Shown one piece after another: positions 1 to 38,957 of a DNA stretch of 38,957 nt. The stretch lies in the NCBI GenBank assembly GCA_900321715.1, contig ONXC01000022.1, positions 1-38,957 of the forward strand, given 5' to 3'. The position numbers and the translations under genes were made by a program. The DNA comes from an uncultured Bacteroidales bacterium. GTDB taxonomy: Bacteria; Bacteroidota; Bacteroidia; Bacteroidales; UBA932. The notes beneath the pieces were generated by a model. The model ran no database searches. It was not told the origin of the DNA and saw only the letters and a program-made list of their open reading frames with translations. Position 1 is the stretch's first letter. Every line of letters starts with the position of its first letter.

Positions 1-1
1 G

Positions 2-136
2 GCCCAGTACCGCACAGAATACCGCACAGTCATGGTCCAGGACGTAACCCGGTATTACCACTGCGACTTTACCTGCGCCCGCTGCGGAGAAACCTGGCAG
101 AAAACCTGGGTGGAAAAGGAAGAGGTGACGCTTTAA
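2..136 (+). CDS. C-terminal end of an unidentified protein with a zinc-ribbon-like Cys cluster (partial)
   Basis: An open frame enters from the left edge and ends at TAA 134-136, giving 44 residues. The visible part contains YYHCDFTCARCGETW, a C-x3-C-x2-C-G pattern that looks like half of a zinc ribbon, followed by an acidic tail. The rest of the protein lies outside the window, so I cannot name it. No terminator is obvious in the 120 bp before the next gene. That gap holds one GGCCGAT motif (170-176) and the promoter of the following gene. Confidence 0.5.
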   Translation, partial: AQYRTEYRTVMVQDVTRYYHCDFTCARCGETWQKTWVEKEEVTL

Positions 137-226
137 TCGCTTAGAGGGCAAAGAATTATAACAGGAGATGGCCGATTGATATCTATTCTAAGAAGTTAGT
201 TATTTTTATAATAATTGGAAAATTGC

Positions 227-234
227 TATCTTTG
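227..234 (+). promoter_or_regulatory. Bacteroidota -7 box for the 257 gene
   Basis: TATCTTTG fits TAnnTTTG exactly and ends 22 bases before the ATG at 257. Because the box lies downstream of an in-frame TTG at 215, it argues against that upstream start. No clear -33 TTTG is seen. Confidence 0.6.
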
Positions 235-256
235 CACCGAATTAATTCAGAGAGAT

Positions 257-544
257 ATGAATTTAAGAGACATCAAAAAAGACATTGAGTACGTGATCGG
301 CGCATTCGTAGATGACTGCACCCTCTTCCTGAACGTAAACCCCGGCAAGAACGCCGACGAAATTGCAAACCTCATTGACAAGGCCGTAGACCTTTTCAAT
401 GATCTCCGTGAGAAGGTTGCAAAGAGCGCAGGCGCAGAGAAGCCCAAGGTGTGCTTCACCAGCATCCGCAAGGAACTGTTCGAAAAGACGGACGCCCTCT
501 ACGACGAGTTAAGCGCCGCCGTAAAGAAAGGTCTGGGAGAATAA
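257..544 (+). CDS. Small conserved Bacteroidales protein of unknown function
   Basis: The 95-residue product begins MNLRDIKKDIEYVIGAF and is predicted to be soluble and mostly helical, with many Lys, Asp and Glu and no signal peptide or membrane segment. It resembles a small uncharacterised protein family common in Bacteroidales. This is recalled from family knowledge and I know no function for it. The start at 257 was chosen because a -7 box (227-234) sits just upstream, inside the longer TTG-initiated frame. The gene is a single transcription unit ended by the hairpin at 564-586. Confidence 0.75.
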   Translation: MNLRDIKKDIEYVIGAFVDDCTLFLNVNPGKNADEIANLIDKAVDLFNDLREKVAKSAGAEKPKVCFTSIRKELFEKTDALYDELSAAVKKGLGE

Positions 545-563
545 TTTTTTATTCCATAAAAAC

Positions 564-592
564 AGCCCGCTCAATTCGAGCGGGCTTGTTTT
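564..592. terminator. Bidirectional intrinsic terminator
   Basis: A 9-bp perfect stem AGCCCGCTC/GAGCGGGCT with a 5-nt loop is followed by TTGTTTT on the plus strand and preceded by an A-rich stretch. It lies between the convergent genes ending at 544 (plus) and 596 (minus), so it probably serves both. Confidence 0.85.
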
Positions 593-595
593 GTA

Positions 596-1441
596 TCAGA
601 AGCTGAACGTATATTTGAGCCCAAGGATGAGGGCAGTGCTGTAGACCCAGCCGGTGCTGTCGGTGAAGATGCGGACACCTTTTTCTGCCCATTTATCGGC
701 CCCGTTGGTGTCTATCTCATAATCCATATAGTAATCAAAGAGAACATACGGAGTGATGGTGTGGCTCTTGCTGAGAAGGATGTCTGCGCCAAGGTTCAGG
801 CGGAGACGGTTGATGTAAGCGTGAGTGTACCCGGTGTGGGTGTAGGTGTAGTACTCCCTATTGGTGTCATTTGTTGTCTGGGCATTTCCGGAAACTGTGC
901 CCCAGGGGTCATTCAGGGCAGCACGTACCTCAAACGACAGTGAAGGGTCCACATACTTGAAGCCCTTATACTTTACGCCTATCCTTGACTTTAGGGCAAG
1001 GGCGTTTCTTGTGCTCTGATACACGTTGAGGGCATCATAAGTGTTGTGGGTTAACTGCAGACGTTCCCTGAGGGAGAAGCTGAACTTCCCGGCCTTCAGC
1101 GTTCCGGTTACATCGGCCGTAAGCCTGTGCTGCGGAGCCCAGAAACCTGTGTAGAGGGCGTCATTGTCCAGTTCCTTGTTTATCTTGTAGGGATTGATGA
1201 GGGTGTATCCAACGCCCACTTTCAGGAAGTCAAGCGGCTTGTATGTCAGGCCAAGGGTGGTTCTGAGGCTACTGAGTCCTGCAAAATTATCGGCCATCCT
1301 CATCTCTTCACGGGCCTCTATGTGGAGGCCTTTCTTTATTTTGTAGTCAACGCCAACGGAGGCACGGACTCCGGTAGAGAATGTCTGGCCGAAAGCTGCC
1401 ATAGGGGCCATCAGGGCCAGTATGAGGGCTATCTTTCTCAT
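596..1441 (-). CDS. DUF2490-like outer-membrane beta-barrel protein
   Basis: This 281-residue protein has a type I signal peptide (MRKIALILALMAPMAAFGQ, cleavage near residue 19), alternating amphipathic strands throughout, and a C-terminal aromatic residue (YTFSF) typical of outer-membrane barrels. The pattern (KIKKGLHIEAREEMR, then repeated RLRLNLGAD/GLKYTF strands) resembles DUF2490 proteins. It is the last gene of an operon with the DUF4956 and VTC-domain genes. Its ATG overlaps the upstream stop as ATGA. In known Bacteroidota clusters such a barrel accompanies VTC/DUF4956 pairs. A role in the outer membrane at the end of that pathway is inference. Confidence 0.75.
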   Translation of the reverse strand: MRKIALILALMAPMAAFGQTFSTGVRASVGVDYKIKKGLHIEAREEMRMADNFAGLSSLRTTLGLTYKPLDFLKVGVGYTLINPYKINKELDNDALYTGFWAPQHRLTADVTGTLKAGKFSFSLRERLQLTHNTYDALNVYQSTRNALALKSRIGVKYKGFKYVDPSLSFEVRAALNDPWGTVSGNAQTTNDTNREYYTYTHTGYTHAYINRLRLNLGADILLSKSHTITPYVLFDYYMDYEIDTNGADKWAEKGVRIFTDSTGWVYSTALILGLKYTFSF

Positions 1442-2226
1442 CCCACGTAATCTTTTGCACGGGTGACGGTGTTCACGGAATTGCTCTCACCTTTTCCAAG
1501 CCTGTAATACACCTTTATCATGGCAGAATCCTTCAGGAAATCCACGTGGCCTATCTCCACGTTCTCCACCTTCACGCCGAGGCGCTTTTCAAGATCGGCA
1601 ATAAGTTCATCCCTCTTTTCCGGGACAATGAGCTCTATCCTGTCGTACTGCACCAGCTTTGTGGTGACGTGCTTCACCAGGCTCTCGCTCTCAAGAACCC
1701 ACACCAGAAGCAGCATGAGGCCGTTCACAAGGGCCATAACGCCCACATTGCCCCAGCCAAGGACATAGTGAGGGGCGCTTGCAAGGTCTACCACGTGGTA
1801 CAGCGGCGCAAGGCCGTTTACTGCCGCCAGGGCGATGATGATAAAGAGGTAGGTCATCTCCCTGATGGGAACCGTCTCCGTGCGGTAGCGGATAACTCCG
1901 AAAATGGCAAACAGGCCCAGGGTGAGGCCTACTCCCACCTCCACGTTGCCCATGATATAGAGGAGGGTAAGCATGGCCGATGAGAACACGATGAACGTGA
2001 AATAGTAGTCTCTTCTGCGGCTTTTCTTATAGTAGAAGAAATGCACCAGGAGCCAGCACACCAGAAGGTTGAGGGCAAAGCGGATTCCCAGTTCCCCTAT
2101 CTTCTGGGCGGTTGTCATCATGGCGTCCGTGATGGTCTGGACATCAAGGAGCATATCGTCGGCGGCGTCCAGGTTCCCAAAATCGGAGAGGTCCTCCTGG
2201 ACAAAGCGTGAAAGGAAGTTTATCAT
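1438..2226 (-). CDS. DUF4956 inner-membrane protein
   Basis: The protein has 262 residues. About four membrane segments lie between residues 40 and 180, including the family-like stretch GLFAIFGVIRYRTETVPIRE, followed by a roughly 75-residue cytosolic C-terminal domain (VEKRLGVKVENVEIGHVDF). This architecture matches DUF4956, whose members are usually encoded next to VTC-domain polyphosphate polymerases. The start codon overlaps the VTC gene stop (ATGA at 2226-2223) and its own stop overlaps the next ATG, which suggests translational coupling. The molecular function of the family is not established. A membrane partner of the VTC-type enzyme is likely from context. Confidence 0.85.
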   Translation of the reverse strand: MINFLSRFVQEDLSDFGNLDAADDMLLDVQTITDAMMTTAQKIGELGIRFALNLLVCWLLVHFFYYKKSRRRDYYFTFIVFSSAMLTLLYIMGNVEVGVGLTLGLFAIFGVIRYRTETVPIREMTYLFIIIALAAVNGLAPLYHVVDLASAPHYVLGWGNVGVMALVNGLMLLLVWVLESESLVKHVTTKLVQYDRIELIVPEKRDELIADLEKRLGVKVENVEIGHVDFLKDSAMIKVYYRLGKGESNSVNTVTRAKDYVG

Positions 2227-3020
2227 TTGACTGTTAATTTATTGCCGATAGTTTTTTCAATTGTTCTCACCTTTTCCTTGAACCTGCAGCTTTTCACCGA
2301 TGGGTCCGTGAGGGTCTCTGCAATGCAGTATTTGCTTACGCGGACGGGCTTGATGCGGTGGTCAAGGAGGATGCCTTTCATCTGGCTGCGGGACCTGCCG
2401 TCCTGTTTGAGCTCTATGATAACCGCATCCTGAAGGCTTGTCTCATGCCCTGTGCGGAAGTTCTTGAAGCAAAGCTCTGTGTCGATGGTGAGGCGCTCCG
2501 TCATGGCGGGATTCACCAGCGTGATGCGCCTGAAACGGGTGTCAAGGACGGGGGAGAGCTGATCCACCGTGAACCAGGATTTGGCGGCGAGGAATTCGCA
2601 CGCCTTGGTATCGGCCCTGAAATCCATCAGTTCCGCCTGTGGGATCTCCATCCTCTTTTTCTTGGTGCGGCCGTGGTTGTTCTTTCGCTTGATCTCAAGG
2701 TAGGTTTCCCCGGATTCAACGTACGTGCGGGTGCGTACCTTCTGGCGCACAAGGTGGCGGTTATGGTGGTCAAGGAACATGCTCAGTCCATCCGTGTCAT
2801 AATAGACGGAGGTGTATCGGCTCATCTTCTTTCCCTCAACCACAAGCGCCCTGTACCCGGCTGCTGCGGCGTCCTTAAGGACCGCAACAAGCCCGTTCTC
2901 ATTGGTAAGGTACTTGGTGTCTATCCGATTAAGGAGCTTTACGGAACCCATCTCTTCAAGGGAGATGGGGCCGATTTCCTCCACCGCCTTCTCAAGCCGT
3001 ATGTTGCTACTTCCCGGCAT
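2223..3020 (-). CDS. VTC-domain polyphosphate polymerase-like protein
   Basis: The 265-residue protein carries the conserved features of the VTC tunnel-fold domain: LLNRIDTKYL near residue 30, YYDTD near 74, the basic strand RQKVRTRTY near 92, LEIKRKN near 108, VIIELKQD near 205 and SKYC near 236. Yeast Vtc4 uses this basic tunnel to polymerise ATP gamma-phosphate into polyphosphate. Bacterial homologues are annotated as polyphosphate polymerase domain proteins, but the product of this subgroup is unproven. There is no signal peptide, so it is probably cytosolic. Its start overlaps the upstream exported-protein gene by 14 bp, and it is coupled to DUF4956 downstream. Confidence 0.88.
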   Translation of the reverse strand: MPGSSNIRLEKAVEEIGPISLEEMGSVKLLNRIDTKYLTNENGLVAVLKDAAAAGYRALVVEGKKMSRYTSVYYDTDGLSMFLDHHNRHLVRQKVRTRTYVESGETYLEIKRKNNHGRTKKKRMEIPQAELMDFRADTKACEFLAAKSWFTVDQLSPVLDTRFRRITLVNPAMTERLTIDTELCFKNFRTGHETSLQDAVIIELKQDGRSRSQMKGILLDHRIKPVRVSKYCIAETLTDPSVKSCRFKEKVRTIEKTIGNKLTVK

Positions 3021-3423
3021 CCTGGGCGGTGTATTCGTAGTGCTTTATACTGAGGAGTTTCCCCTTGGCGCTGTAGGTGTACTGGACCTTCTTGCGGGAG
3101 AACTCGTTCCACTCGAAGGTCTTGTAGGTCTGGAGCCGGTTGCGGTCATCGTACACAAGTTCACGGGAAAGCCTGCCGTCAGGGCCGTACTCAAAGCGCT
3201 TGCGCCACTTCTGTCCGCTGGAGCCGTATTCTATCTCCTCTATCTTCTTTCCTTCCGGAGAGAAGGTGGTGACGTGGTCAAGGACCTTGCTGGTGCCCTT
3301 GGGGTCAGTGTTCCATTCCTTGATGACAAGGTTTTTCTTGTTTATTTTCTGCTCCGTGTCCTGAGCCATTGCTCCCGGGATGAGGAGAAGGGCTGCGGCC
3401 GCCAGTATGAGTAATCTTTTCAT
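3007..3423 (-). CDS. Small exported protein with YD-like strands, unknown function
   Basis: A longer in-frame extension to 3483 exists, but MKRLLILAAAALLLIPGAMA is a clean signal peptide and a -7 box (3432-3439) lies only 8 bp upstream of this ATG. I therefore start it here, giving 138 residues. The mature part has repeated strands of the form Y-x-x-x-G-K-L/R-x-x-x-x-x-Y (RFEYGPDGRLSRELVY, QYTYSAKGKLLSIKHYEY), like MORN or YD-type beta repeats. It is the first gene of the VTC/DUF4956/DUF2490 operon and is probably periplasmic or surface-exposed. No specific function can be assigned. Confidence 0.7.
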   Translation of the reverse strand: MKRLLILAAAALLLIPGAMAQDTEQKINKKNLVIKEWNTDPKGTSKVLDHVTTFSPEGKKIEEIEYGSSGQKWRKRFEYGPDGRLSRELVYDDRNRLQTYKTFEWNEFSRKKVQYTYSAKGKLLSIKHYEYTAQDAGK

Positions 3424-3431
3424 AATGAATG

Positions 3432-3439
3432 CAAATATA
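3432..3439 (-). promoter_or_regulatory. -7 box of the VTC/DUF4956 operon
   Basis: Read on the minus strand this is TATATTTG, an exact TAnnTTTG match, with 8 bases before the ATG at 3423. It implies a very short 5' leader. It lies just outside the start of this operon and overlaps nothing but the non-coding gap before the beta-helix gene stop at 3455. Confidence 0.65.
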
Positions 3440-3454
3440 AGAAAAACCTTGATA

Positions 3455-5203
3455 TCAGTGTCTTCCTCCTGGGCCGAATCCACCGCCGCCGGGGCCGCCC
3501 TGGCCGCCGGAGTAGGCGCTGAGGCTTACGGTCTGGCCGCCACTTACGCTGCAGTCAAGCACGCCCATTCCGTTCCAGACGTCATCACCGCCGCTTGCGG
3601 TAACTCCGCTCTGGACAGTAGGCTGAGAGGCGCCGGAAACCACAAGGCCGCTGCCGCCGTTGGAAGGGGTTTTGAATGCGTGGGTGGTGCTTCCAACAGT
3701 GATGGAATACCAGGTGTTCTTGCTCCAGGAAGATGCGCTGTAACAGTTCTGGGACAGTGAGGAGCCGTTTTCAAGGCCGCCGATTGCAATGATGGTACCG
3801 CCGGTAAGGTAGAGTTTATAGCCGCCCTCCGTGTTGGCGTCAAATGCAACCTCGGGGGAGGAGGCGCCGATAGCGTACACTAGGCCGCCCTTTATGTACA
3901 TGTTGCCGTTGGCATCAATGCCATCGTTACCGGTGGAGTAGGCGCATACGCTGCCGCCGGTGATTGTCATATCCTTTGCAGAATTGATGGCATCGTCCGA
4001 CGACTGGGCGTAAACCACGCCATCTGTGATGCTCATCGCGCCTTTGGACTCGATTGCCTCGTGGCTTGAGGCCGATGCACTTACGGTGCTTCCGTTGAAG
4101 TGGATGTCTCCGTCAAACTTTATGGCCTTGGCGCTCTTGGAATTGTCTGAGGAAGAGTTGCCCTGGCCGAATCGGCCGCCACCGCCAGAGGACGATGAGC
4201 CGTAGTTGCTGCCGGTTACGGTCACTTTCACGGTGCCGCCGTTGAAATATGCCACGGCGTCTCCGGTTATGCCTTTGCCGCCCTGGCCGGAATTAGTCAC
4301 GGTGAGGGAGCCGCCGTTCATCTTGAAAACTTGATCGGCCTTTACGCCGGCAGAGGCCTTGTACTCCGCATCCTCGCTGTCATAAGCGGTGCCGCCAGTG
4401 GCTTTTACAGTTGTTACGCCGCCGTTCAGAACCACCAGGGAGTCGGAGGCGATGCCCTTTTTCATGTTGGCCGATACACTCACATCCAGCGAGCCGCCGT
4501 CAATTGCAACGGCGTCCTTGCCTCTTAAGCCGTGGCCTGCGCCGCTTCCGGCGGTTATCTTGATGGACGGGGAGTCCATTATGCGCACGTAATCGTCAGA
4601 GGTGATGCCGGCCTTGCCCTGGGCGTTATTTGCCGTCACGGTAAGGCTGCCGCTGCCGGAAAAGATGAGCTGGCCTTCGGAGAAAAACACTGCCTTGAGG
4701 TCTTCCTCGCCGGTTGCGGCGTAAGCGGCCGAACTGCCGTCGGCAAGGGAAGAAGTGCCGCTGAGCACAATGAAACAGCGTTTCTTGCCCTGGTTGTTGA
4801 TGGCTGCGCCGCTGGGATTCGTGAGGCTCAGGTCACTTAGGACCAGCGCCTGCTTGTTGTTGGAGTAAATCTTCAATGAACCGGAGGTGCTGCTTCCGGA
4901 AAGTTCGTACTTTACCTTTTCCGTTGTCTTGGTGTTATCCACGGTTACATCGGCCCCGTTAACGGTCACAACGCCCTTGGCGTCACCGCTCACTGATGCG
5001 CCGGAGCCGTCCCACACAATTGTGATTGTGCGGTCGAAGGTGGTTTTGGAGATATCGTCCTCTTCCTCTTCGTAGGTATCTGTATCACTAGACGGAGTGG
5101 AAGAAGAAGTGGATCCGTTGTTACTTGAGGAAAAGATGTCTTCCTTGGAACATCCTGCCAGAACCGTCCCGGCCGAGAGCAGGAAACAAATTGCCTTCTT
5201 CAT
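3455..5203 (-). CDS. Beta-helix lipoprotein, DUF4353-like carbohydrate-binding protein
   Basis: The start MKKAICFLLSAGTVLAGCS gives a lipoprotein signal with the lipobox LAGC (Cys18). The frame can be extended seven codons upstream but without benefit. A Ser/Thr/Asp/Glu-rich linker (about residues 20-60) is followed by many repeats alternating short strands with Gly-Gly turns (GGSLDVSVSA, GGVTTVKATGG, GGTVKVTVTG), typical of a right-handed beta-helix. The C-terminus is Gly-rich (GGQGGPGGGGFGPGGRH). This matches the Bacteroidota carbohydrate-binding-domain family formerly called DUF4353, often found beside VTC/DUF4956 and CotH-type genes. No CotH gene is visible here. It is presumably anchored in the outer membrane. 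Confidence 0.75.
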   Translation of the reverse strand: MKKAICFLLSAGTVLAGCSKEDIFSSSNNGSTSSSTPSSDTDTYEEEEDDISKTTFDRTITIVWDGSGASVSGDAKGVVTVNGADVTVDNTKTTEKVKYELSGSSTSGSLKIYSNNKQALVLSDLSLTNPSGAAINNQGKKRCFIVLSGTSSLADGSSAAYAATGEEDLKAVFFSEGQLIFSGSGSLTVTANNAQGKAGITSDDYVRIMDSPSIKITAGSGAGHGLRGKDAVAIDGGSLDVSVSANMKKGIASDSLVVLNGGVTTVKATGGTAYDSEDAEYKASAGVKADQVFKMNGGSLTVTNSGQGGKGITGDAVAYFNGGTVKVTVTGSNYGSSSSGGGGRFGQGNSSSDNSKSAKAIKFDGDIHFNGSTVSASASSHEAIESKGAMSITDGVVYAQSSDDAINSAKDMTITGGSVCAYSTGNDGIDANGNMYIKGGLVYAIGASSPEVAFDANTEGGYKLYLTGGTIIAIGGLENGSSLSQNCYSASSWSKNTWYSITVGSTTHAFKTPSNGGSGLVVSGASQPTVQSGVTASGGDDVWNGMGVLDCSVSGGQTVSLSAYSGGQGGPGGGGFGPGGRH

Positions 5204-5261
5204 AGCTGTAGGTTTTAAATACACATGGCTGCGAAGAAGGCAAAAAGCGGGCCAAAAAAGA

Positions 5262-6290
5262 TTATTTCCCGGCCAGGCGGCACTCCCAGGCCCATGCGGC
5301 CTTGAGGGTTTCCTCTATGGTGCGGGTGGCCTTCCAGCCCATTTCCGTGTTGGCAAGGGTCGGATCGGCCCAGATGGCTGTGATGTCACCGGCCCTGCGG
5401 GGAGCGAACTTGTGGGGAACCTTCACGCCGTTCACTTTTTCGAAGGCGTTGACAAGTTCCATAACGCTCAGGGGACGTCCGGTGCCCACGTTGAAGATCT
5501 CCACGGGCTTTTTCATCTTGCCCTCGATCATGCGGGTGACGGCATACACGTGTGCACGTGCAAGGTCCACAATATCGATGAAATCCCTCTGGCAGGTTCC
5601 GTCCGGAGTGGGGTAGTCGTTGCCGAAGATATTCAGGCACTCACGCTTGCCGATAGCGGTCTGGGTGATGAAGGGGACCAGGTTGTTGGGAACTCCGCGG
5701 GGAAGTTCGCCGATGAGTGCGCTGGGATGTGCGCCGATAGGGTTGAAGTAGCGGAGGAGAATGCCTTTCAGAGCACCTCCTGAAGCCTTAACTGCGTCGT
5801 GGAGGATGTCCTCGCACATGGTCTTGGTGTTGCCGTAAGGGGAGGTGGCGGGCTTACGGGGAGTAGCCTCCGTCACGGGAACTGCGTCAGGCTCACCGTA
5901 TACTGTGGCCGATGAAGAGAACAGCACATTGCATCCGCCTGTAGACTGGGCCACTTCAAGCACGTTGAGGAAGCTCAACAGGTTGTTCTTGTAGTACATA
6001 AGGGGCTTATCCACGGATTCACCCACGGCCTTGTATGCCGCAAAGTGGATGACGGCGTCAATGTGGTATTTGCCAAAGAGAGCCTTTACGGCGTCCAGGT
6101 CACAGAAATCCATCACCTCCAGGGGAAGGTCTTCACGGCCGGTGATCTTCTTCACACCCTCGTAGCAGGTGCGGTCACAGTTTGAGAAATTGTCGGCTAC
6201 AACTACGTCATAGCCAGCCTCAATGAGTTCTACGGTTACGTGGCTGCCGATAAATCCGGCGCCTCCTGAAACAAGAACAGTCTTTTTCAT
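5262..6290 (-). CDS. galE: UDP-glucose 4-epimerase
   Basis: The 343-residue enzyme of the extended short-chain dehydrogenase family interconverts UDP-glucose and UDP-galactose with NAD, supplying sugar nucleotides for envelope glycans. The NAD-binding motif GGAGFIGSH is at residues 8-16, the Ser-rich active-site region SSSATVYG is near residue 125, and YGNTK gives the catalytic YxxxK at residues 152-156. The length is typical for GalE. The frame is open upstream to 6389, but the ATG at 6290 directly precedes the Rossmann motif. It follows the OstA-like gene by 7 bp, so it is probably the last gene of the envelope-biogenesis operon. Confidence 0.95.
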   Translation of the reverse strand: MKKTVLVSGGAGFIGSHVTVELIEAGYDVVVADNFSNCDRTCYEGVKKITGREDLPLEVMDFCDLDAVKALFGKYHIDAVIHFAAYKAVGESVDKPLMYYKNNLLSFLNVLEVAQSTGGCNVLFSSSATVYGEPDAVPVTEATPRKPATSPYGNTKTMCEDILHDAVKASGGALKGILLRYFNPIGAHPSALIGELPRGVPNNLVPFITQTAIGKRECLNIFGNDYPTPDGTCQRDFIDIVDLARAHVYAVTRMIEGKMKKPVEIFNVGTGRPLSVMELVNAFEKVNGVKVPHKFAPRRAGDITAIWADPTLANTEMGWKATRTIEETLKAAWAWECRLAGK

Positions 6291-6297
6291 AATGGTA

Positions 6298-8919
6298 TTA
6301 AGATTTAGTTTTCCTTTTTTCTGCCTTGGCCCTCTCCCGGGCGATGTATCTTTCCAGCCGCCTCTGTTCCCGCAGCGACTTCTTCTCAAGGCGCCGCAGC
6401 ATCTTCAGCTTCTTGGCGCGTTCACGCTCCAGTTTGCGGGCGGCCTTGGCGGCCTGCTTCTGCTCATATTTCTTGTCTTCTTCGGCCCACTTGGCCTCAA
6501 GGGCCTTCTGTTTTTCGGCCTTCTTGATGGCCTTTTCCTCCGCTTTTCGGGCTTTCTCTGCTGCCTTTATCTCTGCCGGCGTGGGTACGTGCGGGGCCTC
6601 TACGGACAGGGAATCCGTTCCAGCCTGCAGACTGTCAGGAAGGGCGGTCCTGGGGGTGGACACGCTTCCGGAGAGGGAGTCGGGCGAAGCAGCCAGGGAA
6701 TCGGCCGGTACCGCCAGGGAATCCGGCAAAGCAACTGCCAGGGAGTCCTCTAGGCGGATCTGGGCCTGCTTCCTCACAACTTCAAGAGAATCCCTGATGG
6801 CAATGTCCCTGTAAACCTTCTTGATATATCCGGGGAAGTAGATTTCCGTCTGGGTAAAAGTGGTATGAGGACGCGCCAGATATGCCGTGCGCTGGCTCTT
6901 CCTGGGCTTGAGAGCCGTAACTGCCAAAGGAGAATCCGGCCTCTTCTCGGGCTCCCAGCGGTAGCCCTTCAGCTGGCGTTCCTGCTTGGGAAGCTGGACG
7001 GAAGGATAACCGTCGTTCTTTGGATTCTCATAGTAGTACATGTGGTCTATCTCTCCGTCAGTGAAAGTGGCGTAGAGCATCTTGGAATCCACTTTGTTCA
7101 CGGTTGCAAGAGCGCCGTTCTCTTCCAGGAAGAAGATGCTGGAAGCGCCTCCGAGGGCATCGAAACGGGTAAGGGCCTGGGTTGAGTCAAAGTAGGCCAC
7201 CATCTCCGTGCCGCTCACCTGGTCATAGCTCACGGGGTCTTCCTGGATGGTGATGAAGGCATTGGAAAGGAGGTGCGCCTTTTCTGTCCTCTTGTTACGG
7301 ATGACAAGGTAAATGCTGTCTGCCGCGTACTGGCGGTTTCCATCCGTGAAGAATATAGGATCCTTGTACACCCTGGCAAGAGAGTCAAGGTCACTGTATG
7401 CGAGGGAATCGCCCCTCATCTGCATGTTCCGACGGAACAGTTTCACGTCCTTGTTTCCCCAGATGAAGCCCACCTTGGTGGAGTCTTTGGGAACGATGAC
7501 GGAGTCTGCCGGGGCCGATAAAGAGTCTGCCGGGGGAGATTCCAGGGTGGGGCCGGGAATGACGGAAAGCGTGTCCGAAGGCACGGTAAGGGTGTCTACA
7601 GGTGCGGCAAGGGTATCTACAGGTACAGCCAGGGTATCGGCCGATACGGCAAGCGAGTCTGCAGGAACACTCAGTGAATCCCGCACAGGCGGGAGTGTGT
7701 CCGGCTGAGGCGGCACGGGCTTCGGGGCATCCTTTTCAGACGCGCCGGCCGGAGGAGTAGGGGTAGGCCCCCCAGGAGCCTTCCGCCCCTTGGCCGCGCC
7801 CTGCGGCGGGCGGTTAGGGTCGTCCTTCATGGCATCGGCCGCAGCTTTGGCGGCGGCTTCGGCGGCCTTGCGCCTGTACTCCATGATGGCGTCGCCGGAG
7901 ATGTCGCTGAGCCTTTTCTCGGAGTCCTTGATCCAGGCCTCCGGGATCTCATACTTCTTGAAGGCGCGGTAGATGAGGGTATCGGCCCCAAGATAGAGGG
8001 AATCCGGCAACTGCCCTTCCTCTTCCGTCACTGACATTATTGCGGGGTCTCGCGTGAGTGTGGCTCTCTCCAGGGAATCCGTCCACTGCAGATATCCGGC
8101 AAGGATGTACATGTTCTGGACGGTATCCATCACCTCCACCTTCCCCAGAAGCTCTACGTCGTTGACGGCCCTGTAGTAGTAGGCGGAATCGGACCAGGTC
8201 TCCTTCTCCTTGGTGAGGGTGTGGACCTTCTTCCTGAACATGAAAAGCTCCTCCTTGCGGTTGTACCATCCGTCATCGGCACTGAGCATTTTGTCGTCCT
8301 GCCACATGTCCGTGCCAAAGCCGAACCAGGCGGTGGAAAGGTCGCTGCGGTACTCCAGGCGGGAAGTCTTGATGAAGGTGGTGTCCATGTACATGTTCAC
8401 CTGGTCGTTGAACACAAAGAGCTTGGCCTTGGAGTCATAGGTGCCGTAGAGGCTCTCTATCACCTGGCCGTCCTTGTCCCTCATGGCGCCGCCGTCCTGG
8501 AAGACGGCTACGGAATCCTTGGTGTTGTAGTCCAGGTATTTTGTACGGAGGGTGTTCTTGTCCTGGTCTACCAGCTGCACAAGGTCTCCGCGGAACTTGG
8601 CCAGGTCCTGATCCACCACATATTGCAGGGTGTTGCTGGAAAGGGTTGTGCGGTCCTGGATGATGCGCACGTGCCCCATTGCGTCTATGATATTGGTGTT
8701 GATGTTCCAATATGCTGTGTCGCAGAGGAGGTAGGTGTCGTTGTGAAGGAATTTGGCGGGCCCGGTAACCTTCCTGTAGCTTTCTCCGTCAATATCCAGA
8801 AGCTGGGCGCTTTCGGCCTTTATGAGCAGCACCTTGTCCTGTGCCATAAGGGCCGATGACGCCGTCACTACAGACAGTGCCAGAGCAAGAAGATGCCTAT
8901 GAAGGGTCCTGGGGGTCAC
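6298..8919 (-). CDS. OstA/LptA-like LPS-transport family protein with low-complexity inserts
   Basis: This 873-residue protein starts at GTG, overlapping the stop of the upstream isomerase gene (TAGTG). A signal peptide ends near residue 27. Residues about 30-330 form beta-jellyroll repeats typical of OstA/LptA-like domains (GHVRIIQDRTTLSSNTLQYV, then LLGKVEVMD). LptA-type proteins bridge lipopolysaccharide across the periplasm, so a role in LPS export is likely. A second similar block is at about 495-640. Two low-complexity stretches, about residues 407-480 and 720-773, repeat units like VPADSLAVSADTL. The extreme C-terminus is a Lys/Arg/Glu-rich helix. This layout resembles Bacteroidota OstA-like proteins but is long. 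Confidence 0.8.
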   Translation of the reverse strand: MTPRTLHRHLLALALSVVTASSALMAQDKVLLIKAESAQLLDIDGESYRKVTGPAKFLHNDTYLLCDTAYWNINTNIIDAMGHVRIIQDRTTLSSNTLQYVVDQDLAKFRGDLVQLVDQDKNTLRTKYLDYNTKDSVAVFQDGGAMRDKDGQVIESLYGTYDSKAKLFVFNDQVNMYMDTTFIKTSRLEYRSDLSTAWFGFGTDMWQDDKMLSADDGWYNRKEELFMFRKKVHTLTKEKETWSDSAYYYRAVNDVELLGKVEVMDTVQNMYILAGYLQWTDSLERATLTRDPAIMSVTEEEGQLPDSLYLGADTLIYRAFKKYEIPEAWIKDSEKRLSDISGDAIMEYRRKAAEAAAKAAADAMKDDPNRPPQGAAKGRKAPGGPTPTPPAGASEKDAPKPVPPQPDTLPPVRDSLSVPADSLAVSADTLAVPVDTLAAPVDTLTVPSDTLSVIPGPTLESPPADSLSAPADSVIVPKDSTKVGFIWGNKDVKLFRRNMQMRGDSLAYSDLDSLARVYKDPIFFTDGNRQYAADSIYLVIRNKRTEKAHLLSNAFITIQEDPVSYDQVSGTEMVAYFDSTQALTRFDALGGASSIFFLEENGALATVNKVDSKMLYATFTDGEIDHMYYYENPKNDGYPSVQLPKQERQLKGYRWEPEKRPDSPLAVTALKPRKSQRTAYLARPHTTFTQTEIYFPGYIKKVYRDIAIRDSLEVVRKQAQIRLEDSLAVALPDSLAVPADSLAASPDSLSGSVSTPRTALPDSLQAGTDSLSVEAPHVPTPAEIKAAEKARKAEEKAIKKAEKQKALEAKWAEEDKKYEQKQAAKAARKLERERAKKLKMLRRLEKKSLREQRRLERYIARERAKAEKRKTKS

Positions 8920-10289
8920 TATTTACGGGCATTCCAGCTCTCACGGGAGAATTCGCACTCCTTGAAGAGAGGGTCTATGATGATGTAAGTGCTCTTGATC
9001 TTTTCTTCCAGGAAGGCGTCTACGGCCTCCATCTGCTTTTTCTGCTGCACGCCCTCCAGAATCTGGGTGTAGTCGTTTTCGAAGCTGGCGGTATGGGCGG
9101 GGATAATCTTGTCCACGCGGATAATCTTGTACACCAGGTTGCCCTGACGGCCCTGGAGATAGCCCTCGTTGTCAAGGGATTCCACAGGCTCTGAAATCTC
9201 GCCGGGCTTGAGGTCCTTGATGGCAGCGTAATCGGCCGGCTTGAGCTGGTCTATCTCAAAATATGCGCTGCCGGTTGAGGGATCGGCCATCTGGCCGCCG
9301 TTGGTGCGGGAAGCGGGATCCTCGGAGAAGAAGCGTGCGGCAAGCTCGAACTTTATGTTCTCGGCCATGATCTCAGTCTTGATGCTGTCAAGTTTCTTGA
9401 AGGCATTGTCTCTGTCGGCCGATGTATACTGCGGCTTCAGGAGGATATGGCGGGCGTTGAACATGTCTCCCTTCTTTTCCAGGACCTCGATGATGTGATA
9501 GCCGTCCGGGGTTTCCACAATCTGGGAAACGGTTCCGGGCCTCAGGGCCATGGCCGCATCTGAGAATGCCGGCCAGAAAATGGACTTGGAGGCCATTCCC
9601 AGCTCACCGCCACGGCGTGCGCTGCCGGGGTCCTCGGAATAGATGCGGGCAAGGGTTGCGAACTTTTCGCCGCCGATGATCCTTTCACGAAGGTTCAGGA
9701 GCTTCTCCTTCACGGAAACTGCGGCAGCCTCACGGTCAGGGTAGATGCAGATCTGGCTAAGCTGGTATTTCACCGGGACCACGGGAAGGTCTTCTGCGGC
9801 CGTGTTGTCAAGGTATTCCTGGACATCATAGGGGGTTACTTCGGGGATACGGTCTGCCACCTGGTACTTCTCCTGCTCCGTGAGGCTCTGCTCCTCAAGG
9901 GTCTTGCGCCATTCCTGACGAAGCTTGTAGAGGGGCTTTCCAAAGTATTTCTCCATCTCTTCGTCGCCTCCCAGCTGGGTGCGGAACCAGTCTATCCTCT
10001 GAGTGAGGTTGCCCTCCACCATGTCGTTGTTCACCGTGAGGGAGTCAAGGCGGGACTGCATGAGGAAGAGCTTTGATTCCATCATGTTCTGCAGGATCTC
10101 ACAGCGCATGTCTTTGTCGGACGAAGAGCCGCCGGCGCGCATCTGCTGGACCTCGGCCTCAACGTCTGAGAGCAGGATGACTTCTCCGCCGATGGTGGCT
10201 ACGGTCTTGTCCACAATGCCCTTGTATTTCTGGGCACTGGCGCCGATGCACATGAGGAGGCACAGTGAGAAGATGAATATATTTTTCAT
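8919..10289 (-). CDS. SurA-like periplasmic peptidyl-prolyl isomerase
   Basis: The 456-residue protein has a signal peptide (MKNIFIFSLCLLMCIGASAQ), a SurA-type N-terminal chaperone region (about 25-165, DKTVATIGGEVILLSDVEAE) and two parvulin-type rotamase repeats at about 170-275 and 278-385. The repeats show the usual ARIYSEDPGSARRGGELG and FFSEDPASRTNGGQM signatures. SurA homologues escort unfolded outer-membrane proteins through the periplasm. The gene sits 2 bp after another SurA/PrsA-like gene and overlaps the OstA-like gene, which fits an outer-membrane assembly operon. I do not assign the symbol surA because Bacteroidota have several paralogues. Confidence 0.88.
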   Translation of the reverse strand: MKNIFIFSLCLLMCIGASAQKYKGIVDKTVATIGGEVILLSDVEAEVQQMRAGGSSSDKDMRCEILQNMMESKLFLMQSRLDSLTVNNDMVEGNLTQRIDWFRTQLGGDEEMEKYFGKPLYKLRQEWRKTLEEQSLTEQEKYQVADRIPEVTPYDVQEYLDNTAAEDLPVVPVKYQLSQICIYPDREAAAVSVKEKLLNLRERIIGGEKFATLARIYSEDPGSARRGGELGMASKSIFWPAFSDAAMALRPGTVSQIVETPDGYHIIEVLEKKGDMFNARHILLKPQYTSADRDNAFKKLDSIKTEIMAENIKFELAARFFSEDPASRTNGGQMADPSTGSAYFEIDQLKPADYAAIKDLKPGEISEPVESLDNEGYLQGRQGNLVYKIIRVDKIIPAHTASFENDYTQILEGVQQKKQMEAVDAFLEEKIKSTYIIIDPLFKECEFSRESWNARK

Positions 10290-10291
10290 AA

Positions 10292-11161
10292 TCAGTAAGT
10301 TACAAATTTATTGTTCTTGCGGGCGTCTTCAAGGAGGCTTTCCTCCAGGGACAGCTGGAGATTGTGGCGGCGGGCGCTGAGGACAAGGTCACTGATGCGC
10401 TCACGGCAGTATTCCAGCGGGGCGGTCTTGCCCGCGGGAACCATATCCACGATATATGCCAGATGAATATTACCGGAATCGTCCTTAATCTCAGAGAAGT
10501 CGTTCTTGATGGAGGAGAGGAGGATTTTGTAGTCTACGCTCAGCTCCTGTCCAAGGGTAATTGCGTCCATCCAGGTGTCGGACATATCGGCATACTTTAT
10601 GGCCGATGTATATGCAAGCTGCTCTGCCTCAGTTACCTCTGTGTCGTCCTGCGAGGACATCATGGACTTGATTTTCTTCAGCTGGCGGGAGTCCGAGGGG
10701 ATGATGAGGTAGCGGGCCTTGATTACAGGACGCTCCAGGATGAATTTGGCCGAATTCTCCGCGTAGAAGGCCTCTATCTCTGCGTCCGTGACAAGGGTGT
10801 CCAGCCTCTGGTTTATGTAGAGCTGCTCATAGCGGTACTTCAGGAGGGACCTCCTATACTGCTCAAGCTCTTTTGAGACGTCTTTTTCAGAGGCCGATAA
10901 CTGGGCCTCGGCCATATCCACCATGAGGAGGTCCTCCGCCCATGCCTTGATGTAGCGGGCGGCAAGGTTTGCGCTGTCTTCCGGGGAGACGCCTGCGGGG
11001 ATGAACTTCTCCAGCTCCCCGCGATGGAGTTTATGGTCTCCGGCGCGGGCCACCACCTCTCCGCGGAAAAGCTCCTGGGCAGCCTCCTGGAACCGCCCTG
11101 CACTTTTGCAGGAGGTAAGGGCCGCCAGGGCACAGAGTGCTATGATGATATGCCTTTTCAT
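10292..11161 (-). CDS. SurA/PrsA-like lipoprotein, probably without active isomerase domain
   Basis: The protein has 289 residues. The lipobox LTSC puts the acylated Cys at residue 18. Residues about 30-150 resemble the N-terminal chaperone part of SurA/PrsA proteins (GDHKLHRGELEKFIPAGVSPED, long helices, then FYAENSAKFILERPVIKARYLIIP leading into a rotamase-like fold). The expected GGxLG signature of parvulins is missing, so catalysis is doubtful and a pure chaperone role is likely. It is the first gene of the run SurA-like, OstA-like, galE. A -7 box (11171-11178) lies just upstream, inside the end of the dacB gap. Confidence 0.75.
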   Translation of the reverse strand: MKRHIIIALCALAALTSCKSAGRFQEAAQELFRGEVVARAGDHKLHRGELEKFIPAGVSPEDSANLAARYIKAWAEDLLMVDMAEAQLSASEKDVSKELEQYRRSLLKYRYEQLYINQRLDTLVTDAEIEAFYAENSAKFILERPVIKARYLIIPSDSRQLKKIKSMMSSQDDTEVTEAEQLAYTSAIKYADMSDTWMDAITLGQELSVDYKILLSSIKNDFSEIKDDSGNIHLAYIVDMVPAGKTAPLEYCRERISDLVLSARRHNLQLSLEESLLEDARKNNKFVTY

Positions 11162-11170
11162 AGAATCCTA

Positions 11171-11178
11171 CAAATATA
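11171..11178 (-). promoter_or_regulatory. -7 box of the SurA-like/OstA/galE operon
   Basis: The minus-strand sequence TATATTTG matches TAnnTTTG exactly. It ends 9 bases before the ATG at 11161, so the leader would be only a few bases. It lies in the 18-bp gap after the carboxypeptidase gene. Confidence 0.6.
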
Positions 11179-11179
11179 A

Positions 11180-12679
11180 TCAATTTTTGCCGATTAATTG
11201 TATGAGGCCTTCCAGGGCGGGCCTCACAAGTGAGGCCTTTTCCACTGCATTGTTGGTGAAGATGGCAAAACTGATGCGGGGATTTCCGGCTTCGTCAAGT
11301 ACGTATCCGGAGTAGCAGAGCGTGCCTCCCATGGAGCCGCTCTTAATGCGGAACTTCCAGGGCGTGAGGTTCTTAAGGTTGTTCAGGGTGCCTTCTCCAG
11401 GGCGGGGAAGAGATTCCACAAAAGCCTTATTGCCGCTCATAGCCGTAAGATAGTTGGCCATCCATTCCGGAGTTACGGAAGAAGCCCTTGAAAGGCCGCT
11501 TCCGTCCTTCTGGACAATGCCCTTTGAGGTGCCGGGGACTATATCTTCCAGGACCTCGTTTATTGCAACAAGGCAACTGTCGTAGACGGCTATCCCCGTT
11601 GCCGCCTCTCCCATTGCGCGAAGCAGGGACTCGGCATAGAAATTATCGCTGTCCACATTGGTTTTGCGGCATATCTGCGCCAGGGCAGGGGACTCTGTGT
11701 GGCCGATTTTCACAACCCTGTCACCCCCGACCTGATCGTGGGTCCCGTATGTTCCTGTCACCTCCCAGCCTGTTGCCTTGAGATTCTTGTAGAACTCATG
11801 GGCGCAGGTGAGGGCTCCGTATTTGTTGGATGCCTGCTCCCTCTTTGGCCGCCGGTCTACGGCGAAAGTGCCCGTGAGAGTGGCCTCAGTGCTTTTATCG
11901 GAGGTTTGAAGATAGAGGCTGTTTCCCGTTCCGGCAGGGCCTGTCACTGCCTGGTTCTGCAGCTTCAGCCAGGGAGTTTCCGGGTATGTCTGGGTCATGT
12001 TCACGGGGGCTCCGGGTTCCGCTCCGGCGCTTACCTGGAGGTCAATTGTGTTCTCGTAGAAGCAGAGGGCGCTGGAGCCTGTTCCGTAGTAGGTCCAGGT
12101 ATCGGCATACTCCCATCCGGGATGCTCCAGGCTGCCTTCCCAGGCGCTTCCGTCGCCTATTATGTTGCCGTTGATGCGCTTTATTCCTGCGCCGGAGAGG
12201 ATGGTCTTCCACTTCCAGAAAAGGGCATCGGCCTTATATGCCGTGGTGTCTGCGGCGCCAATTGTTGGGTCTCCGCCGCCTATGATGTATACGTCTCCGT
12301 TCAGCGTGCCGTCCTTGTCTATGCTTCCAGTATAGCCAATTTCCGTTTTGAAGCGGTACTCCGGCCCGAATGCCCTCAGAGCCGTGCCCGTTGTGACAAG
12401 CTTCATGTTAGACGCCGGCACCATTCGCGTGGAGGCATTGTATGCCACCATAGATCTGCCCCCGTCATTGCCGGCCTGACCGGCAATCTCCACGGCGCAC
12501 ACCCCCACCACGGCCCCTTTCAGGGGACCGTTGCTTATCTGGCTCTCGATATACTGTGTGATGCTCTGCTGCCACGCGGCGGTTTGCGCCGCGGTATCAT
12601 CGGCCTGGGCCATTGCCTCAGTTCCGGCAACAGTCAGAAGCACCCCGGCCAAAGTAATTTGACGGAATAATCTATACAT
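11180..12679 (-). CDS. dacB: D-alanyl-D-alanine carboxypeptidase/endopeptidase (PBP4-type, family S13)
   Basis: I chose the ATG at 12679 because it begins a signal peptide (MYRLFRQITLAGVLLTVAGTEAMAQ) and a promoter box lies directly upstream. A longer frame to 12718 would cover that box. The 499-residue enzyme shows all three penicillin-binding motifs: SNMK at residues 90-93, SDN at 344-346 and KSG at 446-448. Family S13 enzymes trim or cut peptidoglycan cross-links in the periplasm. The length and the inserted domain between the first two motifs (GDVYIIGGGDPTIG near 150) agree with PBP4/DacB proteins. It is probably transcribed alone. Confidence 0.9.
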   Translation of the reverse strand: MYRLFRQITLAGVLLTVAGTEAMAQADDTAAQTAAWQQSITQYIESQISNGPLKGAVVGVCAVEIAGQAGNDGGRSMVAYNASTRMVPASNMKLVTTGTALRAFGPEYRFKTEIGYTGSIDKDGTLNGDVYIIGGGDPTIGAADTTAYKADALFWKWKTILSGAGIKRINGNIIGDGSAWEGSLEHPGWEYADTWTYYGTGSSALCFYENTIDLQVSAGAEPGAPVNMTQTYPETPWLKLQNQAVTGPAGTGNSLYLQTSDKSTEATLTGTFAVDRRPKREQASNKYGALTCAHEFYKNLKATGWEVTGTYGTHDQVGGDRVVKIGHTESPALAQICRKTNVDSDNFYAESLLRAMGEAATGIAVYDSCLVAINEVLEDIVPGTSKGIVQKDGSGLSRASSVTPEWMANYLTAMSGNKAFVESLPRPGEGTLNNLKNLTPWKFRIKSGSMGGTLCYSGYVLDEAGNPRISFAIFTNNAVEKASLVRPALEGLIQLIGKN

Positions 12680-12683
12680 ATCA

Positions 12684-12691
12684 CAAAAGTA
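12684..12691 (-). promoter_or_regulatory. -7 box of the dacB-like gene
   Basis: TACTTTTG on the minus strand fits TAnnTTTG and ends only 4 bases before the ATG at 12679. The transcript would be leaderless or nearly so. Confidence 0.6.
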
Positions 12692-12720
12692 GCCAAAAAT
12701 TTGCACAAATAGTGCCAAAT

Positions 12721-14010
12721 TCAGCTCTTGAGCCGGGGGAAGCGGAAAAGGATGGAAAGGCAGGCCATGATGCCAAGGGCAAAGGGATAGTAGAGATTGC
12801 CGATGATTGAGAGGGCCGATACCCCCGCGAGACCGCTTGCCATGAGCATTTGGGCACCGTAGGGGAGTATGCCCTGGACAAGGCAGGAGAAGGTGTCAAG
12901 GATGGATGCGGTTTTCCTTGGATCCAGGCCGAAACGGGAGGAAATATCCTTGGCCAGAGGGCCTACGGTTATGATTGCGATGGTGTTGTTGGCTGTGCAG
13001 ATGTTCACCAGGGACACAAGCGCCGCAATGGATGCGCTGGCTCCGCGGGGGCCTCTGATACGGCGGGTTAATCGGCCTATGATGAACTCAAGGCCGCCGT
13101 TGTAGCGGATGATCTCCAGGAGGCCGCCGGCAAGGAGGGAAACTATGATGAGCTCTCCCATTCCGCCAATGCCGGAGCCTATGGCCGTGAGCCATCCCAC
13201 AAAGTTGTAAGCGCCTGTGATCCAGCCTATTATTCCATTAACTCCAATGCCGATTGTGAGTACCGTCACAACGTTTATGCCCATTATGGCCAGCACTATT
13301 ACAAGGAGGTAGGGGAGCATGAGGTACCAGTTGGAGCCCAAGACCTCCGGAGTGGCCGTGATGCCGTGGCCCAGAACTATGTAGAGGGCGGCCACGATGA
13401 TAGCCGCAGGAGCTGCAATCCAAAGATTCACCTTGAATTTGTCCTGCATGGAGCACCCCTGGGTTTTTGTGGCTGCAACGGTGGTGTCAGATATAAACGA
13501 GAGGTTGTCTCCGAAGAAAGCACCCCCAACTATGATTCCGGTGATGAGAGGAACGCTTGATCCTGTTCCGGCGGCAATGCCTGATGCTATGGGAACCAGT
13601 GCCACAATAGTGCCTACAGATGTTCCTACGGCCATTGATACAAAGCATGCGGCAAGGAAAAGCCCGGCATAGAGGAGGTTCCCGGGAAGGATGCTCAGGG
13701 TGGCGTTTACGGTTGCATCAATGGCGCCGATATCCTTTGCTGTTGAGGCAAAAGCTCCGGCCAGCACAAAGATCCAGATCATGAGGAGGACGTTGTGGTT
13801 TCCTGCGCCGGAAGAGAATATGGCAATCTTTTCGTCGGTCTTCTGTACACCGCGGGTGGTGAGCATGGCGTAGGCGGTGGCAATTATGAATGCGGCGGCT
13901 ACGGGGACCTTGTAGAAATCTCCTGCCAGGACGGACCCCGCCACGTATACTGCCATGAATACCAAAAGTGGACTCAGGGCCAGCCAGCCGTTAATTTTTC
14001 TGTTTGCCAT
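12721..14010 (-). CDS. NhaC-family Na+/H+ antiporter
   Basis: The 429-residue polytopic membrane protein has about ten to twelve hydrophobic segments. It contains the conserved NhaC-family features GTSVGTIVALVPIASGIA near residue 130 and FFGDNLSFISDTTVAATKTQ near 168. Members exchange cytoplasmic Na+ or other ions or substrates for protons. NhaC-like proteins also include malate-lactate and lysine antiporters, so the exact substrate is open. It has its own promoter (14030-14037), divergent from the cytidylate-kinase-like gene, and is followed by the promoter of the dacB-like gene with no obvious terminator. Confidence 0.85.
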   Translation of the reverse strand: MANRKINGWLALSPLLVFMAVYVAGSVLAGDFYKVPVAAAFIIATAYAMLTTRGVQKTDEKIAIFSSGAGNHNVLLMIWIFVLAGAFASTAKDIGAIDATVNATLSILPGNLLYAGLFLAACFVSMAVGTSVGTIVALVPIASGIAAGTGSSVPLITGIIVGGAFFGDNLSFISDTTVAATKTQGCSMQDKFKVNLWIAAPAAIIVAALYIVLGHGITATPEVLGSNWYLMLPYLLVIVLAIMGINVVTVLTIGIGVNGIIGWITGAYNFVGWLTAIGSGIGGMGELIIVSLLAGGLLEIIRYNGGLEFIIGRLTRRIRGPRGASASIAALVSLVNICTANNTIAIITVGPLAKDISSRFGLDPRKTASILDTFSCLVQGILPYGAQMLMASGLAGVSALSIIGNLYYPFALGIMACLSILFRFPRLKS

Positions 14011-14029
14011 AATACTCTACTAACTTTTG

Positions 14030-14037
14030 CAAAGATA
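14030..14037 (-). promoter_or_regulatory. -7 box of the NhaC-family gene (divergent promoter region)
   Basis: TATCTTTG on the minus strand is preceded by TTTG 18 bases upstream (around 14056-14059), close to the usual -33/-7 spacing. The -33 overlaps a TTGCCGATAAT sequence. The leader is about 15 bases. Confidence 0.7.
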
Positions 14038-14065
14038 GGCATTTTTAATTATCGGCAAAAATTCT

Positions 14066-14073
14066 TACCTTTG
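14066..14073 (+). promoter_or_regulatory. -7 box of the cytidylate-kinase-like gene
   Basis: TACCTTTG matches TAnnTTTG. It lies 20 bases before the ATG at 14094 and is divergent from the NhaC-family promoter only about 30 bp away. Confidence 0.65.
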
Positions 14074-14093
14074 GACTGAAAATAACCACAACT

Positions 14094-14741
14094 ATGAACA
14101 CATCAGAGAAATTTGTCATAACCATCAGCCGTGAGCTTGGCTCCGGAGGACGCACCGTGGGCCGAAAACTCGCAGAGGCACTTGATGTCCGCTACTCGGA
14201 CAAAGAGCTTGTCCATGAGCTCATGAAGCGCTTCAATCTCACCGTTTCCGGCATTGAGAAACTCAAAGGAGAGAAAAAGACCTGGATATCGGACTTCCTC
14301 CAGATGGTGGCGCCCGTCCCCAAGATGTCCCTCCTCACCGGCTACGATGACAAATATGTGGCGGAATTCCGTCCTGATGTTTCATCGGCCGATATATTCA
14401 AGGCAGAGTCTGAGATTCTTAAGGCAATTGCCGCAGAGGAATCCTGCGTCATCGCCGGCCGTTCCGGTTTCTTTGTGCTTAAGGACTGCCCCAACAAACT
14501 GGATATCTTCATCACCGCTTCCCGTGAGCACCGCATAGAGCGCGTCTCCCGCAAGCAGAACCTCACCCCTGAGCAGGCGGGCATCCTCATCGATAAGATC
14601 GATAAGGACCGCGACACCTACATCAAGAACTTCGCCGGTGTCAGCCGCTACGACCTCCGCAATTACCAGCTTGTCCTCAACATGGACAACATCTCCGAGG
14701 ATAAGGCCGTGGAACTGATTCTTTCCTTCATCAAGGGTTAG
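14094..14741 (+). CDS. Cytidylate kinase-like family protein
   Basis: The 215-residue soluble protein opens with a P-loop, ITISRELGSGGRTVGRKLAE (residues about 9-28), typical of the cytidylate kinase-like family (PF13189). Further family-like parts are the DKELVHELMKRF helix, VIAGRSGFFVL near residue 122 and RIERVSRKQNLTPEQA with basic lid residues near 145. True CMP kinases phosphorylate CMP/dCMP. The substrate of this subfamily is not established. It stands alone with its own promoter, and its stop overlaps the stop of the convergent gene by 3-4 bp. Confidence 0.85.
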   Translation: MNTSEKFVITISRELGSGGRTVGRKLAEALDVRYSDKELVHELMKRFNLTVSGIEKLKGEKKTWISDFLQMVAPVPKMSLLTGYDDKYVAEFRPDVSSADIFKAESEILKAIAAEESCVIAGRSGFFVLKDCPNKLDIFITASREHRIERVSRKQNLTPEQAGILIDKIDKDRDTYIKNFAGVSRYDLRNYQLVLNMDNISEDKAVELILSFIKG

Positions 14742-15181
14742 CCCTTTTTCTTCATAAGATATACGGCTCCCACAATAATTGCCACCACCAGCAGGAACGC
14801 CAGGGTGGTGTTGAACGCGTCTCCCATCTTTATCTTGAGCATCAGGATGCCAAAGTTGATGGCAAACAGCGCCGCACCGCCCACCAGGGCAATGCCAAGG
14901 CTTGCCAAAGTGCCGCTGGGGTTGGCCTCCCAGGTTTTCCTCTTCAGGATTTTAAGGCCGATATGCACCACCGGAATCAGCCCCACCGCCAGTGAGAAAA
15001 CAAGCGCCAGTGTCTTTTTATTCCGGGCCGATTCTTCGGCCTCCCTGGACTCCTCCGCAATGCGATCCGCCTCATCCAGCACTGCCTGGACTTCCGGGGT
15101 AATATAGTCTTTGTACATCTCCTCCGGGGAGGTTGCCTGAAGGGGGATCAGAAAGAGAAAAAGTGAAAGTATGGCGTTCAT
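14738..15181 (-). CDS. Small membrane protein of unknown function
   Basis: The 147-residue protein has an N-terminal hydrophobic signal or anchor (MNAILSLFLFLIPLQA), a charged helical stretch rich in Glu, Ala and Arg (about 18-55) and three membrane segments in the remaining part (ALVFSLAVGLIPVVHIGL, GIALVGGAALFAINFGIL, LAFLLVVAIIVGAVYLM), ending MKKKG. I do not recognise the family. It is the last gene of a five-gene operon, 2 bp after the WG-repeat gene, and converges on the cytidylate-kinase-like gene. Confidence 0.7.
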   Translation of the reverse strand: MNAILSLFLFLIPLQATSPEEMYKDYITPEVQAVLDEADRIAEESREAEESARNKKTLALVFSLAVGLIPVVHIGLKILKRKTWEANPSGTLASLGIALVGGAALFAINFGILMLKIKMGDAFNTTLAFLLVVAIIVGAVYLMKKKG

Positions 15182-15183
15182 GA

Positions 15184-16455
15184 TCAGTAGATTCTGTATT
15201 CTTCAAGTTGAGGTGCAAGGTCACGGATGGAGTCCTCCGATGGCCGGGAATTCGTAAGCTCGGTGAGCCGGTTGCCCTGGGTGTCGTAGAGCGCGTGCCA
15301 GGCTGTGCCGTTTTCGTCAATAAAGGAGCCGTGGAAATAAGCGCTATGCTTGTTCCCGTCCCAGAAATGCTCCATCTGCAGGGTGTCATAAGCGGCGGGG
15401 AAAATTTCCTGCCCGTCTGTTCCGTACCAGCCGATTTTGCTGCCCTGAACCACCTCTATGCCATATTTTCCGTGCTCCGGGGCGCTCACTTTGTCGTAGA
15501 TGCTGGGCACAAGGATGCGGCCGTTCTCGTCCACAATTCCGTACTTGCTGTTGCCCTTGGCGTCAACCATACGGGACTGGTAGCAGGAGGCGTCATCGGC
15601 CGTAAATTCCAGGTACTTGAGCCCGTCAAAGACAGGGGGGAGAACCTCCTTTCCGAGTTCGTCCATCATACCCACTTTCTGGCTGTCCTTGACGCGATAT
15701 ACGGCCTTGTAGCCGGTACCATCCTCTATGCAGGAAAAGCCCGACATTTCCGGTCCCACCTGGACGTAATTGCCGTTTGCATCGGCCTCAAAAAGGCGCC
15801 AGGTGACGTTGCCTTCCGGGGAAGTGTTGCCAAGGCCGATAATGGTGTTGAGCGCGCTCTCAGGGTAGTGGAAGCCCCTGTACTTGTCAAAGGTAAAGTC
15901 CGTGGTGGGCTTTCCGGTGGTGGGGTCAATGATGCCAACCTTGCCTTTGAGCGTTGCGGCTGCGGCGTGCGGGCCCACAATCTCCAGGGCGCTGTACTGC
16001 GGCTTGTACTGCCACTTGCTTTTGGCCGAGTTCCATATGCCGTAGGTGGCGTTGCCCTTTTTGTCGTATTTGGCGTATACGGAGAGGTCTCCGGTGGCAC
16101 CCAAATTTGCCGGGAGGGATTTTCCGGCCTTGGGGTCTATGGGCTTGACATCCTTAAGTTTATAGTGGCTGGTGCGGTGGTACGTCACTTTGTTCCGTGC
16201 CTTTGCCCTGGCTGCCTCCTGAGCAGCTTTTCGCTCGGCCCAGGCATCCTCCCTGCTCGTCAAATATGCTGCGCCGGCAGCTGCGCCGGCATCATAGGCG
16301 TGATTATAGGTGTGATCATCCGCGTAGACCCAATTGCTGCCATGATGGCGAGGGAGTGAAACTCCCGACATACGCTCCAACTGCTCGATGGCGCTCTGGG
16401 CATGCGCCGCAGAACCCACGGCGCAAAGCATCAATATGGTAATTATCTTTTTCAT
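15184..16455 (-). CDS. Exported WG-repeat protein
   Basis: The protein has 423 residues. The signal peptide MKKIITILMLCAVGSAAHA is followed by a basic helical segment (about 60-110) and then at least five WG-type repeats. These have the pattern K-x-G-I/M-x-D-x-x-G-K-x-x-x-P-x-x-F/Y-D (KVGIIDPTTGKPTTDFTFD, KVGMMDELGKEVLPPVFD, KYGIVDENGRILVPSIYD, KIGWYGTDGQEIFPAAYD). WG repeats form beta-propeller-like scaffolds, usually on exported proteins without known enzymatic activity. The ATG overlaps the upstream stop (ATGA). It lies in an operon with other exported proteins, so a shared extracytoplasmic role is likely but undefined. Confidence 0.8.
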   Translation of the reverse strand: MKKIITILMLCAVGSAAHAQSAIEQLERMSGVSLPRHHGSNWVYADDHTYNHAYDAGAAAGAAYLTSREDAWAERKAAQEAARAKARNKVTYHRTSHYKLKDVKPIDPKAGKSLPANLGATGDLSVYAKYDKKGNATYGIWNSAKSKWQYKPQYSALEIVGPHAAAATLKGKVGIIDPTTGKPTTDFTFDKYRGFHYPESALNTIIGLGNTSPEGNVTWRLFEADANGNYVQVGPEMSGFSCIEDGTGYKAVYRVKDSQKVGMMDELGKEVLPPVFDGLKYLEFTADDASCYQSRMVDAKGNSKYGIVDENGRILVPSIYDKVSAPEHGKYGIEVVQGSKIGWYGTDGQEIFPAAYDTLQMEHFWDGNKHSAYFHGSFIDENGTAWHALYDTQGNRLTELTNSRPSEDSIRDLAPQLEEYRIY

Positions 16456-17951
16456 TCGCCAAAATACTCTAAAACAGCCCCGCTGGGGGAAGTGATTCTC
16501 AAATAGGTAACGTAAACTTCTCCATCGTCCCTGACAGCACGCTCAATCTTTGTGTCAAACTTGTACCTGTCGTAAACATACTTCTCATAGTCTTTCACAA
16601 ACTTGGCTGCATTCGCCCGGGTGGTGGGAATCTCCAGCGTAATTAAAGGTTCCACAAAAACCTTGATTGTACCGTTCTCTGCGAATGTGTTCCATATGCT
16701 GAATCTGTCGTTGTAGTAGTCTGTGCAGAGCCTTTTGCGGAACTCTTCCAGGACTTCCTCTTCCGTGGGATCCTTTCCGATATTCTTTTGGGAGGCCACA
16801 TAATGGAGCAGGAAATCTTCGTAACGCCAATCTCCGGGTACGTATTGATAGAAGGGGTTAACGGGGCCGTATTCGTAACCGTGAATAATAAAGTAGCCAT
16901 TCTGGAAACTTCCGTCCCTGTTGAGTCTCATACCTTCATAGCTCACACCGTAATCCTTAAGTTTGAAGCCATAAAACAGGTCTCCTTCCGTATCCTCAAT
17001 AGGAACGGGATCATAGGTAAGGGCCCCAAGGACATCAAATGACAGCGGCAGCATTTTCCCATGGTAATAAGCGGGGTTTACGATGAAGGACAGTACATCG
17101 TCTTCAATGCCAAGGCATATACGGTAAATGACTTCACGTGAGGTTTCCACGACCGGCTCTTCCTCGTCTTCATATTCTTCATCACCATCTACTACCGCCT
17201 CCGGTTCTGTATCCGGGATATAGTCAAAGTTGCCTATGAAACGGATGTAGGGCCCGGCCCAGGGCAGTTCCTCAATGGTGTAGAAAAGGGCCCCGTTCAC
17301 GGGGTCGTACCATTGCCAGTCCAGATGAACGCAGTCAAACACTCCCTCTTTCCTGAGGCGCTTGAATTCCTGCACCAGGAAGTCCATTTCACTCATCCCC
17401 AGGGGCTTTTCGGCCTTTGCGCGCTCCTTGAGGGCCGCAAGGGCTTCCTCCGGCTTATCATAGCGTGTTGGCACAAGGAAATGGCCGTTCGGCCCCATTA
17501 CGCCCCACTTCCCGCCAAGGGCAAACAGCATGCAGTCCAGTTCCCCGTTGCCGTTCTGGTGGAAGCGCCAGTCCGTGAACATCAGTTGTTTATCCTCGGC
17601 CTTGAAACCGTCCAGGATGTCTGCAAAGTAGATTCCGCAGCGGTCGTTTGTCTTGCCCACAAAGAACATATTTGGGTTCATAAAGAGGCAGACACTGACG
17701 TTCTCCATTGGCTCCGTGAACCATGTTTTTGTGAGGTTGTCCCAGATACGGAAGGTCTTATCGGCCAGCTTTACAATGACAAGGTCTCCGCTCTGTCCGC
17801 CGGGATAGGGGTTGAGGTAAAAGTCCTTGCCTTCCTGGTACGCCGGGATGCCAGTGAACCCCTGTGCAGTGCCGGTGAAGGTCTTTTTAAGGTTTTGGGC
17901 CTGTGCCGATATGCAGGCAAGGGCCGCCAGTATCAGGATGAGTTTTCTCAT
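16452..17951 (-). CDS. Exported protein of unknown function
   Basis: The protein has 499 residues with signal peptide MRKLILILAALACISAQA. The N-terminal half contains short beta segments and one WG-like unit (KWGVMGPNGHFLVPTRYDKP near residue 150), suggesting a distant relation to the WG-repeat protein downstream. An acidic stretch (EAVVDGDEEYEDEEEPVVE) lies near residue 255. The C-terminal third is mixed alpha/beta and I do not recognise it. It follows the small barrel gene by 12 bp and is coupled to the WG-repeat gene by an ATGA overlap. No enzymatic motif was found. Confidence 0.7.
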   Translation of the reverse strand: MRKLILILAALACISAQAQNLKKTFTGTAQGFTGIPAYQEGKDFYLNPYPGGQSGDLVIVKLADKTFRIWDNLTKTWFTEPMENVSVCLFMNPNMFFVGKTNDRCGIYFADILDGFKAEDKQLMFTDWRFHQNGNGELDCMLFALGGKWGVMGPNGHFLVPTRYDKPEEALAALKERAKAEKPLGMSEMDFLVQEFKRLRKEGVFDCVHLDWQWYDPVNGALFYTIEELPWAGPYIRFIGNFDYIPDTEPEAVVDGDEEYEDEEEPVVETSREVIYRICLGIEDDVLSFIVNPAYYHGKMLPLSFDVLGALTYDPVPIEDTEGDLFYGFKLKDYGVSYEGMRLNRDGSFQNGYFIIHGYEYGPVNPFYQYVPGDWRYEDFLLHYVASQKNIGKDPTEEEVLEEFRKRLCTDYYNDRFSIWNTFAENGTIKVFVEPLITLEIPTTRANAAKFVKDYEKYVYDRYKFDTKIERAVRDDGEVYVTYLRITSPSGAVLEYFGE

Positions 17952-17963
17952 ATGCGTGATTGA

Positions 17964-18467
17964 TTAAAAGCAGACGCCGATGGTTCCGCGTATGCCTTTT
18001 ACAAAGTCAGGGGTATCTGCAAAAGGAAGGAGGTCCCTGTGGTAAGCGATGTTGATGTAAAACATCGAAGGCCTGATGCTTATGCCGGCCTGCCAGCCCC
18101 AGGTGAAGAAGGTCTTGCCTCCTTCAAGGATGATGTTCAGGGCAGCGTTCACTCCTGCATATGGGCCGATGCTGAAGTACGGTGACGGCTCCCATTGCCA
18201 GGTAAGGTTGACGGGAATCTCGAACCTCTGATTGTCTGGAGCGCCTTTCAGTTTGCCGTAAAGCGCAGCGTTGATGCCCGTCTCAAGATAAAAAGGCCAA
18301 GGGAAGAACGGATCAAACGACACCCCAAGCTGCGCGCCTATATGATGGCAGGTGGCCTCGTTCAGCGGCCCGTTCTGGTAATATGCTCCAAACTGTCCGG
18401 TAACCCTTTGGGCATTGGCGGTGATGGCCAGTGACAGCAGGACCAGTATTATGATTATCCGTTTCAT
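17964..18467 (-). CDS. Small outer-membrane beta-barrel-like protein
   Basis: I chose the ATG at 18467 because it overlaps the upstream stop (ATGA) and begins a signal peptide (MKRIIIILVLLSLAITANAQ). A start three codons earlier is possible. The 167-residue product has alternating amphipathic strands (QRVTGQFGAYYQNGP, PFYLETGINAALYGKL, PYFSIGPYAGVNAALNI) and ends in Phe (GTIGVCF), which fits an eight-stranded outer-membrane barrel. The family is not clearly identifiable. It lies between the EF-hand/LRR membrane protein and the unknown exported protein in the same operon. Confidence 0.7.
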   Translation of the reverse strand: MKRIIIILVLLSLAITANAQRVTGQFGAYYQNGPLNEATCHHIGAQLGVSFDPFFPWPFYLETGINAALYGKLKGAPDNQRFEIPVNLTWQWEPSPYFSIGPYAGVNAALNIILEGGKTFFTWGWQAGISIRPSMFYINIAYHRDLLPFADTPDFVKGIRGTIGVCF

Positions 18468-19087
18468 TTGTACCAAATGTTGTTGGGGTTGTTTTCGCTG
18501 TAGCGGCGCCGTATGGTGAGTTCTCCTTCCCGGGTGGGTGTTATGAGCTGCGGGCAGCAGCCAACGGCCAGGGTGAGCACCTTGGTTTCATCGCTCTGGA
18601 TGCATACCAGCTCCAGTTCCGGATTGGCGGTGAGGTCAACATCGGCCAGCTGCGTTTCCCCAAGCCAGACCTTTTTCAGGTGGGGGAAGCGCTTGAGGTC
18701 CTCGTAGCTTTTGACGTAGAACATATGGATGCGGTAGGAGGTGAGGTTGAGCTCCGTGAGGGCCTCTTCCTCTTCCTTCGAGAGCACGCCGTCCTGGTTT
18801 GCATCGGCCGATTTCAGCGCGCAGCGCCAGACTTCAGCATCGACATACGGCGGGTCCTGGGCGGTGGCGCTGTAGCCCTCGATTTGTACCGGCGGCAATT
18901 GGGCCGATGCCGTCCACCAAACAAGGATTCCGGCCAGAATGAGTGCAAATATTACCACCACTATCCAGCCGTTCCGGGCTCTTGATTTATCGGCAAACAT
19001 AAATTCCTGATTTATACGTTGTTGCTCTATTTCCTGATTGATGCGCATCTGTTCACGCATCTGGAAATCTGTTTCCTGCTGGTCCAT
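18464..19087 (-). CDS. Single-pass membrane protein with EF-hand-like loop and LRR-like segment
   Basis: The protein has 207 residues. The first 38 residues are Gln/Glu/Arg-rich and probably a cytosolic coiled coil (QMREQMRINQEIEQQRINQE). One membrane helix follows at about 40-60 (GWIVVVIFALILAGILVWW). The outer part contains a canonical EF-hand or dockerin-like calcium loop, DANQDGVLSKEE, near residue 95, then a leucine-rich-repeat-like stretch (FPHLKKVWLGETQLADVDLTANPELELV). I do not know a named family with this combination. It is the first gene of a five-gene operon, with a -7 box at 19109-19116. Calcium binding and a sensor role are inferences from the loop alone. Confidence 0.7.
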   Translation of the reverse strand: MDQQETDFQMREQMRINQEIEQQRINQEFMFADKSRARNGWIVVVIFALILAGILVWWTASAQLPPVQIEGYSATAQDPPYVDAEVWRCALKSADANQDGVLSKEEEEALTELNLTSYRIHMFYVKSYEDLKRFPHLKKVWLGETQLADVDLTANPELELVCIQSDETKVLTLAVGCCPQLITPTREGELTIRRRYSENNPNNIWYK

Positions 19088-19108
19088 ATGCTAATTATGT
19101 GATCGATA

Positions 19109-19116
19109 CAAAGTTA
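19109..19116 (-). promoter_or_regulatory. -7 box of the EF-hand/WG-repeat operon
   Basis: The minus-strand TAACTTTG fits TAnnTTTG. It ends 21 bases upstream of the ATG at 19087. Confidence 0.6.
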
Positions 19117-19201
19117 AGAAAAAATGGCCAAAAATGCAGGAAAGGATTTTTTGTCAAAGGCAAATCCAGCATAATTGGCCATTAGTGGCGGATTTGGGTT
19201 G

Positions 19202-19879
19202 TTAGTCCAGCATATGTCCATCGGCCTGGTCCAGGAAATGCCAGCTGCCGTCCTCAAGCTGGATGTGGACGGTGGGCCCGTCCTTCAGATTGAAATCCAG
19301 CAGGTTGTCGTAGAGGCGCTTGCCGTTCAGGTTGAAGATTGAATAACTCTTCTTGTGGTAGATTTCCTTGTCCTTGGGATGGTAAGACGCAATGATGAGA
19401 GCGTGCTCCGGTATCACGAGTATTCTAAGGTAGCGTGCGCCCCAAACTTCGGCATACTCCAGCTCCATTCCGGACTCCACGATGGGGACAAGCTGGTCGT
19501 TCTCAATCCTGTACACCCCGCAATGCTCCTTGCACAGCCACTTTCCCTGGGGATACTCTATGCTCTTGTTCCAGGAGAAGGCGTTGCCAATCTCCACTAG
19601 GCCCTGGGCCTCTTTGACGTACCTTTCTCCTTCAAGGAAGTTAACGTCCGTGTTGGGCAGGAAGAATATGTCGCCGGTCTTTTTGTTGATTTTCGGTGAG
19701 GTTACCCACGCGCCGGTGGCAACATTATAGATGGCGGTCACGCGGGCCTCGTCGGTCCATTTTCCCTTGCCGTACCTGATCTCGTAATTGCCGTATTTCT
19801 TCCCAAGGTTGCTGTTCTCCTGAGCCGGGAGCGCCAGTGGCAGCATCATCACCAGCGCCAAAATTGCAAAACGTTTCAT
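19202..19879 (-). CDS. Exported protein of unknown function, WG-like
   Basis: The start at 19879 begins a signal peptide (MKRFAILALVMMLPLALPAQ) and lies below a -7 box (19897-19904), so I reject the 21-codon upstream extension. The 225-residue protein is mainly beta and holds weak WG-like elements (CGVYRIENDQLVPIVE, SYSIFNLNGKRLYDNLLDF, GSWHFLDQADGHML). Segments such as YNVATGAWVTSPKIN followed by FFLPNTDVNF are faintly similar in layout to the 499-residue exported protein of the next operon, perhaps a distant paralogue. Function unknown. Confidence 0.65.
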   Translation of the reverse strand: MKRFAILALVMMLPLALPAQENSNLGKKYGNYEIRYGKGKWTDEARVTAIYNVATGAWVTSPKINKKTGDIFFLPNTDVNFLEGERYVKEAQGLVEIGNAFSWNKSIEYPQGKWLCKEHCGVYRIENDQLVPIVESGMELEYAEVWGARYLRILVIPEHALIIASYHPKDKEIYHKKSYSIFNLNGKRLYDNLLDFNLKDGPTVHIQLEDGSWHFLDQADGHMLD

Positions 19880-19896
19880 GGTGTCATTACTTTTTG

Positions 19897-19904
19897 CAAA
19901 TATA
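19897..19904 (-). promoter_or_regulatory. -7 box of the 19202-19879 gene
   Basis: The minus-strand TATATTTG is an exact -7 match and ends 17 bases before the ATG at 19879, which supports that start. Confidence 0.6.
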
Positions 19905-20022
19905 ACCCCGTGCGAGATATTTCTTGTGGTGGTTTTCACCACACCCCTCCCAGGCCTTCAAGTTAATCGGCAAGTAATCCTCGGCTGTTTAGATATTTTC
20001 CGTCCGTACCGCTGTCAGCACC

Positions 20023-20126
20023 TGTCCAGGACCTGAATGGGCCGATTTAGGTCTTGATGGCGTGCTGTAGCATCTCTCCAGGACCGGATTCCTGGGATTC
20101 CGGTCTTGGTGACGTGCTGGCTGTAG
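20023..20126. repeat. Two imperfect 52-bp tandem repeats, each with a hairpin
   Basis: Unit 1 (20023-20074) and unit 2 (20075-20126) share TCCAGGACC, GGTCTTG and CGTGCTG at identical offsets (period 52). Within each unit CCAGGACC pairs with GGTCTTG. Unit 2 forms the better stem (CCAGGACCGGA against TTCCGGTCTTGG). They lie in the 279-bp gap downstream of the tRNA-Met terminator, with no gene inside. The function is unknown. Confidence 0.6.
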
Positions 20127-20127
20127 A

Positions 20128-20161
20128 TATAAACAAAAAACCGCCGCTGGGATAGCGCCGG
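20128..20161 (-). terminator. Terminator after tRNA-Met
   Basis: On the minus strand CCGGCGCT/AGCGGCGG forms a stem with one mismatch, followed by TTTTTTGTTTATA. It lies about 60 bp after the tRNA-Met 3' end. The same layout recurs at 26471-26505. Confidence 0.7.
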
Positions 20162-20221
20162 GTATATAGCGAGGTTCAGAGGTGGCCGGCATATTGGGCC
20201 AGGACTGTATGATGTTTGGTG

Positions 20222-20298
20222 TGGTAGCGGGAGTGGGTCACGATCCCACGACCTCCGGATTATGAATCCGACGCTCTAACCAGCTGAGCTACCCCGCC
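20222..20298 (-). tRNA. tRNA-Met (CAT)
   Basis: A 77-nt cloverleaf can be folded: acceptor GGCGGGG/TCCCGCT, D-arm GCTC/GAGC, anticodon stem TCGGA/TCCGG with loop TTCATAA (anticodon CAT), T-stem GTGGG/CCCAC, discriminator A and an encoded CCA. It lacks the initiator features (C1 mismatch, GGG/CCC anticodon stem), so it is elongator Met. A lysidine-modified Ile tRNA is less likely. The T-loop reads ATCGTGA instead of the usual TTCGANN. It was probably co-transcribed with tRNA-Gln (26594-26664) before the island separated the two. Confidence 0.9.
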
Positions 20299-20343
20299 AA
20301 GTCTGTTGAGATAGGAGCTACCCCGCCAAGTCTGTTGAGATAG
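20286..20343. repeat. 29-bp perfect tandem duplication at the left island junction
   Basis: Positions 20286-20314 and 20315-20343 are identical. Each copy carries the first 13 nt of tRNA-Met, the 8-nt intergenic spacer and the last nucleotides of tRNA-Gln. It is probably a scar of recombination or slippage at the attachment site. Confidence 0.9.
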
Positions 20344-20349
20344 AAGGAC
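20335..20349. other. Left attachment site (att core)
   Basis: TTGAGATAGAAGGAC is identical to 26594-26608, the 3' end of the intact tRNA-Gln gene in complement. This is the expected remnant left when an element enters the 3' end of a tRNA gene and restores the gene at the other junction. Confidence 0.85.
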
Positions 20350-20390
20350 AACCACCCTTAGGAAACTACGGTTTATTTTAGAAACAGCTA

Positions 20391-20442
20391 TATATTTGAT
20401 TATTTGCTTGTTACTAAATCATAATAAACTAAGATAAATTTG
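20391..20442 (+). promoter_or_regulatory. Candidate promoters of the integrase gene
   Basis: Two TAnnTTTG boxes precede the integrase: TATATTTG (20391-20398) and TAAATTTG (20435-20442). Neither has a clear -33 at ideal spacing. A GGAAGGAAG purine stretch 4 bases before the ATG at 20497 looks like a Shine-Dalgarno sequence, unusual for this genome. Confidence 0.45.
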
Positions 20443-20496
20443 GATATATCGAAAAGTGTGCGTAAATTGCGTGCGTAATTTTAAAGGAAGGAAGTT

Positions 20497-21819
20497 ATGG
20501 TCAACTTCTATTTGGAGAATCGCACGAACAAGAAACAGGAGGCCGTCATCAGGGTCTCCATCGCTATCCGCGGAGCCCGCCTGGTCACTTCAACCGGGTA
20601 CAATATCAAGCCTGCGGATTGGAATGCAGAGAGGCACGAGGTCAAGCCCAGAAAGGAAAACTGGAAGAAGCAGACCACCTACGATATCAATACAGCGCTT
20701 GGCGACATCAGGCGACATTTCGATACCTACGAGAAGGACCATGGTGAAGTGACGGAAGAAGAGCTGCGAAAGGAGTTCAAGACCTTCATGGGTAGAGTTG
20801 AAGTCAAGGAGGAAATCCTAGCCGCCACCGAAAAGCCCAAGGAGCCCACTTTCTTCGAGCGTTTCGAACAATTCATCAAGGAGGAGAGCATCAACAATAT
20901 GTGGGTGCCATCCACCAAGCGCGCCCTCAACGTTATCAAAGGCCACATTGAGGCCTGGAATCCGGAGACTAGCTTTGATCTGCTCACGGAATCCGTCCTC
21001 AGCCAGTATATCAATTATCATCGCACAGATCTTGATCAGAGGGAAGTAACCGTGGAGAAGCAGTGGCGCTATTTCAAATGGTTCCTGGACTGGGCCACCC
21101 GCAAGGGATACAATACCAACACAGCCTATCAGCGATTCAAGCCCAAGTTCAAAACAACCGACAAGACCATCGTCTTCCTGGACTGGGACGAGTTGATGCG
21201 CCTGTACAAATTCAAGGTCCCCAAGACCGGAAAGAAAGTCAAACTCACAACATACGACGGCATCGAGTATGAGAAGACCGTCGGCCTCTCTTCCGCTCTG
21301 GATCGCGTCCGGGATATGTTCTGCTTCTGCTGTTTCACGTCCCTCCGTTACTCTGATATGCGCAACCTTAAGCGCTCGGACATCGTGGATGGTGTCATTA
21401 ACCTCACCACCGTCAAGACCCACGATAAGATTGCCATCGAGCTGAACGATTACTCAAAGGCCATTCTGGACAAATACGAAGGCATGGTCTTTCCCGGCGG
21501 CACCGCTCTTCCTGTCATCAGCAACCAGAAGATGAACGACTACCTGAAGGAACTGGCCGAGTTGGCAGGCCTAAACGCCCCCGTCACTCAGATCTACTAC
21601 AAGAACGGCGAACGAATCGAGGAAACCAAGCCCAAATATTCCGTCATTGGCACCCACGCCGGCCGCCGTACCTTCATCTGCAACGCCCTCTCCATGGGCA
21701 TCCCTGCCGATATCGTCATGAAATGGACCGGCCACTCCGACTACGCCGCCATGAAACCTTACATCGACATCGCCCAGTCCGAAAAGAGCAAGGCAATGGA
21801 TAAATTCAATAAGCGGTAA
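20497..21819 (+). CDS. int: Tyrosine recombinase (site-specific integrase)
   Basis: The protein has 440 residues. It has an N-terminal arm-binding domain (about 1-100, ATSTGYNIKPADWN-like, the Arm-DNA-binding type common in Bacteroides elements), a SAM-like core-binding domain (about 115-215) and a C-terminal catalytic domain. The catalytic set is complete: Arg284 (TSLRYSD), Lys307 (TVKTHDK), His387-x-x-Arg390 (THAGRRT), His413 (WTGHSDY) and the nucleophile Tyr422 (MKPYIDI). It is encoded next to the left att site and should catalyse integration into, and excision from, the tRNA-Gln 3' end. The stop is directly adjacent to the stop of the convergent membrane-protein gene. Confidence 0.95.
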   Translation: MVNFYLENRTNKKQEAVIRVSIAIRGARLVTSTGYNIKPADWNAERHEVKPRKENWKKQTTYDINTALGDIRRHFDTYEKDHGEVTEEELRKEFKTFMGRVEVKEEILAATEKPKEPTFFERFEQFIKEESINNMWVPSTKRALNVIKGHIEAWNPETSFDLLTESVLSQYINYHRTDLDQREVTVEKQWRYFKWFLDWATRKGYNTNTAYQRFKPKFKTTDKTIVFLDWDELMRLYKFKVPKTGKKVKLTTYDGIEYEKTVGLSSALDRVRDMFCFCCFTSLRYSDMRNLKRSDIVDGVINLTTVKTHDKIAIELNDYSKAILDKYEGMVFPGGTALPVISNQKMNDYLKELAELAGLNAPVTQIYYKNGERIEETKPKYSVIGTHAGRRTFICNALSMGIPADIVMKWTGHSDYAAMKPYIDIAQSEKSKAMDKFNKR

Positions 21820-22845
21820 TCATTCCTGGGCGGCGAGAGATTCTAGTGTTTCCTCACATCTGTTGGAAATAATACTAAAATCCCCCATTGAACGCTCTAA
21901 TGTAGTAATCATTTGAGCAGCAGCATTGTGGATTCTTTGATACTGCTCCAGAGCACTTTCGCAAAGTCCAATTATTCTCTCCATCACAGGAATCGAATCT
22001 GGATCCTCTGTCTTTGATATTTCGTCGTTTAATTCTACACGTAGTTTATCAAAAGCATTCCAGTAATGCAGAAAATTACTTTCCCCATATTCTCCTGTCC
22101 TATTATTATTGCGAATAACTTGGATGAATGCTTTTACACACGTTTTTTCATTATGTCCAAGCCAACCATATGCCAATGCGGCCTCCTGAATTGATTGTAT
22201 GGTTCCTCCTATGATAACAAGTTTATCATGAATCTCATTTGAAAGCCCATCACACATCTCATTAACTAAAGCAACTGCCGGCGACATGTAATCGGAAATA
22301 CTATAATACTTGTTAAGTACAAGAGTGGGTTTTTCAACGGAAAGGCCAGTTAACGCTAGTAATAAGTCTTCCCGGTCACTCTCGCTCATCCTTCTATACA
22401 AATCTGCCGGGGCTCTTTGTAACCGAATTGTTCTGAACGGATTATCGGACAGAGACTGCTTGAATTCACTAATCTTTTCGATACGGTTGTTGATGTCATT
22501 TTTAGCCATTGTAACATCTGACTTCATCAACTCGATGCGGGTCTTGTACAAGTCTAATACTCTTTGTCTTTCATCCTTTTTATCTAACTCGTATTGCGTG
22601 GAAAGAATGTCATTAGCCTTTTTCTGCATCAAAAAGGCTAAAAAGGTTACTACTACCCCTGCAATGGCGATAAATGGCCCCATTGTGCCAGCAATAGTAT
22701 CCCCAATCTGGCCAGTTTCGCTAAAATCAATTACACCTGGTCGCGTAAAGAGAAATGGTGCGAATAATGCAAATAGAATAATCACGCCGGTCAAAACATA
22801 CCAGCCGATATATGATTGTTTCTGATTCTTTTTCATAATCATCAT
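21820..22845 (-). CDS. Two-TM coiled-coil membrane protein, candidate abortive-infection (AbiC-like) protein
   Basis: The protein has 341 residues. Two membrane helices (about 14-33 and 54-74) flank the loop FSETGQIGDTIAGTMGPFIA. A predicted coiled coil (about 76-125, KKANDILSTQYELDKKDERQ) and a soluble helical C-terminal domain of unknown fold follow. The GxxGDxxxGxxxPF...FxxxMQ arrangement resembles the N-terminus of putative phage abortive-infection proteins (putAbiC type) found in defence islands. This is recalled similarity, not a search result. The start may be 22845, 22842 or 22836. The gene is strikingly AT-rich, has its own promoter and occupies a cargo position beside the integrase. 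A defence role is inference. Confidence 0.6.
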   Translation of the reverse strand: MMIMKKNQKQSYIGWYVLTGVIILFALFAPFLFTRPGVIDFSETGQIGDTIAGTMGPFIAIAGVVVTFLAFLMQKKANDILSTQYELDKKDERQRVLDLYKTRIELMKSDVTMAKNDINNRIEKISEFKQSLSDNPFRTIRLQRAPADLYRRMSESDREDLLLALTGLSVEKPTLVLNKYYSISDYMSPAVALVNEMCDGLSNEIHDKLVIIGGTIQSIQEAALAYGWLGHNEKTCVKAFIQVIRNNNRTGEYGESNFLHYWNAFDKLRVELNDEISKTEDPDSIPVMERIIGLCESALEQYQRIHNAAAQMITTLERSMGDFSIISNRCEETLESLAAQE

Positions 22846-22851
22846 TTTTTA

Positions 22852-22859
22852 CAAAGTTA
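22852..22859 (-). promoter_or_regulatory. -7 box of the AbiC-like gene
   Basis: The minus-strand TAACTTTG matches TAnnTTTG. It ends 6 bases before the first ATG (22845) and 15 before the third (22836), so the leader is very short. Confidence 0.55.
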
Positions 22860-22900
22860 ACCCTTTTTCTTCATACTCTAAAGATACATTTGACTCAGCT

Positions 22901-23078
22901 CATTTTACACTGACCTTCGTAAGTTTATTACATTACACTCTAATTCCCGAAAGTGAACTGTGGATTTGACAGTTTCTTTCGGGAAAGGCTGATTTGTGTC
23001 AAATTGGTTATACCACAATCATGTATTTGAGTGTATTGAAATTTCATAGATTTTCAACATTCAAAATAGTGTAAAATG
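22901..23078. repeat. Nested inverted repeats in the intergenic control region
   Basis: The outer arms CATTTTACACT (22901-22911) and AGTGTAAAATG (23068-23078) are perfect inverted repeats. Inner arms CATTACACTC (22931-22940) and GAGTGTATTG (23029-23038) match at 9 of 10. At the centre TTCCCGAAAG (22944-22953) pairs with CTTTCGGGAA (22976-22985) and AACTGT (22956-22961) with ACAGTT (22969-22974). TTGACAGTT recurs at 22966 and 23094. The set is roughly symmetrical around 22985-22990. It may be a replication or transfer origin or an operator array. Confidence 0.6.
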
Positions 23079-23093
23079 CGTATAATCAGCCTC

Positions 23094-23124
23094 TTGACAG
23101 TTCAAAATTAAGCGCTCATCTTTG
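23094..23124 (+). promoter_or_regulatory. Promoter of the DUF3853/RepA-like genes
   Basis: TTGACAG (23094-23100) and CATCTTTG (23117-23124) form a -33/-7 pair with one mismatch in the -7 box. The likely start of transcription falls on the palindrome AGATTAATCT (23129-23138). Confidence 0.5.
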
Positions 23125-23148
23125 CGTTAGATTAATCTGCGTAACACG

Positions 23149-23162
23149 CACAACCGGTTGTG
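23149..23162. promoter_or_regulatory. 14-bp palindrome, candidate operator
   Basis: CACAACCGGTTGTG is a perfect palindrome in the leader between the promoter (23094-23124) and the DUF3853 start at 23191. Its position suggests repression or autoregulation of the two downstream genes, perhaps by the DUF3853 protein. This is inference. Confidence 0.5.
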
Positions 23163-23190
23163 TTTTCATTAACTTAATTTCGGTTGAACT

Positions 23191-23469
23191 ATGTTTATCG
23201 AAGACACGACACCCATCGCAGCGCTCACCGTTGCGGACCTTAAGAAACTGCTCAAAGACTCCCTCCGCGAGCAAAAGATACCCGGAAAGCGCTACGTCTA
23301 TGGACTCAAAGGAATCCAGGACCTCTTCGGCGTGTGCCACCTCACGGCCCAGCGCTACAAGGATGGCTTCCTCGCCCCCGCCTGCATCCAGAACGGGAGG
23401 AAGATCATCGTTGATGCCGATATGGCCATAGACCTTTTTAAGAACTATCAGTATGAGAACGCTCGATGA
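23191..23469 (+). CDS. DUF3853-family DNA-binding/excisionase-like protein
   Basis: The 92-residue protein has KRYVYGLKGIQDLFGVCHLTAQRYKDG (about 33-59), a helix-turn-helix of the excisionase/MerR kind, followed by APACIQNGRKIIVDADMAIDLF, the conserved C-terminal part of DUF3853 proteins. These small proteins occur in Bacteroides mobile elements, upstream of an AAA ATPase, as here. It probably binds repeats of the element and controls excision, replication or expression. The last 17 bases overlap the next gene, so the two are translated from one transcript. Confidence 0.85.
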   Translation: MFIEDTTPIAALTVADLKKLLKDSLREQKIPGKRYVYGLKGIQDLFGVCHLTAQRYKDGFLAPACIQNGRKIIVDADMAIDLFKNYQYENAR

Positions 23470-24517
23470 AATTGACCCCATCGCCGCTATTACGGCCGAG
23501 ATAGAGAAGTTCCAGAAGATGCCGGATAGAATCGGCATCATGTCCGTCAAGAGCGCCAACCAGCGGGTCGATGACGCCTTGCAGGAACCCGACCCAAAGA
23601 TGTACTTCTACGACCTCTTGGTCGAAGGGGAATGCACCGTCCTTTTTGCCTCCTCCAACGCCGGCAAATCCGTCCTGGCCACCCAGATGGCCGAGGCTGT
23701 TGCCAAAGAGAACATAGTCCTTTACCTGGACTGTGAACTCTCGGCCAAGCAGTTCCAGATGCGCTACGTCGAGGGGACGGTCTCTCCCATCATCCACCGC
23801 TTCCCTGATACCCTCCTTAGGGCCGAAATCCGCCCGGACGACATCGTGGACACCAACCTGGAGGATGCCATACTTGACAGTGTTGCAGTCGCAGCCGAAT
23901 ACCGCGGTATCCGCCACATCTTCGTGGACAACATCACTTTCCTCCTCAACGACTCCGAGAAAGGCGAGGCCGCCGGTGCCTTCATGAAGAAGATTCTTGC
24001 CCTCAAGAGGAAGTACGGCCTTACCATGGTCATCGTCGGCCATTCCCCGAAACGCCAGCCCCGCACGCCGATGGTCCAGAACGACCTTGCCGGCTCAGCC
24101 AAACTGATGAACTTCTTTGATGCAGGCATCGCCATCGGCCGAAGCGCCAAGAGTTCGGAACTCCGCTATGTCAAGCAGGTCAAGGTCCGCACCGGATTGA
24201 ACAAGTACGATGGCGAGAAGGTCCTTCTCTTCAAACTGAAGCAGGAACAAGGCTACACCCAGTTCATTTATGAAGACACAGTGAGTGAGGCCGATCACCT
24301 TCGTCAGAAGAATGCCCTCACCGAAGCCGAAGACTTCCAGGAACTCATAGACCTTCAGGCCCAGAACAAAACCGTGCGGGAAATTGCGGCAGAAACCGGC
24401 TTTGCCCCTACTACCGTCCACCGCAAGATTAAGAAGGCTCTGGAGCTCGGTTACAAACCTTCCTGTTCTGTTCCGTTCCACAGTGGAGTGGAACAGACGG
24501 AACAGTTAAATAATTGA
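23453..24517 (+). CDS. RepA-like AAA ATPase/helicase of the mobile element
   Basis: The protein has 354 residues with a RecA/RepA-type ATPase core: Walker A ASSNAGKS at residues 66-73, a DCELS element near 90, Walker B HIFVDN at 155-160, and VIVGHSPKR near 195 as a likely sensor. A C-terminal helix-turn-helix (KTVREIAAETGFAPTTVHRKI) lies near 303-323. It resembles the AAA_25/RepA hexameric helicase family used for plasmid-type replication. The variable C-terminus (SVPFHSGVEQTEQLNN) is encoded by GTTCC/GGAAC inverted repeats. Together with DUF3853 it suggests that the excised element can replicate or be controlled like a small plasmid. Confidence 0.8.
   Translation: MRTLDEIDPIAAITAEIEKFQKMPDRIGIMSVKSANQRVDDALQEPDPKMYFYDLLVEGECTVLFASSNAGKSVLATQMAEAVAKENIVLYLDCELSAKQFQMRYVEGTVSPIIHRFPDTLLRAEIRPDDIVDTNLEDAILDSVAVAAEYRGIRHIFVDNITFLLNDSEKGEAAGAFMKKILALKRKYGLTMVIVGHSPKRQPRTPMVQNDLAGSAKLMNFFDAGIAIGRSAKSSELRYVKQVKVRTGLNKYDGEKVLLFKLKQEQGYTQFIYEDTVSEADHLRQKNALTEAEDFQELIDLQAQNKTVREIAAETGFAPTTVHRKIKKALELGYKPSCSVPFHSGVEQTEQLNN
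24465..24503. repeat. GTTCC/GGAAC inverted repeat cluster 1
   Basis: GTTCT, GTTCC, GTTCC (24465-24479, 5-bp steps) face GGAAC at 24490-24494 and 24499-24503. CTGTTCCG and CGGAACAG form 8-bp arms, with TTCCAC/GTGGAA inside. The cluster overlaps the 3' end of the RepA-like gene and may act as terminator, iteron or protein-binding site. Confidence 0.6.
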
Positions 24518-24577
24518 AAAATATTTAGCCGTGAACGATATTTTTTGTATCTTCGCGGCTGGATATTTTTATTGCTT

Positions 24578-26041
24578 ATGAAATCATTCATTATTGCAAG
24601 GGAAAGAGAGCATGCCACGCTCAAAAGGTTGTTAGAAGAACCCACGGCGCAGTTTTTGGCCGTTTACGGCAGGCGTCGTATAGGAAAAACGTTTCTGATT
24701 CGGGAGTACTTTGATGACAACTTTGCTTTCCGGCATACCGCCATCTCTCCATTGGAATTGGAGAATAAAGACGAGAAGCTTCTCTACAAAATACAGTTGG
24801 AGGAGTTCGCTCATTCCCTAGAGAAATACGGAGCGCAATTGGACGGCCCTCTTGTGAGCTGGTTTGATGCCTTTCATAAACTGGAAGAGATGCTTGACCG
24901 CAAAAGGTCTAAGAAAAAGATGGTGGTTTTCCTTGATGAAATGCCTTGGCTCGATACGGCTAAGTCCGGATTCATGTCTGCCTTCGAGCACTTTTGGAAC
25001 GATTGGGGCTGTGCAAAGCATAATCTTCTCTTGATTGTTTGCGGCAGTGCCACTACCTGGATGTTGGACAAACTCATCAACAACAAAGGAGGGCTTTATG
25101 GACGCACCAATAGGGAGATGCACATGCATCCTTTCACTTTGAACGAGACCGAGCGATATTTCAAGTCTAGGAATATCACAATGGACCGCTATGATCTTGC
25201 CCAGACCTATATGATTATGGGCGGAGTAGCGTATTATATGTCTTTCTTTGAGCCCGGGAAATCCCTTGCCGATAATATTGACGATATCTTCTTCCGGGAG
25301 GGTGGCTTTCTCCGTGCAGAGTATGACCGTCTCTTTACGTCTTTGTTTGCCGACAATGAGAACTACAGAAAAATAGTTGAGGCACTCTCTGGGCTTAGGT
25401 ATGGTGCCACGCGTGAGCAAATCTCTAACGTTACCGGCATCTCGGAGGGGGGTACTTTAAGCGCAATGCTCAAAGCCCTCGTAAAGAGTGACCTGGTTTC
25501 AACTTATTATAACTTTGGAGAAACCAAACGGAACCTCTACTACAAACTCACGGATATGTTCTGTCTCTTTTATCTAGGCTTTGTCAGCAAGAATCCCTCC
25601 AATAATCCGCATTTCTGGCGAGACAATCAGGCATCTCCGAAGCTCAACCGTTGGCGGGGAATCGCCTTTGAAGATGTTTGTTTTGTCCATCAGGAGCAGA
25701 TTCGAGCCTCGCTTGGTATCGCTGGAGTCCAGGCAGAGATATATCCCTGGCGAGCAACTGCAGATGGAGATGTGCCAGGCGCTCAGATAGACATGCTTAT
25801 TGACAGAGCAGATCGAGTGGTTAATCTTTGCGAGATGAAATTCACTCGTGGTGACTTTGCCATAGACAAAGATTATGACGCCAAATTGCGGAATAAAATA
25901 GATGCACTATTGACAGCCACCAAGAACAAGAAAAACATCCAGCCTACGCTAGTTACTACGTATGGCCTTAAGATGAATATGTATAGCAATCGCATCCAAC
26001 GGATTGTAATAATGGATGCGTTGTTTGAGCCGGCCATTTAA
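24578..26041 (+). CDS. ATPase_2/DUF234 family AAA protein
   Basis: I place the start at 24578 (MKSFIIARERE), as a -7-like TATCTTCG lies about 20 bp upstream and the longer frame adds only hydrophobic codons. The 487-residue protein has Walker A GRRRIGKT (31-38), Walker B VVFLDE (Asp120-Glu121), a winged-helix segment (about 275-320, GATREQISNVTGISEGGTLS) and a C-terminal DUF234 domain. In that domain Asp405 (GAQIDMLIDR) and Glu419-x-Lys421 (CEMKF) resemble a PD-(D/E)XK nuclease core. Such stand-alone ATPases are common in Bacteroidota and archaea, but their role is unknown. As island cargo, a DNA-related or defensive role is possible. Confidence 0.85.
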   Translation: MKSFIIAREREHATLKRLLEEPTAQFLAVYGRRRIGKTFLIREYFDDNFAFRHTAISPLELENKDEKLLYKIQLEEFAHSLEKYGAQLDGPLVSWFDAFHKLEEMLDRKRSKKKMVVFLDEMPWLDTAKSGFMSAFEHFWNDWGCAKHNLLLIVCGSATTWMLDKLINNKGGLYGRTNREMHMHPFTLNETERYFKSRNITMDRYDLAQTYMIMGGVAYYMSFFEPGKSLADNIDDIFFREGGFLRAEYDRLFTSLFADNENYRKIVEALSGLRYGATREQISNVTGISEGGTLSAMLKALVKSDLVSTYYNFGETKRNLYYKLTDMFCLFYLGFVSKNPSNNPHFWRDNQASPKLNRWRGIAFEDVCFVHQEQIRASLGIAGVQAEIYPWRATADGDVPGAQIDMLIDRADRVVNLCEMKFTRGDFAIDKDYDAKLRNKIDALLTATKNKKNIQPTLVTTYGLKMNMYSNRIQRIVIMDALFEPAI

Positions 26042-26043
26042 TT

Positions 26044-26162
26044 GGCTCACAATGGGCTCAAATTCCGCTGACTAACACGATCAAGCGCGTGTGGTTTTTG
26101 TTAATAATCGGCTGAATTTCAGTCGATTATTTTCTTGTTGCAAAGGGCTCACAAAGGGCTCA
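26044..26162. repeat. Direct repeats GGCTCACAAWGGGCTCA downstream of the DUF234 gene
   Basis: The 17-bp sequence occurs at 26044-26060 and 26146-26162 with one mismatch, 102 bp apart. Each copy contains GGCTCA twice, so there are four units. They resemble iterons. No gene covers them. Confidence 0.55.
26103..26135 (+). terminator. Probable terminator of the DUF234 gene
   Basis: AATAATCGGCTGAA can pair with TTCAGTCGATTATT, with a very tight loop, and is followed by TTCTTG. A similar CTGATTTTCAG dyad recurs at about 26221-26233. The weak T tract and tight loop make this uncertain. Confidence 0.45.
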
Positions 26163-26273
26163 TATAACGACTATCACCGGTAGCCTTCTTTGCACAGGAA
26201 ATCCATTTAAAAGTTAACTCGCTGATTTTCAGTGGGTTCTTATTTGCTGAGGAAATCACTCTTTAACTCAGTC

Positions 26274-26317
26274 GTTCCATCCGTTCCGCATGTTCCACTC
26301 CACCTATGGAACGGAAC
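26274..26317. repeat. GTTCC/GGAAC inverted repeat cluster 2
   Basis: GTTCC occurs three times at exact 9-bp steps (26274, 26283, 26292) and GGAAC twice (26308, 26313). CGTTCCAT (26273-26280) and ATGGAACG (26306-26313) are perfect arms. It resembles cluster 1 at the end of the RepA-like gene. The DUF234 gene lies between the two clusters. Confidence 0.6.
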
Positions 26318-26470
26318 AAGATGGTTTATGCCGTGTTTTTTTTGCTGTTCGAGAATAAAAGCATAAAATGATAGCAGCGGATTAAATGTACCCCCTGTAG
26401 CACTTTCAAATGTACCGGGTTGCTCTTGTCATAGAGGTGTGTGATCGTATTCAAATCCATCCCCACCCCC

Positions 26471-26505
26471 TATAAACAAAAAACCATCACAGGGGGTTGT
26501 GACGG
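26471..26505 (-). terminator. Terminator downstream of tRNA-Gln inside the island
   Basis: On the minus strand CCGTCACA/TGTGATGG pair with one mismatch and are followed by TTTTTTGTTTATA. The flanks (TATAAACAAAAAACC and GGGTATATAG) match those of the tRNA-Met terminator at 20128-20161, but the stem sequence differs. Confidence 0.65.
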
Positions 26506-26568
26506 GTATATAGAGAGTTTTGTCTGTGAGATTGATCGTAGTCAATCAAGACATATGTTTTGTTGGTG

Positions 26569-26593
26569 TGGTAGCGGGAGTGGGTCACGATCC
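26569..26593 (-). pseudogene. 3' fragment of a tRNA-Met gene
   Basis: Positions 26563-26593 repeat 20216-20246 exactly (31 bp). They include the last 25 nt of tRNA-Met, from the T-arm to the CCA. The fragment abuts the 3' end of the intact tRNA-Gln gene and lies just inside the right att site. It cannot form a tRNA. Confidence 0.8.
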
Positions 26594-26608
26594 TTGAGAT
26601 AGAAGGAC
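26594..26608. other. Right attachment site (att core)
   Basis: TTGAGATAGAAGGAC equals 20335-20349 and is the complement of the last 15 nt of tRNA-Gln (discriminator, acceptor arm and part of the T-stem). The tRNA gene is intact on this side. Confidence 0.85.
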
Positions 26609-26664
26609 TCGAACCCTCACTGACAGAGCCAGAATCTGTAGTGCTACCATTACACCATATCTCA
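26594..26664 (-). tRNA. tRNA-Gln (CTG)
   Basis: A 71-nt cloverleaf can be folded: acceptor TGAGATA/TATCTCA, D-arm GTGT/GCAC, anticodon stem ACAGA/TCTGT with loop TTCTGGC (anticodon CTG), T-stem GAGGG/CCTTC with loop TTCGAGT, discriminator A. CCA is not encoded. Its 3' end is the integration target of the island. A promoter lies upstream (26686-26693). Confidence 0.92.
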
Positions 26665-26685
26665 ATGTGCCCCGAATTGGGACTG

Positions 26686-26693
26686 CAAATTTA
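26686..26693 (-). promoter_or_regulatory. Promoter of the tRNA-Gln (originally tRNA-Gln/tRNA-Met) operon
   Basis: The minus-strand TAAATTTG has a TTG 19 bases upstream. The box ends 21 bases before the tRNA-Gln 5' end. It is the only consensus promoter seen for the tRNA pair. Confidence 0.65.
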
Positions 26694-26776
26694 CTGCTTT
26701 TTTCCAAATCTGCAAGCGTAAAATTAAAAAAAGTGAAAAAGGCGCCAGAACTCTTTCTGAAAACCACGGAAAATGC

Positions 26777-26784
26777 TATATTTG
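26777..26784 (+). promoter_or_regulatory. Promoter of the nine-gene plus-strand operon
   Basis: TATATTTG has TTTC 19 bases upstream, one mismatch to the -33 TTTG. The box ends 6 bases before the ATG at 26791, so the mRNA should be leaderless or nearly so. Confidence 0.65.
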
Positions 26785-26790
26785 CAGTCT

Positions 26791-27321
26791 ATGCGTGCGC
26801 GTGTGTACATATACATTCTTTCAGTGCTCCTTCTGGCCGGCTGCAATAAGTCCCCGGTGACGGAGGGCACGGATATGCATGAGTTCACGCAGGAAGAACT
26901 TCAGAAAAAGCGTCTGGACGATGCCTTCACGGTGTTTTTCAAGAAGTTCAATCTGGACAAGGTGGATAATCCCACCGCGGAAATCCTCTCAAACAGCAAA
27001 GTCACAATACCCAGCGTGGGCGTGATCCGTTACACTTATACCAAGAACGGCCTTACGCTCATCTCCATGGACGTGAGCTCCGGCGGCTTCGTGGCTACCC
27101 TCCACGGCGGCATCCGTCTTGAGGGAGTGGGCCTTGGAGAAAACGGGACAAAGGTGTTCATTGACGGGGACCAGCTTGCAACCCTGGACATGGTCCTTTA
27201 CAACAACGTTCCCACGCCCGTATTCCGCTTCCCGGACGGCACCACATACGCCGTAACGGGGGTCCTTCTTGTAGAACCGCTTATAGACTTCCTTCTGAAG
27301 AATGTGTTATCTACGGAATAG
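26791..27321 (+). CDS. Lipoprotein of unknown function preceding the TonB-type receptor
   Basis: The start at 26791 lies directly below the -7 box, so the six-codon upstream extension is rejected. The 176-residue protein has a lipoprotein signal (MRARVYIYILSVLLLAGCNK, acylated Cys18). The mature part is a mixed alpha/beta domain (QEELQKKRLDDAFTVFFKKF, GVIRYTYTKNGLTLISMDV, FIDGDQLATLDMVLYNN) that I do not recognise. The last 20 bases overlap the receptor gene, so the products are probably made together. A helper of the receptor is a reasonable inference. Confidence 0.7.
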   Translation: MRARVYIYILSVLLLAGCNKSPVTEGTDMHEFTQEELQKKRLDDAFTVFFKKFNLDKVDNPTAEILSNSKVTIPSVGVIRYTYTKNGLTLISMDVSSGGFVATLHGGIRLEGVGLGENGTKVFIDGDQLATLDMVLYNNVPTPVFRFPDGTTYAVTGVLLVEPLIDFLLKNVLSTE

Positions 27322-29326
27322 CCTGGCGGCCTTGGCGCTGCTTGCGGCCTGCTTCTTCGCGCGTGCGCAGGAGCCGGATACCGTAGCCACGTTCAACCTG
27401 GACAAATCCGTCATCACGGAGGAAACAAAAAAGCCGCTGGTCCTCAACAGCCGCGGCATAAGCGGCCAGATAAACACGGACGAGATAACTAAGATTCCCT
27501 CCATCCTGGGCACTCCTGACCCCATCCGCTTTGTGCGCCTCCTTCCCAGCGTGCAGCTAAACACGGAGGTTGACGGCGGCCTGTATATGCAGGGAAGCGA
27601 ACACTCCCACACCCTCATCTCCCAGGAAGGCGTCCCCATTTACGGCACGGGGCATATGCTGGGCTTTTTCTCCGCCTTCAACTCCCCTCATTACAAGGGA
27701 ATGAAGTACGCCACCAGCTGCGGCCAGGAATCCCGTATCGGCGGTCTCATAGATATGCAACTGGCCGATACCGTTGCCCGTAAGCTCAGCGTGGATGCAT
27801 CCGTGGGCCTTTTATCGGCCCAGGGAACGGTGGATATTCCCCTTGGAAAATCTTCCCTCAAGATTAGCGCCAGGCGCACCTACCTGGACCTCCTCTTTGG
27901 CGGCATGCTCCGCTACGAGGACAACGCCATGACCTACAACTTCACTGACGCCAACATAACCTGGACGTGGAAACCCACAAAGAAGGACCGCATCACCGTA
28001 GACCTCTTCGGAGGCCTTGACATGGGCCTTTTCACGGGCGTGGGCCTTTTTGAGAATATGGATGCCAAGTGGTATAACGGCCTTGGCGCCGTCCACTGGA
28101 ACCACTATTACACGGAGGCCAGCCTCAAGCAGACCGTCTACTACACCACGGCCGGCCTTGACCCCAAACTGAAGGCCTTCGGGGTCTATGCCAGGCTGCA
28201 GTCCTACATAATGGACGCCGGCTACCGCGCAAAGCTCCACTGGAAAAACTGGGACTTCGGCGCCCGCTTCAGCGCATATTACACCCAGCCCCAGAATCCC
28301 TATACGGAAGGGCATTTCAACGACGCCCGCAACAACGGCGGCATTCCCACGGAAAGCGCCTTTGCCGCGGCCTTAAATGCCGAATACAGCCGCAGCCTTG
28401 GCTACTGGCTCAGCCTCAAGGCCGGTTTCGGGGCCGATTGGTACCTCTCGCCGCAGCGCAAGAGTTACTGGGGAGTCACTCCGGAGGTCAGCCTTGTGGC
28501 CGATTTCCTGGAAGGCGGCAAACTTGACTTCACCTATGGTCTCAAGCGCCAGAACCTGTTCCAGACCGGCCTCACCTCTTCCGGCCTTCCGTCGGAATTC
28601 TGGACCTTGGCGGGGGATCTCCAGGCGCCGCAGTGGGCCCACTGCTTCTCACTTGCATACAACAACAGTTTCTGGGACCAGATGATGTCTGTGTCGGCAG
28701 AAGTTTACTACAAACAGCTCTACAACCAGCTGGAGTACGTTGGCAGCCTCATGGACATGTACACCGGAGACTATTCCCTTGAGACAAGCACCCTCAAGGG
28801 AAACGGCCGCGCATTCGGCTTCAACCTCATGATCCAGAAGCAGAAAGGCCGATTCACCGGCTGGATCAGCTATGCCTGGGCCAGGAGCCTCCGCACCTTC
28901 CTCAACGACTGGCACTCATTTGAGTTTACATCGGCCCATGAAAGACGCCATGAGCTTGACATAGTTGCAACCTACGACTTCGGGCGCTTTGACGTTGGCG
29001 GCACGTTCGTGGTGGCAAGCGGTACGCCCTACACCCGTCCCACCTCTTTCTACCTTGTGGGAAGCCGTATGGTGTGCACCTACGGCCCGTATAACGCGGA
29101 AACCCTCTCTCCCTATGCCAAGCTTGACCTTAGCGGCAACTGGTACATAAAGAAGAGCCCAAGGCTCACACACGGCATCAATTTTTCAATGTACAACGTC
29201 CTTGGAAGGGTTAACGCTGTTGGTTACGGGCTCCATTTCAACAGAAAGAATATGACCTATTCTTTCCGTCCCAACCTTATCCAGATCCGTTTCATGCCGT
29301 CCGTCGGTTATTTCCTGAGATTCTAG
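27302..29326 (+). CDS. TonB-dependent receptor-like outer-membrane protein
   Basis: The protein has 674 residues. A signal peptide (about 1-22, ending ARAQ) is followed by a short plug domain (about 40-160: LNSRGISGQINTDEITKIPS, LLPSVQLNTEVDGGLYMQGS, EGVPIYGTGHMLGFFSAFN) and a C-terminal barrel ending in Phe (GYFLRF). The usual carboxypeptidase-like N-terminal domain is absent and there is no obvious TonB box beyond the N-terminus. The protein is short for the family. It is paired with a DUF4249 lipoprotein directly downstream (stop and start adjacent), a pairing common in Bacteroidota. The substrate is unknown. Confidence 0.85.
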   Translation: MCYLRNSLAALALLAACFFARAQEPDTVATFNLDKSVITEETKKPLVLNSRGISGQINTDEITKIPSILGTPDPIRFVRLLPSVQLNTEVDGGLYMQGSEHSHTLISQEGVPIYGTGHMLGFFSAFNSPHYKGMKYATSCGQESRIGGLIDMQLADTVARKLSVDASVGLLSAQGTVDIPLGKSSLKISARRTYLDLLFGGMLRYEDNAMTYNFTDANITWTWKPTKKDRITVDLFGGLDMGLFTGVGLFENMDAKWYNGLGAVHWNHYYTEASLKQTVYYTTAGLDPKLKAFGVYARLQSYIMDAGYRAKLHWKNWDFGARFSAYYTQPQNPYTEGHFNDARNNGGIPTESAFAAALNAEYSRSLGYWLSLKAGFGADWYLSPQRKSYWGVTPEVSLVADFLEGGKLDFTYGLKRQNLFQTGLTSSGLPSEFWTLAGDLQAPQWAHCFSLAYNNSFWDQMMSVSAEVYYKQLYNQLEYVGSLMDMYTGDYSLETSTLKGNGRAFGFNLMIQKQKGRFTGWISYAWARSLRTFLNDWHSFEFTSAHERRHELDIVATYDFGRFDVGGTFVVASGTPYTRPTSFYLVGSRMVCTYGPYNAETLSPYAKLDLSGNWYIKKSPRLTHGINFSMYNVLGRVNAVGYGLHFNRKNMTYSFRPNLIQIRFMPSVGYFLRF

Positions 29327-30175
29327 ATGAAAAAGATCCTTCATATCGTAGTCATCGCCCTTCTTCCTTTGCTCCTGGCCTGCTCCAAGACGGAGGAGGT
29401 GGGCCGGTCACAGCTTGTGGTTGAGGGCTGGATAGAGAACGGAGGGAATCCGGTTGTGATGGTGTCTGAATCAATCGGCATAGCTACCGGCCGTGAGATG
29501 GACTCCAAGGGCATCCTTGACCATATTGCAAAATGGGCCAAGGTAAGCATCTCCGACGGCACAAAGACTGAGATTCTTACTGGAATTCCGGATCCAGAGT
29601 ATTTCCCGCCGTACATCTATACTACATCGGCCATCACCGGAGAAGTGGGCAAGACCTACACCCTCAAGGTGGAGTATAAGGACTACAAGGTGGAAGCCTC
29701 CACCAAGATTCCGGATCCTGTTCCCATAGACAAGGTCTATGTCCAGGCCGTAACGGATACTACAGCTTCCGTTAGGGTTTGCTTCACGGATCCCCCTCAG
29801 ACGGGCCAGTTCTACAAGATATTCACAAAGACTGAAGGGAAGGATTCCCATTATCACCCTTCGGCAATGACCAATATCTCCGACGAATCCCTGAACGGCT
29901 ATACAGAAGTCTTCGTATACAGCACCCAGCGGCTTATGGACTACATTGATATGCCCAACATCCATACCGGTGACGTTCTGTGGATAAAGCTGTGTTCCAC
30001 GGACAGAAAGACGTTCGAGTACTGGAACAATTTTGAGATAATGCTGGCCTCCAATGCCTTCAGCATGTTCTTTGAGAACGACCTGGAGAGCAACCTGGAC
30101 GGAGCCCTTGGCTACTGGGCCGGCTACGGAGTGGATAAGGAAGTTAAATTTACAGTAACAGATCCGGATGAATAA
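29327..30175 (+). CDS. DUF4249 family lipoprotein
   Basis: The 282-residue protein has a lipoprotein signal (MKKILHIVVIALLPLLLACSK, acylated Cys19). It then shows the DUF4249 pattern: SQLVVEGWIENGGNPVVMVSES near residues 26-48, an Ig-like beta domain (GEVGKTYTLKVEYKDYKVEA), and later strands with VLWIKLCSTDRKTFEYWNNFE. DUF4249 proteins are encoded next to TonB-dependent receptors and are thought to be surface-exposed partners. The ATG follows the receptor stop without a gap. The 3' end overlaps the alarmone synthetase start by 8 bp. Confidence 0.85.
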   Translation: MKKILHIVVIALLPLLLACSKTEEVGRSQLVVEGWIENGGNPVVMVSESIGIATGREMDSKGILDHIAKWAKVSISDGTKTEILTGIPDPEYFPPYIYTTSAITGEVGKTYTLKVEYKDYKVEASTKIPDPVPIDKVYVQAVTDTTASVRVCFTDPPQTGQFYKIFTKTEGKDSHYHPSAMTNISDESLNGYTEVFVYSTQRLMDYIDMPNIHTGDVLWIKLCSTDRKTFEYWNNFEIMLASNAFSMFFENDLESNLDGALGYWAGYGVDKEVKFTVTDPDE

Positions 30176-31223
30176 TCTAGACCCCCATTGCCAGGCTATT
30201 CTGGAAGAATACAGGCAGGCAAAACCCGCCTGCGACGATGCCGCCGTCAAGGTAAAGGCCACCCTTGAGAAGGTGTTCAAGAAGTCTGGGCTCATAGTTG
30301 CCGCCATAGAATCCCGCGTGAAAACGGAGGAGTCCCTTGCCGGCAAACTTGAACTGAAAGGCTCCAAGTATGCGTCCCTGGCCGATATTACGGATATCGT
30401 TGGTGTCCGCGTCATCACCTTCTACATTGACGACGTAGACAAGGTGGCATCGGCCGTGGAGCGCCTCTTCAAGGTGGACTGGGAGAATTCCGTAGACAAG
30501 AGAAAGATCCATGAGATAGACAGTTTCGGCTACATGTCCCTCCACTACATCTGCTCCATGGACGGCTTCCCCTACCGCTTTGAGATCCAGATGAGGACGG
30601 TTCTCCAGCACGCCTGGGCCAACATGAACCACGACACCGGCTACAAGTCCGGCGTGGAAATCCCCCTGGAATACAGGCGCAGCCTGAGCCGCCTTTCAGG
30701 TCTTCTGGAGCTGGCCGATGAACAGTTCTCCGAAATTAGGGCCGATCTAGCCGACTACCGCCGCCGCATCCAGGCCCTTGTGGCATCCGGCAACCTGTCA
30801 GAGGTTCCCCTGGACGGAGACTCCTTCCGCAGTTTCCTCAACACCCGGCCCTTCGACCCCCTCAATCGCCGCATAGCCTCCATGAACCAGGCAGAAATCC
30901 AAGAAGTTTCACTCATGGGATATCTGGAAGTTTTCAAGATGCTCCAGTGCAAAACCCTTGGAGACATTGCCAAAATCATAAAGGACAACTCTGAGGGCGC
31001 CTTCCAGCTGGCCTGCTATCAGATAGGCCTTACAGACCTTGACATCATCTCTTCTTCCATCGGCCCTCAGGACCTGTGCATTGCCTACATCGTGAAGGTT
31101 GGCGGCGGAAAAGCCGGCCTCAAGATGCTCCTGGACATCATAAACGGAGTGAGCGATACCAATAACATGATGGCCGAAATCCTCTTTGAACAGACGTCAA
31201 ACCTTCCCTTCATGAACCAGTAA
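30168..31223 (+). CDS. RelA/SpoT-domain (p)ppGpp synthetase, small-alarmone-synthetase type
   Basis: The 351-residue protein has a complete synthetase domain in residues about 30-165: SRVKTEESLAGKLELKG (49-65), DITDIVGVRVITF (73-85), GYMSLHY (121-127) and EIQMRTVLQHAWANMNHD (139-156). This domain transfers pyrophosphate from ATP to GTP or GDP (in some relatives to other acceptors). There are no HD, TGS or ACT domains. A C-terminal extension of about 150 residues (LNRRIASMNQAEIQEVSLMG onward) is unfamiliar. The hydrolase domain is encoded separately by the next gene, whose ATG overlaps this stop (TAATG). It could be a regulated housekeeping pair or a toxSAS-like toxin with its antidote. Confidence 0.88.
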   Translation: MNNLDPHCQAILEEYRQAKPACDDAAVKVKATLEKVFKKSGLIVAAIESRVKTEESLAGKLELKGSKYASLADITDIVGVRVITFYIDDVDKVASAVERLFKVDWENSVDKRKIHEIDSFGYMSLHYICSMDGFPYRFEIQMRTVLQHAWANMNHDTGYKSGVEIPLEYRRSLSRLSGLLELADEQFSEIRADLADYRRRIQALVASGNLSEVPLDGDSFRSFLNTRPFDPLNRRIASMNQAEIQEVSLMGYLEVFKMLQCKTLGDIAKIIKDNSEGAFQLACYQIGLTDLDIISSSIGPQDLCIAYIVKVGGGKAGLKMLLDIINGVSDTNNMMAEILFEQTSNLPFMNQ

Positions 31224-31801
31224 TGGCAAACAAACCCCTTAATACAGACCTTCTTGACCGTGCAATAATCTTTGCGGTCAAGGCCCATGCCGGCACTGAG
31301 CGCCGCGGAAAGGGCTTCCCCTACATTGTCCACCCCATGGAGGCCGTGGAAATAGTGGCCACCATTACTCCTGATCAGGAACTCCTTGCCGCCGCAGCTC
31401 TCCATGACGTAATTGAGGACACGGATATATCGGCCGATGAACTCCGCGCGGAATTCGGGGACAGGATAGCAAACCTAGTTGTGGCGGAATCCGACGTTTT
31501 CCCGGAGGGCGTTTCAGAGGAGGACAGCTGGCGTGCCCGCAAGCAGGCCGCCATCGACCGCCTTGCCGCCGCTCCCCGCGACGCCAAGATAGTTGCCATG
31601 GGAGATAAGCTGTCCAACATGAGGGCAATTGCAAGGGACTACGCCGTGAAGGGAGATGAGCTGTGGAAGATATTTCACGCCCCGGATCCCAGTGACCACG
31701 AGTGGCATTACAGGGGCCTTGCCAATTCCCTCCGAGACCTAAAGGACACATTTGCATTCAAAGAATTCGAATCACTTATCAATCAGATATGGAAGCACTG
31801 A
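31223..31801 (+). CDS. HD-domain (p)ppGpp hydrolase (SpoT/MESH1-like)
   Basis: The 192-residue protein is only a SpoT-type hydrolase domain. It has RGKGFPYIVHPMEAV (His37), AAALHDVIEDT (His61, Asp62, Glu65, Asp66) and GDKLSNMR (Asp128, Asn132), the Mn-binding and catalytic set that removes pyrophosphate from ppGpp. No synthetase, TGS or ACT domain is present, so it resembles stand-alone small alarmone hydrolases (MESH1/SAH). It directly follows the synthetase gene with overlapping stop and start codons, which implies linked dosage. The pair amounts to a bifunctional Rel enzyme split in two, in reversed order. Confidence 0.9.
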   Translation: MANKPLNTDLLDRAIIFAVKAHAGTERRGKGFPYIVHPMEAVEIVATITPDQELLAAAALHDVIEDTDISADELRAEFGDRIANLVVAESDVFPEGVSEEDSWRARKQAAIDRLAAAPRDAKIVAMGDKLSNMRAIARDYAVKGDELWKIFHAPDPSDHEWHYRGLANSLRDLKDTFAFKEFESLINQIWKH

Positions 31802-32616
31802 AAATAGACCTCAAAGATTACGTGCACTCCGGCGAAGGCGCCAATGGAGAAAGCTTCAACCACCGCACAAACCCGGACATAATGATGAAACTCTATAATC
31901 CGGGAAAAGTGCAGCAGCCCCTTGACGAGATGCTCATGGCCCGCAAGGTCTATGAGCTTGGAATTCCCACCCCGGAACCCGGAGAATATGTCACGGACGG
32001 CGTGCGCTACGGCATCCGTTTCCGCCGCATATCCGGAAAAGTTTCCTATTCCAGGGCAACGGCCGATAACCCTGAAAAAGTGGAAAAATATGCATCGGAG
32101 TTTGCCAGGATGTGCCTCCAGCTTCATAAGGTCCATGTGGATCCGGCAGATTTTGAAAACGTAAAGGACCGCTACTACAGGCTCCTTGAAGAGAATCCCA
32201 ATTTTACATCGGCCCAGAAGGACGCCATAGGGAAGTTCATTGCCGATGCCCCCGACACCGATACCGCCATCCACGGAGACCTTCAGTTCAGCAATCTCAT
32301 CATGGCCGGCGGCAAGAATTACTTCATTGACCTTGGAGATTTCTGCTACGGATACAATCTCTTTGACGTGGGCATGGTGTACCTCTGCTGCTGCGTTAGC
32401 GACGAAGCCTTCATTAAGGAGGTCTTCCATATGCCAAAATCCCTCTCCACAAAGTTCTGGGAGTATTTTGCTCCTGCTTATTTTGGTAAGGACCGCCCCC
32501 TGAAGGATATCACGGAGGAGATTCTGCCATATGCCGGTCTAAAGACTCTTATCGTTGAACGAGACACCAAATGCCCCATGCCGGAAATGAGGGCCTGTCT
32601 CAAAGGAATAATCTAG
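31789..32616 (+). CDS. APH/choline-kinase-like phosphotransferase (TIGR02172-like)
   Basis: I start at 31789 (MEALKIDLKDYVHSGEG). The frame opens earlier but that part overlaps the hydrolase gene completely. The 275-residue kinase-like protein has a nucleotide-binding Lys region (DIMMKLYNPG), the catalytic loop HGDLQFSN (162-169) and the metal-binding IDLGD (180-184). It resembles the TIGR02172 subfamily of aminoglycoside/choline phosphotransferases known from Fibrobacter and Bacteroidales. The substrate is unknown, and an antibiotic-resistance role is not implied. It overlaps the hydrolase gene by 13 bp and precedes the phosphatase gene by 4 bp. Confidence 0.82.
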   Translation: MEALKIDLKDYVHSGEGANGESFNHRTNPDIMMKLYNPGKVQQPLDEMLMARKVYELGIPTPEPGEYVTDGVRYGIRFRRISGKVSYSRATADNPEKVEKYASEFARMCLQLHKVHVDPADFENVKDRYYRLLEENPNFTSAQKDAIGKFIADAPDTDTAIHGDLQFSNLIMAGGKNYFIDLGDFCYGYNLFDVGMVYLCCCVSDEAFIKEVFHMPKSLSTKFWEYFAPAYFGKDRPLKDITEEILPYAGLKTLIVERDTKCPMPEMRACLKGII

Positions 32617-32620
32617 CAGT

Positions 32621-34795
32621 ATGGCCAGAAAGTCATTAAAAAAAGAATCCGAGGCAATCAAGAGGGCTGCCTTGCAGGGCCTTATGATTGTTGTGGTGAG
32701 CGTTGTCACGCTTGAGGCAACGTCCCTTCTGCAGTACTACTTCTCTTCAAAGACAATCACTGCGGAGGCCAACCGCCGTGCCGAAGGCCAGTTAAAGGCC
32801 ACGGAACTCCAGATCCTTTCCGTGACGGAGCAGGTGGAAACTGCCGTAAGGAACGCCGCCTGGAGCGTGGAATATCAGATTGGCAAGCCCGACAGCCTTG
32901 CCGCCATCACTTCAAGGATGGTGGAACGAAACCCCGTCATATATGGATCGACCGTTGCCCTTGTAGACAAGATGGTGGCGCCGTACTCGTTCCAGGACGG
33001 GGACCACGTCACAAAGTCCTCCCTTGCAACCGAGGAGTACGATTACCATTCCCAGGAGTGGTTTGTGAAGCCCCTGGAGGCGGGCGCCGGTTATTGGTCG
33101 GAGCCCTACTTTGACGAGGGCGGCGGAAACGTCATAATGACCACCTACTCGGTTCCGGTGTTTGTGAAGGGAAAGCCCGCAGCCGTATTTACGGCCGATG
33201 TTTCCCTTGACTGGCTCACTGAACTTGTTGGGAAAGTGAAGGTGTATCCCAACACCTACAATTTCATGATTTCCCGTGCCGGACTCATAATGGTGAGTCC
33301 CGCCGAAACCCTTGTGATGCGCCACTCCATCCAGGAGGTGGCTGAGAAGACGGACGGCTCCGAAGTATTTGCGGAGGTGGGAGAGGCTATGCTTGCCGGC
33401 CAGGCAGGAGATACCCAGTTAAAGTACAAGGGCAAGATGCTCCGCGTATTCTTTGACACCATCTCAAGGACGGGCTGGTCAATGTCCATCATTATCCCGG
33501 AAGATGAAATATACGGGGAATCCAAGCGCGTTGGCTTTGTGGTGATGCTTCTCCAGATCCTTGGCGTGCTTCTTCTCATAGTGATCCTCTATTTCACCAT
33601 CAAGAACCAGAAGGAACTCAATCAGGCGTCAGAAAGCAAAACCCGCATAGAGGGTGAACTTCAGGCGGCCAGCGACATCCAGAGCTCCATGCTCCCCAAG
33701 ACCTTCCCTCCTTTCCCCAGCAGGGACGACATAGATATGGCGGCCGCCATTGTGCCGGCAAAGGAAGTGGGAGGAGACCTCTACGACTTCTATATCAGGG
33801 ACGAGAAACTGTTCTTCTGCATAGGAGACGTCAGCGGCAAGGGCGTTCCCGCCAGCCTGTTCATGGCCGTGACAAGAAGCCTGTTCCGCTCCGTTTCCAA
33901 CCATGAGCACAGCCCGGCAAAGATTGTCACCACAATGAACGACAGCCTGTCGGAGTCCAACGACGCCTCAATGTTTGTTACCTTCTTCTGCGGCGTCCTG
34001 GATATGAAGACCGGCCATATGGTATATTGCAATGCCGGCCATAACGCCCCCATCGCCCTCACGGACCGCATAGGGGAACTTCCCGTAGACTCAAACATCC
34101 CGCTTGGCGTAATGCCGGGATTCGCATTCACGGAGCAGGAGGCCGATATCCGCTACGACGACGCTATCTTCCTGTACACGGACGGAGTTACCGAAGCGGA
34201 GAATATCCATCACGAGCTATTTGGCGAAGAGAGGATGATAAAGGTGCTTCATACCCGCCGTTCCGCCAGCGAGCAGATGGCCTGTGTGGCCGATGCAGTC
34301 AGGGAATTCCGCGGAGAAGCAGCCCAGAGCGACGACATTACCGTCCTTTTCATCCACTATCTTGGCAAGGAGGAAACGGATAACAAGGTTCTCAAGATCA
34401 CATTTGACAACGACATAAGCCAGATCCCCAAGCTGGAAGGCTTCATAGAGGAGATCCGTGAGGCTACGGGCATTGATGCCGGGCTTGCGATGAGCCTGAA
34501 CCTTGCCTTGGAGGAGGCCGTCACAAATGTGATGATGTACGCTTATCCGGAAGGAGCCAGCGGCAGCGTGAACCTCAATGCCATCCTGAAGGAAAAGTGC
34601 GTGGAATTTGTCCTCTGGGACAAGGGAATCCCGTTCGATCCCACCGCCGCCCCTGAGGCCGATACAACCCTGGGCGTTGAGGAAAGGGCCATCGGCGGTC
34701 TTGGTATACACCTTGTAAGGAATATCATGGACAGCATCTCCTATGAGAACAAGAACGGAATGAACATACTGACAATGATAAAAAACACAAAATAA
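32621..34795 (+). CDS. Membrane SpoIIE-family protein phosphatase with Cache sensor and HATPase domain
   Basis: The protein has 724 residues. A membrane helix (about 18-38) is followed by a periplasmic Cache-type sensor (about 45-300, VIYGSTVALVDKMVAPYSF, SQEWFVKPLEAGAGYWSEPYFD), a second helix (about 307-330), a short linker helix, a PP2C/SpoIIE phosphatase domain (about 350-580, GGDLYDFYI near 385, CIGDVSGKGVPASLFM, FLYTDGVTEA) and an RsbW/SpoIIAB-type HATPase domain (about 590-720, NLALEEAVTNVMMYAYPEG, GGLGIHLVRNIMD). Phosphatase and kinase of a partner-switching system are thus fused in one sensor. The STAS gene 1 bp downstream is the obvious substrate. Confidence 0.92.
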   Translation: MARKSLKKESEAIKRAALQGLMIVVVSVVTLEATSLLQYYFSSKTITAEANRRAEGQLKATELQILSVTEQVETAVRNAAWSVEYQIGKPDSLAAITSRMVERNPVIYGSTVALVDKMVAPYSFQDGDHVTKSSLATEEYDYHSQEWFVKPLEAGAGYWSEPYFDEGGGNVIMTTYSVPVFVKGKPAAVFTADVSLDWLTELVGKVKVYPNTYNFMISRAGLIMVSPAETLVMRHSIQEVAEKTDGSEVFAEVGEAMLAGQAGDTQLKYKGKMLRVFFDTISRTGWSMSIIIPEDEIYGESKRVGFVVMLLQILGVLLLIVILYFTIKNQKELNQASESKTRIEGELQAASDIQSSMLPKTFPPFPSRDDIDMAAAIVPAKEVGGDLYDFYIRDEKLFFCIGDVSGKGVPASLFMAVTRSLFRSVSNHEHSPAKIVTTMNDSLSESNDASMFVTFFCGVLDMKTGHMVYCNAGHNAPIALTDRIGELPVDSNIPLGVMPGFAFTEQEADIRYDDAIFLYTDGVTEAENIHHELFGEERMIKVLHTRRSASEQMACVADAVREFRGEAAQSDDITVLFIHYLGKEETDNKVLKITFDNDISQIPKLEGFIEEIREATGIDAGLAMSLNLALEEAVTNVMMYAYPEGASGSVNLNAILKEKCVEFVLWDKGIPFDPTAAPEADTTLGVEERAIGGLGIHLVRNIMDSISYENKNGMNILTMIKNTK

Positions 34796-34796
34796 A

Positions 34797-35111
34797 ATGG
34801 AAGTTAAGATTACAGAACAGGACAAGACCCTGGTAGCACAGCTTGCCGGCAGGCTTGACACGGCCGTTTCACAGGAAGTATCGGCTCAGCTTCAACCCCT
34901 TGTAGACAATGCAGACAGAACTCTCATTCTGGACTGCAAGGATCTTGAGTATATCTCCAGCTCCGGTCTGCGTATTTTCCTCACCATCCGCAAGGCTGCG
35001 GCCGCCAAGGGCGGAAAGGTGATCGTGAAGGACATCAGCACGGAAATACGCCAGGTCTTCATGATGACCGGCTTCCTGAACCTCTTCGAGGTAGTAAGTT
35101 CTGCAGAGTAG
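34797..35111 (+). CDS. STAS-domain anti-sigma factor antagonist (SpoIIAA/RsbV-like)
   Basis: The 104-residue single STAS domain has LAGRLDTAVSQEV, LILDCKDLEYISSSGLRIFL and DISTEIRQVFMMTGF, the usual order for SpoIIAA/RsbV proteins. The Ser just before Gly57 in ISSSGLR is the expected phosphorylation site. In partner switching it is phosphorylated by the HATPase kinase and dephosphorylated by the SpoIIE phosphatase, both carried here by the upstream protein. Only one base separates the two genes. No sigma factor is encoded nearby, so the output partner is unknown. Confidence 0.92.
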   Translation: MEVKITEQDKTLVAQLAGRLDTAVSQEVSAQLQPLVDNADRTLILDCKDLEYISSSGLRIFLTIRKAAAAKGGKVIVKDISTEIRQVFMMTGFLNLFEVVSSAE

Positions 35112-35117
35112 CGGCTT

Positions 35118-37061
35118 ATGGCTCCCAAGAAGAACGTCTCCCTTCCGGAGAACGCACACCGGGAACTTGCTCCCGGTGAGGAGTATCAGCCCATACTAAG
35201 CCCGCATGAGAAGTACGCCGAGGCCACTCCCTATTCCGTGGGAATGGGTGTCCTGATGGTGATCCTTTTCAGTGCTGCGGCGGCATACCTTGGCCTCAAG
35301 GTGGGCCAGGTGTTTGAGGCTGCTATCCCCATCGCAATCATCGCAGTTGGCCTTACCGGAGCCCTCGGGCTCAAGCAGGGCCTGAGCCAGAACGTCATTA
35401 TCCAGTCCATCGGCGGCTGCTCCGGAGCAGTTGTGGCCGGCGCCATCTTCACCCTTCCTGCCATCTACATCCTTGGCGTTGAGGTGAATTTCTGGCAGAT
35501 GGCCCTGAGTTCACTCCTTGGCGGCGTGCTGGGAATCCTTTTCCTCATCCCGTTCCGCAAGTACTTTGTGAAGGAGATGCACGGAAAGTATCCTTTCCCG
35601 GAGGCTACGGCAACCACCCAGGTGCTTGTGAGCGGTGAAAGCGGCGGTTCAAGCGCCAAGACGCTCATTACCGCAGGCCTCATCGGCGGTCTGTACGATT
35701 TCATAGTGGCAAGCGTGGGTCTCTGGAGCGAAACCCTCACTTCCCGCGTGGTAAGCTGGGGCGCCATGGTGGCCGATAAAGCCAAACTGGTGGTGAAGCT
35801 CAATACCGGCGCTGCGGTGCTGGGACTTGGCTATATAATCGGCCTTAAATATGCCCTCATCATATGCTGCGGCTCATTCCTGGTATGGTTCTTCATCATC
35901 CCGCTCATAGGATATGTGCTCCCGGAGGCTCAGGCGGCAGGCCTCAGCCCTGAGAATATCTTCAGCACCTACGCCCGTCCTATCGGCATAGGCGGCATTG
36001 CAACTGCCGGTATCATCGGCATTGTAAAGTCGTTCGGAGTTATCAAAAGCGCCCTGGGCCTTGCCGTGAGTGAGTTCAAGGGCGGAAAGGCGGCTGTTCA
36101 GAAGGGCGCCCGTACGGATGAGGACATGCCCATGAAATCCGTGGTGTACGGCATTGTGATAGCGCTTGTGCTTATCTTTGCGTTCTTTGCCTTCGGCGGC
36201 ATTGTGAACAATGTGTGGCAGGCGCTTGTGGGCCTTCTTATTGTGGCTGTGATTGCATTCCTGTTCACCACCGTGGCGGCAAATGCCATCGCTATTGTGG
36301 GCTCCAACCCCGTGAGCGGCATGACACTGATGACCCTTATCGTGGCCTCCGTGGTTCTTATTGCGGCCGGCCTTAAGGGCAATTCCGGTATGGTGGCGGC
36401 CCTTGTGATTGGCGGCGTGGTGTGCACTGCGCTTTCCGTTGCAGGAAGTTTCATCACGGATCTCAAGATTGGTTACTGGCTTGGCTCTACTCCTAAAGTG
36501 CAGGAAGGCTGGAAGTTCCTTGGCGTGGCGGTTTCTTCCGTCACGGTGTGCGGCGTTATGCTCATCCTTAACAAGACCTACGGCTTTGTAGGTGACAACG
36601 CCCTTGTAGCACCTCAGGCCAATGCAATGGCAGCGCTTATCGGCCCTCTTATGAGCGGCGGCGGCGCTCCCTGGCTGCTTTACGGCATCGGCGCGGTCCT
36701 TGCCCTCATCCTTAACTGGCTTGGAATTCCTGCCCTGGCATTTGCCCTGGGTATGTTCATTCCTCTGGACCTGAACCTTCCGCTGCTTATCGGCGGCGCC
36801 ATCTCATGGTACGTGAGCTCCCGCTCAAAGGATGCGGCCGTTAATTCGGCCCGTCAGGAAAAGGGCACGCTTATAGCTTCCGGCTTCATTGCCGGCGGCG
36901 CGCTTATGGGTGTAGTGAGCGCCATCCTCCGTTTTGCCGGCGTGGATATCTTCCTCTCCGGCTGGAACGCCCAGTACGGAGAAGCCGTGGCAATAATTCC
37001 GTTCGTACTCCTTATTATATATATGGTACGCGCGTCAATGAAAAAGACCCCTGGCGCATAA
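35118..37061 (+). CDS. OPT-family transporter
   Basis: The 647-residue polytopic protein has about fourteen to sixteen hydrophobic segments. OPT-family features are visible: the N-terminal ATPYSVGMGVLMVILFSAAAAY with GLKVGQVFEAAIP, the PFPEATATTQVL segment near residue 155, and SNPVSGMT near 398. OPT transporters import oligopeptides or metal chelates by proton symport. Bacterial members of this branch are annotated as putative oligopeptide transporters. It follows the STAS gene by 6 bp and is the last gene of the nine-gene run, ended by the hairpin at 37087-37120. A direct link to the signalling genes is not evident. Confidence 0.88.
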   Translation: MAPKKNVSLPENAHRELAPGEEYQPILSPHEKYAEATPYSVGMGVLMVILFSAAAAYLGLKVGQVFEAAIPIAIIAVGLTGALGLKQGLSQNVIIQSIGGCSGAVVAGAIFTLPAIYILGVEVNFWQMALSSLLGGVLGILFLIPFRKYFVKEMHGKYPFPEATATTQVLVSGESGGSSAKTLITAGLIGGLYDFIVASVGLWSETLTSRVVSWGAMVADKAKLVVKLNTGAAVLGLGYIIGLKYALIICCGSFLVWFFIIPLIGYVLPEAQAAGLSPENIFSTYARPIGIGGIATAGIIGIVKSFGVIKSALGLAVSEFKGGKAAVQKGARTDEDMPMKSVVYGIVIALVLIFAFFAFGGIVNNVWQALVGLLIVAVIAFLFTTVAANAIAIVGSNPVSGMTLMTLIVASVVLIAAGLKGNSGMVAALVIGGVVCTALSVAGSFITDLKIGYWLGSTPKVQEGWKFLGVAVSSVTVCGVMLILNKTYGFVGDNALVAPQANAMAALIGPLMSGGGAPWLLYGIGAVLALILNWLGIPALAFALGMFIPLDLNLPLLIGGAISWYVSSRSKDAAVNSARQEKGTLIASGFIAGGALMGVVSAILRFAGVDIFLSGWNAQYGEAVAIIPFVLLIIYMVRASMKKTPGA

Positions 37062-37086
37062 CTGACGCTGAGTCAATGGGTTATAC

Positions 37087-37124
37087 AAAGTCGGGTGCAC
37101 CGCGAAGTGCACCCGACTTTTATT
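37087..37124. terminator. Strong bidirectional terminator
   Basis: A 14-bp perfect stem (AAAGTCGGGTGCAC/GTGCACCCGACTTT) with the 6-nt loop CGCGAA is followed by TATTA. It lies between the convergent OPT and pepT genes and has A and T tracts on both sides. Confidence 0.9.
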
Positions 37125-37145
37125 AAATTGCTGAGTATCAGGGGT

Positions 37146-38372
37146 TTATTGGCCAGAAGCAAACAGGCCGATAATATTGAGGATTACCTCCGAGGCTTTC
37201 TCCATGCTCTCCAGCGGGACGAACTCCATCTTGCCGTGGAAGTTCAGGCCGCCTGCGAAGATGTTGGGGCAGGGAAGGCCCTTGAAGGAGAGGTTGGCGC
37301 CGTCCGTGCCGCCGCGGATGGGCTGGATCTTGGCCTTGACTCCGGCCATCTCCATGGCCTTCACGGCCTTGTCTATGATGTGGTAGTGGGGTTCCACCTG
37401 CTCACGCATGTTGTAGTACTGGTCCTTGAGGTCCAGCTTTACGGTGCCTTCTCCGTATTTGGCGTTGATGAAATCGGCCACCTTGGACATCATTTCCTTA
37501 CGGGCCTCGAACTTCTCACGGTTATGGTCACGGATGATGTAGGCGAAGTCTGCCTCCTCCACCGCGCCCTTGAAGGAGATGAGATGGAAGAAGCCCTCGT
37601 AGCCCTCCGTGTATTCCGGGCGGGCCATAACGGGAAGCATGGCATTGAATTCCTGGCCGATAAGGATGGCATTTTTCATCTTGCCCTTGGCATAGCCGGG
37701 GTGGACGTTGCAGCCCTGGATATGGATTTTGGCACTTGCCGCGTTGAAGTTCTCAAACTCAAGCTCTCCAATCTCGCCGCCGTCCATGGTGTAGGCGTAG
37801 TCTGCGCCAAAGCGCTTGACGTCAAACTTCACAACGCCGCGGCCGATTTCTTCGTCCGGGGTAAAACCTATCCTGATGGGCCCGTGCTTGAATTCAGGGT
37901 GCTCCACAATATACTGGACGGCGTTCATGATTTCCGCAACGCCGGCCTTGTCATCGGCCCCAAGAAGGGTTGTTCCGTCTGTTGTGATAAGGGTTTGGCC
38001 GATATAATGGAGCATTTCCGGGAATTCCGAGGGCTTCAGTTCCAGGCCGGGAACGCCATTGAGGGCAATTGCGCCGCCGTCGTAGTTCTCCACAATCTGA
38101 GGCTTGATATCTGCGCCTGAAGCGTCCGGGGCGGTGTCTACGTGGGCGATGAAACCTACGGCGGGCACTTCCTTATTTATATTAGAAGGTATTGAGGCCA
38201 TTACGTAGCCGTAGTCGTCCAGGGTCACGTCAATGTCCAGCGCTGCAAGTTCGTCGCGGAGCATCTTCAGCAGATCCCACTCCTTTGCGGCCGATGGCTG
38301 GGTGTCCGACTCTTCATTACTCTGGGTGTCTACGGAAACGTAGCGTAAAAAACGGTTTAGTAGTTTTTCCAT
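37146..38372 (-). CDS. pepT: Peptidase T (tripeptide aminopeptidase)
   Basis: This 408-residue cytosolic zinc enzyme of family M20B removes the N-terminal residue of tripeptides. The metal and catalytic residues are complete: His77 and Asp79 ([10 protein letters not shown]), Asp140 (LLGADDKAG), Glu174-Glu175 (TPDEEIGRG), Asp197 (MDGGE) and His379 ([11 protein letters not shown]). The length agrees with E. coli PepT. It is transcribed alone toward the strong terminator at 37087-37124, convergent with the peptide transporter gene. The pair could act in peptide use, although they are not co-transcribed. A promoter-like TATATTTA lies at 38398-38405. Confidence 0.95.
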
Positions 38373-38397
38373 ATTATCTGAACTTCATCTTGAAGTG

Positions 38398-38405
38398 TAA
38401 ATATA
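38398..38405 (-). promoter_or_regulatory. Probable -7 box of pepT
   Basis: The minus-strand TATATTTA matches seven of eight positions of TAnnTTTG and ends 25 bases before the pepT ATG at 38372. Confidence 0.45.
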
Positions 38406-38475
38406 CGCTTTTTCCATGGTTTTGGCGGGCATTTTAAGAAAATTTAAAAAAATGTTGAAAAAAGTGTTTAAAAAA

Positions 38476-38506
38476 TTTGTCAGGTTAAAAAAATTGTCTA
38501 CCTTTG
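38476..38506 (+). promoter_or_regulatory. rRNA-type promoter upstream of 23S
   Basis: TTTG (38476-38479) and TACCTTTG (38499-38506) are separated by exactly 19 bases. This is a perfect Bacteroidota -33/-7 pair inside a very A/T-rich upstream region, as expected for a strong rRNA promoter. It drives the leader and 23S gene. Confidence 0.8.
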
Positions 38507-38510
38507 CAGT

Positions 38511-38859
38511 CCCGTTTGAAACGAGCATCAAAAATGAGGTTTCAAAAAGGTCTTTGAAATACATTTTTCCAAGATCAAGGAAGACGACAGTCGAGGACCG
38601 CAGCAACCTTTTGGTTGTGAGGACCGGAGGCCGAGTCTGACGCAGAGATTGGGAAAATGTGTTCAAAGAAAAAGTTCATTGACAATACTGAGAGAATAGA
38701 TTAGAGGTAAAGCAAAAGATAGAAAATATTAGTCTGTAACTTTGAATACGGAATTTTCGTTGAAGAAGATTGTGGACTACAATTTCAATAGGCAAGAGCA
38801 AAACATAGAAATATGTGATTCACAGTGTGGAGGCTGCGTGAGTGGCTGAAGCACGAAGA
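38511..38859 (+). ncRNA. Structured rRNA leader before 23S
   Basis: About 350 nt lie between the promoter and 23S with no credible gene. TCTTTGAAATACATTTTTCC (from 38551) pairs with a complementary arm at 38649-38669 over about 20 bp, closing a 76-nt segment that contains the hairpin CAACC-TTTT-GGTTG (38604-38617). GTTCATTGACAATACTG (from 38674) resembles the conserved antitermination or processing region that precedes rRNAs in this phylum. It is probably an RNase III-type processing stalk. Confidence 0.6.
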
Positions 38860-38957
38860 GAGAAAGAAAAGAAGAGCGAACGGAGGATGCCTAGGCTATC
38901 CGGAGGCGATGAAAGACGTGGTAAGCTGCGAAAAGGCTCGGGGATCTGCAAACAGGA
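38860..38957 (+). rRNA. rrl: 23S rRNA, 5' end (partial)
   Basis: The last 98 bases align by eye with the 5' end of bacterial 23S rRNA. GGAGGATGCCTAGGC corresponds to the GGTGGATGCC region near position 24-33 of E. coli 23S, followed by GAGGCGATGAAAGACGTG and TAAGCTGCGA. The exact 5' end is estimated from that alignment and may shift by several bases. The gene continues beyond the window. No 16S rRNA and no Ile or Ala tRNA gene precedes it. Confidence 0.9.

Follow-up and report, generated by a model that had tools for sequence, protein, structure and literature searches.

The window analysed here, 38,957 nucleotides in length (1..38957), is an entire contig (C29) of a genome that probably belongs to a rumen-dwelling member of the Bacteroidales near Cryptobacteroides. 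The commonest 7-mer in the window was GGCCGAT, which by direct count occurred 42 times on the forward strand and 36 times as ATCGGCC (78 copies). Of these, 76 were located outside an island at 20.1-27.2 kb (20100..27200), close to the figure of about 75 given in the earlier note. The island carries a phage-type integrase gene (20497-21819) at its start and is poor in the word: it contained 2 copies, and 2 of its 7 permissive contexts were filled (a single island, with 7 contexts only). The 10-bp palindrome ATCGGCCGAT, in which two copies overlap, was counted at 7636..7645, 14384..14393, 18803..18812 and 31429..31438, and so occurs four times, as noted before (7636, 14385, 18801 and 31428). The two non-coding copies reported previously (170, 20039) were placed by the count and the ORF list at 170..176 and 20040..20046, both on the forward strand and outside ORFs of at least 120 amino acids. 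The related words GGCCGAA, GGCCGAC and GGCCGAG, described as infrequent, were counted 17, 3 and 12 times in the window.

The whole genome (2.04 Mb) contained 3279 GGCCGAT (1662+1617) and 226 copies of the reversed control word (100+126). Over 410 kb, 728 copies were counted against 57.9 expected from an order-2 Markov model. Within the coding DNA of these 410 kb there were 670 copies, 7.3 times the 92 obtained (standard deviation 9, maximum 113; 60 shuffles) when codons were permuted within genes, a procedure that preserves codon content. The earlier claim that codon choice alone is insufficient was thus borne out: similar counts were not seen after shuffling, and the excess extended through the genome. 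Between genes, 50 copies were found in 41 kb (5.1 expected, about tenfold), at a density of 1.23 per kb versus 1.83 in coding DNA. GGCCGAT was not flagged in the window by a maximal-order Markov model, in our reading because the word is so dense that it accounts for its own sub-words. The enriched form was KGCCGAT (K = G/T), G-first more strongly than T-first; a near-miss halo was generally absent, the 20 one-off words summing to 1066 versus 1051 expected when TGCCGAT was left out. KGCCGAT is a lineage-specific iterated genome word that fills most of the places synonymously allowed to it.

The extent of this filling was read from codon contexts. xxG-Ala-Asp was encoded as GCC-GAT in 277/333 cases (19% expected) and xxA-Ser-Ala as TCG-GCC in 212/307 (4% expected). 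Occupancy of the four codon contexts was 83%, 69%, 78% and 44%, versus 10%, 8%, 27% and 2% (same order) for the same dipeptides with the wrong neighbouring base, with ln odds of 3.75, 3.23, 2.23 and 3.55. The Ile-Gly-before-C context is weak evidence, because the sister group lacking the word also showed a high value there (34/46). Vsr-like single-type repair was ruled out, because the bias affects several positions and several kinds of change. Conversion of AGY serines to TCG was likewise rejected: the AGY share before Ala was 36% (274/751), versus 28-29% in word-free sets, so the paths taken to the word were mainly synonymous. A small amino-acid cost was seen in the genome of the window (AD 1.07, SA 1.11, IG 1.06; word-free loci.95, 1.06 and.93). 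In a second clade (clade B, described below), Glu-Tyr (1.38) and Tyr-Ser (1.68) were raised, versus.95 and 1.12.

Strand symmetry, also noted earlier, was confirmed: a bias of 55:45 or more (2p-1 at least 0.1) was rejected (P 0.0008), and the split was more even than chance (P 0.009). Orientation relative to genes was neutral (325 copies with the gene and 344 against, coding DNA of the 410 kb). Contexts that had 0-4 further copies no more than 500 bp away were occupied at.72-.81. Occupancy was low where there were 5 such copies (about 8/23) and at more than 1600 bp from a neighbour (2/8), and it dipped at 8-25 bp (11/25). When occupancy was set against distance, no redundancy between neighbouring copies was detected from 50 to 1600 bp. 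Copies per gene followed a Poisson distribution (chi2/df 1.03), spacing was near-exponential beyond 50 bp, and neither gene-end bias (P 0.21) nor helical periodicity was found. From the flat occupancy and the Poisson gene counts, each copy seems to act alone. For pairs 4-30 bp apart, opposite orientation prevailed in both sets (10/14 and 18/24); at 30-100 bp the sets conflicted (38% vs 62% same orientation), and no preference was seen at other distances. The palindrome ATCGGCCGAT accounts for 17 of the 708 adjacent pairs. In a comparison of five genomes (88-93% identity), 157/189 copies were conserved, versus about 47% of same-phase windows. For the L010 region, 50/75 copies were kept in the five nearest loci, modestly above controls (.43-.63), and conservation was below control in 5/25 further loci.

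At least 1000 copies of the word were present in 74 of 400 genomes of the genus (clade A). A second clade (clade B) iterates KGAATAT, with at least 1000 copies in 54 of the 400, and none of the 400 reached 1000 copies of both. Clade A formed one supported branch (31 called/36) and clade B another (11/11). Both words share the frame K-G-nnn-A-T (K first, G second, AT last), and the T-first form prevails in some clade-A genomes (e.g. G073, 2678 vs 1702). Neither the restriction to a clade nor the same-frame word in another clade is visible from the window alone. No hidden word over z 10 (codon shuffle) was detected in other clades. In 16 whole genomes from other families of the order, GGCCGAT did not exceed 1.8 times the count of the reversed word, with one AT-rich exception (22 vs 7), and no KGnnnAT word over z 5 was found in the 15 readable stretches (5-20 kb; 16 taken, 15 long enough). 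No comparable element in Cryptobacteroides or Bacteroidales was found in the literature searched, subscription papers and preprints being mostly outside its scope.

ComEC was present in 31/31 genomes, word-bearing and word-free alike. The pilus search covered the type IV pilus ATPase family PF00437 (PilB/PilT-type), which exceeded the cut-off in 0/31 genomes and gave weak sub-threshold matches in 29. The methyltransferase comparison across genomes covered four families, none of which was common to clade A: PF00145 4/11, PF01555 1/11, PF07669 5/11 over cut-off and PF02086 3/11. One word-bearing genome (G379; 3748 copies, 92% complete) had 0 matches in the four families. In clade B a C5-methyltransferase was present in 10/10. 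The genome of the window encodes one complete MmeI-type enzyme. This enzyme is disfavoured as the reader protein: its counterpart in G280, a genome with the identical word, diverges C-terminally, target-recognition domain included. The search for com genes and a cognate methylase, suggested in the earlier note, thus succeeded for ComEC and returned no clade-wide methyltransferase of the four families; no candidate recogniser emerged from the gene-family searches.

The word was not assigned to DUS, HIP1 or Chi. The view that codon usage, base composition or repeats produce the word as a side effect, to which GCC and GGC as common codons might lend credit, is refuted and has practically no probability left, given the codon shuffle, the unaffected wrong-neighbour dipeptides and the relatives of similar composition that lack the word. 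Among the analogues proposed earlier, uptake sequences and HIP1 proved nearest and Chi a poor match. Chi words are lineage-specific. A hotspot for a resident RecBCD/AddAB-type nuclease would likewise be a short, asymmetric, over-represented word, able to differ by lineage and to mark self DNA. However, E. coli Chi (GCTGGTGG) in 300 kb of K-12 was counted 67 times versus 26.8 codon-shuffled (2.5x), with a strand bias of 51:18 and an occupancy of.45 vs.35, whereas the word here is strand-neutral, enriched 7.3x and occupied at.83 vs.10, and a Chi-like role is very unlikely. More improbable still is the classical Neisseria arrangement, a DNA uptake sequence recognised by a type IV pilus receptor, despite comparable abundance, dialects that track the tree and a word-poor island. 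Neisseriaceae DUS resemble the word in being short, asymmetric, conserved and present in thousands of copies, in tree-congruent dialects with fixed shared positions; PMC3630211 describes dialects that follow the core-genome tree, with a fixed CTG core and +10 A, and 3269 copies in Eikenella corrodens. Neisserial DUS are conserved, absent from recently acquired genes and mostly intergenic, with spacing that matches conversion fragments (PMC2397512). In contrast, the present word has 7 bp rather than about 12, belongs to another phylum, is sparser between genes, follows a Poisson distribution in its counts, lacks redundancy at distances of 50 bp and more, and fills most permitted codon contexts, in genomes where no pilus ATPase exceeded the cut-off. 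Pasteurellaceae USS are also short and numerous (hundreds to thousands of copies) but are biased to gene ends (PMC2346458), a bias absent here.

Two further explanations carry more weight. Direct selection, with recombination not involved, for many sites bound by a protein of chromosome structure, segregation or repair would fit a conserved, DNA-level word in coding and non-coding DNA, and the occupancy dip close to a neighbour. Signals of this kind are commonly confined to particular regions or polar with respect to the strand, whereas gene counts here are Poisson, strand polarity and helical periodicity are absent and pair orientation is unclear beyond 30 bp; a near-equal benefit at all permitted places is also hard to picture as a function, and we consider this explanation unlikely. 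The second, about as unlikely, is a ratchet of the type proposed by Elhai (2015) for cyanobacterial HIPs (PMC4390886), in which a methyltransferase recognises the word, methylation-directed mismatch repair fixes completing mutations, and the word itself is useless. The same paper proposes a function-free drive and reports replacement words in some genomes and, for HIP1 itself, exceptions to the orphan methyltransferase for the core. A strand-neutral, site-autonomous word, the complete MmeI-type enzyme and the clade B C5-methyltransferase fit such a ratchet, and K-G-nnn-A-T, with its penultimate A, resembles asymmetric adenine-methylation targets. Against it stand the lack of a clade-wide methyltransferase among the four families, G379 without any match and the divergent G280 enzyme with an unchanged word. 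HIPs are also iterated and very dense; unlike them, the core GGCCGAT is non-palindromic, and two words share one frame, one clade each.

The explanation that we tentatively prefer, as a possibility short of even chances, is a fixation bias at each copy, perhaps coupled to recombination through self-DNA recognition by non-pilus machinery. A sequence-specific DNA-binding factor would contact K-G and A-T and read a changeable middle triplet, and each copy would independently favour retention of the DNA strand or allele bearing it (log odds about 2-4). The likeliest setting would be recombination between cells, in which imported or invading DNA bearing the word would be preferentially accepted or retained. 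Simple uptake models expect redundancy between neighbours; as none was seen over 50-1600 bp, retention would have to occur in short tracts, so that each new copy could spread by its own small drive. The word would then be a mark of self DNA, and an altered reader specificity would give a new dialect; the behaviour would be uptake-sequence-like and the machinery probably non-pilus. The poverty of the integrase-bearing island in the word and the presence of ComEC in all 31 genomes were counted for this recombination reading; the failure of ComEC to track the word, and an intergenic density below coding, unlike neisserial DUS, were counted against it. In Riemerella anatipestifer, also of the Bacteroidota, ComEC, DprA, ComF and RecA are essential for transformation, together with four more genes without known homologs, and the part of that report available names no pilus gene (PMC8459023). 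A doubtful but conceivable extension is a pilus-independent self-recognition in Bacteroidota, in which a non-pilus K-G-nnn-A-T reader, its middle triplet changeable, would push its word towards saturation one copy at a time and a change of dialect would part the gene pools of related species.

Dialected iterated words are known from Neisseriaceae, uptake signals from Pasteurellaceae and HIPs from cyanobacteria, and their drivers are still debated. The present case adds another phylum, with 400 genomes of one genus and two dialect clades, in which word-free relatives serve as controls and codon contexts give the strength of the force (ln odds 2-4). The near independence of local density discriminates drives at the level of the single copy from those at the level of the DNA fragment. 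Should the reader prove to be a protein of DNA import or recombination, the word would show how these gut bacteria distinguish their own from foreign DNA.

The word GGCCGAT was counted exactly in the window: 42 copies of GGCCGAT and 36 of its complement ATCGGCC were found, 76 of the 78 outside the interval 20.1-27.2 kb, and the palindrome ATCGGCCGAT was located at 7636, 14384, 18803 and 31429. The source genome (29 contigs, 2.04 Mb, 80.6% complete; the window is one entire contig) carried 1662 + 1617 copies in the two orientations vs 100 + 126 for the reversed word, used as control. A 410-kb sample of this genome (the window plus 19 stretches from other contigs) contained 728 copies, vs 57.9 expected from an order-2 Markov model. 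Coding copies in the sample numbered 670 vs 92 (sd 9) under codon-preserving shuffles, and intergenic DNA held 50 (5.1 expected).

When every 7-mer was scored by codon shuffle, the word reached a z of 60, and the next six words overlapped it or its T-first form, TGCCGAT (together KGCCGAT, K = G or T). TCCGGAA and TCACGGA (z 14) did not overlap the word, and TCCGGAA was also raised in word-free groups (genomes iterating neither KGCCGAT nor KGAATAT, the word of a second clade). The 20 one-off words (TGCCGAT excluded) summed to 1066 copies vs 1051 expected, so no general decay halo surrounds the word. Single neighbours were uneven: GGCCGAA was raised (144 vs 51), forms with A or C as first letter were 2.1-2.2x up and others were lowered; GGCCGAC was raised (249 vs 109) in other loci of clade A, the genomes iterating KGCCGAT.

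Occupancy was calculated as the fraction of permissive contexts (a codon pair and flanking base where synonymous choice can complete the word) in which the word was completed. In the source genome, Ala-Asp was written GCC-GAT in 277/333 cases after G (after T 112/166, C 11/116, A 5/37), Ser-Ala TCG-GCC in 212/307 after A (C 7/207, G 8/111, T 21/126), Ile-Gly ATC-GGC in 123/158 before C (A 81/153, G 51/193, T 30/103) and Gly-Arg GGC-CGA in 39/89 before T (other bases 8/365). The log odds ratios were 3.75, 3.23, 2.23 and 3.55, respectively, and 2.88 and 1.09 for the T-first form. With the protein held fixed, most permitted places in this genome carry the word. The codon preceding Ser-Ala was shifted too (third base A in 41% vs 11-13% in word-free sets), and AGY serines were not depleted relative to those sets. 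Occupancy was lower in other clade A loci:.49 for Ala-Asp after G (.34 after T,.22 after C and.44 of 36 after A),.61 for Ser-Ala after A (rest.08-.30) and.72 for Ile-Gly before C (rest.30-.41). Word-free groups showed no Ala-Asp rise and little Ser-Ala rise (6/33, in a small sister-group sample); Ile-Gly before C was high also in the sister group of clade A (34/46).

Among 887 permissive contexts, occupancy was.72,.74,.74,.75 and.81 when 0, 1, 2, 3 and 4 further copies lay no more than 500 bp away, and about 8/23 with five. Binned by nearest-copy distance, occupancy was.44 at 8-25 bp (11/25),.66 at 25-50 bp,.71-.81 at 50-1600 bp and 2/8 beyond 1600 bp. Spacing was near exponential (CV 1.05), the exceptions being a shortage of 5-50 bp intervals (31 vs 57) and the palindromes, in which copies overlap. 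Counts per gene were Poisson (chi2/df 1.03, 284 genes; six genes had no copy where more than 2.5 were expected), with no gene-end bias in these genes. A strand bias (2p-1) of at least 0.1 was rejected (P 0.0008), and copies were divided between the strands slightly more evenly than chance would give (P 0.009), for which palindromes are the sole explanation at hand.

Copies were perfect in orthologs in 157/189 cases vs about 47% of same-phase windows (five genomes, 88-93% identity), in 5/9 vs.22 in a sixth, short stretch, and in 52/246 vs about 10% in 14 genomes at about 70-72% identity. In the region of L010, a source-genome locus, the gap was smaller for the five nearest loci (50/75 vs controls of.43-.63), and 5 of 25 further loci fell below control (L065, L070, L072, L074 and L075, of which L075 is not in clade A). 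Conservation is thus above control and incomplete: copies turn over while density is held.

The relatives of the source DnaE among named records were Bacteroidales MAGs, many labelled as from ruminants. Its identity of 68-69% to Candidatus Cryptobacteroides species indicates that the genus is probably Cryptobacteroides or close to it. Of 400 genus genomes (including the source, sampled evenly from a larger group), 74 had at least 1000 copies of GGCCGAT, each at least 4.0x control, and 41 at least 2000 (both numbers picked by eye); most others, also by eye, lay at 1-3x control, with a few intermediates (for example 998 vs 251 in G067 and 632 vs 87 in G052). GGCCGAT was not raised in 16 genomes from other families of the order (at most 1.8x control, bar 22 vs 7 in one). 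In a quick DnaE tree of 81 rows, the 31 rows called as clade A sat within one 36-member branch (SH-aLRT 99), whose five uncalled members were short or intermediate (2.5-5.3x the expected word number); rows belonging to neither clade A nor clade B reached at most 2.3x.

Clade B comprised 11 rows, all iterating KGAATAT (support 100). Over 181 kb (nine loci) its first-base counts were G 170 vs 34, T 100 vs 26.5, C 58 vs 25 and A 35 vs 25; those of KGCCGAT in the source genome were G 728 vs 58, T 234 vs 39.5, C 70 vs 36 and A 50 vs 33. The order of preference is identical, so both words read K-G-nnn-A-T. In clade B, GAA-TAT encoded Glu-Tyr in 71/123 cases where G preceded and in 62/79 where T did (C.41, A.39); TAT-TCM encoded Tyr-Ser in 73/96 cases with a preceding A (other bases 69/232). 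GGAATAT reached at least 1000 copies in 54/400 genus genomes, none of them among the 74; 27 were at least 4x control, and the others include AT-richer genomes, where GGAATAT is common anyway. Within clade A the first letter drifts: among 52 genomes counted, TGCCGAT exceeded GGCCGAT in, for example, G073 (2678/1702), G268 (2409/1447), G361 (1494/1164) and G180 (1494/868). L070 bears KGACGAT (23 vs 4.6). Applied to one mixed set and six groups free of both words, the codon-shuffle scan found no comparable word (z at most 10). None was seen either in 15 stretches of 5-20 kb from other families of the order; a 16th stretch was too short.

Other words were recorded in passing. CCTCGAG (1 vs 102), TCGCCGA (14 vs 114) and CGAGAAG (21 vs 130) were strongly avoided in coding DNA of the 410-kb sample (codon shuffle), and GATC was found 900 times there vs 1622 expected; the avoidance of CTCGAG suggests a restriction system, past or present. 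Locus L069 locally iterates GTACATA/TGTACA words (24 copies of GTACATA vs 1.4 over 13.9 kb), which probably form a repeat array, and L032 carries GACGGCA (37 vs 4.4 in 13 kb), likely in a repetitive gene.

As a yardstick, Chi was counted in 300 kb of E. coli K-12: coding copies numbered 67 vs 26.8 codon-shuffled, 51/69 of all copies lay on the leading strand (assigned from the positions of origin and terminus), and its Leu-Val contexts were occupied in 51/113 cases vs 161/455 elsewhere.

Candidate readers were surveyed in 31 genomes (the source plus 10 of clade A, 10 of clade B, 10 of neither). A methylation-directed repair ratchet, as proposed for HIPs (PMC4390886), remains a rival, so far without a methyltransferase common to the clade. 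The C5-methyltransferase family PF00145 was found in 4/11 A, 10/10 B and 2/10 neither, PF01555 in 1/11, 3/10 and 5/10 (two of these five below cut-off), PF07669 over cut-off in 5/11, 9/10 and 5/10, and PF02086 in 3/11, 1/10 and 1/10; G379, with 3748 word copies, had no match to these four families. Eight of the ten clade B genomes had a C5-methyltransferase with an identical matched span of 1203 bp (E 1e-45 to 1e-49), seemingly a clade-wide gene. The source genome encodes a complete MmeI-type (type IIL) restriction-methylation enzyme (L197:2810-5593). For roughly the first 500 residues it is near-identical to its counterpart in G280, a genome with the same word (76% overall); beyond them the two enzymes diverge, including the target-recognition domain, with agreement resuming at the extreme end; from sequence, this looks like a specificity swap. 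ComEC was present in 31/31 genomes; T2SSE/PilB passed the cut-off in 0/31 (weak matches in 29). The essential transformation genes of Riemerella anatipestifer are reported to include ComEC, DprA, ComF and RecA, and four further proteins with no homologue among the well-characterised transformation proteins (PMC8459023); it thus seems possible that members of the phylum take up DNA through other components of the outer membrane.

The word-poor island (20.1-27.2 kb; 2/7 permissive contexts occupied) starts with a phage-type tyrosine integrase (20497-21819), followed by a 341-aa ORF (21820-22845) whose membrane-receptor-like match is sub-threshold, and further on has an ATPase_2-type gene (24545-26041). 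Because of this island and the dialect pattern, we prefer, short of proof, recombination-coupled acceptance of word-bearing DNA, which would proceed in short tracts, over the repair ratchet; a third reading, likewise short of proof, is that binding sites are selected for directly. What has to be explained is a bias working per copy, at the DNA level, on both strands, in genic and intergenic DNA and mainly via synonymous paths, with different words in two clades but K-G and A-T retained. This is better matched by a drive than by a function that spaced copies would serve.
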